From positions 1-54,934 of the forward strand of contig JABHCP010000016.1 in assembly GCA_018673485.1 (NCBI GenBank): a stretch of DNA of 54,934 bases, given 5' to 3'. Positions 1-54,934 of this stretch are shown piece by piece. Source of the DNA: Candidatus Uhrbacteria bacterium (GTDB lineage Bacteria > Patescibacteriota > Patescibacteriia > UBA9934). The notes under the pieces were generated by a model. It did no database searches and had not been told where the DNA came from. It saw nothing but the letters and a program-made list of their open reading frames with translations. Every line of letters starts with the position of its first letter. The stretch's first letter is position 1. Both the position numbers and the translations under genes were made by a program.

Positions 1-42
1 AATCTAGCCTCCCCTCCTTCCCAAGGAGGGGCTGGGGGTGGT
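1..42. repeat. GC-rich imperfect palindrome (cctccccTCCTTcccAAGGAggggctgggggtggttg), REP-like intergenic repeat
   Basis: Inverted arms CCCCTCCTT/AAGGAGGGG visible directly. Confidence 0.5.
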
Positions 43-47
43 TGCCG

Positions 48-2069
48 TTATTTTTTATTCTTTATCAGCTCCTCCTCTAGAACCTTAATTTCATCACGAA
101 GTAGTGCCGCAGTTTCAAACAGTAAGTTTGCAGAAGCCTGCTTCATCTCCTCACGCTTTTCTTTAATTACTTTTTTTAGCTCGTGTGGCTCTGCGGTCAT
201 CTCGATTTTTAAAATATCTTTAATATCCTGACTCGATTCACCTGACATTAACATTTCACGAATATCTTCAATTGATTTACTGATGGTCTTTGGTGTAATC
301 CCATGCTTTTTATTGTACGCGAGCTGTATATCACGACGACGGTCCGTCTCCTCAATCGCTCGGGTTAAAGACCCGGTCATCTTGTCGGCATAAAGTATAA
401 CTTCACCATCAGCATTTCGCGCAGCACGCCCAATTGTTTGCACAAGCGATGTTTCTGATCGAAGAAAACCTTCCTTGTCAGCGTCGAGAATTGCAACTAG
501 TGATACCTCTGGAAGATCCAGCCCTTCACGCAACAAGTTGACACCAACGACAACATCATACGTTCCACGTCGAAGGTCCGTAAGAATTTCCACACGGTCA
601 AAGGTCTTAATATCTGAATGTATGTACTGTACTTTCACGCCTTCGCCCTCCAAATATTGACTCAGATCTTCGGCCATCTTCTTTGTAAGCGTTGTAACAA
701 GCGTCCGCTCATTCTTTTGAACGCGACCCTTAATTCGCTCCATAAGATCATCAACCTGACCTGGTGCTCCATCCTTTTGCTCCGTAACTGGCTTGATTGT
801 GATAGTCGGATCAACAAGCCCTGTTGGCCGAACGATCTGCTCAACCACCTTTTCTGACATATCCAGCTCATATGGCCCCGGTGTTGCTGATATATAAATA
901 GTCTGAGCAGTCTTCTCTTCAAATTCAGAAAACTGTAATGGTCTATTGTCCTTTGCAGATGGCAATCTGAATCCATGATCAACCAATGTTGCCTTACGTG
1001 CCTTGTCCCCAAAATACATTCCACGGACCTGCGGCACTGTAACGTGAGACTCATCAATTACAACTAAGAAATCGTCTGGAAAGTAGTCCATTAATGTTTG
1101 TGGCGAGCTTCCTGGTGCACGTCCTTCAAATTGTGCTGAGTAATTCTCAATACCACTGCAATATCCAACATTGCGAATCATTTGAATATCATAATTTGTC
1201 CGACGCTTCAGTCTTTCATATTCAAGAACCTTTCCTTCTCGCTCAAGTTCCGTCAATCTATCCTCAAGCTCGGACTCAATGGACTTTATTGCGCGAGAAA
1301 TCGTATCCTTATCTACAACATAGTGACGAGCTGGAAAAATCCAAGCATCTTTTGACTCCTCTTGTATGCGACGGGTCACGGGGTCGAGCAAAAAGATCTG
1401 CGATATCTTCTGATCGTCTAAAATAATTCTAAATATAAATGAGTTATCAGAAACTGGCATAAGCTCGAGCACATCACCATGAATCCTAAAACTCCCACGC
1501 TTAACATCAGCATTAGTGCGCTCATACTGCATGTTTATTAGCTCACGCATGAGTGTAGTTCGATCAACCTCCTCTCCAACACGCAAATGCTTCACTTCTT
1601 TTTGATACTGCTTTGGTGATCCAAGGTTATAAATACAAGATACTGAAGAAACGATGATCACATCCTTACGGCTCAAAACTGACTGAGTCGCAGCATGACG
1701 CAATCGATCAATCTCGTCATTGATCTGCGCTTCTTTTTCAATATACGTGTCAGTACGCGGCATGTAAGCCTCGGGCTGATAGTAATCATAGTAAGAAACA
1801 AAGTACTCGACTTTATTATCGGGAAAAAACTGCCGGAATTCGTTACATAGTTGCGCCGCGAGCGTCTTGTTGTGCGCAATTATCAAAGTTGGCTTCTGAA
1901 CCTTCTCAATCACATTAGCAATCGTAAACGTCTTTCCAGATCCAGTAACTCCAAGCAAGGTCTGCTTATCCAGACCTTCATTTATTCCTTTGGTTAACCC
2001 CTCAATAGCCTGAGGCTGATCACCAGAAGGTTGGAAGTTTGATTTGAGTTTAAACATACAATGATCCAA
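48..2069 (-). CDS. uvrB: Excinuclease ABC subunit B
   Basis: FQPSGDQPQAIEGL, GVTGSGKTFT, YYDYYQPEAY, VSSVSCIYNLGSP and C-terminal UVR-like tail; true start likely MFKLKSN (about 2057). Confidence 0.97.
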   Translation of the reverse strand: MDHCMFKLKSNFQPSGDQPQAIEGLTKGINEGLDKQTLLGVTGSGKTFTIANVIEKVQKPTLIIAHNKTLAAQLCNEFRQFFPDNKVEYFVSYYDYYQPEAYMPRTDTYIEKEAQINDEIDRLRHAATQSVLSRKDVIIVSSVSCIYNLGSPKQYQKEVKHLRVGEEVDRTTLMRELINMQYERTNADVKRGSFRIHGDVLELMPVSDNSFIFRIILDDQKISQIFLLDPVTRRIQEESKDAWIFPARHYVVDKDTISRAIKSIESELEDRLTELEREGKVLEYERLKRRTNYDIQMIRNVGYCSGIENYSAQFEGRAPGSSPQTLMDYFPDDFLVVIDESHVTVPQVRGMYFGDKARKATLVDHGFRLPSAKDNRPLQFSEFEEKTAQTIYISATPGPYELDMSEKVVEQIVRPTGLVDPTITIKPVTEQKDGAPGQVDDLMERIKGRVQKNERTLVTTLTKKMAEDLSQYLEGEGVKVQYIHSDIKTFDRVEILTDLRRGTYDVVVGVNLLREGLDLPEVSLVAILDADKEGFLRSETSLVQTIGRAARNADGEVILYADKMTGSLTRAIEETDRRRDIQLAYNKKHGITPKTISKSIEDIREMLMSGESSQDIKDILKIEMTAEPHELKKVIKEKREEMKQASANLLFETAALLRDEIKVLEEELIKNKK

Positions 2070-2218
2070 ATATGGAAATATATAAAGACACCAGATCTCC
2101 GTTTTGCTAGGGGGTATACAAACCTCCTACAAGTTGGGATCTGGTTGTACAAGAATGATAGCACCTTGAGCCAACTTTGCAACTTCACTAGTTTTAGCCC
2201 TAAATTTAAGGCTGTTGG

Positions 2219-2247
2219 TTGACAAAAGGCGTTTTTTCTGCTATAGT
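2219..2247 (+). promoter_or_regulatory. Sigma70-type promoter TTGACA-17-TATAGT of accessory unit A
   Basis: TTGACA 2219-2224, TATAGT 2242-2247. Confidence 0.8.
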
Positions 2248-2316
2248 TACTGGCTTTCTCGATCTCGAGACAAGCTCCCCCAAGCACCTGGGAGACCCCC
2301 AGGGAAAGGCTCAGCA

Positions 2317-2907
2317 ATGAGCACCGACAGCAAGACCGTCCTCAACGCCCTCCAAGCCCTCATCGAAACGGCCGCCGCAGGAACCAACCCGCGGATCAAC
2401 GCCGAGTACGTCGAAGGCATGGTACGAGTGAAGCCCGACGGCACCAACCGAGGCAGCTACGTCGAGGGCGTGAACACCCTCGAGGCCACCAAGCGGCTCC
2501 TGGAGCAGCTCGGGTGGACGCTCGTGGCCCACGAAGACCTGCCCGAAGGTGTGGCCTTCCCGCCGGCGTCCTACTTCTGCGCCGAACTACCCGAGGGAAT
2601 GACAGCGCGCACCGGGATGATCCTCTACAAGGATCTCTCGGGCGAGCAGAAGAGCCAGGTCCAACTGGTCGAAGGCGACCACGGTCCCGAGATGGTGCTC
2701 CGGTGGTCTGGCCCCCTGGCCACCACCACCCAGGTCTGGGCCATCATCGGAACAGACGGCTGGATGCTCTGGTCGTGGTACCCCGCGCCCCTCGCGCCCC
2801 GGTACAACGGGCTCTTCGACGCCCTGCGAACCCTCTTCCGCGGCGAGACAATTGACCACGAGAGCATGGCCAAGATCGAAGCCCTGCCCGTGAAGTTGCT
2901 CTGCTAG
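2317..2907 (+). CDS. Accessory GC-rich protein of unknown function (197 codons incl. stop)
   Basis: Starts MSTDSKTVLN...; own promoter; strong composition shift from flanks (2401-2460 is 38/60 G+C). Confidence 0.8.
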   Translation: MSTDSKTVLNALQALIETAAAGTNPRINAEYVEGMVRVKPDGTNRGSYVEGVNTLEATKRLLEQLGWTLVAHEDLPEGVAFPPASYFCAELPEGMTARTGMILYKDLSGEQKSQVQLVEGDHGPEMVLRWSGPLATTTQVWAIIGTDGWMLWSWYPAPLAPRYNGLFDALRTLFRGETIDHESMAKIEALPVKLLC

Positions 2908-3096
2908 CAGCACCGGAGCTCGTTGACTCCTTAAAAACAACCATCGCAGCAAGCTATGCGCGCTGCACATGGGATAATCGATTGTTGGCACAAACCAACT
3001 GGAACATCGATTAATCAAAGACCTAAAAATCCAACAGATCCAGGTATGTACCTGTCGATCAACCGGATAAGGCAAACACCCAAAGTTCCCAACGTA

Positions 3097-3125
3097 CCCT
3101 GCGATTCGTATCGTAGGGTTCTTTA
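3097..3125 (+). terminator. Hairpin CCCTGCGAT-tcgt-ATCGTAGGG followed by TTCTTT
   Basis: 9-bp perfect stem and short T-run. Confidence 0.55.
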
Positions 3126-3137
3126 GTTGCAAAGCAA

Positions 3138-3166
3138 AAGAACTGAGATGAGCCCAGTTCTTTTAA
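3138..3166. terminator. Bidirectional hairpin AAAAGAACTG...CAGTTCTTTT
   Basis: Perfect 10-bp inverted repeat with A/T tails. Confidence 0.65.
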
Positions 3167-3182
3167 ATATCAAAGTTCAAGT

Positions 3183-3668
3183 CTACTTAACGTATGTTGA
3201 GATTGTATAGAAGCTGCAATTAAGTCCATCATCAAAGCAAACATCAAATGCACCCCTCCAAGTACCACTCTCCAATGCTACTGCGTGGAAAGTTACGGTC
3301 GATCCACCAACTGGCACATCAGTTAATAGTGTATGTGTATATGTTCCATCATCAAGCAAAAATGCATCAGAAAAATCTGGGGTTGATGATGTAATTGCTA
3401 CTCCTTCCAAATATGTTGCTCCAATATCAATACTGTGCAAAATTTGAGTCTCATCAGCGTCATGTGTGATTGTTGCCACTACATCAAACTCCTCTCCCAC
3501 ATCAACGGCAGATGGCACACTAATACTCGCCTCCGGAATGGAATCATACTCTCCCCATGAATAATCATATTCAGCTGAGTCGTCAGAGCTCCACTCATAG
3601 GACTTTTCGCAACTCGCTCCCATTAACACTAGAGCGAACACGCTCATCAATAGTACTGCTTTTTTCAT
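3183..3668 (-). CDS. Secreted putative lipoprotein, unknown function
   Basis: MKKAVLLMSVFALVLMGASCEKS lipobox-like signal peptide. Confidence 0.75.
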   Translation of the reverse strand: MKKAVLLMSVFALVLMGASCEKSYEWSSDDSAEYDYSWGEYDSIPEASISVPSAVDVGEEFDVVATITHDADETQILHSIDIGATYLEGVAITSSTPDFSDAFLLDDGTYTHTLLTDVPVGGSTVTFHAVALESGTWRGAFDVCFDDGLNCSFYTISTYVK

Positions 3669-3733
3669 AATACTTTGTTTATAATTATCTTAAATATTAT
3701 ACAAGAGACTCACAACGTCTGAAAGCCCGCTTA

Positions 3734-4753
3734 TTAATAAGTGTAATCCTGCTCATCAATCTGATCGAAGAGAAAGATTTGAGGCTCAGAGCCATAATCT
3801 TCACGCCAAATATCAGCAATCTCTGTGTACGATGCAAAAACAACATTTTCCTCGTCTTTGATGCCATTGAGCATTCTAATAATCTCAGCGGCTTCTGTTG
3901 CTCCACCAAAAAGACTTGATTGTGGAATTGGGATAGCGGCAGTAAGCATCTGATTCTCTACTCTGCCGTCGTCGATATACTTCAATAGTACTTTTATATA
4001 ATCAGCCTCGGTCGCAAATAAATTATCGTTTCGTCTCCCATTGCGATTCGCGTGTGGACCAGAGCCGATCGTTATCATTCGTCCCTCAAAATCATGAACT
4101 GTGAAGTCGTCCCCAGTGCCGGCTGGAATCCAGACACCTGACGTAGCGTCATCATCACTAAAATCTCCCAGATGATGATTGTACCCAACTGCACCACTAA
4201 TTATCTCGGGGCAAAAAGTAAAATCTGTGTGCGTATCCCCTTGCTGGCATGCATCGAATTCCTCAAACTGAGGCTCGTAATCCCAAACAACACCAACCAT
4301 GTCAGTAATATCATCAGTGACTAATTCACCGACGTATCTTGTATCTGCATAATTATATTCACTCTTCCAATCCCAGGCACCCTCGTGATGAGGATCAATT
4401 TCAAAGTCATATTCGTCAACCAAGAACTGAACAACGTTCTTTCCATCAGTTAATTCCTGCATTTCACCTGTCTCGCAGTTCAACACACCTTCAAAATATT
4501 GATAAGAAGCTTGCAGATTTAACTTATAACCATTCTCATGCAAGATACTTGAAAACTCCAACAATCGATCGCGATAGTCCTCATAAGGAAGACAACTTGT
4601 ATAAATGTCACCCTCCTCGATATGCGCCATCAACGTTACATAAACCTTTGATTCTGGCTCCTGATCCTTCTGCATTAAAAATGCAGCCAGAAAACAAAAA
4701 ACGATCAATACGATCGCGACACTTGTAAAAATATATATCTTCTTCATACCCAC
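3734..4753 (-). CDS. Membrane-anchored/exported hypothetical protein, possibly polysaccharide-deacetylase-like fold
   Basis: N-terminal TM; VYVTLMAHIEEGD...LLEFSSILHENGYKLNLQASYQYFEGVL pattern; fold assignment is tentative. Confidence 0.6.
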   Translation of the reverse strand: MGMKKIYIFTSVAIVLIVFCFLAAFLMQKDQEPESKVYVTLMAHIEEGDIYTSCLPYEDYRDRLLEFSSILHENGYKLNLQASYQYFEGVLNCETGEMQELTDGKNVVQFLVDEYDFEIDPHHEGAWDWKSEYNYADTRYVGELVTDDITDMVGVVWDYEPQFEEFDACQQGDTHTDFTFCPEIISGAVGYNHHLGDFSDDDATSGVWIPAGTGDDFTVHDFEGRMITIGSGPHANRNGRRNDNLFATEADYIKVLLKYIDDGRVENQMLTAAIPIPQSSLFGGATEAAEIIRMLNGIKDEENVVFASYTEIADIWREDYGSEPQIFLFDQIDEQDYTY

Positions 4754-4786
4754 ACATTGTATCGCCTATGAAGCGTTTAGAGAAGC

Positions 4787-5266
4787 TCAGCCAAAACGTA
4801 ACTTTTGTGCACCGGTGTAGGCTACAGCTAGTGCGTCTGCGGCGTCATCTGGCTTTGGTATTTCATTTAATTTAAAGATTGTCTTAACCATCTCCTGCAC
4901 CTGTTGTTTTTCTGCTTTTCCATAACCAGTGACTGCGACCTTAACTTCGTTTGGCTTCACTCCTATAACTTGAATGCCTGATTTTGCTGCTAGGTATTGA
5001 ATCATGCCACGCACCTCCGCTACCTGCAAAGCAGTTGTGGTACTTTTTGCAAAAAATAACTCCTCAAGCGCCAAGGCTTGAGGCTTAAATGTATCAATAA
5101 GCTCCTGAACGTCTCGACCAATCTCGAGCAATCGAACCTCAAAATCCAAACCAGCGTCAGAGGTCATTACACCATGATGAACACATTCCCAATCCCTACC
5201 TTGCAGCTCAATAACTCCAAAACCACAACGACCATAGCCTGGATCGATACCCAAAACTCTACTCAT
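4787..5266 (-). CDS. ruvC: Holliday junction endodeoxyribonuclease RuvC
   Basis: VLGIDPGYGRCGFGVIE, LALEELFFAKSTTTALQVAEVRG, DDAADALAVA. Confidence 0.95.
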   Translation of the reverse strand: MSRVLGIDPGYGRCGFGVIELQGRDWECVHHGVMTSDAGLDFEVRLLEIGRDVQELIDTFKPQALALEELFFAKSTTTALQVAEVRGMIQYLAAKSGIQVIGVKPNEVKVAVTGYGKAEKQQVQEMVKTIFKLNEIPKPDDAADALAVAYTGAQKLRFG

Positions 5267-6281
5267 ACCGAACCTTCCCAGTGTTAATGATCAACTTCTT
5301 TTCTTCTTGAGGAACTTCTTCTTTCATCTGCAACAACATTGCAAGCCCTGCAATGCCTGACGGCTCACATACTAGATTGTTCATCTCTGCAATCTTCATA
5401 GCTTCTTGCAAGTATTCCTCACGCACAATACCAACACGCGACTTAGCGCCGATATGCCCCTTACGCTTTGCAAGATTGATCCAATGCGGATCAAGATGTA
5501 CAAAAGGTAAATGTGGAGAGTACAACTTGTCGGCAATACTGCTTGGATTATTGGTTGTTGCACCTACAAAATGGCACTTACCTATCTTGCGATGGTCACC
5601 CTTAAAGCGCTTATCATGGAATACGAATGATGAGGCTTCTCGCTGAGCGATATTAACAATGTTCTCATACAAGTGTCCTGTGCCATATGGCACAAAAACC
5701 CATTCTGGATTTTGATTCAAAATATCGTAGCTCATCCAGTCATAAAACACATCAAATGGCCCTAATGCCTCATCTGACGTGATATCAATCCCCCCATCAT
5801 TATCTGTTAGCTTTAAAATGTCTTCTGTTAACAAAACGCGCTTATCTAGATCGGTCTCGTAAACCTCACAGCCGATATTTTCAAGATACTTTTTAACCTT
5901 ATCATCGAGACCGAAATGAACTAAGACTTTTAAATTAGGCAGATCATATTTCGACAGCATTGACTGAACAGCAACGGCAGCCGAACCCGAAGAGATGATC
6001 GACATTTGCGGTAAATAGTTCGTCACTCCTGACTCCTTTGCTAACAAAAGATTTTTGAATGTAACAACCATCTCCCAAGCCATGCGATCTTTATGTGTGC
6101 CAGTTGGATTCACGCTCTCGTCCTTAACCCAAACATTCTTCATGCCAGGAACCTGAATCTCAAATGTTGGTGTTGAAGGATAGTGAGGATCACCAGGAGG
6201 AAACTCTGGTTTTTTGGGATCATTATCAGATGGCACATGGATCGAATCCAGAATCTGTTGTTCTTTTTCTGTAAGTGACAT
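5259..6281 (-). CDS. PLP-dependent threonine synthase-like enzyme
   Basis: VWVKDESVNPTGTHKDRMAWE PLP lysine motif; SSGSAAVAVQS. Confidence 0.8.
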   Translation of the reverse strand: MSLTEKEQQILDSIHVPSDNDPKKPEFPPGDPHYPSTPTFEIQVPGMKNVWVKDESVNPTGTHKDRMAWEMVVTFKNLLLAKESGVTNYLPQMSIISSGSAAVAVQSMLSKYDLPNLKVLVHFGLDDKVKKYLENIGCEVYETDLDKRVLLTEDILKLTDNDGGIDITSDEALGPFDVFYDWMSYDILNQNPEWVFVPYGTGHLYENIVNIAQREASSFVFHDKRFKGDHRKIGKCHFVGATTNNPSSIADKLYSPHLPFVHLDPHWINLAKRKGHIGAKSRVGIVREEYLQEAMKIAEMNNLVCEPSGIAGLAMLLQMKEEVPQEEKKLIINTGKVRYE

Positions 6282-6295
6282 ATTCCAATCGTAAT

Positions 6296-7012
6296 TTACT
6301 CCGCGTTTGTAAATACCGCATCAACATCATCATCCTCCTCTAGCAAATCAATAAATTTCATCAGCCTGGCACCTTGGTCATCGGTGAGCTCAACTGTTAT
6401 ATTCGGAACGTATTCTAGCCCAGCGGCAGAGATTGCAAGTTCTAAAGCCTCAACCGCGTTTGATGTTTTCTTAAAATCTTGAACTTCTGAAGTTACGATT
6501 AAACCATCTACTTCATGCCAATCAATATCCATGGCGCCCGCATCAATTAGCTCAAGTTCAATAGAGTCTCGATCTTCGATCTTTGAAATATCCTCAACTC
6601 TTACCACAGCCCTTTGATCAAACTGCCACTTAACCTTAGCCTCCATATTTCCTCCATTCTTGTTGCTGGTGGTTTTAATATTAGTGTAAGCACGATTCGT
6701 ATTGTCGGTAAGTGCCACTATCAACATCGATACGCCGCCTGGGCCCATACATTCATATACTGCGTTTTCAAGCGCTGCCCCTTCGCCATCCCCTGCACCT
6801 CGAGAAATTGCTCGTTCTATATTATCCTTTGGCATGTTAACAGCCTTTGCTCTGTCCACTGCCAACCTTAGAGAAAAATTCATGGCAGGGTCCGAACCAT
6901 CACGTGCAGCAACCGAAATAAGCTTGGCAAGTTTTGAAAATGCCTTACCGCGCTTAGCGTCAGCTGCTCCTTTTTTGTGGCGAATAGACGCCCATTTACT
7001 ATGTCCTGACAT
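6296..7012 (-). CDS. yebC: YebC/PmpR-family regulator
   Basis: MSGHSKWASIRHKKGAADAKRGKAFSKL. Confidence 0.95.
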   Translation of the reverse strand: MSGHSKWASIRHKKGAADAKRGKAFSKLAKLISVAARDGSDPAMNFSLRLAVDRAKAVNMPKDNIERAISRGAGDGEGAALENAVYECMGPGGVSMLIVALTDNTNRAYTNIKTTSNKNGGNMEAKVKWQFDQRAVVRVEDISKIEDRDSIELELIDAGAMDIDWHEVDGLIVTSEVQDFKKTSNAVEALELAISAAGLEYVPNITVELTDDQGARLMKFIDLLEEDDDVDAVFTNAE

Positions 7013-7027
7013 AAATGATAATTATAG

Positions 7028-7112
7028 TATGCAGTAGACAGTATGCAGTATGCGGTTCACCTTAATTCGATCAACTGCCTACTGCATACCGCCTACTGTA
7101 TACTGTTTTTAC
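7028..7112. repeat. Inverted repeat built of 'GCAGTATGC / GCCTACTGCATAC' units, probably also a terminator for yebC or rpoC
   Basis: agtatgcagtagacagtatgcagtatgcgg ... ccgcctactgtatactgttttt; left and right arms complementary. Confidence 0.6.
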
Positions 7113-7147
7113 AAACAAACCGGCGCCCTCAATAGGCGCCGACTTAT

Positions 7148-10100
7148 TTATTCTTCGTTTGTTTCCTTATCTCCATCGCCATCTTGAACTTCATCTTTTG
7201 AAGCTTCTTCTGCTTCCTTGATGATCTCTGGCGCTTCTATCTCGATCTTTACTTCATCTTTATCCTCTACCGCCGCACTTTCTTCCTCTACTTCAGGCAT
7301 GTCGATATAGTCATTATCATAACCAGTTCCTGCTGGAATCAAGCGACCAATGATAACATTTTCCTTTAGACCATTGAGCCCGTCAACCTTTCCAGTAACT
7401 GATGCATTGATAAGCACTCGAGCAGTCTCCTGGAATGAAGCGGCTGATAGCCATGACTCGGTAGACAGTGACACCTTAGTGATTCCAAGGAACATATCTT
7501 CATATTCCGCGACCTTCTTCTTATCCTTTTTAACACGACCATTTTCAGACTCCATAGAAGCACGCTCCACAACCTCACCTGGCAAAAAGTCTGAGTCCTT
7601 AGCGTCCAAAATGCGGACTCGGCTAAACATTTGTCTGGCAATGATCTCGATGTGTTTACTATTAAGCTTCTGACCCTGTGATGCGTATACCTCAGTAATC
7701 TGCTTTAGGATGTAATCCTGAACAGCCTCTCTTCCCTTGTACTTGAACAAGGCCTGAAGATCTAGGTGGCCTTCTGTTAGAGCATCACCCGCCAAGACCT
7801 CATCACCGTCTTTAACGTATAGAGTGTATCCCTGTGGAATAACGTACTCGCGAACCTTTGGTGCATCGTGGGTAACAGTAATCGTTGTCTTTTTTGCGAC
7901 AACAGCACCCTCAACGTCAGACAGAATTTTCTCTCCCGTTGTAGTCTCACCGATTACGTCCCCATGTCGCAACATGTCACCATCTTTGACCATCAATTTC
8001 CCACCACGACCAACTGAGAACTTCTTCTCTTCCATCGCAGTGTATCGAATTCTGATGATCGACTGACCTGGACGTACATCAACCATCTTCTTTCCAGTTC
8101 CAACCTGCTCGATTGTTCGTTCAGCACGTTCTATTGAAACACTTCCAGAAATTTCGGTCATTGTCGCCTTCTGCTTTGGCATTCGAGCTTCGAAAAGCTC
8201 TTCAACACGCGGAAGTCCAGAAGTAATATCTTTTCCAGCAACTCCTCCAGTGTGGAAAGTTCTCATCGTTAGCTGTGTTCCAGGCTCACCAATTGATTGC
8301 GCTGCAATAATTCCTACAGAAGTTCCCATCTTCACTGGCTTGTTGTAAGCCAGGTCATATCCATAACACTTCTTACAAACTCCACCGTATTCCTTACATG
8401 TAAGTAAGTATCGAATGTGAGCTTCTTCCAAATCTTTTTTACCACTTTGCAATGTTCGAATGTGGTCTTCTTTAATAAGCTCTCCAGCCTCCACGATAGT
8501 CTTGCGACCACCTGGCATAATAATTGGCTTAAGTGCGGTTCGTCCCAGAATTCTGTCATAAATTGTTACTCCCATCTCCTCAGCTTGTGCCGTTGTAACA
8601 ACCATTCCCTCTTTATCGCCACAGTCCTCAGTTCGAACTACAACATCTTGCGCAACATCCACCAAACGACGTGTTAGATATCCCGCGTTTGCAGTCTTCA
8701 AAGCCGTATCAGTCAATCCTTTTCGCTGACCATGTGAAGAGATAAAGAATTCCAATACATCTACCCCTTCTTTAAATGATGATTTTACCGGAAGCTCGAT
8801 AGTCTCTCCAGACGCTGACGCCTTCAGACCAATCATTCCAATCATCTGTGTCATCTGACCCCAAGATCCACGCGCACCAGAATCAATCATAGTGTAGGCA
8901 GAGCTTCCAGATGGCAACATTCCCTTTGCGATATCAGCGATTCGATCTTTTACCTCAGCCCAAACTTTAATAATTTGTGTGTGTCGTTCACTCTGGGTTA
9001 GCAATCCTTGAGAGAAAAAGTCATCAATCTCTGCAATTCTCGCGTTTCCGTCGGTAATAATTTCCTTCTTTTGAGGAATCTCTGGCAACTCACTCATTCC
9101 CCATGAGTAACCTGACTTCTCAGCATACTTGAATCCTAGCTCCTTAAGCTGATCCAAAAGAATTGATGTGTACTCTGATCCGTGCTTCTCCAAAGTTTCA
9201 CGAACAATGTTCGCCAACTGCTTCTTACCCATTGTCTCGTTCATGAATGGAACAAAATCAGGGAATCGTTCATTCAAAATTATTCTTCCAACAGTTGTAA
9301 TTACCATTTCACCGTCTAGACGTGCACGAATCCACTTATGCAATTCCAACTTTTCTGCCTGATATGCATACTTAGCACTTCGAGCGTCAGCAAACGACTT
9401 TAGATTTTCCTCATCTGGCTCATCATATGTCATTGAAAGGTAATACGCACCCCAAGCAATATCTTTTCCTGGAGTAGCCACTGGTCCACCGTGGGACGGC
9501 TTCAAAAGGTTATGAGTTGAAAGCATCAACTCTTCAGCTTCACGATTTGCCTCCTTAGTAAGTGGAACGTGTACTGCCATTTGGTCCCCATCAAAGTCGG
9601 CGTTAAATGCGTCACAAACCATTGGGTGAACCTGAATTGCCTTACCCTCAACCAGCACAGGCCTAAATGCCTGAATACCAAGTCTATGGAGTGTAGGTGC
9701 ACGGTTAAGCATCACAAACGCACCTTGGACAACTTCTTCCAAAATATCCCAAACTTCTGGTCGATCTGATTCTATAAATCTATTCGCAGAGCGAATGTTG
9801 TGAACATACTCACGTGAAATAAGCTTTGAAATAACAAAAGGTCTAAACAGCTCAAGCGCCATCTTCTTAGGAATTCCACACTGATCAATACTAAGGTGTG
9901 GTCCCACAACAATCACTGATCGTCCTGAATAATCAATTCGCTTTCCAAGCAAGTTCTGCCTAAATCGTCCCTGCTTACCCTTTAGAATATCTGCCAATGA
10001 CTTCAACTGACGCTTTCGTCCGGTTGCAGCAATAACAGTCTTAGAGCTCCTAGCAGAGTTATCAATGAGTGAATCCACCGCTTCTTGAAGCATTCGCTTC

Positions 10101-11191
10101 TCATTTCTTGTAATAACCTCCGGAGCGTTCAAAGAATACAATCGCTTTAGACGATTATTTCTATTAATAACTCTTCGATATAAATCATTCAAGTCACTTG
10201 TTGCAAACCGACCTCCGTCGAGCGCCACCATTGGTCGCAAGTCTGCAGGAATAACTGGGATTGCACGCAAAACCATCCAATCTGGGTGAATTCCGTTCTT
10301 TTCAAGTGAATGCAGAAGTTTTAGACGACGAGTAATTCGATCATGTTTCGTACGAGACCGTGTCGCTTCAAGTTCTCCATTTAGAATCTCGATTGTTGCC
10401 TTAACATCTATTCGATCAAGCAACTTCAGGATCGCCTCGGCTCCAATGCCAGCATCAAAGATGTGACCAAAACGAATTGACCACTCTTGGTAGGTGCTTT
10501 CAGGAATTACTTTCATGATCTTCATCTCCTTAAGATCCTGATCAACTGTTAGGAAATCTTCCTCAAGCTCTTCGAGCTTTTTATCTGACAATTCTTGAAT
10601 GCGTTTTTGCTCAGCATCGATCTGCTTCTTATCATCCTTAAACTTCTCGATTACTCGACCCATGTCACGCTTTTGCTCACCCTCAATCATCTTTTTCTTT
10701 GACTTGTACTCAGCCTTAACCTGCTCAAGCGTTTGCTCGAGCGCCTCCTGGTTAATATCAGTGATGATGAAACTTGAGAAATAAATAACCTTCTCAAGAG
10801 CCTGCACTCCCATGTCCAATATTGTTCCAATCTTTGACGGAACTCCGCGTAAGAACCAAATGTGAGTCACTGGGCTCGCTAACTCAATGTGCCCCATGCG
10901 CTCGCGTCTTACAACAGCTTGAGTAACCTCTACTCCACATTTGTCGCAAATGATTCCTTTGTATCGTATTTTTTTATACTTTCCACAGTAACACTCCCAG
11001 TCCTTTGACGGTCCAAAAATTTCTTCCGCGAAAAGCCCATGCTTTTCTGGCTTCTGTGTTCTGTAGTTGATAGTCTCTGGCTTGGTGATTTCACCATATG
11101 ACCACGACCGTATGGCATCAGGTGACGCTAGCCGTAATCGGATAGAGTCAAAGTCTGTGCCTTTGAGTGTATTTAGTTGATGTATTGCCAT
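7148..11191 (-). CDS. rpoC: DNA-directed RNA polymerase subunit beta'
   Basis: NADFDGDQMAVH catalytic motif, CYCGKYKKIRYKGIICDKCGVE zinc ribbon. Confidence 0.98.
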   Translation of the reverse strand: MAIHQLNTLKGTDFDSIRLRLASPDAIRSWSYGEITKPETINYRTQKPEKHGLFAEEIFGPSKDWECYCGKYKKIRYKGIICDKCGVEVTQAVVRRERMGHIELASPVTHIWFLRGVPSKIGTILDMGVQALEKVIYFSSFIITDINQEALEQTLEQVKAEYKSKKKMIEGEQKRDMGRVIEKFKDDKKQIDAEQKRIQELSDKKLEELEEDFLTVDQDLKEMKIMKVIPESTYQEWSIRFGHIFDAGIGAEAILKLLDRIDVKATIEILNGELEATRSRTKHDRITRRLKLLHSLEKNGIHPDWMVLRAIPVIPADLRPMVALDGGRFATSDLNDLYRRVINRNNRLKRLYSLNAPEVITRNEKRMLQEAVDSLIDNSARSSKTVIAATGRKRQLKSLADILKGKQGRFRQNLLGKRIDYSGRSVIVVGPHLSIDQCGIPKKMALELFRPFVISKLISREYVHNIRSANRFIESDRPEVWDILEEVVQGAFVMLNRAPTLHRLGIQAFRPVLVEGKAIQVHPMVCDAFNADFDGDQMAVHVPLTKEANREAEELMLSTHNLLKPSHGGPVATPGKDIAWGAYYLSMTYDEPDEENLKSFADARSAKYAYQAEKLELHKWIRARLDGEMVITTVGRIILNERFPDFVPFMNETMGKKQLANIVRETLEKHGSEYTSILLDQLKELGFKYAEKSGYSWGMSELPEIPQKKEIITDGNARIAEIDDFFSQGLLTQSERHTQIIKVWAEVKDRIADIAKGMLPSGSSAYTMIDSGARGSWGQMTQMIGMIGLKASASGETIELPVKSSFKEGVDVLEFFISSHGQRKGLTDTALKTANAGYLTRRLVDVAQDVVVRTEDCGDKEGMVVTTAQAEEMGVTIYDRILGRTALKPIIMPGGRKTIVEAGELIKEDHIRTLQSGKKDLEEAHIRYLLTCKEYGGVCKKCYGYDLAYNKPVKMGTSVGIIAAQSIGEPGTQLTMRTFHTGGVAGKDITSGLPRVEELFEARMPKQKATMTEISGSVSIERAERTIEQVGTGKKMVDVRPGQSIIRIRYTAMEEKKFSVGRGGKLMVKDGDMLRHGDVIGETTTGEKILSDVEGAVVAKKTTITVTHDAPKVREYVIPQGYTLYVKDGDEVLAGDALTEGHLDLQALFKYKGREAVQDYILKQITEVYASQGQKLNSKHIEIIARQMFSRVRILDAKDSDFLPGEVVERASMESENGRVKKDKKKVAEYEDMFLGITKVSLSTESWLSAASFQETARVLINASVTGKVDGLNGLKENVIIGRLIPAGTGYDNDYIDMPEVEEESAAVEDKDEVKIEIEAPEIIKEAEEASKDEVQDGDGDKETNEE

Positions 11192-11202
11192 ATGATTGTG
11201 CC

Positions 11203-14200
11203 TTAATGGTCGTTTTGTTGTGATTTTGTATCAATATCAATGGCAGCTCCCTTCTCTAAGAGTTCAACGTCCAAACAGAGACCCTTCAACTCACGAATGA
11301 GCACATTGAATGACTCTGGAATATTAACCTTTTTGATTGGATCTCCTTTGATGATCGCTTCATAAGCCTTTGAACGTCCTGGGACGTCATCGGACTTAAT
11401 CGTCAAAATCTCTTGTAAGGTATGCGCTGCCCCGTATGCTTCCAGTGCCCAAACTTCCATCTCTCCGAATCTCTGTCCACCAAACTGAGCCTTTCCTCCA
11501 AGTGGCTGCTGTGTGATTAAAGAGTATGGACCAATTGATCGCTGGTGCATCTTGTCCTCAATCATGTGGTTTAGCTTGAGCATGTACATCACACCAACAG
11601 TAATCTCATTATCGTACTGCTCTCCAGTTCTTCCATCGAGCAAGAACATTTTACCGCTAATGTCATGCCCCGCAGCTTCCAATTCTTTTCTAATTAGATC
11701 TTCTGATACTCCAGAGAAAACAGGTGACGCAACGTGATAACCAAGCGTGTCAGCTGCAAGACCTAGGTGAACCTCCAAAATCTGACCAAGGTTCATACGT
11801 GATACAACTCCAAGTGGAGTTAGAATAACGTCAACCGGTCGACCATCTTTTGTAAAAGGCATGTCCTCAATTGGAACAACTCTTGAGACAACGCCCTTGT
11901 TACCGTGACGTCCCGCCATCTTGTCTCCAACTTGCATCTTTCGAAGATCTGCCATTGTTACCTGGACAGACTTTACAACTCCAGCTGGCAAATTATCACC
12001 ATCCTCTCGAGAGAAAATCTTAACATCAACTACCTTTCCTTTATTTCCGTGTTGCAAGTACATTGAAGAGTCTCGAACATCGCGAGCTTTTTCTCCAAAA
12101 ATTGCCCGTAGTAACTTTTCTTCTGCTGAAAGTTCAGTCTCTCCCTTTGGTGTAATCTTTCCTACTAGAATGTCGCCCGACTTAACCTCGGCTCCGACAC
12201 GGATAATCCCTTCTGCATCCAAGTTCTTCAACTTTTCCTCAGAAACGTTTGGAATGTCTGACGTTACAACCTCAGGGCCTAGCTTTGTATCACGCACATC
12301 TAATGTGTGATGCTCAAGGTGCAAAGTTGTGAAACGATCATCTTGTACTACTTTTTCTGAAAGAATGATCGCATCCTCATAGTTGCAACCGTCCCAACTC
12401 ATGAAAGCAACCATCATGTTCTGACCAAGCGCCAACTCTCCCTCATCAACTGATGGCCCATCTGCTAGAATGTCACCCTTTTTAAAATTGTCGCCAACTT
12501 TAATGATCGGTCGCTGGTTAATTGAAGTTGAGTGGTTTGACCGTTTAAACTTATTTAATGTATATGTAACTTCTCCATCTTTTTTATATTCAACAACTAC
12601 TTTTCCGCCATCTACGTACTTAACAACACCGTCTTCACGAGCTGTAAGAACGTGTCCTGAATCAACTGCAGCTCGACGCTCTCGTCCAGTTCCGATTCTT
12701 GGCGCTTCAGGCTTAATTGGAGGTACTGCCTGACGTTGCATGTTTGATCCCATCAATGCTCGAGTTGCGTCATCGTGCTCGAGGAATGGAATTAATGATG
12801 TTCCAATAGAAACAATTTGTGCTGATGAAACATCGAGAAAATCTACCTCTTGAGCTCTTACCAATCGAGCTTCGCCATACTTTCGAGCCTCAACAGTATC
12901 TGACTCGATGTATCCGTCCTCTGTAATCTTAATAGTCGCCGGACAAGTAACAGATTTTTCTTCTTTAAATGCATTAATGTACTCAATATCATCAGTCACC
13001 TTCATTCTTCCATCTTCATTTATGACCTTTCTGTACGGGGTTTCGATAAATCCGTACTTATTGATACGCGCGTAACTCGCCAGCTGTCCCACAAGCCCAA
13101 TATTTGGTCCCTCAGGAGTCTGCACGGGACAAATTCGTCCGTAGTGAGTTGTGTGAACGTCACGAACCTCAAATCCAGCACGCTCACGTGACAAACCACC
13201 TTGCCCCAGCGCTGAAAGTCGGCGCTTGTGCTCGAGCTCAGCCAGTGGATTGGTTTGGTCCATGAACTGAGACAACTGAGAAGACATGAAGAACTCACGC
13301 GTTGATCCAATAACTGGTCGGGCATTAATCAAACGACCTGGGGTAATACTTTCAATATCGTGCGTACTCATTCGATCACGTACGATTCGCTCCATTCGAG
13401 CAAGACCAATTCTAAATCGTCCCTGAATAAGCTCACCAACTGCACGTACTCGTCTGTTTCCAAGGTGATCAACATCATCTGGTTCTTCCTGAGTGATATT
13501 TAATCGAATAATCTCACTAATAATATCTACCAAGTCTTCTTTTGTAAGGATTCTATTCGCCTCAACTGTAACGCCGTCTTCTGGGTTCTCCTTATTAAAG
13601 CGTGTATTGAATTTAAATCGTCCAACTGGCCCTAAGTCATACCGATCAAAGTTGAAGAACATTGAATGAATCAACTGCTTAGCGTTTTCTGCCGTTGCCA
13701 AGTCTCCTGGTCTAATTCTTTTATAAACTTCTTTGAGCCCCTCTTCTTCGTTTGTAGAAACATCTTTTGCAAGCGTCGTCTCTATATACTTATTCAATGG
13801 ATGAGTGTCGATGTCTTTGAAAAGATCAAGAATCTCTTCATCTGTAAAATATCCAAAAGCGCGCAAAAGTGCAGTAACTGCAACTTTTCGCTTTCTATCG
13901 ATCTTAACCCAGATCACGTTCTTGGCATCAGTTTCAAACTCCAACCATGCTCCACGATTAGGAATGATCTTAGCTCCATAATAACGGCGCCCTCGCACTG
14001 CCTCTGCAGTAAAGAATGCTCCAGCTGATCGAACTAATTGCGAAACGATCACTCGCTCTGAACCATTAATGATAAATGTACCTCTGTCAGTCATAACTGG
14101 CAGATCTCCAAGGAAAATCTCCTGCTCCTTACTGTCTTTTGTACGAAGGTTGGTTAATTTTGCCTTCACACGTAGTGGAGCCTCAAAGGTAATATTCTTG

Positions 14201-14442
14201 TCCTTTGAGGTTTTCTCATCAAATTTCGGCTCATCGATGAAATATTCACCGAATGTTAGCTCCAAATCACGACCAATGAAGTCCGCAATCGGAGAAACCT
14301 CAGATAAGAGCTCAGAAAGCCCTTCTTCAAGGAACCACTTATAAGATGATTTCTGAACCTCAATCAAATCAGGAAGGTCCATTGCCTCGCGTGTTGAATT
14401 AAAGTATTTGCGCTCACGCACGGAAGTTGATTTTTTCGCCAT
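11203..14442 (-). CDS. rpoB: DNA-directed RNA polymerase subunit beta
   Basis: [42 protein letters not shown]. Confidence 0.98.
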
Positions 14443-14651
14443 ATAAACAAAAATCGCCTCATTACCCTCAATGAAGCTTGTTATTGGGTTGAATTTTGCA
14501 CCTCCAGAGACTGCACCAGTGTGATCACAGCGCTCGGAAGTAGGTGTTTGGGGGTCACCTGTTGTAAAACTTATTTACTAACGTTAGAGAACTTTCACCC
14601 CTTTTACATCGTAGTATGGGTGAGGATGTTCTACCTCGCTAAAGCGTCGAA

Positions 14652-14681
14652 AGTATATCAAAGTACTGTATGTTTAGTCAA
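14652..14681 (-). promoter_or_regulatory. Candidate rpoBC promoter TTGACT-18-TATACT, giving a ~210-nt leader
   Basis: Minus-strand reading of AGTATA 14652-14657 and AGTCAA 14676-14681. Confidence 0.6.
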
Positions 14682-14716
14682 ATGACGGCAGCAGATAACA
14701 GCATTCCAAAAGCCGT

Positions 14717-14846
14717 CATCCCGAGCGAAGCCGAGGGATCTGCGTCAGTAAATAGCATTATTCCATACGCGGTCATCCTGAGCGAAATTATATTGTCGCC
14801 AGGCGAAGCCTGGCCCGGCTACGCCGGGAAGGATCTCGAGAATGAA
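14717..14846. repeat. REP-like repeats GTCATCCcGAGCGaagcCGAGGGATCT and GTCATCCTGAGCG...GGATCTCGAG
   Basis: Two related imperfect palindromes read directly. Confidence 0.6.
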
Positions 14847-15080
14847 GTTTCGAGCCCCACGTTCCCTTCCACTCCTCCCATGAACTGCAGGGCAAGGACA
14901 CAACGTCTACCAAACCAATGCTAGTGCACAAGAGGAGAGAAATCCCTATCTATAACAGGGAACGTGCAGACACTGACCTGAAAGCCTGCGCCTCACCCCG
15001 CAGTTTATGAGAAAAGCCTACAAGTACTTACCTTATGCCTGTATAATAAATCATTTCACACACCTTGAACATGTGCACAA

Positions 15081-15109
15081 TTGCATGAATGGGTTCGTCA
15101 TGCTAGATT
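15081..15109 (+). promoter_or_regulatory. Promoter TTGCAT-17-TAGATT of accessory unit B
   Basis: 17-nt spaced hexamers upstream of a GGAG-preceded ATG. Confidence 0.5.
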
Positions 15110-15155
15110 GAATCGTCTCCCACACCCGTTGGGCGATTGCCCCAAAGGAGCCAGC

Positions 15156-15668
15156 ATGGCACGCGATGCCGAGCAAAGCCCCGAAATCACCATCAAAGTC
15201 GGTGGTCTCTCCATCACAGCGCCAAGGCACGAGATTGGTGACACGCTCAACCAACTCACCCAGAGCGCTGACACGCTAGAGCTTGATTTCAGCGCCTCGA
15301 GCAATCAAGGTTGGGCCCTAAAAATGATGGAACTGCTGATAGAAAGACAGCGGGTCATCTGCTACTTGATGCGGCCGATCGGTGACCTTGAACTCTCAGA
15401 CGCCACACGCGCCATGATTGAGGGTCTCAACCTCATCGACGCGCCTCAGTGGGTCGTTCTAGACAGGTTCACCAATGCCAGAGCATGCGACTCGACCTCT
15501 GAAGCCACTCTCTACACTAGGCTGGCGGAAAAAGTCATGCGCGAGCTAGGCTATCAGAATACATGGGAAATTCGCTGTGCGATTATGGCCATCTCTACGG
15601 TGAAGATCCTTGAAGCTCGCAGCGCCCACGGAAGCCGCATCCTGCAAAGCCACCACACTCACTCGTAG
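15156..15668 (+). CDS. Accessory GC-rich protein of unknown function
   Basis: GGAG Shine-Dalgarno; MARDAEQSPEITIKVGGLSITAPRHE; GC-rich island; own terminator. Confidence 0.75.
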   Translation: MARDAEQSPEITIKVGGLSITAPRHEIGDTLNQLTQSADTLELDFSASSNQGWALKMMELLIERQRVICYLMRPIGDLELSDATRAMIEGLNLIDAPQWVVLDRFTNARACDSTSEATLYTRLAEKVMRELGYQNTWEIRCAIMAISTVKILEARSAHGSRILQSHHTHS

Positions 15669-15688
15669 AGCCATACACCTACACACGA

Positions 15689-15714
15689 ACCCCGCGTTCC
15701 TTGAAACGCGGGGC
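15689..15714 (+). terminator. Hairpin CCCCGCGTT-ccttga-AACGCGGGG of unit B
   Basis: 9-bp GC-rich stem. Confidence 0.75.
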
Positions 15715-15725
15715 TTACTGCTTTC

Positions 15726-15751
15726 TAAACTTGTTCTTTGATTGCTTTTTC
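15726..15751 (-). repeat. 26-bp exact copy of the recA 3' end (encodes EKAIKEQV-stop)
   Basis: TAAACTTGTTCTTTGATTGCTTTTTC identical to 17659-17684. Confidence 0.9.
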
Positions 15752-15766
15752 AAAAACTTTTAATCA

Positions 15767-17572
15767 TTATAGAGATTGTTCTTTTATAATCACAAGCGTT
15801 TGCATTGCGCGCGTGAGGCCGACATAGAAAAGATTTTTATTTATATGCCTCAACTCTTTTTGTAATTTCTTGTTTTTATGAATAGGTTGAAGAGCCTCAT
15901 CACCCACTCCGACCAAAATAACTGTATCGAACTCAACACCCTGAGCTTCCTTAATTGTCATAACTTTAACCTTCTTGCTTTTCAAATATTCATACTTGCG
16001 TAAATCCTTGTCCTCAAATCCTAGCACCCCAACAAGAAGCCCTTCTTTTTCTGATATCAGCTTATCAATGTGCAGCTTTGCTTCTTCTGATTTCTGATAT
16101 TCAAGAACTTCGGAGCCACTCGGAATCGCATCTGGTACCTCTATTTCGTATCCTTGACCCTTAATGTATTGAAGGATATTCCTAGTATTTCGATAGACTT
16201 TCTTTAATTCTGCGCATCTTTCAGATGAAAACTCTTCATCGACCTCATTCCAAATAGTCATAGTACCAATGCGCGTGCGTTGTCCTAGGTCTCCAGTGTA
16301 AAGCATTGACTTGGTATCTGGATGGAGACAGGATTTAATAGTCTGTATTTGCTTTGCTGAGTAATTTTGCACTTCATCAAGCATCACGAGTGAGTATTGA
16401 AGTGGAACTATCTCTTTCTTTCTTATCAGTCTAGAATTTTTCCCCTCAAAGTATCTTTCAATTTCTGTGAGCAATGCACCGTCTCTATTTATTATCCCTG
16501 ATTGTAAAAACGTTAGATCGAAATAATCCAGTCTATTTTCTTTCTCTTGATAGATAAGTGCTTCAACGAGCTGTTTGTCCTTTGAATAAATGCTTCTTAA
16601 CCATGCAAACGGATCAAATCCTTTTTTACTCATCTTTGGAAGCTCCTTATGTTGAATCATGGCTTTTTTAAAGCTTATTTCATTCCAATCGATTTCTATC
16701 CCACCCTCAATGCCGGTGTCACCACATATATATCCTTGAAGCCCCATCTTGGACAAAGCCCAAATTCCGTATGTTGTAATCTCAACATTGTGAATACCTA
16801 ACTCTGGTAACAAGCTTGAAAAGTACTGGCGAGTTGACTCATCTTGAACAAAAACAATTATAGGCGCCTTGCCATACAACTCTATGGTTTCTGGTGACTG
16901 CAGAAGATAAGCGATACGATGAAGTGCTAACGTTGTTTTTCCAGACCCAGCAGGGCCAGAAATAAGAAAGGAACCATCTGGATTTGCGCGTATGACCTTG
17001 TCCTGAGCTTTTTCCATTTGCGCAATAATTTCAGGAAGGACGAAACCAGTTTTACGATTTGTGAGGTATTCTTGATGGATAAGTGTGCGTTCGTATTCCC
17101 CTGACTCTGACGCCATGAAAACAATCTTTTCCTTTGATATAAGAAACTGATCCTTTCTACTAAGCTTTGCGTTTCGTTTCTCTCCAGATGACAGCGTATA
17201 TGAAACCTCACCCAGATTTTCAAAACGTATCCTTGCAGCTGGGGTGATCCATGAATAAATAGATTCCTCAATTAATGAAAACTTTCCAAAATATAGCGTC
17301 TCTTCAGCATCGCCAAATGAAACATCACAACGAGCTACAAAGGGTGATGGTTTCAAATGAAAAAGCTCATCTGCGCGATTTGCGTATATTGAACCAATCT
17401 TCTTTCTCACCGAATCATCATATTCGTGCACATTTGAATTCAGATTTTTTATCTGCTTGATTGCTTTTTTATGTTCATCGGAAATAGAGCAAACAACACC
17501 TTTTAAATGTTTTTGCGCGCTATTAAATAGATTTTTCTTTTTCTTATCGATCATACTAAAATATTTTATCAC
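15767..17572 (-). CDS. helD: UvrD/HelD-like superfamily 1 helicase (RNA-polymerase-associated HelD type)
   Basis: ISGPAGSGKTTLALHRIAYLLQ Walker A; MLDEVQNYSAKQ; KEAQGVEFDTVILVG; LFYVGLTRAMQTLVI. Confidence 0.8.
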   Translation of the reverse strand: MIKYFSMIDKKKKNLFNSAQKHLKGVVCSISDEHKKAIKQIKNLNSNVHEYDDSVRKKIGSIYANRADELFHLKPSPFVARCDVSFGDAEETLYFGKFSLIEESIYSWITPAARIRFENLGEVSYTLSSGEKRNAKLSRKDQFLISKEKIVFMASESGEYERTLIHQEYLTNRKTGFVLPEIIAQMEKAQDKVIRANPDGSFLISGPAGSGKTTLALHRIAYLLQSPETIELYGKAPIIVFVQDESTRQYFSSLLPELGIHNVEITTYGIWALSKMGLQGYICGDTGIEGGIEIDWNEISFKKAMIQHKELPKMSKKGFDPFAWLRSIYSKDKQLVEALIYQEKENRLDYFDLTFLQSGIINRDGALLTEIERYFEGKNSRLIRKKEIVPLQYSLVMLDEVQNYSAKQIQTIKSCLHPDTKSMLYTGDLGQRTRIGTMTIWNEVDEEFSSERCAELKKVYRNTRNILQYIKGQGYEIEVPDAIPSGSEVLEYQKSEEAKLHIDKLISEKEGLLVGVLGFEDKDLRKYEYLKSKKVKVMTIKEAQGVEFDTVILVGVGDEALQPIHKNKKLQKELRHINKNLFYVGLTRAMQTLVIIKEQSL

Positions 17573-17595
17573 AGTTCTGAATTAAATTTAGCCAT

Positions 17596-17632
17596 CAAAA
17601 AACCCCTCGCCGTTACTTGCGAGGGATTTCTA
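17596..17632 (-). terminator. recA terminator: CCCTCGC...GCGAGGGG-TTTTTT (minus strand)
   Basis: 7-bp stem plus T-run. Confidence 0.8.
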
Positions 17633-17657
17633 GCTCGAAGATCGAAGTTAATCAACT

Positions 17658-18662
17658 TTAAACTTGTTCTTTGATTGCTTTTTCTGTTGCTTTGCGGATC
17701 TCTTTTAGCAGCTTCTTGTCTGCTCTTAGGAATTGTCGTGCATTCTCGCGTCCGACGCCGAGCTTTGCTTCTCCGAATGTATAAGTATTTCCTTTTTTAG
17801 TGATTGACTCAACTTGAATTCCAACATCGAGCAAATCACCGGCGACTGATATTCCTTCGTTGTACATAATATCGAACTCGCAACGTTGGAAGGGGGGCGC
17901 CACCTTGTTTTTCACAATCTTCGCCTTAACTCGGTTTCCTACGATCTGCTCTGCTTGCTTAATTTGCGCTGATCGACGTACCTCAATACGAACTGATGAG
18001 TAAAACTTCAATGCGTTTCCACCGGACGTTGTCTCTGGGTTTCCAAACATGACTCCGATCTTGTGACGAATCTGGTTAATGAATATTACAGTTGTATTAG
18101 ACTTTGAAACGATCCCCGCAAGCTTACGCAAGGCCTGACTCATCAACCGTGCCTGTAAGCCCATGTGATGGTCACCCATATCTCCTTCAATTTCTGCCTT
18201 TGGAGTAAGTGCTGCCACGGAATCAATAATAATAACATCGACCGCGCTTGACCGAACAAGCGTGTCCACGATCTCGAGTGCCTGCTCTCCCGTATCGGGT
18301 TGCGAAATAAACAATTCATCGATATTAACACCGATTTTTGCTGCGTACTCAGGATCAAGGGCGTGCTCAGCGTCAACAAACGCTGCAACACCACCAATTT
18401 TTTGAACCTCTGCAACGATGTGCTGTGCTAATGTTGTTTTTCCAGATGATTCCGGACCATAAATCTCAATAATTCGCCCACGAGGGACTCCACCGATTCC
18501 TAGCGCTAGATCTAATGAAAGACACCCAGTGGATACTGATTCAACATTCAAAGCTTTGGCGTCACCCAGGCGCATAATTGAACCTTCGCCATAACGTTGC
18601 TTGATTTGCGCTATCGCTTCATCTGCTGCTTGGAATTTTGCTTTTTGATCTTCTTTTGACAT
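17658..18662 (-). CDS. recA: Recombinase A
   Basis: [59 protein letters not shown]. Confidence 0.98.
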
Positions 18663-18748
18663 AGTAAACTTTTATGAATAAGACGCGCGTCCTGAGAGAA
18701 AAAAATAAAAGAACGGGTATCACGCGTCCTCCTCAACTACATTATATC

Positions 18749-19453
18749 TTATTGTGCAAAATATCCCACCTGACTTATCCACGACTGTGGATCAAATACA
18801 ACAGATCTTTCAATTATAGCTCTGCGCGAGTATCTTCGCTCAGCCTCGATAACAATGTCATTTAAACCCTGATTGAGGTCTACAATACTCTCGAACGTAA
18901 AATCATCATTAACTACGATTGGGGTTCCGTTTATATAGACGCTCGCTTCCCCTTCAACAAAACCCTGCACAGATATCATTGCATCATGGGTAAGAACATC
19001 ATCAGCTGGAGACAATAATACAATCTCCGGTGGTGAAATAATGGAGATAACTTGATATCCGATATAGGTCAAAACACACAGAAGCAAAGATGCTATCAAT
19101 CCATAACGCACAAAACGACTCCAAATATAAAATCGTTTGCTTTTCACTCTCTGTCTGGGCGAACACATTGGCTTAATCAAATCACACAACCCGCATTCCT
19201 CATCGTAAAGCTCCAAAAAGTACTTTTCATCAGCGCCAAGCACCCTTGCATACGCGCGAATGAAGTTTCTTGAATAAAGCGGTTCAGGCAAATCCTCAAA
19301 TCGACCAGACTCAAGTGCTTCCAAATAATTACGCTGAATATGAGTCTTTTTCTCCATCAAATCCAATGTGATAGCTTGATTTCTACGCAAAGCACGTAGC
19401 TTCTCAGACAAGCTCTTTGGATCTTCATCTAATTTTCGCTTTACAAAAACCAT
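18749..19453 (-). CDS. RodZ-like helix-turn-helix membrane protein
   Basis: N-terminal HTH (LSEKLRALRRNQAITLDLMEKKTHIQRNYLEALESGRFEDLPEPLYSRNFIRAYA), central TM, C-terminal beta domain. Confidence 0.8.
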   Translation of the reverse strand: MVFVKRKLDEDPKSLSEKLRALRRNQAITLDLMEKKTHIQRNYLEALESGRFEDLPEPLYSRNFIRAYARVLGADEKYFLELYDEECGLCDLIKPMCSPRQRVKSKRFYIWSRFVRYGLIASLLLCVLTYIGYQVISIISPPEIVLLSPADDVLTHDAMISVQGFVEGEASVYINGTPIVVNDDFTFESIVDLNQGLNDIVIEAERRYSRRAIIERSVVFDPQSWISQVGYFAQ

Positions 19454-19565
19454 TATTGAAAGGTTATAAAAGGTAAAAAAGGAATAAAAGGTTTTAAAGG
19501 TCTACTTCGAAATAAACATCTTAAACAAGTGAGACGAAGCCGAACGATTCATCATGTTAAACATC

Positions 19566-21818
19566 CTACTCTTCATCTTCATCGTACCCTTCATCTGTAT
19601 CTTCTACAAACTCCTCGCCCACATCTTCATCAGAGTCTTCCTCATACTCTTCCTGCACATCTTCATCGTCGTCATCTGAACCAACTCCGGCCATGTCGCG
19701 CAACTCAGCTTCTCTTTCTTTGCGTCCACCCTGAGGCCACTCATCAACTAAAACTTCTCGTGGTTTAGATCCATTCGCAGGTCCTACAATTCCCATTTCC
19801 TCCATCATGTCGATGATACGAGCGGCGCGAGAATATCCGACCTTGATTCTGCGTTGCAAATATGAGGTTGAGGCTTTACCGGATTCCAAAACTATCTCAA
19901 TTGCTTCATTTAACATTGGGTCTGCATCCTCTCCGGCAAATGATGTTCCGCCCGTGCGAACATCCTCTGTAACCTGGTAGTTATAATCCGGCTCACCCTG
20001 CTCCTTCAAAAATGCTACAACTCGTTCTATTTCATTATCAGAAACATAAGCTCCCTGAATGCGTTTAGGTTTAGAAATCTGAGGCGTGGTAAGCAACATA
20101 TCTCCTCGACCCAACAACTTCTCTGCTCCAGCCTGATCTAGGATAGTTTTGGAATCGACTTGGGACGCAACAGCGAAAGCTATTCGAGTTGGAATATTTG
20201 CCTTAATTAAGCCAGTAATAACATCCACTGATGGTCTTTGCGTGGCAAGCACCAAATGAATACCAACCGCACGCGCCATTTGCGCTATCCGCACAATTAC
20301 CGCCTCAACATCACGCTTGTTTTGACTCATCAAATCCGCAAGCTCGTCGATAACAATAACAATTTTTGGCATTCTATCCTTACACTTTTTATTGTACGCA
20401 TCAATGTCCCGTGTTCCCTGCTTCGCAAGGTGGTCAAGCCTACGCTCCATCTCACGCACTGCCCATTTGAGTGCATTGATCGCCTCTTCTACCTTTGTAA
20501 TTGGCGGAATCAGCAGATGTGGAATACCAGAATAAACTCCCATCTCAACTCGCTTTGGATCAACCATTATCAGCTTTAAATCATCCGGACCATTTTGGTA
20601 CAAAAGCGACAAAATGATTTCGTTTAAACAAACTGACTTTCCCGACCCTGTAGCACCGGCGACCAACATATGTGGCGCCTTATCTACGGCAACCATATTC
20701 ACTACGCCACCAACATCCTTTCCAAGTGGTGCTGTAAAGTTTGTTTTTCTGTGTTTAAAGGTCTTTGACTCCAACAATTCACGCAAACAAACAATTCCGA
20801 CCTTTTGATTTGGAACCTCGATTCCTACTAAAGACTTTCCTGGGATCGGTGCCTCGATTCTAATAGGATGCGCTGCGAGTGCGAGTGCCAAGTCGTTATG
20901 AAGTGCGACAATTCGAGAAAGCTTAATTCCTTCAGCTGGTCTAAGTGCAAATTGCGTAACTGTTGGGCCCACTCGTACATCAACCATCTCAACATCAATA
21001 CCAAAATTCTCAAATGTGCGTCTGATTATTTCTTGACTGCGATCAATATCGCCGGCTTTTCCTTCGGTTCCAGCCTCGTCCAAAATTTCAACCGGGATCT
21101 CCACCTTTCGTCTTCTCCGACTAGTCATCACGGACTCGTTCTCATCCTCTTCCTCCATTTCGATGCGCTCATCCTCCACTTCTTCCTCCTCTGGACTCTC
21201 TTCTTGCTCATCCTCATCGAATTCCTCGTCCTCATCTGCATACAAAACAGAATCATCCTCCTCTGATTTCTTCATGAACACTCCCAGCTGAGCAAAATGT
21301 CCAGGAACAGTGAGGATGTTTTGCAATGAAATATCAAATATCAAAATAATGGCGATGCACAGTGAGGCAAACACAATAACGAAAGACCCCCAAAATCCAA
21401 GCCAACCAACTAAAAGCTCGGAAACCAACATTCCGATATAGCCTCCGGCGTTTGAAAGTTCTGCTATTGAAAATACATCATCTAATATGAATAGATTGAG
21501 CAGTCCATTAAACGACATAAAGAACAAAACTAGCCCGATGTAGTTAACAACGCCAAATACTGTTTTATCCGGAAAGACAACGTGCCAGCCGATAACAAGC
21601 AACACCAAAGAAAACAGCCAACGGTCCCAACCAAATACTTGGGAGAGTAGTCCGTCTGCCCAAACACCAGCCGATCCGGCTAGATCAAAGAAAGCGAGCA
21701 AAAAGAACACTGCCAGTGCAGCTAACCCAATTGCAATAATGCTTTGTTTTACCCCATCTGAAAGACCAGATGATTTACTGCGCGATCCACCGCGCTTTCT
21801 GCGACGTTTTTTTGCCAT
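19566..21818 (-). CDS. ftsK: DNA translocase FtsK/SpoIIIE
   Basis: N-terminal TMs, HMLVAGATGSGKSVCLNEII, gamma-like winged helix, acidic C-terminal tail. Confidence 0.95.
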   Translation of the reverse strand: MAKKRRRKRGGSRSKSSGLSDGVKQSIIAIGLAALAVFFLLAFFDLAGSAGVWADGLLSQVFGWDRWLFSLVLLVIGWHVVFPDKTVFGVVNYIGLVLFFMSFNGLLNLFILDDVFSIAELSNAGGYIGMLVSELLVGWLGFWGSFVIVFASLCIAIILIFDISLQNILTVPGHFAQLGVFMKKSEEDDSVLYADEDEEFDEDEQEESPEEEEVEDERIEMEEEDENESVMTSRRRRKVEIPVEILDEAGTEGKAGDIDRSQEIIRRTFENFGIDVEMVDVRVGPTVTQFALRPAEGIKLSRIVALHNDLALALAAHPIRIEAPIPGKSLVGIEVPNQKVGIVCLRELLESKTFKHRKTNFTAPLGKDVGGVVNMVAVDKAPHMLVAGATGSGKSVCLNEIILSLLYQNGPDDLKLIMVDPKRVEMGVYSGIPHLLIPPITKVEEAINALKWAVREMERRLDHLAKQGTRDIDAYNKKCKDRMPKIVIVIDELADLMSQNKRDVEAVIVRIAQMARAVGIHLVLATQRPSVDVITGLIKANIPTRIAFAVASQVDSKTILDQAGAEKLLGRGDMLLTTPQISKPKRIQGAYVSDNEIERVVAFLKEQGEPDYNYQVTEDVRTGGTSFAGEDADPMLNEAIEIVLESGKASTSYLQRRIKVGYSRAARIIDMMEEMGIVGPANGSKPREVLVDEWPQGGRKEREAELRDMAGVGSDDDDEDVQEEYEEDSDEDVGEEFVEDTDEGYDEDEE

Positions 21819-21876
21819 AGCTATGAAAAATTCCTGAAATTTATTTCGTTCACTTAATATTTTATCATAAATTCAC

Positions 21877-21905
21877 TTTTCAAGCTCTTTCATGTAATCT
21901 ATTGT
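21877..21905 (+). promoter_or_regulatory. Candidate promoter TTTTCA-17-TATTGT of the PP2C unit
   Basis: 17-nt spaced hexamers. Confidence 0.4.
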
Positions 21906-21931
21906 CAGACCGTGAAACAACTGGAGGAATC

Positions 21932-22693
21932 ATGTCCCTTAGACTCGACATCGGTGTGGTATGCGACATTGGCGGAGCTGACCCCCAAAAAGGCAATGAA
22001 GATACCTACTTCATCTATCTACCCGCACACGCCATTGGTGTAATCGATGGGATGGGAGGACCAGGCGATGGCAGATTGGCTGCAGATATGGTGAGCACAG
22101 CCTTCCAAGGTCTAATGCACATCGAGGAGCCCGATGAAAGCATACTGGCAGCCGCTGTTCGCGATGCCAATAGCCGGGTATTGCGAGCCAACAAGACCGC
22201 GCGACGCAAGCCTGGAAATCGTATGGGCGCTGTTGGTACCATCGCTTGGATTGATGTGCGAACAGGCACAACCCTAATCGCCCAAGTTGGTGACTCACGT
22301 GCCTATGTGCACAGCGATGGTTCTATCGAACAAAAAACCGTCGATCAAACACCTTTGGCTGGAATGAACGAAGCCCAGCGCATGTGCCACCCGCACAAAC
22401 ATCACATCCAATACGCGTTTGGGCTAAAGGAACAATTACCTGCTGATTATTACCAGATCAGTCTTACTCCAGGAGACACGCTCCTCCTATGCTCAGACGG
22501 GCTTACGGACTATGTTGGATCTACAACGCTCATCCGTATACTCGACATGGACGTAAGTGCGCAGAAGATTGCATACGAACTCCTCAAAGAGGCACTTAGA
22601 TGCGGTACTTGCGACAATGTGACAGCAATCGTCGTCAAGGTGCTGCCCGATAAAAGTCTTGCAGGCGCTGGACAAACACTCTGTCCCGTATAG
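21932..22693 (+). CDS. PP2C-family Ser/Thr protein phosphatase (accessory GC-rich unit)
   Basis: GNEDTYF, GVIDGMGG, VGDSRAYVH, LLLCSDGLTDYV, CDNVTAIVV; GGAGG Shine-Dalgarno. Confidence 0.9.
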   Translation: MSLRLDIGVVCDIGGADPQKGNEDTYFIYLPAHAIGVIDGMGGPGDGRLAADMVSTAFQGLMHIEEPDESILAAAVRDANSRVLRANKTARRKPGNRMGAVGTIAWIDVRTGTTLIAQVGDSRAYVHSDGSIEQKTVDQTPLAGMNEAQRMCHPHKHHIQYAFGLKEQLPADYYQISLTPGDTLLLCSDGLTDYVGSTTLIRILDMDVSAQKIAYELLKEALRCGTCDNVTAIVVKVLPDKSLAGAGQTLCPV

Positions 22694-22710
22694 CAGACGC
22701 TACGCAACAC

Positions 22711-22743
22711 GACCCCGGACTGTCTGACGACACTTCGGGGTTT
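22711..22743 (+). terminator. Hairpin ACCCCGGa...tTCGGGGTTT of the PP2C unit
   Basis: GC-rich stem followed by T's. Confidence 0.65.
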
Positions 22744-22755
22744 CATGCAACCAAA

Positions 22756-22784
22756 AAATCAGGTTTCCCTGATTTTTTTTGCTT
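22756..22784 (-). terminator. Hairpin AAAAATCAGG-ttt-CCCTGATTTTTTTT, efp terminator
   Basis: Stem with A/T flanks. Confidence 0.7.
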
Positions 22785-22804
22785 TGATTGACTTGTCGAT
22801 CCAC

Positions 22805-23371
22805 CTATTTATTTACTCGCTCCAAATAAGTTCCTTCTTCGGTATTTACTCTAATCGTGTCACCCTGCTTGATAAATATTGGCACGCGGACCTTTAATCC
22901 ATTGTCCATCACAGCGTCTTTCTGAACGTTGCCAGAAACTGTATCTCCCTTTGTTGCTGGCTCGGTTTGCTCTACCACAAAATCAACCTTAACTGGAATA
23001 TCAACTGCGATTGGCTTATCGCCATACATCACAACGGTAACCTGCAGTCCTTCCTTCAAATATGATGCCGCCTCGCCGACCGTATCCGCGTCAATCATTA
23101 CCTGCTCATATGTCACACCGTCCATGAAAGTGAACGAGTCACCCTCTGCAAAAATATATTGCATGTTCTTATTCATGACATCAGCAAACTCAAGTGTTTC
23201 ACCTGACTTGAAATTCTCCTCAATAACTTTTCCAGATGTGAGCGACTTCATTCTTGTTCTAACGAAACCACCACCTCGGCCAGATGATGATCGGGTGTAA
23301 TTTACAACCACCCAAAGATCATCCTTATATTTTATTACTGTACCGCGCCTGATTGAAGTCGGAGAAGCCAT
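22805..23371 (-). CDS. efp: Elongation factor P
   Basis: SIRRGTVIKYKDDLWVVVNYTRSSSGRGGGFVRTRMKSL. Confidence 0.95.
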   Translation of the reverse strand: MASPTSIRRGTVIKYKDDLWVVVNYTRSSSGRGGGFVRTRMKSLTSGKVIEENFKSGETLEFADVMNKNMQYIFAEGDSFTFMDGVTYEQVMIDADTVGEAASYLKEGLQVTVVMYGDKPIAVDIPVKVDFVVEQTEPATKGDTVSGNVQKDAVMDNGLKVRVPIFIKQGDTIRVNTEEGTYLERVNK

Positions 23372-23432
23372 ATGGTGTTTAAAGTGTTTAAATGTTTACT
23401 CTTAGAATAGTATAGCAAAACTTGGACCAAAA

Positions 23433-23554
23433 AAATGAGCAGATTTGGATACAGTGCAAGGAGAAACCGAGCAAGTCGCGAGGCGTACTAAAATGTACTG
23501 TGAGCGAGTAGCACAGGTTTCGACACAGCAATGCGCCAAATCTGCTTATTTTTA
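23433..23554. repeat. ~120-bp hairpin/MITE-like element with outer arms AGCAGATTTGG...CCAAATCTGCT and an inner GTACTaaaaTGTAC dyad
   Basis: Nested inverted repeats read directly. Confidence 0.6.
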
Positions 23555-23558
23555 TGAT

Positions 23559-23795
23559 TTACTTATGAACAAATGGAAGCAATGCCATTACACGCGAGCG
23601 CTTAATCTCAAGTGAGAGTTTTCGCTGGTGTCTCATACAAACTCCACTTCGCTTTCTTGGAACGATCTTTCCAAATGATGAAAGATATCGTCGCAAAAGG
23701 TCAGTATTTTTATAATCAAGTGCTGCACCCTTGTTCACGCAGAAGTAACAATATCGTGATGACTCCTTCTGCTTCATTGTTGTAATTTTTGCCAT
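23559..23795 (-). CDS. rpsR: 30S ribosomal protein S18
   Basis: CYFCVNKGAALDYKNTDLLRRYLSSFGKIVPRKRSGVCMRHQRKLSLEIKRSRVMALLPF. Confidence 0.95.
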   Translation of the reverse strand: MAKITTMKQKESSRYCYFCVNKGAALDYKNTDLLRRYLSSFGKIVPRKRSGVCMRHQRKLSLEIKRSRVMALLPFVHK

Positions 23796-23796
23796 A

Positions 23797-24240
23797 TTAG
23801 AATGGAATATCTTCTAGTTTAATTTCGTCGTCAGCTGCAGGGGCTGGAGCTGAACTCTCTTGTGGCTCAGGTATTGATGCCGCAGCAGAAACTCCTGATG
23901 ACTCACCGCGTCCTCCGAGCATAACCATGTTCTCTGCAATAATCTCGGTTCGATATCGCTTTACGCCGTCTTGCCCTTCCCAATCTCGAGTCTGCAATCG
24001 TCCTTCAACGTAAATTCGATTTCCTTTTTTAAGATACTGCGTAATGATCTCTGCCAAACGTGCCCAGGCAACAATATTATGGAACTCAGCTTGCTCCTGC
24101 TTTTCTCCGCTTGAGTCCTTCCAAGTTCGGTTAGTTGCAACTCCGAATGAACATACTGCTGTTCCTGATCCAGTTTTTCGCAATTCTGGGTCTCTTGTCA
24201 GATTACCGATCACCATTACTTTGTTAAGTGAAGAAGCCAT
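23797..24240 (-). CDS. ssb: Single-stranded DNA-binding protein
   Basis: LNKVMVIGNLTRDPELRKTGSGTAVCSFGVATNRTW; DIPF tail. Confidence 0.96.
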   Translation of the reverse strand: MASSLNKVMVIGNLTRDPELRKTGSGTAVCSFGVATNRTWKDSSGEKQEQAEFHNIVAWARLAEIITQYLKKGNRIYVEGRLQTRDWEGQDGVKRYRTEIIAENMVMLGGRGESSGVSAAASIPEPQESSAPAPAADDEIKLEDIPF

Positions 24241-24241
24241 A

Positions 24242-24715
24242 TTATACGTTGGTTAAATCTGAATCAAGTATCTCGTCTAACTGCTTATCCAAGTCGTCAA
24301 CTGACAACTTTCCCTCGTCAGCTGGCTTTGGAGCAACTTGAACCTTCTTCTCCTTCTTTGGAGCTGTTCGCTTTCCTTCAGGTGTTAGTGGCTCTTGGTA
24401 TGAAGTGAGCGTGAAGTCACCTGACGGGATTCCATCAAAGCGCTTTACAACTACGTGACGTAAAATGTCGTCTGAAAGCTTGAAGTTCTGATCAATCTTC
24501 TGCAAGTTTGATCCATCATGCTCAAAATAAGACAACACATACGTTCCATGCGTTACCTTCATGACTGGGTATGCAAGCTTAACTTTTCCAAGGTTTTTTG
24601 TTTGCTGCACCTTGGTACCAGCGTCTTCGAGCAACTTTGATGTTCGCTCTATCACTCCGTCGATCTCAGAATCTGAGAACTTTGAAGGAATGATATATAA
24701 AATCTCGTAGATCAT
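24242..24715 (-). CDS. rpsF: 30S ribosomal protein S6
   Basis: MIYEILYIIPSKFSDSEIDGVIERT; operon order rpsF-ssb-rpsR; start set at the internal Met. Confidence 0.9.
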   Translation of the reverse strand: MIYEILYIIPSKFSDSEIDGVIERTSKLLEDAGTKVQQTKNLGKVKLAYPVMKVTHGTYVLSYFEHDGSNLQKIDQNFKLSDDILRHVVVKRFDGIPSGDFTLTSYQEPLTPEGKRTAPKKEKKVQVAPKPADEGKLSVDDLDKQLDEILDSDLTNV

Positions 24716-24833
24716 AGATTTATAGGCCCCATTTGGGGCGGTCATTAGTGACCATGGACTAGTAAGTCCTATGAATTAATGCCTGAATACTAGCTCAGAG
24801 CGACAATTTCGTCAAGCATTGGCCATTTCTCCT

Positions 24834-24869
24834 AATTCACATAACTGACGATCGTCAGTTATGTGAATT
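24834..24869. repeat. Perfect 36-bp dyad AATTCACATAACTGACGATCGTCAGTTATGTGAATT
   Basis: 18-bp arms fully complementary, CGATCG centre. Confidence 0.95.
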
Positions 24870-24933
24870 TATCAAATTCTGGCTTGCAGGAAGCTAGACT
24901 CTACATATAAATTGATCATACTCATTCATAAAT

Positions 24934-24969
24934 GTTTCACAATGTGAACGATCGTCCACATTGTGAAAC
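24934..24969. repeat. 36-bp dyad GTTTCACAATGTGAACGATCGTCCACATTGTGAAAC (one mismatched pair)
   Basis: CGATCG centre, exactly 100 bp from the previous centre. Confidence 0.95.
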
Positions 24970-25043
24970 CCGACAGTTAAGCTCGCGAATGCGAATAAAG
25001 GCTTAACTTAGAGAATTTCTAGTCATTATTGAAGATTAGGAAC

Positions 25044-25079
25044 TATTCATAATTGGTTCGATCGAACATAGTATGAAAA
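25044..25079. repeat. Imperfect CGATCG-centred dyad TATTCATAATTGGTTCGATCGAACATAGTATGAAAA
   Basis: Third dyad in a row; half related to the one at 30488. Confidence 0.8.
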
Positions 25080-25162
25080 TTTCTATTTCTCAGATTTCTG
25101 GTCTAAAAGCACGAAACCGCCCACCGAAGCGAGAGGCTTCAGGGACGGTGAGTTGTTCGGAG

Positions 25163-25471
25163 CTAGGTCCTGTAAAAAACCACGCTGATCACAGCTATGG
25201 AAATAAGGATACTCGCGAGCATACTCCAGAACATCAATGTATTTTTGGTCTTGATGCCCACGAGAGTGAATACGATCTGGATCACACAGAAGATCGCCCA
25301 CATCGGGATCGAAATAGCCCGCACATCCTCGGCGATGATCACATCTTTGAGCTGTGGCACGAGTGCGATGGGGTTGAGGATCGTAATCAGACCAGATACA
25401 CGGTTGAAGTACCTGTGCTCCAAGGGCCAAGTCAGCCAGCGATAGAGTCTATCGATGAGCCTTTCGCTCAT
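25163..25471 (-). CDS. Small multi-TM protein, PQ-loop/SemiSWEET-like (accessory unit)
   Basis: NPIALVPQLKDVI...SIPMWAIFCVIQIVFTLVGIKTK; GGAGG Shine-Dalgarno; promoter TTGACA (25524-25529)-17-TACTCT (25501-25506). Confidence 0.65.
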   Translation of the reverse strand: MSERLIDRLYRWLTWPLEHRYFNRVSGLITILNPIALVPQLKDVIIAEDVRAISIPMWAIFCVIQIVFTLVGIKTKNTLMFWSMLASILISIAVISVVFYRT

Positions 25472-25500
25472 GGTTCACCTCCAGTGAAGTTCGACGTTTG

Positions 25501-25529
25501 AGAGTACTGCATTTTGACGGAAATGTCAA
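25501..25529 (-). promoter_or_regulatory. Promoter TTGACA-17-TACTCT of the PQ-loop unit
   Basis: Minus strand; -35 lies in the small dyad TTGACatttccGTCAA. Confidence 0.6.
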
Positions 25530-25571
25530 TCACTAGACCAAAACGCGCTTCTCGACTATTATTCACATCGT

Positions 25572-26735
25572 ATGAAACAATTTGCGATTTTGGGGATTCA
25601 TCCGGAACTTAGTGTTACTGAGCTTGAGACGGTGATAAAGGCAGAAGTCGATCAGGGCTCTGATCAGGTGGCTCTTTTTGAGTCGGATTTGCATTTGCCG
25701 GAATTGCAGGCAAAGCTTGGAGGGACACAAAAGCTTGGAGAGGTATTAGGAACTGTTAAGGATCATCAAGATATTCAAAAACATCTTCGGGCAATACTTG
25801 TAGAACATGAGGTTGAGGGTAAATTGAAGTTTGGAGTTAGTGTTTATGATCTTGGAAGTCCAAAACGTACAAAGGAAATCCAGAAGTACATGCATAAGGT
25901 AGGAATATCGGTAAAAAAGGATGTGAAAGACTCGGGTCGTTCTGTTCGACTAGTTACATCTCAAGAACCTGTGCTTTCAACTGTGGTTATAAAGAAAAAT
26001 AAGTTGGTAAGTAAAGGTATCGAGTTCGCGATATTGGTCAGTGATGCCGAGATTCACATTGGAGTCACAAAAGCTATCCAAGATTTTGAAGATTGGTCGT
26101 TCCGTGACTACGAGCGGCCAGGACGAGACGCAAAGTCTGGTATGTTGCCACCAAAACTCGCTCGCATGATGGTAAATCTTGCCGGAGTCGACGCTAAATC
26201 TTCATATTTGCTCGATCCATTTTGCGGATCTGGAACAATACTCATGGAAGCATCGCTTTTAGGCTTTGATAATGTGATCGGATCTGATATTTCGCAGCGT
26301 GCAATTGATGACACGGGTGACAATCTTGTTTGGCTTCAGGATGAGCAGTACAGAGTTGCAGATAACACACTCATATGCGAGTCGGCAACCGAGCTTGGTA
26401 AACATTTAGAGAAAAATTCAGTCGACGTAATCGTCACGGAGCCATTTTTAGGCAATCCTCGTTCAGGCAGAGAACGTGTGCAAGACATCGAGCACGCAGT
26501 CGAGGCACTAACCGAACTCTACGAATCATCTTTCGAGGAACTTGATCAAATCCTAAAACCAGGCGGAACAATAGTAGTCGCATCACCAATCCACTTTGTT
26601 GACGACCAAGCGTTCCCAGTACCAACAATTGAAATCCTAGAGAACCTTGGCTACGACCAGATTCACACACCACTTTTATACAGACGCGAAAAGCAATTTG
26701 TAGGACGAAATATCCTAACTTTCCGCAAAAAATAG
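25572..26735 (+). CDS. TRM11/THUMP-type tRNA guanine-N2 methyltransferase-like protein
   Basis: LLDPFCGSGTILMEASLLGFDNVIGSDIS; VDVIVTEPFLGNP. Confidence 0.8.
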   Translation: MKQFAILGIHPELSVTELETVIKAEVDQGSDQVALFESDLHLPELQAKLGGTQKLGEVLGTVKDHQDIQKHLRAILVEHEVEGKLKFGVSVYDLGSPKRTKEIQKYMHKVGISVKKDVKDSGRSVRLVTSQEPVLSTVVIKKNKLVSKGIEFAILVSDAEIHIGVTKAIQDFEDWSFRDYERPGRDAKSGMLPPKLARMMVNLAGVDAKSSYLLDPFCGSGTILMEASLLGFDNVIGSDISQRAIDDTGDNLVWLQDEQYRVADNTLICESATELGKHLEKNSVDVIVTEPFLGNPRSGRERVQDIEHAVEALTELYESSFEELDQILKPGGTIVVASPIHFVDDQAFPVPTIEILENLGYDQIHTPLLYRREKQFVGRNILTFRKK

Positions 26736-26756
26736 GCCAAAATTAGCATAAATGGC

Positions 26757-26786
26757 TTGACAAAAAGCCATTTTTGTGTTTAAATA
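26757..26786 (+). promoter_or_regulatory. Promoter TTGACA-18-TAAATA of the SLT unit, -35 inside hairpin loop AAATGGC-ttgacaaaaa-GCCATTT
   Basis: Hexamers and stem read directly. Confidence 0.7.
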
Positions 26787-26822
26787 CTCAGTCTTTCGTT
26801 CCCCCTACAACCTGGAGTGATC

Positions 26823-27902
26823 ATGAACAAGGACACGCTCATCCGCATTGGCGGCCGCCTGTGGGCAGCCGTCATCAAGTACACCCCCATCGTCATCGGT
26901 GCCATCTGGTGCTTCCTGCGCAAGTGGACACCCATCATGTGGTCCGCGCTCGTGAGCTGGAGCTGGCGCTTCATGTGTTTCGTTGGTCGATTGATCCGCA
27001 CCACGGCCATCAGCCCTCTGCGTGGCAGCCCCAAGGTCTGGCTCTTCGGAGCTACCTGGGGAGTCCTCTGCACTGGTATCGCCGTATTGTGCTTCACCGT
27101 CTTCTACGGTCCGGTCGAAAACCCGATCACCAAGGATTCGCTGATCGCCACCTGCGACATCGAGGATGGCCCGGAGGAGTGCGACGAGGACGGCCCGGAA
27201 GCCCCAAAGGCTCGCTCGCTCGTTCGTGGTATCGAACCCAACGAAACGCAGTACGTGCTCAAGCAGTACAATGAGTTCGTGGGCAACCCCACCTGGGCCA
27301 AACGTACCAATGACTGCCTGACCGAGTACTGGCACTACTTCGAGGACGCGGAGCGCTTGACCCGATACCCTGCCGAGCTCATCGCTGGCATGTCGCTGAT
27401 CGAGGCCGAAGGCTGTCAGTTCATCCCTGCCCGAAACGGTGACGGTGGCATCGGCCCAATGCAGATCACTGGCTACCCCGGTAGCGGCATCATCAAGCGC
27501 GCAGCCAAGATCCTCAGCATCTCGGAAGGCGAGGTGGATTACAAGAACGACTACCTCCACAACGTGGTGGTCGGAACCGCGATCCTCGCCAACTACGAGA
27601 GCCAACTGCAGAGTCGCGGCCCGGGTCTCTTGGCCTATAACCGTGGGCCAGGGAACGTCCGCAAGGACATGCGTCGCGCCAAGCTCACCAGCCTGAAGCG
27701 CCGCGTGCTCTCGGATTTCCGTGGAGCGATCCCCTACAGCGCCGGGCGCGGTGGCAAGCCGCGGATCTACGCAGACAAGGTCTTGGCCGGCATGGTCATG
27801 ATTGACCGCATGTCGCGTGGCCTCACACTGAACACACTCTCGAGCCTAGATCTCGACGAAATCCCTGGATCCGACCCGTCCCAAGACGGTAAGAACCGCT
27901 GA
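26823..27902 (+). CDS. Membrane-anchored lytic transglycosylase, SLT-like domain (accessory GC-rich unit)
   Basis: N-terminal TMs; LIAGMSLIEAEGC, GIGPMQITG, GLLAYNRGPGNVRK. Confidence 0.85.
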   Translation: MNKDTLIRIGGRLWAAVIKYTPIVIGAIWCFLRKWTPIMWSALVSWSWRFMCFVGRLIRTTAISPLRGSPKVWLFGATWGVLCTGIAVLCFTVFYGPVENPITKDSLIATCDIEDGPEECDEDGPEAPKARSLVRGIEPNETQYVLKQYNEFVGNPTWAKRTNDCLTEYWHYFEDAERLTRYPAELIAGMSLIEAEGCQFIPARNGDGGIGPMQITGYPGSGIIKRAAKILSISEGEVDYKNDYLHNVVVGTAILANYESQLQSRGPGLLAYNRGPGNVRKDMRRAKLTSLKRRVLSDFRGAIPYSAGRGGKPRIYADKVLAGMVMIDRMSRGLTLNTLSSLDLDEIPGSDPSQDGKNR

Positions 27903-27926
27903 GATCGTTGACCAATCGAGACTCTC

Positions 27927-27958
27927 CGACCTCCGCCCACTTCGTGGCGGGGGTCTTT
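27927..27958 (+). terminator. Terminator of the SLT unit (CCGCCcacttcgtgGCGG...tcttt)
   Basis: GC hairpin downstream of stop. Confidence 0.65.
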
Positions 27959-27964
27959 GCATTC

Positions 27965-27991
27965 AAAAAAGACCTTTTTGGGTCTTTTTTT
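27965..27991. terminator. Hairpin AAAAAAGACC-ttttt-GGGTCTTTTTT, ychF terminator
   Basis: Perfect stem and T-run. Confidence 0.75.
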
Positions 27992-28006
27992 ACTTTCTTT
28001 GATATT

Positions 28007-29089
28007 TTATACACCTACGCGGAAGTGGCAGACGTCTCCATCTTGGACAACGTACTCTTTTCCTTCTACACCCATCTTTCCAGCTTCGCGTGCGCCGGCT
28101 TCGCCTTTGTATGTTTCAAAATCTTCGTAGTGAATTACCTCGGCACGGATGAATGCACTTTCAAAATCTGTATGAATCACTCCAGCGGCCTGAGGAGCTA
28201 ATGAACCTTTTTTAACTGTCCAAGCTCGTGTTTCTTTTTCCCCAGTAGTTAGGAAAGTGACCAACTCAAGCATTTCATAACTTTTTCTAATTACCTTATC
28301 GAGGCCTGACTCACCGATACCAAGCTCCTGCAAGAAATCAGCAGCTTCCTCGACGGTTAGAGTAGACAACTCAGCTTCGATCTTTACCGAAATTGGAATT
28401 GCAATCTGTCTTTCACCCAAAGGTGACTTCCAATCGTGATTTTTTATAGTTTCCTCGTCAACGTTCACGATGTACAGAATCTTCTTTGTGGTTAAAAGCC
28501 GCATGTCGCGCAAAGCATCACGTTCTTTATCACTTAACTCAACCGTAATCGCGAGATTGCCATCATCAAGTGCCTCCTTATACTTACGCAACCCAGAAAC
28601 CTGCACGAGCAGCTCTTTATCTTTTGTACTTTCTGCTTTTTTCTCAATTGACTCAAGGCGCTTATCAACCACTGCAGAGTCGGCCATCATTAATTCCATT
28701 TCAATAATCTCACTATCGCGTGCCGGGTCAATACTTCCATCAACATGCGCAATATCACCGTCATTAAACTCACGAACTACGTGCGCGATCATGTCGCACT
28801 CACGAATGTTGGAAAGAAACTTGTTTCCAAGCCCCTCACCCTTGTGAGCACCTTTGACTAAACCTGCGATATCGACGAATTCGATAGCCGTAGGAATGAT
28901 CTTCTCTGAACCAGAAAAGTCAGACAAAACCTTCAAACGGTCATCTGGAACTTCTACTATTCCAACGTTTGGCTCAATTGTACAAAACGGAAAATTAGCA
29001 CAATCTACTTGCTTCTTGGTAAGTGCAGTAAATAATGTCGATTTGCCTACATTTGGGAGCCCTACAATTCCTACTTTTAACATACGCAA
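28007..29089 (-). CDS. ychF: Redox-regulated ATPase YchF
   Basis: VGIVGLPNVGKSTLFTALTK; NFPFCTIEPNVGIV. Confidence 0.96.
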   Translation of the reverse strand: MRMLKVGIVGLPNVGKSTLFTALTKKQVDCANFPFCTIEPNVGIVEVPDDRLKVLSDFSGSEKIIPTAIEFVDIAGLVKGAHKGEGLGNKFLSNIRECDMIAHVVREFNDGDIAHVDGSIDPARDSEIIEMELMMADSAVVDKRLESIEKKAESTKDKELLVQVSGLRKYKEALDDGNLAITVELSDKERDALRDMRLLTTKKILYIVNVDEETIKNHDWKSPLGERQIAIPISVKIEAELSTLTVEEAADFLQELGIGESGLDKVIRKSYEMLELVTFLTTGEKETRAWTVKKGSLAPQAAGVIHTDFESAFIRAEVIHYEDFETYKGEAGAREAGKMGVEGKEYVVQDGDVCHFRVGV

Positions 29090-29136
29090 AGAAGTCTACC
29101 TGATTATAAAGCACTTGAAAAGCGCTTGATCTCCAA

Positions 29137-29165
29137 TTGACAAAGAGCTAAAATCAGGCTAATGT
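29137..29165 (+). promoter_or_regulatory. Promoter TTGACA-17-TAATGT of the caspase-like unit
   Basis: Hexamers read directly. Confidence 0.7.
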
Positions 29166-29202
29166 CCCTTCTTCGCCCCTTCAACCCCCACCGGAGATCA
29201 AT

Positions 29203-30405
29203 ATGATCCACACCATGCTTCTGACCCTGTGCCTCGCTATGTCCTCTGTGGCCCTTGGGCAGGAGGATGAGATGCCCGGTCAGCTCGACATCCAAGAGCT
29301 TGAAAGCGCACAACAGCTCGACCCGAGCCACGAAATCGAACCAGAACTCATTGCCGCGCTCGAAGAACGGGATCCGAAAACGTTCGCTCTGCTGGTTGGA
29401 ACTTCCAGCTTCCGGCACCTCGATGAACTTTCGCGACCCGACGCAAAAACGCTGTGTTTTGCCAGTGCGCTGTCGCTGTACAAATCGATCCCCACCGGAG
29501 ATGTGATCGCATTGTGCGAACCAGAGGACGCAATTCGGGCTCAGATCATCGCCTCGGCTACGCAGATTCGCGATCGAGCACAAGCGGGAGACACAATCCT
29601 GTTCGTATTCATCGGCCTAGGTGTCGGTAGCGACTTTGACGAGCCGACATTTTTAACCCATGACATGACGCCACTTAGCGACCAGCTACAAGCAACGTCT
29701 ATCGGGGTAGATGAAATGGTCTCAAGCCTACGTAAGGATAATGTAAAACTGATCATGGTGCTCGATGCCTCGATCGATGCTACCCTTACATTGAGCTCAG
29801 GTGGCACCCTTGTTACTACAGGCCCTATTGCCTCGAACATTTCAGGCAAACACCTGACAATCTCTTATAGTGCCAGTCCTCGTGAATGGCAACTGGATGA
29901 GAATTTGTTCGGCCGTACGCTAGCCGACGGACTCGCTGGCGCCTCTGACCTGGATCAGGACAGCCAAATCTCGGCCGCTGAGCTCAAGAGCTTCATGGTG
30001 ATGCAGATCGATGCGCACACCAGTAAGTCACTTGGCTTGCGTGGTGAGTGGAACGATTCGACCGAGCCGTTCCTGACGCTACCCACCCCCGAACCGATCG
30101 TCGAGGTCATCGAACCACGCTCCTGGCGTCCCAGTGCACCACCCGCAATGCGCAAGATCGTCATCATTGGTGGTAGCTCCATGCTCGCGACAGGTGCGGT
30201 GACCTACGCCCTGGCCTGGCGCTCACAAAACCAATTGGAAGATCTGCACTACAACAACCAGTCTGAGTACAACTCGATGGTGTCGCAGCGCAACGCACTT
30301 CTCTGGACCAGTCGTGGTACCGGCGCCCTCGGCGCTATCGCGCTCGGTGGAGGGCTCATCCTTCACCCGCAAGGTGCAACCGTGAGCGTCACCGCTCGCT
30401 GGTAA
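29203..30405 (+). CDS. Secreted/membrane caspase-fold (C14-like) protein, apparently lacking the catalytic dyad, with EF-hand-like segment and C-terminal TM
   Basis: FALLVGTSSF, DTILFVFIGLGVG at the SGHG position, IMVLDASID at the DAC position, DLDQDSQISAAEL EF-hand-like loop, MRKIVIIGGSSMLATGAVTYA TM. Confidence 0.7.
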   Translation: MIHTMLLTLCLAMSSVALGQEDEMPGQLDIQELESAQQLDPSHEIEPELIAALEERDPKTFALLVGTSSFRHLDELSRPDAKTLCFASALSLYKSIPTGDVIALCEPEDAIRAQIIASATQIRDRAQAGDTILFVFIGLGVGSDFDEPTFLTHDMTPLSDQLQATSIGVDEMVSSLRKDNVKLIMVLDASIDATLTLSSGGTLVTTGPIASNISGKHLTISYSASPREWQLDENLFGRTLADGLAGASDLDQDSQISAAELKSFMVMQIDAHTSKSLGLRGEWNDSTEPFLTLPTPEPIVEVIEPRSWRPSAPPAMRKIVIIGGSSMLATGAVTYALAWRSQNQLEDLHYNNQSEYNSMVSQRNALLWTSRGTGALGAIALGGGLILHPQGATVSVTARW

Positions 30406-30423
30406 CACCAAACTCGAACTCAA

Positions 30424-30463
30424 ACGCCCGGACTCTCACTCGAGAGGCCGGGCGCTGTTTTTT
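30424..30463 (+). terminator. Hairpin GCCCGGactctcactcgagaggCCGGGC-gctgTTTTTTT
   Basis: GC stem and T-run. Confidence 0.85.
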
Positions 30464-30487
30464 TAAAAAAATAATGGAAGGCTATTA

Positions 30488-30525
30488 ATTTTCATGATTG
30501 GTTCGATCGAACCAATCATGAAAAT
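30488..30525. repeat. Perfect 38-bp dyad ATTTTCATGATTGGTTCGATCGAACCAATCATGAAAAT
   Basis: 19-bp arms, CGATCG centre. Confidence 0.95.
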
Positions 30526-30572
30526 AATGTTTTTAAAGAGCCGTATTACGACGGCTCCATTATTCATATCAT

Positions 30573-32921
30573 TTATTCAATTATCTCATCCTCAAGTGGC
30601 TCAACTACCTCCTCACTCACCAGTCCAGCTTGAAGCCTTTCCAATCGCGAAATAATCAATTCGTTTTCTGGATTTTCAATTAACACAAATTGAATTTGCT
30701 CGATAGCTGATTCTAAATCTTCTTTCTGTTCAAATACTGATGAAAGGAACCAGCGAGCATTACTGTATTCAGGCGAAAGGTCGAGTACATACTCCAACTG
30801 AACCTGTGCTTGATCTAACTTTCCTTGTTGTAAATATAAAACTCCTAGTTGAAAGGCCAGTCCAGCGTCATATGGACTTACACTTTGTAATGCCTCCAGT
30901 CCCGCAATGGCGTCGGATAAGTTTCCCTGTCGCTCATATGCCAATGTTAGATAATACTGAGCCGTGGCATAGTCACTCTTTAGCATCAGCGCGCTCGTGA
31001 ATGCCTCGACTGCAGACTCTAAAACCTGAGCCTTTAAAGTTTGGGCCTGCTGCGCAACTTCTTGATCATCGCTCGTAGCTATCGCGCTGAGCAAATCTGA
31101 TTGCAGAATATGTGCACGTCCTAAAGATACGTAATAAACCGGGTTAGCCGGTGAAAGCGCGATTGCATTATTGTATGCGATAATCGCAAACTCATCAGCT
31201 CCGGCAACAAATGGTGTTACTTCACGATATACATCACCCAAGTTTGATTGATTTTTAACATCATTTGGAGAAAGCTCAACTGCCCTCTGCGCATAATAAA
31301 TTGCATTTGCAATGTAGCCTTGAACTGACTCGGGATTAACCTCTGGGTCCAAGAGCAACTCACCGGTTTTAATAAGCAATAGACTAGATAAATTGCGTGC
31401 GTAAACATCGCTCCATTTATTCAACTTCGTCGCGCTTACTAAATCTTCAATAACTTCATCAATGGTCTCGCCTGAATCACTACGAGCTACAGCCTGTGCA
31501 AATGATATATCAGCAGCATATCGTGATGTCGTGATGAATCCAGTTGTAATTACAGCGATGGCACAAACTATGAACATGAAGGAAACCGCAAATGCCGCCT
31601 TGGGTGTTTTTTTGTAGGTTATTAACTTCTCCTTAGTGAGTATCGCCCCGAGCATTGCAGCGCTAAAAATCCAAAACAATCCCAGAATAGTTATATTTGA
31701 TGAATAGAAAATCTGTGAAGTAGCCAGAACAATCCATGCCAGTGAGATTATAAAAACTGGCAACCACTTTTCATCATCCTTTGTTTTTAAAAGCCAGCTC
31801 ATCACCTTAAGTTTTATCCAAGAAATAACTATAAGGTACGTGATAAAACCAAACAGTCCCATTGTCGCTAATATTGTAAGGATATGACTTCCAGATCTAT
31901 TAAACGACAGGTTCCAAAAATCAGACTGGTTAACGCTCTCCAGCTTGTGCTGATTGTAATCGATTTCAAAAGTGCCAAGACCTGAACCGAAAATCCATGA
32001 TGTGCCAACAAGTGTTTCCTCGGCTATTTGGTAGCTAGACGAGTAAGTGGGTGCAATCTCAACTGGAAATACTTCACCCCCTGGCGTTGGTACAAAGGCA
32101 AAAAGCAATGATAGAACTAAAATCGTTACTGGTAACAATATCTTAGATAAAGTCACATGCTTCATGTCATGCAAGAGCATGACACTCATAATAATGGCTA
32201 TGCCGAGAATACTTAACGCCCACAAAAACCAATAATCAAGTCCGTAGAGAATTATAAAAGAAAAAACAATTACTGGAGCAGTGCAAAATGTTGCAAAGCT
32301 CGACATTGCCCAACGCTGCGTTTTTTTAAAATCCTTTTTCAAAAAATTCACACCCAACGCCATCACCAATGCCATCACTGCCAATACCCCAAGAGAATTC
32401 GGAGCTCCGATGAAATTCTCAGTAAACACATATATATCAAATGCAGATAGTGCACCAAACAATAGTATGAAGGCACTCACGATTAAAGTTAAATCTATAA
32501 CCTTAAATAAACTGCGTGTATCGTTTAAAGTATTTATTCCAACAATGAAAATAATAGCCATGGACAACCAAGACAATAAACTCATGTACTCTTGACCTGC
32601 ACCACCAAATAAACTTGTAAATGGAGCCAGGGAAAAGCATGTTGAAAGTATAGCTCCGAAAATCAACAGCACTACTCCAACATATAGCCCCGTTTTTTTA
32701 TAAGACAGGGACTTCTGCACTATGAAAGATGCCAGCCAAGATAGGAGTGCAAATATCGCGCAAAAGATCAGTACTGTTTGTTTGTTAATCTCCAGTGCAT
32801 CTGACGTCCATGGCAGATATGCCAAGGGAACAAGCACCAAAGCTGCATACAAAAAAAATCTTGCAGATTTTGTAAAAAATAAAACAAGACGATGCTCAGA
32901 GCGATGTAAAACATCCAACAT
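30573..32921 (-). CDS. O-antigen ligase-like polytopic membrane protein with C-terminal TPR repeats
   Basis: Many TMs; GTSWIFGSGLGTFEIDYNQHK; multiple TPR-like A-x-Y/G-x(3)-L-x(3)-A-hydrophobic units. Confidence 0.85.
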   Translation of the reverse strand: MLDVLHRSEHRLVLFFTKSARFFLYAALVLVPLAYLPWTSDALEINKQTVLIFCAIFALLSWLASFIVQKSLSYKKTGLYVGVVLLIFGAILSTCFSLAPFTSLFGGAGQEYMSLLSWLSMAIIFIVGINTLNDTRSLFKVIDLTLIVSAFILLFGALSAFDIYVFTENFIGAPNSLGVLAVMALVMALGVNFLKKDFKKTQRWAMSSFATFCTAPVIVFSFIILYGLDYWFLWALSILGIAIIMSVMLLHDMKHVTLSKILLPVTILVLSLLFAFVPTPGGEVFPVEIAPTYSSSYQIAEETLVGTSWIFGSGLGTFEIDYNQHKLESVNQSDFWNLSFNRSGSHILTILATMGLFGFITYLIVISWIKLKVMSWLLKTKDDEKWLPVFIISLAWIVLATSQIFYSSNITILGLFWIFSAAMLGAILTKEKLITYKKTPKAAFAVSFMFIVCAIAVITTGFITTSRYAADISFAQAVARSDSGETIDEVIEDLVSATKLNKWSDVYARNLSSLLLIKTGELLLDPEVNPESVQGYIANAIYYAQRAVELSPNDVKNQSNLGDVYREVTPFVAGADEFAIIAYNNAIALSPANPVYYVSLGRAHILQSDLLSAIATSDDQEVAQQAQTLKAQVLESAVEAFTSALMLKSDYATAQYYLTLAYERQGNLSDAIAGLEALQSVSPYDAGLAFQLGVLYLQQGKLDQAQVQLEYVLDLSPEYSNARWFLSSVFEQKEDLESAIEQIQFVLIENPENELIISRLERLQAGLVSEEVVEPLEDEIIE

Positions 32922-32931
32922 ATAATTTTTA

Positions 32932-35900
32932 TTACTCAGCCGAAACCTCCTCTACAACTGCAGGGGGTTGGCTGTCTGATTCACTAACTTCTTCAGGAGC
33001 TGTCTCCGGCTCCGGTAACTGCTCGATAACTGTCTCAACGGCCTCTTCAGCTACTGGCTCCTCGATTACTTCTTCGATAATTGGATCTGCTGGCTCGGGC
33101 TGAGTTTCTTCTTCCGCGATCTCCTCGTCAGTATCAGTTTCATCATCCTGAGAATCAACAGCATCTTCGAATACGTCCTCAGCAACCTCTTCAGCTTCAT
33201 CAATTTCGTCAATAACCTCCTCAACCTCCTCTTCGACAACCTCCTCAACCTCTTCAGCTTCTTCCTCGATAATATCATCCTCGCTTGGATCCGCGATGTT
33301 ATCTTCTACTATTTCCTCTTCAGGTTCAAAGTCTTTATGGTAAGCGATCACAAGCCAATCGACGTTTACATGAGATACGCCCTCGGTATCACGAATGATG
33401 AATCCATCATTCTCTCTGTTTAATGCATAAAGCGAGCCTGTTGCATTGTGTGCGGTTAGGAACACTCGGTAAGGTGCGGTCAGTGACACGACGTCAGCAA
33501 AGCTCTCATCGAAATCATCAAAGAATACGTGCGCTCGGCCTTGATCAAGCTCGATAGTTCCTGAAAGCTGTATTGTAGTTTCACGCGCAGTTACAGCATA
33601 TGTTTCGATTGTCTCTCCACCATATGACTCAACCTCCTGCACGAATCGCTCGCCAGTTCTGAATGTTCCATCATCGTCAATTGACCATGCATCTCCTATT
33701 CCGGAGAGTGAACTTACGGAAATCAAACTTCCGCCGTTAAGATTCACAACACCTGAAAGATCCAAAGATGATGTAGGAATTAATGAGGTTACAGAATTGT
33801 CAGATATGTCTACGTCCTGACCGTCATAATACGAAGGTCGCACAAATACCGTTATTGATCCGGTGTCGCCCGCAAAATCATCCATTGCATAACCCACAAC
33901 TGGACCGGCGCTCGTTGCCTTCATCGCGTATCCAGGCATTGATGAAGTGGTAAGAGGATCACCAACTTGGATCGCTCCATTTTCACCACTTACATAAGTT
34001 GGAACACGTCCAGCAAGTGCTATTGGAACGTGACCATCGATATTTTCACCAGCTAAAAATCCAGGTTGAGTTGAAACTATACCTGCAATCTTGTCGTCGT
34101 ACGCTACTCCAGTTGAGCGCATGACAGACTCTTTATTATTTGAAAATACTACAACCTCTCCTGGCGCGACCGATTCAATTGATGGGAACATCTCGGCAAA
34201 GTCATATGACCCCGATCCCCAACCTGATGCATTAGTCCGCATAAAGTCACCACCAAGCCCAGTTGATCCATCGTAGTAAATATATTTATCAGTTTGAAGT
34301 ACACCTTGGTCTGACGGATAAAGCCTGCCAGACAGCGCCAAGTCTCCATCTTGATTCACAAAGGCTAATTCGTTTGAATCTTCATCCTCAATTGATAGCT
34401 TATACTCACTAGCGTCAGTGACGTGAGTCACAAACCCCAAAGAAACATCTTGCGCGCTCGTTCCATCCCAACCAGATCCACGCAACATAAGTCCGTATGA
34501 ATCCATTCCTTGAGTTGATACGCTCGCATTTCCAGTAGCACCTAACGCTAAGTCATCCGACACAAGTGTCATCGATCCTGAATCAGTCAAAACTCCAACC
34601 GCCTGCCAGGTTGGTTTAATGTAAACTTGAATTGCTCCAGTGCCTCCAGAGTGAGACTCCAAAGCTTGTCCTAAAACGTAACCAACGCCTGTTGCCTTTT
34701 TCGCCACCCCTGTGGTTGCGGAAAGTGTCACGTAATCCCCTGGCAATATCGCTCCACCCTCCATATTCACCGTAACTGGAACTTGACCGAGCAAAGCAAC
34801 TGGGACATGCGTGCCAGCATCTTGCCAACCATCGAACCAGTTACCAAGCGTATTAGGTGATACTGAATATGCACCAATGATTTTGTCAGAGTCTGACGCT
34901 AACGCAACATTGCCCAAGGAATCTAAACCAATCACATCTCCTTGAGTAAAACTAGATAGTGCTCCAGGGAAAAGCTCAGCGTAATCCGATCCTGGAGACG
35001 CATAGCTCACACCTCCACCATTACCTTCTATGGCACCTATCTGAAGCCCATCTCCATCCATAAGAGCAAGAAAATTACACGCCGTAGTCGGGTTGGTGTT
35101 CAAACATGCTTGGATTTTAATCCCCATGTTCGTATCTGCATTTCCACCGTTTGTAAAAGTCGCTATATAATCAGTAGTCCCGTTCGCGCTTACAACAAGT
35201 GGAATCTGATCTCCAAGTTGATTTATATTAATAGAAGCGCCGGTTCCTCCATTTTGTATATTTAGCACTGTACCGCCTGAACCCACATCATCCACCGCAA
35301 GGTGTGCCAAGCTTCCTGTCATGTCTGTACCACTGTCATCGCGCACAATATAAAGAGCGCTTCCCGATGTTAATGTCGAATTTTCAATATCAATCACCTT
35401 CCCACTTGTACTACCCGCACCATCTACTTCAAGTTGATCGTATACATACAAGTCTCCTGCACCAATCGCATTACCAGCAGTCGATGGAGTGATAGAGCTA
35501 TCTACATGAACGGCAGAGCCATAAAAATATCCCGCATAATTATTCGTTCCACCCGACGCATTACCACGAACTCCGTAACGAGTGACTCCTGCGGATGCAG
35601 AGAAATCTCCTCCATAAGACCTTGTCATTATTGTGCCAGTCGATGAAACAGTTCCCCAAACACCATATGCATCAGTAACAGTTCCGGCGCCACCAGATGT
35701 ACCACCATAAATACCGGCTGCGACGGGAATCGTAGCGCCTGCACCTGAACTAGTAGCCTGACCCCAAATTCCTAACAAAGAACCAGCAACTGCACTCGCA
35801 GCTGTTGAACTATTTGTCGCGCTTCCATTCACACCAACTAAATTTTGAACCGTCCCGGTGCTACTATTTGTCGCACCACCGATTAGGGCATGCGGCACAT

Positions 35901-37017
35901 AAGTTTCTCCCGCGCCTTCAACAGCCGTGTTTGTTATCGCAAACGATCCTTGGTTGATATAGTATTCTCCTGCACCACCAATAGCAGCGGCACTAACTGT
36001 GGAGGTTGCGCTTAATAGAGAGCTTGTCCCAGGTGCTGCCGAATAAACCGCTGTCGGGCTATGAATGATATCCGCGCCTGAGAATGTCCAATTGTCAGAG
36101 CTAAAGGCCAAACTAGCTGTGCCGCTAGAAGAGTCTTGGAATGTCAGTGTAGGATCTGCGGACGTATCTCCAAAATATATAACGTCAGTGCTGGTTGATA
36201 CTCCAAACGTTGATGCCGCGGCAGTAGCTCCTCCGACTGCAATGTCATCGGTTGAAGTAGTAAGGGCTACAACAGCTCCTCCGTCCGTCCAACCCGCGTC
36301 ACCTAAAAACGCCACTGTACCCGACTCGTCTTTGAAGGTAATAGTTCTGTTGGCTGTTGGATCAGCAAACGCAAATGATGTCTCCAGATTGTCTCCAGCG
36401 GATAGACCATCGAATGTCAACGGCGTTGCGCCAGTAAATAGCGCATTGATAAAATTATTTGTACCGGTAACTGTGTTGTCTGCAGTTAATTGAAAGAAAC
36501 TGGCAGAAGTAACACCGTCCAATGTATCGGCATTTGATGCATACGGCACAGCCGTGAACTGCTTAAGTGGAGTAAGTGCTTCACCTTCGATTGTTACCTG
36601 CAGATATACTCCTCCATTGTCACCAAATATATCAGCCGTGATCGCTGCATATGAATCAGTCGTATCTCCCAAGTCTTCAGAATACAATCCATCAGTAAGC
36701 GTTACGGTTTGCACTGTACTAGTTGCACAGGTTGAAGATGAGTTTGACCAAATACATGTATCGGTAGCTGCATCGTCACCATCAAAGAACTTAAAGACCA
36801 TATCAACTGAGGTATCTGAAATTGGCACCCCATTTGAATTCAAAATGCGCCCTTGATAAGAAATGATTCGTGGAGGTGCGGTGGCAGCTAAAGCTAACTG
36901 AGAAAAAACTCCGAAAACCATAAACAAAGCCAGCAAAAGCACTGTGGCCTTTTTTGTTTTTCTCCATCGTTTACTTCGCATCTTCATACGTCCGACCTTG
37001 TATGCAGTGATGTACAC
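32932..37017 (-). CDS. Very large secreted surface protein with highly acidic low-complexity C-terminus
   Basis: Signal peptide KKATVLLLALFMVFGVFSQLALA; repeated LGQVPVTVN/LAGRVPTYVS domains; Glu/Val-rich tail. Confidence 0.85.
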   Translation of the reverse strand: MYITAYKVGRMKMRSKRWRKTKKATVLLLALFMVFGVFSQLALAATAPPRIISYQGRILNSNGVPISDTSVDMVFKFFDGDDAATDTCIWSNSSSTCATSTVQTVTLTDGLYSEDLGDTTDSYAAITADIFGDNGGVYLQVTIEGEALTPLKQFTAVPYASNADTLDGVTSASFFQLTADNTVTGTNNFINALFTGATPLTFDGLSAGDNLETSFAFADPTANRTITFKDESGTVAFLGDAGWTDGGAVVALTTSTDDIAVGGATAAASTFGVSTSTDVIYFGDTSADPTLTFQDSSSGTASLAFSSDNWTFSGADIIHSPTAVYSAAPGTSSLLSATSTVSAAAIGGAGEYYINQGSFAITNTAVEGAGETYVPHALIGGATNSSTGTVQNLVGVNGSATNSSTAASAVAGSLLGIWGQATSSGAGATIPVAAGIYGGTSGGAGTVTDAYGVWGTVSSTGTIMTRSYGGDFSASAGVTRYGVRGNASGGTNNYAGYFYGSAVHVDSSITPSTAGNAIGAGDLYVYDQLEVDGAGSTSGKVIDIENSTLTSGSALYIVRDDSGTDMTGSLAHLAVDDVGSGGTVLNIQNGGTGASININQLGDQIPLVVSANGTTDYIATFTNGGNADTNMGIKIQACLNTNPTTACNFLALMDGDGLQIGAIEGNGGGVSYASPGSDYAELFPGALSSFTQGDVIGLDSLGNVALASDSDKIIGAYSVSPNTLGNWFDGWQDAGTHVPVALLGQVPVTVNMEGGAILPGDYVTLSATTGVAKKATGVGYVLGQALESHSGGTGAIQVYIKPTWQAVGVLTDSGSMTLVSDDLALGATGNASVSTQGMDSYGLMLRGSGWDGTSAQDVSLGFVTHVTDASEYKLSIEDEDSNELAFVNQDGDLALSGRLYPSDQGVLQTDKYIYYDGSTGLGGDFMRTNASGWGSGSYDFAEMFPSIESVAPGEVVVFSNNKESVMRSTGVAYDDKIAGIVSTQPGFLAGENIDGHVPIALAGRVPTYVSGENGAIQVGDPLTTSSMPGYAMKATSAGPVVGYAMDDFAGDTGSITVFVRPSYYDGQDVDISDNSVTSLIPTSSLDLSGVVNLNGGSLISVSSLSGIGDAWSIDDDGTFRTGERFVQEVESYGGETIETYAVTARETTIQLSGTIELDQGRAHVFFDDFDESFADVVSLTAPYRVFLTAHNATGSLYALNRENDGFIIRDTEGVSHVNVDWLVIAYHKDFEPEEEIVEDNIADPSEDDIIEEEAEEVEEVVEEEVEEVIDEIDEAEEVAEDVFEDAVDSQDDETDTDEEIAEEETQPEPADPIIEEVIEEPVAEEAVETVIEQLPEPETAPEEVSESDSQPPAVVEEVSAE

Positions 37018-37052
37018 AAGTGCTGACTTACGACGACGACATTATACCGCGT

Positions 37053-39563
37053 TTAGGATTGTTTTTTTAGTAATGTATCAACAGAAATTAATTCCGGTTC
37101 TTTTTTGCCTGACAAATCAATTTGTCCAACCTCCTGTTTTTCATATCCAGGCTTTTCAAAAGTCATGTAATACTGATTCGGGCCGGCCATAAACGCGTAC
37201 CGACCGGAGCCGTCCGTAATAGTAGACTCGATCAACTTATGAAACTTTGGCTCAAACAAACGCACAACGGCATTAGGTAGAGCTTTCTTTATACCCGCGT
37301 CACTTACTATTCCCCAACCTTTCTTTTTACGCCATTTAGTTAATAGCTTTGTGACTCCGTAAACCATCACGTGCACCGCAACCAATCCAATACTTACAAT
37401 TGACGGCTGTATAACTAGAATCACAAGCGCCATAATCAAACCAGCTATAGCTAACACATTCTGAAAAGTTCGCAAAAACCGTTTAAAGATGAGCTTTTTA
37501 GGCGCGTGGTACTTATCATCCTGCGATGGGTCGATCGGGATATTTGCCGCAATCACAACATCACCCTCTGTGACCTCTATTATTCCTTGCGTATATATAT
37601 CTTCGAACATTTCGTCTGCATCCGCCCCTTGCACGTACTCACTTGGAAAAACAAATCCTGCTTTCTTTACTTCTACTCTATATTTACCTGGCTTCACTCT
37701 TAGTATGTAGTTACCTGAGCCATCTGACACAGTCGTCTTTACCAACTTACCGCTTTCGGAATACAAACGAATGGTAGCTAAATCAATCGGCAGCTTTGTG
37801 ATGGCATTATAAATCGTTCCAATCCTTTTACGCTTTCGTCTTGCAAAAAATAGAATCGGAGAACTAAATAAATATCGCAAGAACGGAATCAAATTGAATG
37901 ATGAAGATAATACTCCGGCACTTCCGACCACCGTCGCAATAGCAACGGGCTTCGTCACACTCGCCGCCGCCTGAACAGCTGGAAGCTCTCTAACTTCATT
38001 TATCGTTTCAGCAAACACCACCACGGTATCAACCGCTGCCGTGACGGTGGTTACCACCACACCTTCAGGCTCCTCATCTACGACCCCAACAATTTCAATT
38101 GTTCTAACAACCTCAATTACCGGAGCTAAAACATTATTAGTTACACGGACAGTCACCTCAGCATCCTCATACCCATTCTTTCCGGCTGTTACCGTATACG
38201 TTCCATTAGGCACGTAAAAAGCAATTGCCCCGCTGCCACCTGAGAACGTTGGATTTGATTGCCCGTATGATCCGGCGTCCCATTGCACTCTTTCATCGCC
38301 ACTACCTTCATATATGATGACTACCACGTCTTCGACCCCCCGGCTCTCACCTTCAAGATCTTCATAAACCCAACCGTATTGGGCAACGCCCCACGACTGT
38401 ACATCAGTTACAACTTCGCCATCTGTATAATCAACAATTACTGTGACTACTTGATCATCTTTAGTCACTGGGATGATGCCTTGGTAAATACCATCGAGCA
38501 CTTCAGCGAATCCATACGTTGTATCGTCGACCACAACAATGACTTGATCAATTTCTTCAGGATCACCAACCGTCACCTCGACTTGGGCGTAAGTTCCAGG
38601 AATGAGGTCGTCTTGATCAATAAATATTTGCCCATTACCAACAGTAATTTGAGTATCGACCTCACGCTCAACAACCTCGTCAGGAACACCGCCTGAAGAG
38701 TCGGGATCATCAGGTGCCCCACTCGTATCTGAGTCAGTGCCATCGGTTGGCTCGCCATCATCAACAGGATCACTGTCGTCAACGGGATCTCCGTCGTCAA
38801 CTGGATCTTCGTCATCGATTGGGTCTTCATCGTCTACCGGGTCTTCGTCATCGATTGGGTCTTCATCGTCCACCGGGTCTTCGTCATCAACTGGATCTTC
38901 GTCATCGATTGGGTCTTCATCGTCTACCGGGTCTTCGTCGCCACCGCCGTCATCACCACCATCGCCAGGCCCAGGCCCAGGTCCACCACCACCAGATTCA
39001 GGAATGGTTGTGCTAACATTCCCATCATCATCTGCCACTATCGGGATTAGCACTGAACCAGAAAGTTCATTTGTATTTGTTTGCACCCACACAAAATATG
39101 TAGCAGCGCTTGATGGATTAGTAATCCTATTTGCACCTGATCCGCTAGAAGATGCATTGGATCCAATTTCAATAACAACCTCACTGCCGAGAACTACTGT
39201 ACCGCCATCTCCGGCACAAATTTCAAAAAGCAAACTTTGTGATGAGACGGAAAAGCCAACTTCTTCTGTGTTAGCGCAATCTGAAGCAGTTGTTAAATCA
39301 ATCGCGCCACTTGAAATGTCAATGTCATCTTCTGCAATTGAGGTGAGGTCGAATCCTGATGGGAATGTGATGGTGACAATGTCACTTTCTGGAATCGCTA
39401 CCGGCGTTGTAAAAACAAAACGGTGGTTTGAACCAGAGCTCGTTTTAAGAGATGTTGTTTGATCATACAAATCTGTAGGCGTTGAAAAAGCAAAAGCAAA
39501 ATTCGCAGGCATTATAAATGCCATGATCGCTAGCATTGAAAATATTCTAACTACGCTTCGCAT
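37053..39563 (-). CDS. Surface protein with DDEDPVDDEDPI hexapeptide-type repeat linker and carboxypeptidase-regulatory-like domains
   Basis: IGTIYNAITKLPIDLATIRLYSESGKLVKTTVSDGSGNYILRVKPGKYRVEV twice-repeated fold; start placed at MRSVVRIFS. Confidence 0.8.
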   Translation of the reverse strand: MRSVVRIFSMLAIMAFIMPANFAFAFSTPTDLYDQTTSLKTSSGSNHRFVFTTPVAIPESDIVTITFPSGFDLTSIAEDDIDISSGAIDLTTASDCANTEEVGFSVSSQSLLFEICAGDGGTVVLGSEVVIEIGSNASSSGSGANRITNPSSAATYFVWVQTNTNELSGSVLIPIVADDDGNVSTTIPESGGGGPGPGPGDGGDDGGGDEDPVDDEDPIDDEDPVDDEDPVDDEDPIDDEDPVDDEDPIDDEDPVDDGDPVDDSDPVDDGEPTDGTDSDTSGAPDDPDSSGGVPDEVVEREVDTQITVGNGQIFIDQDDLIPGTYAQVEVTVGDPEEIDQVIVVVDDTTYGFAEVLDGIYQGIIPVTKDDQVVTVIVDYTDGEVVTDVQSWGVAQYGWVYEDLEGESRGVEDVVVIIYEGSGDERVQWDAGSYGQSNPTFSGGSGAIAFYVPNGTYTVTAGKNGYEDAEVTVRVTNNVLAPVIEVVRTIEIVGVVDEEPEGVVVTTVTAAVDTVVVFAETINEVRELPAVQAAASVTKPVAIATVVGSAGVLSSSFNLIPFLRYLFSSPILFFARRKRKRIGTIYNAITKLPIDLATIRLYSESGKLVKTTVSDGSGNYILRVKPGKYRVEVKKAGFVFPSEYVQGADADEMFEDIYTQGIIEVTEGDVVIAANIPIDPSQDDKYHAPKKLIFKRFLRTFQNVLAIAGLIMALVILVIQPSIVSIGLVAVHVMVYGVTKLLTKWRKKKGWGIVSDAGIKKALPNAVVRLFEPKFHKLIESTITDGSGRYAFMAGPNQYYMTFEKPGYEKQEVGQIDLSGKKEPELISVDTLLKKQS
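38745..38945 (-). repeat. Tandem 18-nt-type coding repeat (DPVDDE/DPIDDE)n
   Basis: Repeating gg(g/a)tcttcgtcatcgat(t/c). Confidence 0.9.
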
Positions 39564-40449
39564 ACCTCCATATAAATGCCAGGGTGATAAGCACAAATGC
39601 AATCAACCCCATTGCTCTAAGGGAAAAAAACCAAACCACTAATGAATCCGAATACACCTCACCATCAGCCCAAGGCTGAACATCTACTTTTACCTGATAT
39701 GGCCCGAGTGCCCACGGGTCACTGACAGAAACTGCAAACGTACGCTCCTGACCTTCGGCTATTCTTTTAAATTCCGGGTTTGCGTCAAATATATTTACGA
39801 CGCCACCCATCCAGCTAACCAATGAGACGCTTCCGGATGGTTGAACAAACCGATCTCCTGAATTTCGAACAGTGTAATATGTATCAACTTCGCTAAAACT
39901 TATGGTGCTCTCGGCATCAAAACCTAGCCACTGACTATCTTCTAATATTCCGTCACCAATTGATACAAATAACAGTGTTATAAATCCGGACTGAACCGCG
40001 ATACCAGAGCTGTCTGACGCGCTCTCCACAATCCTCGCTCCAACCACCATGCTCTGCGATTTAGCAGTTTCACTTGGAGCAATTGAAATGACAAATTCCC
40101 TGACCTCGCCTGAAACTAAGTCAAACGACTCCAGCTCAGATGAAAACCAAGACGCTTCATCAACGCTAAGCTCGTAAAATGAATAGTCTGTTTGCTCGTC
40201 TCCAAGTTCAACGCCAATGAAATCAATCAAGTATGTCTTACTCTCTGCGCTTTCATTCTGCACAACAATATCGAACTGCCCTACATCACCCTGCTTTACT
40301 GCAACATCTAGAACGTTTGGATAGAGCAAGGTGGCGCGCGTAATGTTTGCAACACCCAAAAAAACCAAGGCTGTGAAAAATACTCTAGTAATCACCCACA
40401 TATATAATCGTGATTGTGTGAGAATATGTTCCACTGGCCTCAAATCCAT
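39547..40449 (-). CDS. Secreted protein with DUF916-like beta domain and C-terminal TM
   Basis: VKQGDVGQFDIVVQNESAESKTYLIDF; C-terminal TM ALVLITLAFIWRYAKRS-like. Confidence 0.6.
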   Translation of the reverse strand: MDLRPVEHILTQSRLYMWVITRVFFTALVFLGVANITRATLLYPNVLDVAVKQGDVGQFDIVVQNESAESKTYLIDFIGVELGDEQTDYSFYELSVDEASWFSSELESFDLVSGEVREFVISIAPSETAKSQSMVVGARIVESASDSSGIAVQSGFITLLFVSIGDGILEDSQWLGFDAESTISFSEVDTYYTVRNSGDRFVQPSGSVSLVSWMGGVVNIFDANPEFKRIAEGQERTFAVSVSDPWALGPYQVKVDVQPWADGEVYSDSLVVWFFSLRAMGLIAFVLITLAFIWRYAKRS

Positions 40450-41299
40450 TCGCTGAAGATTTTAGCGTCAGAAAATCTCTAGATTCAAATGTATTCGATG
40501 CTCGGCTCCCCACTTGCTGCAAGGTCGATGTTATCGCAACGTCCTGAGTATCGAAATCTGAAGAAAGAGTCGTGTCGGATGATCTTGCGCCATATTCCCT
40601 AGAACCAACCGTAACTGCACCGTCGGCTACATCGGTAATTGTATCCGTTCCTGTTGTTAAGTCCTGATTCTCATATACATAAACGCTATACCCATCACCA
40701 ACATCGGCTGTAACCTCCCAACCTATCGCCGTTGTTGCAAGCACTGAAGGCGTGGGCTCAGGCATCGTTGTCACAGTTGCATTCATGTTGTAGAGATAGT
40801 CATCCACTCCACCAACTGTTGGCATAACTGTCGCATAGTGCCATTGGTCTACGGTTATAGTTGTGACATTTATGGATGTAATTTTACCCATCGCAGAAAT
40901 CTGTGACTCCCCCTCATCTTCAACAATTAGCACCATATCACCGACAGTAAAGCCAGAGACAGATGAAACCGTCACCGCGGTATCGGTAACTGAAATAGCA
41001 GAAACCTGCGTTGATCTGCTTTCGATGAATATCTCAAAATCAGCTACTCGGTCATAAACACCGGCCCTATACCCCTGGTCCAATTCATAAGATGTGCTCG
41101 ACCCCTGTGATGCGCTGCTAGGATCTACTGAATCTCGCAGTATATATGAGCTCGAGCTTGAAGTATCATCTCCGCCAGCACTAATGCTATCCCACTGAAT
41201 TTGAAAGTTAGTAGAAGTCATCTGGCCAAAAACAGAAAAGCTGCAGCTAAAAATAGCTACAAGAACAACTAGAGCGATAGAAAGCTCTCTTCGTTTCAT
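40385..41299 (-). CDS. Secreted hypothetical surface protein
   Basis: Signal peptide LSIALVVLVAIFSCSFSVFG; first of the 41.3-to-32.9 kb surface block. Confidence 0.7.
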   Translation of the reverse strand: MKRRELSIALVVLVAIFSCSFSVFGQMTSTNFQIQWDSISAGGDDTSSSSSYILRDSVDPSSASQGSSTSYELDQGYRAGVYDRVADFEIFIESRSTQVSAISVTDTAVTVSSVSGFTVGDMVLIVEDEGESQISAMGKITSINVTTITVDQWHYATVMPTVGGVDDYLYNMNATVTTMPEPTPSVLATTAIGWEVTADVGDGYSVYVYENQDLTTGTDTITDVADGAVTVGSREYGARSSDTTLSSDFDTQDVAITSTLQQVGSRASNTFESRDFLTLKSSANGFEASGTYSHTITIIYVGDY

Positions 41300-41378
41300 A
41301 CACAGGAATTATATCAATGAACACAATTTTTAGCCAAAGGCATAATTGGCTAACCTTAGCACAATATCAATGCTTGCC

Positions 41379-41387
41379 TGTGGATAA
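41379..41387. promoter_or_regulatory. Perfect DnaA box (TGTGGATAA); near-match TGTGGAGAA at 41421-41429
   Basis: 9-mer equals reverse complement of TTATCCACA. Confidence 0.5.
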
Positions 41388-41467
41388 TTATAGCAAATAT
41401 TGGCTCTGGGCCCTACTACCTGTGGAGAACTCCATTTATTCTTTGTCTACGCCTTGCTAGACAAGCA

Positions 41468-41483
41468 GATTTCACGTGAAACG
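41468..41483. promoter_or_regulatory. parS-like site GATTTCACGTGAAACG (13/16)
   Basis: Core TTTCACGTGAAA intact. Confidence 0.6.
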
Positions 41484-41940
41484 CTCACATCTAAAGTAAT
41501 ACACTAGAAGTGACCTACGGTGATACAGAACTCTTCTATCTTCTCCGCTCTTCTAGGTGGCAAAAATCCCTACTTGATATGATTGTGGGCTCTCAGACTA
41601 ACAAATTCCAGTATCTTATCCTTGTGCGCACTAGAGACTGCATATACCCTTGCGTTCACATATTTACTACCGAACAAGTCATGTCGATCCTGCATCACCA
41701 ATAACAACATAAGCGATCCAAGAATAGGGCCCATCATCACACTTATTGCAGTCCAAATCATAACCCAGTCTTTACCACTAATAAGGAACGGCGCTCATCA
41801 GATGTGGTCCACAATCCCCTATCACATCTCAAACTCTGCACTTTCGATATTCACTAATATCTCTTGGCTTCCAAAAGAGGTCACTAGCAACGAGTCTCGG
41901 CTGATGCAAAAACTCATATTGAGTGAATAAAACAAAATCA

Positions 41941-41959
41941 CCGCATCTAGTGCGGTGAT
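41941..41959. terminator. Hairpin CCGCA-tctag-TGCGG downstream of tRNA-Arg
   Basis: caCCGCAtctagTGCGGtgatttt, T-run on both sides. Confidence 0.7.
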
Positions 41960-41961
41960 TT

Positions 41962-42039
41962 TGGTGACCCCGGTAGGACTCGAACCTACAACCTTATCCT
42001 TAGGACGGATCTGCTCTATCCAATTGAGCTACGGAGCCA
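41962..42039 (-). tRNA. tRNA-Arg, anticodon CCT, 3' CCA encoded
   Basis: GGCTCCGTAGCTCAATTGGATAGAGCAGATCCGTCCTAAGGATAAGGTTGTAGGTTCGAGTCCTACCGGGGTCACCA cloverleaf. Confidence 0.95.
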
Positions 42040-42040
42040 T

Positions 42041-42056
42041 AGTTTCACGTGAAACA
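42041..42056. promoter_or_regulatory. parS site AGTTTCACGTGAAACA (15/16 to TGTTTCACGTGAAACA)
   Basis: Direct match to the ParB-site consensus. Confidence 0.8.
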
Positions 42057-42134
42057 TGCGTCGTAAAACATTACACATCGCTGTTGAAGCAACAAAATTA
42101 CGATGGTGGTATAATATCACAAAACCAAAATACT

Positions 42135-43253
42135 ATGAATACTTTTGACCTTATTTTACTCGTGCTTTTGATCGCATGCGCCGCAGCACTAGCAGTCATC
42201 ATCTACAAGCTTTCAAAATCCTCCGGATCCCAAGCGTCGCAAAATACTGATCAGATGCTCATGATGATCAAGGAGGATTTATCAAGAGGATCAGACCAGC
42301 ACAAAAAGGACTTACTAATTCAGATACAGCACTTGCAAAAAGAAATGGGCGAAGGAATCAGGCACTCTCATTCCTCAATGCAGAAACAGTTTGATCAAAC
42401 ATCTCGAATAGTTCAGGACGTAACAAAAAGGCTTACCGACCTAGATCAAACCAACAAACAGGTTCTCGACTTCTCTTCACAACTGCAGAACCTGCAGAAC
42501 ATTCTAAAGAACCCAAAACAGCGAGGCGTCCTAGGTGAGTATTGGCTGGAAACGCTTTTGAGCAACGTTCTACCAAAGGACAGTTACAAAATGCAGTATA
42601 AAATAGGAGTGGACGAAAAGACGGATCAAATCCTTATAGCCGATGCTGCAATCTTCGTGCGCGATCAAATAATTCCAATTGACGCCAAGTTCACATTGGA
42701 AAACTATAACCGCATGATGGAAGAAGCACACAACGAAGAACTGAGAGACAAGCTTGAAAAATTATTCAAGGCTGACGTAAAAAAACGGATTGACGAAACC
42801 TCTAAGTACATCAGGCAAGGGCAGGGGACTATGAATTTCGCATTTATGTTCATACCAGCTGAGGGCGTTTACTACAACCTATTAAACGCGGATGTTGGAT
42901 CGGGAATAAACAGCAGCAATTTAGTGCAGTATGCATTCGAAAAGCACGTAATGATGGTTTCACCAACCTCATTCTATGCATACTTGCAAACAGTATTACT
43001 AGGATTGCGTGAATTACAGCTCGAGGAATCCACTCAAGAAATCATTAAACGCGTTTCAGAGCTGGGTAAACATGTAAACAGCTACAGTGATTACCATGAG
43101 CGACTTGGTAAAAACCTGGGAACAGTAGTTAATCAATACAACAGCTCTAGCAATGAGTTACGCAAGGTCAGTAAGGACGTTTCAAAAATTACGTCAGGGA
43201 CACTCGATAACATCATTGAAACTGACGAGGTAATAAAACCACAAATCAACTAA
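42135..43253 (+). CDS. rmuC: DNA recombination protein RmuC
   Basis: N-terminal TM then coiled coil; KQRGVLGEYWLETLLSNVLP; DQIIPIDAKFTLENYNRM; FAFMFIPAEGVYYNLL. Confidence 0.92.
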   Translation: MNTFDLILLVLLIACAAALAVIIYKLSKSSGSQASQNTDQMLMMIKEDLSRGSDQHKKDLLIQIQHLQKEMGEGIRHSHSSMQKQFDQTSRIVQDVTKRLTDLDQTNKQVLDFSSQLQNLQNILKNPKQRGVLGEYWLETLLSNVLPKDSYKMQYKIGVDEKTDQILIADAAIFVRDQIIPIDAKFTLENYNRMMEEAHNEELRDKLEKLFKADVKKRIDETSKYIRQGQGTMNFAFMFIPAEGVYYNLLNADVGSGINSSNLVQYAFEKHVMMVSPTSFYAYLQTVLLGLRELQLEESTQEIIKRVSELGKHVNSYSDYHERLGKNLGTVVNQYNSSSNELRKVSKDVSKITSGTLDNIIETDEVIKPQIN

Positions 43254-43287
43254 AAATTACCATAACAAAAATCAGCCCATTCACCTC

Positions 43288-43352
43288 TTCCATATCGAGC
43301 GAAGCGAGATATCTCCTCGAGGAGATCCCTCACATTCGTTCGAGATGGATGG
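43288..43352. repeat. REP-like imperfect palindrome CCATATCGAGCGAAGCGAGATATCTCCTCGAGGAGAT...TTCGAGATGG
   Basis: Inverted arms around TCGA centre. Confidence 0.6.
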
Positions 43353-43371
43353 GGCAGGGGCTGATTTTTGT

Positions 43372-43635
43372 TTACGCTACTTTTTTAAGCAACTTCATTG
43401 ACTGCGCTTTTACACGTGCTGCTTTATTCTTCTTGATAATTCCGTGTAGAACCATCTTGTCAGCAAGCTTGTAAAGCTTTGGAACCATAGACTCAACTTC
43501 TTTCATCTTATTTTCATCAGATAATTTCCGCATTTGTCTACGCATTGAATGCAACTCTGATCGGTAGATCTTGTTACGTTCAAAACGTTTTTTACTCTGT
43601 CGAAGAGCTTTCTTGGCATTAGCTAAGTTTGGCAT
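43372..43635 (-). CDS. rpsT: 30S ribosomal protein S20
   Basis: MPNLANAKKALRQSKKRFERNKIYRSELHSMRRQMRK...IIKKNKAARVKAQSMKLLKKV. Confidence 0.93.
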   Translation of the reverse strand: MPNLANAKKALRQSKKRFERNKIYRSELHSMRRQMRKLSDENKMKEVESMVPKLYKLADKMVLHGIIKKNKAARVKAQSMKLLKKVA

Positions 43636-43704
43636 AGTTTTCTATATCGAGCGTGATATAAATAATTTGAGACGTCGCAATAGTACGAAATTTAGCGACT
43701 TTTG

Positions 43705-44691
43705 TCAATTATCAGAAGTTGATAGCGGAGCAATTGATAGATCAACCACTTGTTTTGGGTTCAAAACCCCAGTCTTTACAAGGAAATCATTATCAAACAT
43801 CTCGGATTGAACAGCAATTAGCTCATCTTTAGAAAAGTGTTGCTGCTGCTGAGTTAACTTCTTTGCAACAAATGGATGAACACCCAAAGTTTGCGCCAAA
43901 TCACGCTCAGACGATCCTGGGTTGCACTCAAAGAAGCTCGCAGCTGCGATTAATAGCCTAACTTGCCGAACAAGCATCCCGAATAATTGAGCGTCTGGTG
44001 TCCCAAATAATCTCTGTTGCTCTAGAAGCTGCTTAACCTTTCTTGTGTCTCGTTGACTCAATGCATCTAAAAAGACAAACATTTGATCATCAGCGCTCGG
44101 TCTTACCATTAAATCCAAATCTACCTGAGTGACTTCGCGGCCTCTGCAATAACTAGCAAGCTTCTCAAGTTCTAACGACAACATCCACGCATCAACCCCA
44201 GCCATCATTATAAAACTACGCACCAGGGCAGAGGAAATTCTCAGATCCAACTTCACAGATTCATCCGCAACCCACTTAGCGGCCTGGCCCTCACTCATTG
44301 GTTCAAAAATATACTCATGCACTCCATCGACTTCTTTGAAGTTTAGGACCATCGCGTGCTTGCGTGCCTTGGCGACACTCAACTCATCAAACAAAACGAC
44401 GATAGTGCTTTCTGGAACGTTTTCAAAAATCTCAATCCAAGGTTTTGATTCTGGCTTACGCGTAATCTCGCTCATCAAACCTTTCAAAATCACCATTCGT
44501 TTTTGTGCCAAAAACGGAGGAGATTGAATTGCTTGCGCGACTTGCCCAATGTCAAACTTCTTCTGATCGCGAAGAGGGAACTCGACAACATTTGTCCCCG
44601 ACGGATCAAACTTATCCAAAAAAGCCTCACGCATTACACGCACCTTCTCCTTAGCATTAAACTTGTCCTTACCAAAAACAAATATCAACAT
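43705..44691 (-). CDS. holA: DNA polymerase III delta subunit
   Basis: LIFVFGKDKFNAKEKVRVMREAF; SPPFLAQKRMVILKGL. Confidence 0.88.
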   Translation of the reverse strand: MLIFVFGKDKFNAKEKVRVMREAFLDKFDPSGTNVVEFPLRDQKKFDIGQVAQAIQSPPFLAQKRMVILKGLMSEITRKPESKPWIEIFENVPESTIVVLFDELSVAKARKHAMVLNFKEVDGVHEYIFEPMSEGQAAKWVADESVKLDLRISSALVRSFIMMAGVDAWMLSLELEKLASYCRGREVTQVDLDLMVRPSADDQMFVFLDALSQRDTRKVKQLLEQQRLFGTPDAQLFGMLVRQVRLLIAAASFFECNPGSSERDLAQTLGVHPFVAKKLTQQQQHFSKDELIAVQSEMFDNDFLVKTGVLNPKQVVDLSIAPLSTSDN

Positions 44692-44722
44692 AGTGAGCCC
44701 ATCTTATCATAATCACAGAAGC

Positions 44723-44758
44723 AAAACACCCCGCTCGGAGCACCGAAACGGGGGCAAG
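44723..44758 (-). terminator. Terminator of the small accessory unit (CCCCGTTtcggtgctccgAGCGGGG-tgtttt)
   Basis: Minus-strand hairpin plus T-rich tail. Confidence 0.65.
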
Positions 44759-44778
44759 ACTCTCTCACAATGCACACT

Positions 44779-45066
44779 TCACACAGTAACGAAGAATCGA
44801 TGTGTGAATTTGTTACCATGGCGATCTTTCCACCTCACGACACAAGGAAACGAATTATCGAGGTCAGAAGGACTTATCACTTCAACTACAATCTCACTGC
44901 AGTCATCGCGCTTGAGCGCCACTGCAACAGCCTTGAAGACGTGAGCATTCACCCCCTCTAAATCATCTTGTACACAAGCACACTCTCGAATCGCATCGTG
45001 AGCTGCCGACGCCATACTATAGGCCCAGATAGATCCAAAATCGATCTGACTCCATTCTCTAGACAT
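44779..45066 (-). CDS. Small accessory protein of unknown function
   Basis: GGAG Shine-Dalgarno; promoter TTGACT (45137-45142)-17-TAATCT (45114-45119); flanked by 15-bp direct repeats. Confidence 0.65.
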   Translation of the reverse strand: MSREWSQIDFGSIWAYSMASAAHDAIRECACVQDDLEGVNAHVFKAVAVALKRDDCSEIVVEVISPSDLDNSFPCVVRWKDRHGNKFTHRFFVTV

Positions 45067-45146
45067 GATTAACTCCTTGGGATATTGACTTACACATGAA
45101 GAGTGTAGGTAGTAGATTAATCAATAAAAATTAAAAAGTCAATCCA

Positions 45147-45176
45147 AAAACACCCCGCTCGATGAAAAGGGTGTTT
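45147..45176 (-). terminator. rnhB terminator AAAACACC...GGGTGTTTT
   Basis: Inverted repeat with T-run. Confidence 0.75.
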
Positions 45177-45184
45177 TGAAATAC

Positions 45185-45790
45185 CTATCGATACTTTTCA
45201 AAAATCTTGTAGCTCATTCTGTGGATGGGGCAGGGGCCGTGTTTTTCGATTTGTGATCGGTGGAGGGCGGTGCCGTATCCTTTGTGGCGATTGAATTCGT
45301 ACTCTGGATATTCTTGAGCTATCTTCAGCATCATTCTGTCGCGGGTGACTTTTGCGATTATTGAGGCAGCTGCAATTGATTTTACTAACTGATCTCCACG
45401 GATAATTGATTCTTGTTTACAATCGAGCTCTGGAATTTTCCACGCATCGATAAGAGCCACCTCCAAGCCTTCAATATGCTCAAGCGCCCTACGCATTGCC
45501 AGTAGGGAAGCCTGTCTCACATTAATTAGATCGACTTCTTTATGTGACGCCTCACCAACGCCATACGCACTTGCCTTTAACAATATTTGATCAAACAAGT
45601 CTTCACGACGCTTTTCACTTAACAATTTGGAATCGTTAATGTCACCAAGCCTTGAATCCAAAGGCAAAACCACAGCCGCCGCAACAACGGGCCCAGCCAA
45701 CGATCCAGCACCAACCTCATCGGCACCGGCTATAACAGTGAAGCCCTGATCTATATATTTCTTTTCAAAACAGAATGTTGGTCGTTTCAT
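45185..45790 (-). CDS. rnhB: Ribonuclease HII
   Basis: VIAGADEVGAGSLAGPVVAAAVVLP; AAASIIAKVTRDRMM; HKGYGT. Confidence 0.95.
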   Translation of the reverse strand: MKRPTFCFEKKYIDQGFTVIAGADEVGAGSLAGPVVAAAVVLPLDSRLGDINDSKLLSEKRREDLFDQILLKASAYGVGEASHKEVDLINVRQASLLAMRRALEHIEGLEVALIDAWKIPELDCKQESIIRGDQLVKSIAAASIIAKVTRDRMMLKIAQEYPEYEFNRHKGYGTALHRSQIEKHGPCPIHRMSYKIFEKYR

Positions 45791-45799
45791 ACGCAATAA

Positions 45800-45828
45800 T
45801 TGACAAAATTGCCATTTTTTGATAATTT
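45800..45828 (+). promoter_or_regulatory. Promoter TTGACA-17-TAATTT of the NYN unit, -35 inside hairpin GCAAT-aattgacaaa-ATTGC
   Basis: Hexamers and stem read directly. Confidence 0.7.
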
Positions 45829-45855
45829 ATTCAGTCCCCACGAAGGAGAAAAACC

Positions 45856-46371
45856 GTGTCAGACCTCGAACGCGTCATGATCTTTGTCGATGGCTCCAAC
45901 CTGAGCTCTGCTCTGCGAAAACTGAGGGCAGAACAAGTACTTTATCTACCGATGTTCAGACAGATGTGTGCCGAGGTCTCCGGTAGGCCCATGGCTGTGC
46001 ACTACTTTGACAGCACATCACCTGGCCCAAAACGAGATACTCGCATCACACTTTTTCGTGCGCTCGCTCGCATACCCAAGGTCCATCTCCATATCCACGA
46101 AAGAGTTGCAAATGGAAACAGCTCGCAAGAGCGTGGCGTCGATGTTGACCTAGCTGCCCACATGACATTGTTGGCGAGCACCGACCAGTTCGATATCGCA
46201 ATCCTTGTAAGCGGCGACCAAGACTTCGTGCCGGTGGTAAAGTTAGTGCGGGATATTGGAAAACGCGTCTTCATTATCACTGGCGGACACGGAGCCGCGC
46301 AGTGCTACCATGATGACAACTACTTCGTCCACCTGGAACAAATCCTACGTGATATGCGCAAAAGCGCATAA
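45856..46371 (+). CDS. NYN/LabA-like domain nuclease (GTG start; accessory unit)
   Basis: VMIFVDGSNLSSALRK; RGVDVDLAAHMTLLAS; ILVSGDQDFVPVVKLVRDIGKRV. Confidence 0.85.
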   Translation: MSDLERVMIFVDGSNLSSALRKLRAEQVLYLPMFRQMCAEVSGRPMAVHYFDSTSPGPKRDTRITLFRALARIPKVHLHIHERVANGNSSQERGVDVDLAAHMTLLASTDQFDIAILVSGDQDFVPVVKLVRDIGKRVFIITGGHGAAQCYHDDNYFVHLEQILRDMRKSA

Positions 46372-46384
46372 GCTCACTTCCTCG

Positions 46385-46403
46385 CAACCCGCCACAGCGG
46401 GTT
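46385..46403 (+). terminator. Hairpin CAACCCGC-caca-GCGGGTTG of the NYN unit
   Basis: 8-bp perfect stem. Confidence 0.75.
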
Positions 46404-46425
46404 GTCATGCTTTCCGCGTTTCTCA

Positions 46426-46800
46426 TTAACGACCAATCCGATCGAGATAATACAACCACGTAGTAGAAAAAATACCAAAGACTATTAGTATGGCCAATAA
46501 CGTGGTAGAAAATTCTGATAATAACGAAATCATGATTGCTAGAATTGCAAACGCTGACCAGATTATCTTGAGTTTGAGCATTGCTCTAAAAACTTCGACT
46601 CCTGATTTGTGAACCGATAGGGAAGTCCCGCCGATTGCAAAAAGTGCGGCGCCGATCAATCGGATTGTGAGAGTGTTCTCATCTTCGATCCCCAATAACC
46701 CAGAGACCCAAACGGGCGCTAGGAACATTGGTATAGCGAAGATCATATCAGTAACAAAATGCGCTATGAACCATTTTCTAAGTGATGATGGTACTTTCAT
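46426..46800 (-). CDS. Four-TM membrane protein of unknown function
   Basis: Hydrophobic segments; start abuts polA stop. Confidence 0.7.
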   Translation of the reverse strand: MKVPSSLRKWFIAHFVTDMIFAIPMFLAPVWVSGLLGIEDENTLTIRLIGAALFAIGGTSLSVHKSGVEVFRAMLKLKIIWSAFAILAIMISLLSEFSTTLLAILIVFGIFSTTWLYYLDRIGR

Positions 46801-46801
46801 A

Positions 46802-49369
46802 TTATTTCCAAGCTTTTAATTTACCCCAATGCTTTCCGTGCTCCACGTCCACTATCAAAGGAACCTCGCTATCCCACACGCCTTCCATAATTTTCTTAAT
46901 TTGCACGACGGCCTTCTCAACATCACTATTCTTTACCTCAAAAACTAATTCATCATGAACTTGTAGTAACATCTTTAAATCAAGGTCAGTGCTTTCAACC
47001 CAAGTCTGCACTTTCAACATTGCCATCTTTACCAAATCAGCCTGTGTTCCTTGAATTGGCATATTCACTGCCATGCGCTCAGCTGCGGCGCGCAACATTT
47101 GCATGCCAGAATCAATTTCCGGCAAATATCGACGACGGCCAAACAAGGTCTCAACATATTTATCCTTGTGCGCTTTATCCTTCATCTCCTCAATGTAATT
47201 TGCAATGCCGGGATGAAGTTCAAAGTACTTATCGATGAATCCTTGGGCCTCTTCTTTGGAAAGCCCGCTTGAACGCGCTAGATTGCGTGGACCCATGCCG
47301 TACAAAATTCCAAAGTTTATTGCCTTTGCCGCATGACGCTCATGCTTATCGATCTCGCTCTCTGGCTTGTCTAGAATCTCGGACGCTGTGCGTGTATGAA
47401 TATCCGCACCTTCTTTAAACGCTCTAATAAACGAACTGTCCTTGGCCATCACGGCCGCGAGTCGAAGTTCAAACTGCGAATAATCACATGCCACGAGAGT
47501 GTATCCATGTTTTGACGTAAACGCATTTCGAATCTCGCGACCAAGCTCGGTTCGCACTGGAATATTTTGCAAATTAGGATCTGATGACGACAACCTTCCA
47601 GTCGCAGTGACTGTTTGATTGAATGACGAATGAATTCTTCCATCTTTTTCGATCAACTCAGGTAACGCGTCTACATATGTGGACTTCATCTTGGCAAACT
47701 CTCGATACTTTGAAACCAATGGAATGATTTCATGCGTTTCCCACAGTTTTTCAAGTTCGCTCGCTGCAGTCGAAAGTCCTGTCTTTGTTTTTTTGATTCG
47801 CTTAGTTGGCAACTTAAGCACATCAAATAGAATATGCGAGAGTTGAGAAGGGGATTTGATATTGAATTCCTCACCAGCAAACTTATAGATCTTAGCAGTG
47901 AGACTTTTAAGCTCTTTTTCAAACTTATCAGAGAGTTCTTTTAAATGATCCGCATCAACCTCAATCCCTTCACGTTCCATGATGTACAGATTACGAGCAA
48001 GCGGCATCTCCACATCAGTAGCTAACTTTAAAGAACCTTCTTTGGCGAGCAACTTTTCAAGTTTTTTATATAAACCGATAATGACTTCCATCTGTGAATC
48101 CAAAGCTGCATCTTCTTTTAGATTCTTTTTAAAGTACTTCTTAGCACAAGCTGATATATCAAAATCTCTCTCATGTGAAGCCACCAAATAAGCCGCAACC
48201 ATAGTATCGAATACTTTTCCTTCGATAGAGCTCTCAAGTAAGTGCATTATTGATTTTAAATCATGTCCGATAACCAACTTTGCTTTATTGATAAGCTCGA
48301 TAACTTGCTTCACCTCATCTTGTGTTTGTGCTTTTGCGATTTTAGTTCCGTCTGAGAAAACTATCTCAATTGAACCCTTTCCAAACAAGTCCGCCTGCAC
48401 GTTGCGGGCCGCAACGTATAGATCATCGGCTTTAAGTTGATCGATGGTGGCTACCTTCTGTCTTACAATCGGCGCCTGCTCTGCAGAATCTTCAGACCTT
48501 TTATATTTTCTTAACAAATTTCTAAACTCTAACTGTTCCAACATTGGAACAAGTACTTCTACATCAGGATCTGTAAATTTCGCGTCAGTTATTTTAAATC
48601 CAGGTAGCTTAACCCTATCAATCAACTGAACGAGCGCTTGCATGTCCTTGAGTTCCTTTTCTTTACCACGTAAACGCTTTGCGTACTTCTCCTCAAGCTC
48701 ATCGCGCTTGAGTGCTCGCAGTAAATTATTAATTGATCCATGTTCCTGCAACAAAGTTGCCGCTGTCTTTTTTCCAATACCCTCAATGCCTGGAATGTTG
48801 TCTGACGGGTCGCCCATCAACGCTTTGAAATCGACCATCTGCTTTGGATCTAACCCATAGCGATCTTGGACAGCTTTTTTATCGTATTCAACAGTCTCTG
48901 AAATTCCTTTTTTAAAAGCAATGACTCTAACAGCTCCATCAACAAGCTGAAGCAAGTCCATATCGCCGCTCAATATCTTCACGCTGACATCATCCTTAGC
49001 ATATTTCTTTGCAAGTGTCGCGATCACATCATCAGCCTCATAGCCCTCAGCTGACAACGAAGGGATTCCATAAACATCTAGCGCATCTTTAATGACATCT
49101 ATCTGCTCGTACAATTCATCTGCCTTTTTCTCGCGCGTCCCTTTGTACTCGGCGTATGCCTCATGCCGAAAAGTGGCACCCGGCAAGTCCCAAGCGACAG
49201 CCATGAAGTCTGGTGCATATTGTTCACGCATTTTTTCAATGATATTTAAAAAACCATACACAGCATTTACCACCTGCCCGCTTGAAGTTGTTAGCGGCGG
49301 AATAGCATGCCATGCACGGTGTAAAAGTGCATTTCCATCTAGAACCAAAAAGACTTTTTTCTTTGCCAT
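46802..49369 (-). CDS. polA: DNA polymerase I
   Basis: MAKKKVFLVLDGNALLHRAWHA...; ALMGDPSDNIPGIEGIGKKTA; DYSQFELRLAAV; LQVHDELVFEV. The track start at 49555 is too far upstream. Confidence 0.96.
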   Translation of the reverse strand: MAKKKVFLVLDGNALLHRAWHAIPPLTTSSGQVVNAVYGFLNIIEKMREQYAPDFMAVAWDLPGATFRHEAYAEYKGTREKKADELYEQIDVIKDALDVYGIPSLSAEGYEADDVIATLAKKYAKDDVSVKILSGDMDLLQLVDGAVRVIAFKKGISETVEYDKKAVQDRYGLDPKQMVDFKALMGDPSDNIPGIEGIGKKTAATLLQEHGSINNLLRALKRDELEEKYAKRLRGKEKELKDMQALVQLIDRVKLPGFKITDAKFTDPDVEVLVPMLEQLEFRNLLRKYKRSEDSAEQAPIVRQKVATIDQLKADDLYVAARNVQADLFGKGSIEIVFSDGTKIAKAQTQDEVKQVIELINKAKLVIGHDLKSIMHLLESSIEGKVFDTMVAAYLVASHERDFDISACAKKYFKKNLKEDAALDSQMEVIIGLYKKLEKLLAKEGSLKLATDVEMPLARNLYIMEREGIEVDADHLKELSDKFEKELKSLTAKIYKFAGEEFNIKSPSQLSHILFDVLKLPTKRIKKTKTGLSTAASELEKLWETHEIIPLVSKYREFAKMKSTYVDALPELIEKDGRIHSSFNQTVTATGRLSSSDPNLQNIPVRTELGREIRNAFTSKHGYTLVACDYSQFELRLAAVMAKDSSFIRAFKEGADIHTRTASEILDKPESEIDKHERHAAKAINFGILYGMGPRNLARSSGLSKEEAQGFIDKYFELHPGIANYIEEMKDKAHKDKYVETLFGRRRYLPEIDSGMQMLRAAAERMAVNMPIQGTQADLVKMAMLKVQTWVESTDLDLKMLLQVHDELVFEVKNSDVEKAVVQIKKIMEGVWDSEVPLIVDVEHGKHWGKLKAWK

Positions 49370-49402
49370 ATAGATAGATTTTACTTGATTTTTGCTAAAA
49401 AA

Positions 49403-49606
49403 AGAAGGCGCCCCCAGCTGTGCCTTCCCGTACAGCTGAGGACTAGTTCGTGTGTTGGGCGCCATCAAGGCAAGGCCAGGAAATGCAGAGCACTTCAATT
49501 TGCCCCAGGCCGCAAAGGATCGTACCGACACACTATCGCACTCCTGCAACTTCACCCGCGGAAGTACGATATTTACATCGTACGTTGAAATACATAATTA
49601 AGTCAA
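49403..49606 (-). ncRNA. Candidate small-RNA unit or polA leader: promoter TTGACT (49601-49606)-18-TACGAT, terminator GGCGCCC...GGGCGCC-TTCTTTTTTT
   Basis: Complete promoter-to-terminator unit without a convincing ORF; nested CAGCTG/CAGCTG hairpin in the terminator loop. Confidence 0.45.
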
Positions 49607-49608
49607 AA

Positions 49609-50101
49609 AGTGATCCGCCCGGCATCCATGAGGACGCCGGGCGGGTGGAGAGACGCGAGAGGAACGAGGTCCGCTCACATCAAGGAGGGTGAGATCAGGT
49701 GGTCGCCAAGACGATGGCGCGCGTGGGGGGGGACAAGCGGGCGCAGGACCCGACAACCACCTGATCTCGAAATGTAGGACCGGACCAACAAGCTCAAGAG
49801 CTCATCGGCGACAGCGAGCATCCGGCGAACCGGGGGAGTCTCGCTGCAGAAGGGCTGCGCGACAAGAGGATCGCGCGCCGTGCATCGTTCAGCCGTAGCT
49901 CCGTAGAGCAAGCGGCCCGGTCCAGGGTCGTAAGGAGTCTGCAGCGAAGGGGAGGCTCGAGGTTCCCCTTACCCTCATCCGGGCGCGACTCGCACGCTGT
50001 CGATATTCCTTAACCCTTCGTGACAGCACACGTGAAACGCGCGGGATCACGAATTTCTAAATCTGCTCCAAGATAGTGCCATAAACTACAAAACACGTCA
50101 A
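49609..50101 (-). ncRNA. Candidate ~450-nt structured RNA of unknown class
   Basis: End closure GTGATCC.../...GGATCAC; 13-bp perfect stem GAGATCAGGTGGT/ACCACCTGATCTC; CAGCGAG/CTCGCTG and AAGGGGA/TCCCCTT stems; minus-strand promoter TTGACG (50096-50101)-17-CACTAT and hairpin-TTTTT at the other end; no good ORF. Confidence 0.45.
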
Positions 50102-50105
50102 CAAT

Positions 50106-50134
50106 AAAGGACTCGCGTTTTACAGCGAGCCCTA
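50106..50134 (-). terminator. Terminator GGGCTCGC-tgtaaaa-CGCGAGTCC-TTTATT of the DUF3307-like unit
   Basis: Minus-strand stem and T-rich tail. Confidence 0.65.
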
Positions 50135-50155
50135 CGACGAGCGATGCACGGGTCG

Positions 50156-50533
50156 TTAGATCAGCCCCGACAAGATCAGGCCCAAGTCCACTGCAACGTG
50201 GCAGAACTGATCCATCTTGATGGTCTTGATGATGTTATAGCGGGCCTTGAGCGCATCGATCACCATGTGCGAGACGATCCTGATCACAAGTGCCAGTGCC
50301 GTCATGCTAAAGCTCAGTGCCAGACTCACACCAGGCACGATACTGAGCTCGAAGCTTGGCATCAGCCAGAGCAGCATGATCGGCGCATTGGCAGTGACGG
50401 CGTGGTAAAAGAGCACTTCACGTGATTTACCCTTTTCCATCGCCATCCATGCGCTTTGCAGACCAAAGTCCCCCCACACGAACAGAAGGTACATGACAGT
50501 CAGCTTAACGAGAACGAGCAGAGCGAAGTCCAT
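50156..50533 (-). CDS. DUF3307-like membrane protein (accessory unit)
   Basis: WGDFGLQSAWMAMEKGKSREVLFYHAV and SHMVIDALKARYNIIKTIKMDQFCHVAVD; GGAGG Shine-Dalgarno. Confidence 0.65.
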   Translation of the reverse strand: MDFALLVLVKLTVMYLLFVWGDFGLQSAWMAMEKGKSREVLFYHAVTANAPIMLLWLMPSFELSIVPGVSLALSFSMTALALVIRIVSHMVIDALKARYNIIKTIKMDQFCHVAVDLGLILSGLI

Positions 50534-50663
50534 GAATACCTCCTGGTACGCACATCATTGTGCACTCAAACCATCTCATGGATCATATACACCGCCCAGA
50601 GTATCTGTCGTCATTTTCGACACTTTTTGACGTGTCAGCAATATTGCATTATCCTTATACTAT

Positions 50664-51434
50664 ATGCATATGGGATACAACGATCACTTACTTGCCGGAC
50701 TCGAGACTTATGGACTGTCTAAAAAAGAGGCAGAGATTTATCTTTCAATCCTGCACCTTGGGCCAGCAACTGTTTTGCAAATATCACGCAAAACGCAGTA
50801 TCCAAGAACCACACTTTACCCAATATTAGACATATTGGTCGCCAAAGGCGTCCTAAGATCAGGAAAAGATAAAAAGAAAACAGTATTCGCTGTTGAACCG
50901 CCAAAGGTGCTTCGCCGCAAATTAAAGGAAAAGGAAGTCGCATTTGATGATATCTCCTCAGAACTAGGTGCTTTGTATGACCACGTGGCCGCGAGCCCAG
51001 ACATTATCCTATACGAAGGAACGGATGGCTTTAAACGCCTATGGCAAAGAATCTATAACTCTGAGGTGAAAGAATACAGAATACTAACGAGTGCCACCGG
51101 CATGCTCGAATACGTGAAAGTGCCATATATTATTAAAAGTGTTATCGCAAGGCGCATCGAGCTAGGCATCAAAAGCCTGCAGATTGTTCCAGACAATCCT
51201 GAAACTCGCCGAATTACACAGCACGATAAAAAGCAGCTGCGCGAATCTCGTTTTTTACCCAATAACACCAACATTCCAGCAACAATCATCCAATTCGGTG
51301 ACGAAATAGCGTTCATGACAACTCGGCGGGAGAACGCAATGATAATCATGGCCAGTGGTGACGTTGCGCTAACTTTTAAAACAATGTTTGACCTTGTTTG
51401 GAAATGCGCCAAAAATCCTTATTCTGAGATATAA
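50664..51434 (+). CDS. TrmB-family winged-helix transcriptional regulator
   Basis: LLAGLETYGLSKKEAEIYLSILHLGPATVLQISRKTQYPRTTLYPILDILVAKGVL. Confidence 0.85.
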   Translation: MHMGYNDHLLAGLETYGLSKKEAEIYLSILHLGPATVLQISRKTQYPRTTLYPILDILVAKGVLRSGKDKKKTVFAVEPPKVLRRKLKEKEVAFDDISSELGALYDHVAASPDIILYEGTDGFKRLWQRIYNSEVKEYRILTSATGMLEYVKVPYIIKSVIARRIELGIKSLQIVPDNPETRRITQHDKKQLRESRFLPNNTNIPATIIQFGDEIAFMTTRRENAMIIMASGDVALTFKTMFDLVWKCAKNPYSEI

Positions 51435-51443
51435 TGTACACAT

Positions 51444-51665
51444 ATGCAATACACACAAAAATCACTCGAGCAGTACTTTGCAGAGCATGGCGTAACCGAC
51501 GCTGATGCAAAGGCAAAACTTTTACCACTCATCACAGACCTTATCTATGATCGCAATATGCATGTTGTAGAGCTGGAAAAAGAAGAGGACGAGTATAAGA
51601 TCAAACAGATCCAAGAAGGGATTACGGACCTGGAAGATGAAATCAAACGTCAATTCGAAAATTAG
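51444..51665 (+). CDS. Small conserved-looking hypothetical protein
   Basis: Tightly spaced between the TrmB-like gene and gpmI, probable operon. Confidence 0.65.
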   Translation: MQYTQKSLEQYFAEHGVTDADAKAKLLPLITDLIYDRNMHVVELEKEEDEYKIKQIQEGITDLEDEIKRQFEN

Positions 51666-51668
51666 ATT

Positions 51669-53237
51669 ATGAAACCTACTGCACTAATTATTCTCGACGG
51701 CTTTGGCATTGCACCACCATCAGACGCCAACGCAATTTGGACAGCAAACACACCGTTCATCGACTCACTTATAAATACATATCCTGCTCACCTCCTCCAC
51801 GCCTCTGGAGTCGAGGTTGGACTTCCAAAAGGAGAAGTGGGGAACTCAGAAGTTGGTCACCTTACTATTGGTTCTGGAATTCTCCGCTATCAAAGCTTGC
51901 CCCGAATTGATAAGTCAATTGAGTCAGGTGATTTTTTTGAAAATGAAAAACTCGCAGATGTAAAAGCACACCTTAAATCAACAAAAGGGAAACTCCACGT
52001 TCTTGGACTTATCGGAAACGGTGGAGTGCACTCGCACGGACGCCATCTTGAAGCACTTTTACAGTGGTCGCGAAAAAATAAACTTCATAAAAAAACTTTC
52101 ATCCACGCTTTTTTGGACGGACGTGATACAAAAAAAGATCTTGGAGCGCAATTCATGCAAGAACTACTCACAACCTGCAAAAAACAAAAGATTGCCGGTA
52201 TCGCATCAGTTTGCGGACGCAAACTTGCGATGGATAGAAATAATAATTGGGATAGAATCCAGAAAGCCTACAATTCAATCGCGTTGGGATCATCAGAGCA
52301 CACTCATCAGGATCCGCTTGAGGCAATTCAAGATTTCTACGCGCAAGAAATGTTTGATGAGGAACTTGAGCCTGTAGTTATTACAGATAAAAAAGGAAAT
52401 TCAGTCGCCACTTTTGAAAATGGCGACGCTGTAATCTTCTTTAACTTCCGTGCTGATCGAGCTCGCGAACTTACTCAGGCAATCGTTGATCCAACGTTCG
52501 ATAAGTTTGAACGTACACTGACTCCGAACCTTCACGTTCTAACTTTCACAGAATATTCAAAGGAACTCCCAGTAAATATCATCTTCAAACCGGAGTTAGT
52601 CACAAACCCAATTGCTAAAGTTGTATCTGACGCCGGACTTAAACAACTTCACATCGCAGAGACCGAGAAGTACGCCCACGTCACATTCTTCATGAACGGA
52701 ATGATTGAGAAACCGTTCCCAGGTGAAGATCGTGAACTCATCCCGTCTCCATCGGTAGCAAGCTATGATGAAAAACCTGAGATGTCAGCAGCGGAAGTTA
52801 CATCGAAGATCATCGAATCGCTTGATAGTAAAAAACACGACTTCTACATTATCAACTTTGCAAATCCTGACATGGTAGGGCACACCGGAAACCTTGAGGC
52901 ATCTCGAAAAGCGGTCGAGGCAGCTGACTCGTCACTCAAACAAGTCATCGATAAGATTGTCGAGCTTGGAGGAAATGCATTTGTAGTAGGGGACCACGGA
53001 AATGCAGAAGAGCTCCTCCACCCAGTAACAGGTCGCGTCGATAAAGAGCACAACAACTACCCAGTTCCACTCTTTATCATCGGGGAACAATACAAAGAAC
53101 TCCGCAATCCTGACGTAACGCCCGAGAACCTCCACCTCCAACCACCAATAGGAATCCTGGCAGACGTCGCGCCAACGGTCCTGCAATCTGCAGGCCTACC
53201 AATACCTGAAGAAATGACCGGCGCACCGTTGATTTGA
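51669..53237 (+). CDS. gpmI: 2,3-bisphosphoglycerate-independent phosphoglycerate mutase
   Basis: LIILDGFGIAPPSDANAI; GNSEVGHLTIGSG; NGGVHSHGRHLEALL; NFANPDMVGHTGN; VVGDHGNAEE. Confidence 0.97.
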   Translation: MKPTALIILDGFGIAPPSDANAIWTANTPFIDSLINTYPAHLLHASGVEVGLPKGEVGNSEVGHLTIGSGILRYQSLPRIDKSIESGDFFENEKLADVKAHLKSTKGKLHVLGLIGNGGVHSHGRHLEALLQWSRKNKLHKKTFIHAFLDGRDTKKDLGAQFMQELLTTCKKQKIAGIASVCGRKLAMDRNNNWDRIQKAYNSIALGSSEHTHQDPLEAIQDFYAQEMFDEELEPVVITDKKGNSVATFENGDAVIFFNFRADRARELTQAIVDPTFDKFERTLTPNLHVLTFTEYSKELPVNIIFKPELVTNPIAKVVSDAGLKQLHIAETEKYAHVTFFMNGMIEKPFPGEDRELIPSPSVASYDEKPEMSAAEVTSKIIESLDSKKHDFYIINFANPDMVGHTGNLEASRKAVEAADSSLKQVIDKIVELGGNAFVVGDHGNAEELLHPVTGRVDKEHNNYPVPLFIIGEQYKELRNPDVTPENLHLQPPIGILADVAPTVLQSAGLPIPEEMTGAPLI

Positions 53238-53267
53238 CAATGCGCAGATCAAAAAAATTAAAAACCA

Positions 53268-53353
53268 CCCATTCCGAGCTCTGCGAGGAATCCCGCTGTT
53301 TACGTCAACGTTCTATCAATACGCACGGGATCCTTCGCTCCGCTCTGGATGGA
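53268..53353. repeat. REP-like imperfect palindrome CCATTCCGAGC...GGAATCCCG ... CGGGATCCTTCGCTCCGCTCTGGATGG
   Basis: Long inverted arms read directly. Confidence 0.65.
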
Positions 53354-53398
53354 TTCTTATAGCTAATTTCAATACCACTTAAATTTTTATAAACGAAA

Positions 53399-53433
53399 AG
53401 CCGCCTTATGTCAGGCGGCAGACTAGCCAGATG
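53399..53433 (-). terminator. Terminator GCCGCC-tgacataa-GGCGGC-TTTTCGTTT
   Basis: Minus-strand stem and T-rich tail. Confidence 0.75.
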
Positions 53434-53440
53434 GCCAGTA

Positions 53441-53848
53441 TCAAACGGCGAGCGCCTCTGCGAGCTCAGAGCTGAGCGAGTGCCAGAAGCTCCCGACCTC
53501 GAGGTCAACGACCCTTCCGATCAGGAGGGTCCTGCACGAGCGCGAGCGATGCGGCCGCAAGATGTGCAGGGAGACGTCACCGAGAATGAACACGTCTGCC
53601 GTGCACTCCCCGACTTTTCTCACTGCCGTGCCACGCACTGCGCTCCCTGGCATGGTCACGCGGAAGTTGAGCCGGGGAAGCCCATGGTGCGCCGACCGAA
53701 CCTCATCGACCGTGCAGCCGAGGCTATGAAGCTCTTCCGCGATATCCTGCCACACGAGATCACCGTGCGCAGTTACATCGAAGAAACAGTGGGTAACAAC
53801 CCACAACCCTTCGTCTTTCTCGACAGTTGTCGTAGGATCTCCGCTCAT
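53441..53848 (-). CDS. Accessory GC-rich protein of unknown function
   Basis: GGAG upstream of start; promoter TTGACA (53918-53923)-17-TATATT (53895-53900); own terminator. Confidence 0.7.
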   Translation of the reverse strand: MSGDPTTTVEKDEGLWVVTHCFFDVTAHGDLVWQDIAEELHSLGCTVDEVRSAHHGLPRLNFRVTMPGSAVRGTAVRKVGECTADVFILGDVSLHILRPHRSRSCRTLLIGRVVDLEVGSFWHSLSSELAEALAV

Positions 53849-53894
53849 CGCATGCTCCTTGGTGCATGAAGTTATTGAAACGAGTCAACGAAGT

Positions 53895-53923
53895 AATATA
53901 GCAAAAAAACAGGCCTTTGTCAA
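53895..53923 (-). promoter_or_regulatory. Promoter TTGACA-17-TATATT with -35 inside the loop of the xth-remnant terminator
   Basis: AAAAAAACAGGC...GCCTGTTTTTTT stem surrounds TTGACA. Confidence 0.8.
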
Positions 53924-53975
53924 TACTTTCGCCTGTTTTTTTGACTAATGTTTGCCTATTTATTTGAAATACTCC

Positions 53976-54170
53976 CTACACCTTTGCATCAATTATAATA
54001 GCCACTGGGTAATGATCAGATCCGTATACGTCCGTCATAATCATCGCGTCTTTGATTTTTGACTCAAGGCGCTTGTCGGCCCAGAAGTAGTCAATGCGCC
54101 AACCAACATTGCGCTCTCGTGCACGCGTAATTACGTCCCACCACGAATACATGTCTCGTTTTTTGTGAAT
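53976..54170 (-). pseudogene. xth: C-terminal fragment of exonuclease III, 5' part replaced by an accessory unit
   Basis: KKRDMYSWWDVITRARERNVGWRIDYFWADKRLESKIKDAMIMTDVYGSDHYPVAIIIDAKV; upstream reading runs into a terminator. Confidence 0.8.
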
Positions 54171-54173
54171 AAA

Positions 54174-54202
54174 AAAAGCCGCCCACCGAGGTGAGCCGAT
54201 AG
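54174..54202 (-). terminator. Terminator of the M23/TM unit (GGCtCACCtcGGTGgGC...GGCTTTTTTT)
   Basis: Minus-strand hairpin plus T7. Confidence 0.7.
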
Positions 54203-54234
54203 GCAGCTCAGCTTCTCGTGGACGACACGTACGA

Positions 54235-54381
54235 TTACCCAGCAACGCTCTGCAGGAATAATTGCGCGATGCCCAGCAGAATAAGAGTTAGTGACAAGAA
54301 CATTATGACTGCGGTCTGACATCCGATGATTACGCTTGTTCCGCTATACCACACGATCATCTGTACTTTTCTACCCATCAT
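54235..54381 (-). CDS. 48-aa single-TM small membrane protein overlapping the M23 stop (absent from ORF track)
   Basis: MMGRKVQMIVWYSGTSVIIGCQTAVIMFLSLTLILLGIAQLFLQSVAG; ATGATGGGTAG overlap. Confidence 0.55.
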   Translation of the reverse strand: MMGRKVQMIVWYSGTSVIIGCQTAVIMFLSLTLILLGIAQLFLQSVAG

Positions 54382-54934
54382 GACTTTGCTCCTGCCAGTG
54401 TCTTACATTAAAGCGAGGTTTCAGGCTCATAAAGCCGAATGCTCCGCGGCCGTCATCACTCATGAACGCCATGAAGTGAAGATGGTCACAAGAGGTCCAG
54501 CCCGTCTTACCAGTTCGGGCAATAGGCTGGCCTGCGCTCACATGATCACCAACGTGAATATCGAACTCACGTTCTGATCCCCGCGCCAGATGACAGTACT
54601 GAGTCCAGTAATGGTACTCGGGTGGTCCGGAGTGATGATGCGTACGCCACGTATGGTGCGCGATCGTAATGAAGTTGAGATGATCAGCAAACTCGGGACT
54701 AGGCCCCCAGATATCAGAGCTAGTCACAATCTCCTCCACGCGGCCCATATCAGCCGCGCACACTACGGTTCCGTCTGGCACTAAGAAGTCGACAGCGTAA
54801 CGATAGGGACCAATGTGGCTCGCTGGACTCTTGCAACACAGGAATGGACCCACTTGAAACAGAAGTTCTCGGCGAAGACCCTTAGCAAGCTCATGTGCTC
54901 GCTCTTGCAAATTCAGGTCATTATGAAAAGGGAC
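54371..54934 (-). CDS. M23-family metallopeptidase-like protein, frame open at the window edge (likely partial)
   Basis: PYRYAVDFLVPDGTVVCAADMGRV, YWTQYCHL, VGDHVSAGQPIARTGKTGWTSCDHLHFMAF; reading frame open to 54934. Confidence 0.85.
   Translation of the reverse strand, partial: VPFHNDLNLQERAHELAKGLRRELLFQVGPFLCCKSPASHIGPYRYAVDFLVPDGTVVCAADMGRVEEIVTSSDIWGPSPEFADHLNFITIAHHTWRTHHHSGPPEYHYWTQYCHLARGSEREFDIHVGDHVSAGQPIARTGKTGWTSCDHLHFMAFMSDDGRGAFGFMSLKPRFNVRHWQEQSHDG

Follow-up and report, generated by a model that had tools for sequence, protein, structure and literature searches.

GC-rich single-gene units with their own expression signals as a putative second gene class in Candidatus Uhrbacteria

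The closest described counterparts of the units reported here are phage morons and lysogenic conversion genes, which are single genes of deviant composition carrying their own promoter and terminator. A second counterpart is provided by the 'atypical' genes of gene-finding models, a horizontally acquired minority with distinct codon usage. Genome surveys of bacteria and archaea have covered mixed leaderless and Shine-Dalgarno (SD)-led initiation (PMC3160421, PMC5397173), and GOLLD, ROOL and OLE have been described as large ornate RNAs (PMC12286853).

The units of Candidatus Uhrbacteria share with morons the single gene, the own promoter and terminator and the deviant composition, but they lie in chromosomal slots without phage context, and several of them are vertically inherited over genera. 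Like the 'atypical' genes they form a minority with distinct codon usage; unlike them, they share a promoter type, and those members that are old and stable in position have kept their composition, which follows core GC. As in the surveyed genomes of mixed initiation, a TA-like signal stands about 10 nt before the presumed leaderless starts and an SD on the leadered genes, but the split follows compositional and evolutionary class (core versus accessory) and not operon position. The candidate RNAs are predicted to be large, strongly structured and non-coding like GOLLD, ROOL and OLE, a comparison that concerns only how such RNAs may work, but unlike these they have no Rfam match and are so far lineage-specific. 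The open-access literature searched yielded no description of such a core/accessory split for Patescibacteria. We consider it probable (about 0.7) that Candidatus Uhrbacteria have a second gene class spread over the whole genome, and that the GC-rich islands of the window belong to it.

Composition of the units and of the sampled genome

The stretch of DNA that was analysed (the window, 54,934 nt) is the entire contig C16 of a genome of 1.03 Mb (G000, 99% complete), and together with 325 kb from the other contigs it made up a sample of 380 kb. Two codon-usage models, one for core genes and one for the units, were trained on the window and then applied to gene calling on the other contigs, which are independent of the training. 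The island class was set by codon usage alone, and expression signals played no part in its definition. Gene starts are those of our own gene caller, and the relatives, including the sister genome G001 of the same genus, are represented by sampled stretches.

The initial annotation had described at least eleven GC-rich units (those listed are I1 to I11, Table 1) as autonomous single genes of deviant composition among housekeeping genes, nearly all of them with a promoter, SD and terminator of their own. As far as such signals can be predicted from sequence, this description was borne out with a few exceptions: I7 has the signals but is not GC-rich, with a GC3 within the range of core genes, I1 is without a terminator within 120 nt, and the promoter of I11 is not visible because the unit runs off the contig end. 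All six promoters quoted at that time were recovered at their positions, and the G+C counts given for 2401-2460 (38/60) and 13501-13560 (18/60) were exact. For nine of these units a score together with the flanks was obtained; their GC3 of 0.50-0.87 against 0.33-0.47 in 31 core genes (Mann-Whitney p=7e-6) is a circular statistic inside the window, since the class was trained on these islands. An SD of at least 4 nt precedes 8 of the 9 units and 5 of the 31 core genes, and TTGACA was found for 6/9 and 1/31, respectively.

Table 1. Predicted GC-rich units of the window and candidate RNAs of contig C20
Feature	Position	Strand	Promoter	Gene or product	GC3	SD	Terminator
I1	2219..2907	+	TTGACA-17-TATAGT (2219)	2317-2907, 196 aa, no known family	0.87		
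I2	15081..15715	+		15156-15668, 170 aa	0.65	AAAGGAG	about 15688-15715
I3	21902..22790	+		PP2C phosphatase (Pfam PP2C), 21932-22693	0.50	CTGGAGG	22753-22778
I4	25100..25540	-	TTGACA-17-TACTCT (upstream)	small membrane protein, 25163-25471, 102 aa	0.70	GGAGGT	
I5	26757..27990	+	TTGACA-18-TAAATA (26757)	lytic transglycosylase-like (Pfam SLT), 26823-27902	0.80		terminators, 27928-27990
I6	29137..30465	+	TTGACA-17-TAATGT (29137)	caspase-like, 29203-30405	0.62		GC-rich, about 30422-30463
I7	44725..45142	-	TTGACT-17-TAATCT (45142)	44779-45066, 95 aa	0.44	AAGGAG	hairpin, 44744-44725
I8	45800..46415	+	TTGACA-17-TAATTT (45800)	NYN domain (Pfam NYN), 45856-46371	0.57	GAAGGAG	after stop
ORF-less GC-rich unit, 456 nt	49610..50100	-	possible, TTGACG-17-CACTAT near 50095	candidate RNA, about 50065-49610			49644-49615
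I9	50108..50560	-		DUF3307 membrane protein, 50156-50533	0.73	AGGAGGT	50133-50108
I10	53400..53923	-	TTGACA-17-TATATT (53923)	53441-53848, 135 aa	0.71		53419-53400
xth 3'-end duplicate, 178 bp	53986..54163	-		exonuclease III, 90% identical to intact copy on contig C5			
I11	54176..54910	-	not visible, 5' end runs off contig	M23 peptidase, 54371-54910	0.53		54209-54176
Candidate RNA 1	contig C20, L062 3315-3580			fold z=-4.3			
Candidate RNA 2	contig C20, L062 3655-4442			fold z=-7.2			
Candidate RNA 3	contig C20, L062 4536-5132			fold z=-3.7			

The per-gene check of GC and codon usage over the 380 kb confirmed the two-class split as genome-wide. GC3 is bimodal, with core genes at ~0.39 and the island class at ~0.72; outside the window the first peak lies at 0.36-0.44, the valley near 0.52 and the second mode at 0.6-0.9, and the codon log-odds set the two classes cleanly apart. 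A further 41 island-class genes were obtained outside the window. Since the density in the window and the other contigs is ~12 per 100 kb, we estimate that the whole genome would hold about 130 island units. The proteins are short, with a median of 140 aa against 298 aa in the core, and 96% of the island genes are monocistronic, against 42% of the core genes.

The duplicated 3' end of xth beside I10 and I11 is a rearrangement scar. An ordinary insertional knock-out of xth was ruled out because an intact copy is present on contig C5.

Expression signals of the two classes

An SD of at least 4 nt was found in front of 33 of the 47 island genes (11.3 after shuffling) and of 29 of the 212 core genes (26.5 after shuffling; Fisher p=3e-14). 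The core genes thus carry an SD no more often than by chance, and the units lie in the intergenic slots between them. The exact hexamer TTGACA occurs within 150 nt of 21/47 island genes and 2/151 core lead genes (p=2e-13). The anti-SD is intact at the 3' end of the 16S rRNA.

The promoters of the islands have in common the consensus ATTGACAAAA-N5-TTTTT-N-TGcTATAaT (also written ATTGACAAAA.....TTTTT.TGcTA.A.T), which is followed by a short C-rich leader. Of 22 strict matches to it, 11 lead to island genes, one to a core gene and 10 to no called gene, and several of these 10 lead to GC-rich sequence. A raw promoter scan gave no enrichment (24, 29 and 32 matches versus 34, 31 and 23 expected from shuffles); the signal emerges only once the sites are tied to gene starts. 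That this promoter is private to the island class was ruled out: TTGACA-N-TGnTA is a general sigma70 promoter that occurs across most of the phylum, and each genome of the order has between 1 and 75 matches to it. In the genome itself, three sigma70 region-4 matches lie over the cut-off and one below it. Taken together, the predicted signals show each unit as a self-contained transcription unit, in which a sigma70 promoter and a C-rich leader precede a single short ORF or putative structured RNA, in most cases with a strong SD and an intrinsic terminator.

A different signal often precedes the core lead genes. A TATAAT-like hexamer at -16 to -9 was found in 29 core lead genes, versus 6.2 expected from other positions, and in no island gene; in 21 core lead genes it begins at -15 or -14. 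This signature is limited to 19% of the core lead genes, and outside the genus it is weaker. In a published survey, leaderless genes are recognised by a signal about 10 nt upstream of the start (PMC3160421), and the core class agrees with this, with a -10 hexamer that places the predicted transcription start on the start codon and an SD at chance level. We infer from this that the core lead genes are largely leaderless and may start via the 70S/leaderless route, while the island genes would start via the 30S/SD route, so the two classes would differ both in transcription start and in translation initiation.

The same contrast is seen beyond the genome. In 419 kb of the sister genome, 28 island-class genes have a GC3 of 0.74 versus 0.33 in the core; an SD precedes 20/28 of them (chance 6.9) and 21/236 core genes (chance 24), and the hexamer peak of the core genes recurs at -15/-14/-12. 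Over the family, about 72% of the high-GC3 genes have an SD and core genes are at chance. TTGACA precedes high-GC3 lead genes in 11/15 cases in AT-rich family members versus 2/17 (12%) in members near 50% GC, and in GC-rich relatives the island class is not separable by composition. In more distant families, represented by small samples or showing no compositional contrast, the same promoter precedes SD-led genes for secreted or lipoprotein-like products in several cases. The recurrence of the promoter/SD/GC pattern across the family, together with units that lie between the same core genes in the assemblies of other genomes, makes it very improbable that the islands are chimeras of the assembly or stem from a contaminating GC-rich organism, although the window is a contig of a metagenome-assembled genome with an estimated contamination of 2.6%.

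Inheritance, turnover and the GC offset

Five of the eleven units have homologs in the same slots of the sister genome, with identities of 37% for I3, 51% for I5, 46% for I6, 28% for I8 (same region) and 73% for I9; the flanking core genes of the two genomes are mostly 60-88% identical. The other six (I1, I2, I4, I7, I10 and I11) are missing from the matching slots, of which that of I4 is 278 bp long. We sought the exact insertion borders by aligning these empty slots, and the intergenic DNA was too diverged. For I1 there is a 41% relative, likewise GC-rich, in another genus (G003, L022); no family or homolog was found for I2 and no homolog for I10. The slot between the MTase gene and ychF holds I5 homologs in four genomes (G000, G001, G003 and G004), whereas several others have it empty, and in G010 the I5 homolog adjoins the MTase gene. 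The slot between ychF and the TPR gene holds I6 homologs across five genera, those of G001, G005, G008 and G009 among them, and is empty, with a length of 36-130 bp, in six other genomes. The trees of I5 and I6, in which taxa are few and branches long, do not conflict with the core tree built from several genes, and I6 evolves much faster. In these comparisons some units are thus shown as old and held in place while diverging fast, with a GC3 that stays about 0.3 above that of the core, most others being lineage-specific.

The initial annotation had likened the units to phage morons, and had named synteny and vertical inheritance among the findings that would refute its reading. These are now found for I3, I5, I6, I8 and I9, for which a moron origin is already largely refuted; absence from the locus in close relatives, as expected of morons, holds in the sister genome for 6/11 units. 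An origin as morons or as prophage or plasmid remnants would agree with the predicted autonomy of the cassettes and with the matches of a PHROG 'moron' membrane family to I9 and of lysis-type families to I11, which are matches to generic domains. However, single-protein searches of phage and plasmid records, run for some of the units, turned up no relatives, scans of viral contigs gave nothing beyond one weak partial DUF3307 match (36%), and the units are flanked by housekeeping genes at positions conserved over genera. We therefore regard this origin as improbable for the units as a whole.

I9 forms a divergent pair with the TrmB gene (50664-51434 in the window) in 8/8 Uhrbacteria examined, even where the pair sits elsewhere in the genome; I9 and TrmB share clades, and nearly all named relatives of I9 in a species-wide scan are Candidatus Uhrbacteria. 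Regression of I9 GC3 on core GC3 in the 8 genomes gave a slope of 0.75 (r=0.93) with a mean offset of +0.32. Since I9 follows the core at this distance, its high GC seems to be maintained and is not a trace of recent import; a gene of its age should have lost a donor's composition, so that something presumably holds the offset. The regression also ruled out a gene pool of constant composition, and a donor-fixed composition drifting with age was not seen for I9 or, in a comparison of few genes, for the window units.

Two other explanations have to be weighed against this. The units may have been imported recently from GC-rich bacteria, for example hosts, arriving with promoter, SD and terminator and not yet ameliorated. 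This would account for a composition shifted at all codon positions, with Lys down and Arg up, for the absence of a known family for most island proteins and for the Asp/Ala/Thr-rich lipoprotein repeats borne by L051. It would also fit the finding that 0/41 of the island genes outside the window were detected in the 419 kb of the sister genome, versus 93/192 core genes, which indicates that turnover or divergence of the islands is fast. On the other hand, the units shared with the sister genome are no closer to core composition than the unshared ones (GC3.50-.80 vs.44-.87), I5, I6 and I9 have stayed GC-rich although they are old and in place, all units have a uniform promoter, and no donor relatives were found for the units searched. 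Import from GC-rich donors is accordingly a minority reading, albeit one of some weight, and a possible source of the lineage-specific units.

GC-biased gene conversion or transcription-linked mutation could instead lift the GC of accessory genes that recombine frequently or are transcribed differently, and that would have no special function as a class. GC is raised not only at all codon positions but also in the 5' leader and in the first 50 nt downstream, C exceeds G on the coding strand, and the offset persists while core GC varies, all of which would be expected of such a process; by itself, however, it leaves the linked SD and promoter types unexplained, and we hold it to be rather unlikely. 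We favour the reading of the islands as a second gene class, and as part of it we think it likely that some selective or mutational process, and not recent import alone, holds their GC high.

Candidate RNAs, products and biological meaning

The initial annotation did not list the GC-rich unit without an ORF at 49.6-50.07 kb. Its fold has z=-8.4, and no shuffle folds as well; it is closed by a strong terminator and has no match to an Rfam covariance model and no convincing relative among 73 genomes of the order. Three more candidates lie in tandem on contig C20 (Table 1), ORF-less, each behind a strict island-type promoter and with similar terminators; candidates 1 and 2 share an 88-nt 3' domain of 90% identity, and none of the three matches Rfam. 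Coding controls gave z values mostly of +2 to -3, with one of -4.8. Dispersed GC-rich repeats (e.g. L063:8095-8634) likewise yield strong z, hence folding alone is no proof of a structured RNA, and the four ORF-less units are considered as candidates for structured RNAs.

Known domains in the window are those of a PP2C phosphatase, a lytic transglycosylase, NYN, DUF3307 and an M23 peptidase, and elsewhere in the islands of the genome DUF488, pentapeptide repeats and a CAAX protease-like protein were found. In Pfam, PHROG, NCBIfam and PADLOC scans of the 47 island proteins, domains were assigned to a minority, each in one protein, and most had no family. A role in anti-phage defence is not indicated: seven PADLOC families matched one protein each, mostly by unnamed candidate models plus NYN, and the units are mostly single and not in defence clusters. 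The leaning towards envelope and signalling products that was initially proposed is weak, with TM-like segments in 43% of island versus 36% of core proteins. The protein of I6, with a C-terminal hydrophobic segment, resembles a caspase-like fold, its Foldseek matches being MALT1, metacaspases and GSU0716; the AlphaFold models of I6 (pLDDT 55) and I1 are of low confidence. In the alignment, the window protein has GLG and DASID where the catalytic His-Cys dyad is expected, and the Cys is replaced in all five aligned proteins, so that both residues of the usual dyad appear to be replaced. Judging from the few domains, the units probably supply accessory products that act at the surface, in signalling and in the interaction with neighbours.

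With signals of their own, the units could be gained, lost or moved independently of the signals of their neighbours, and the cell could express this accessory class separately from the core. It is conceivable, as a speculative and rather doubtful extension, that the organism runs two expression systems, a leaderless, SD-free one for housekeeping and a constantly renewed accessory programme of short proteins and large structured RNAs, led by canonical promoters and SD sites; if this were true, the cell could pass from maintenance to host interaction and back by globally shifting its initiation between the leaderless and the SD-led mode. In an uncultivated, reduced bacterium, SD, TTGACA promoter and GC3 together offer a simple sequence handle that divides the accessory repertoire, most of it without known family, from the housekeeping genes. 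The offset seen in old, stable genes, which is not readable as recent transfer, calls for caution with composition-based calls of horizontal transfer in Patescibacteria, and how this offset is maintained is a testable puzzle.

Candidate structured RNAs

Large GC-rich stretches with no ORF occur in the window, in contig C20 of the same genome (L062) and in the relative G003 (L022), and on sequence grounds we consider them candidates for large structured RNAs. Their folding z-scores ranged from -3.7 to -8.5, and island-type (TTGACA-type sigma70) promoters precede several of them; none matched Rfam.

Features and their locations
Feature	Location	Strand	Remark
Candidate structured RNA	window 49610-50065	(-)	folding z-score
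Candidate structured RNAs	L062:3315-3580, 3655-4442, 4536-5132		folding z-scores
Candidate structured RNA	L022:2340-3060		folding z-score
Long near-perfect palindromes	window 24834-24869, 24934-24969, 30486-30527
GTTTCACGTGAAAC sites	window 41465-41482, 42042-42059		near tRNA-Arg gene
Dispersed intergenic repeat	window 14670-14900		translation reads PSEAEGS
Dispersed intergenic repeat	window 53254-53352		further copy on contig C5
GC-rich 500-575 aa genes	L142, L146 (G016, G007)		rpsF-MTase slot
GC-rich gene of the 500-575 aa set	L075 (G002)		slot matching that of I4
xth 3'-end duplicate	window 53986-54163; L171		178 bp, 90% identical

Palindromes and repeats

Near-perfect palindromes of 28-48 bp, many centred on CGATCG, are common in this genome (about 15 further sites on other contigs) and rare in the relatives sampled. 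The GTTTCACGTGAAAC sites are presumably parS-like. Two dispersed intergenic repeats were also observed.

Genes beside the island units

The slot holding I4 (small membrane protein) is filled in three relatives by longer GC-rich genes, which by eye appear kinase-like. The gene ychF is flanked by I5 (lytic transglycosylase-like) and I6 (caspase-like) at window 26757-30465; a report cited in PMC12641178 describes YchF as promoting leaderless mRNA translation, and this placement may be coincidental. The duplicate of xth (exonuclease III), adjoining I10 and I11, marks a rearrangement splitting the Nudix-xth-gpmI order found in the same-genus genome G001.
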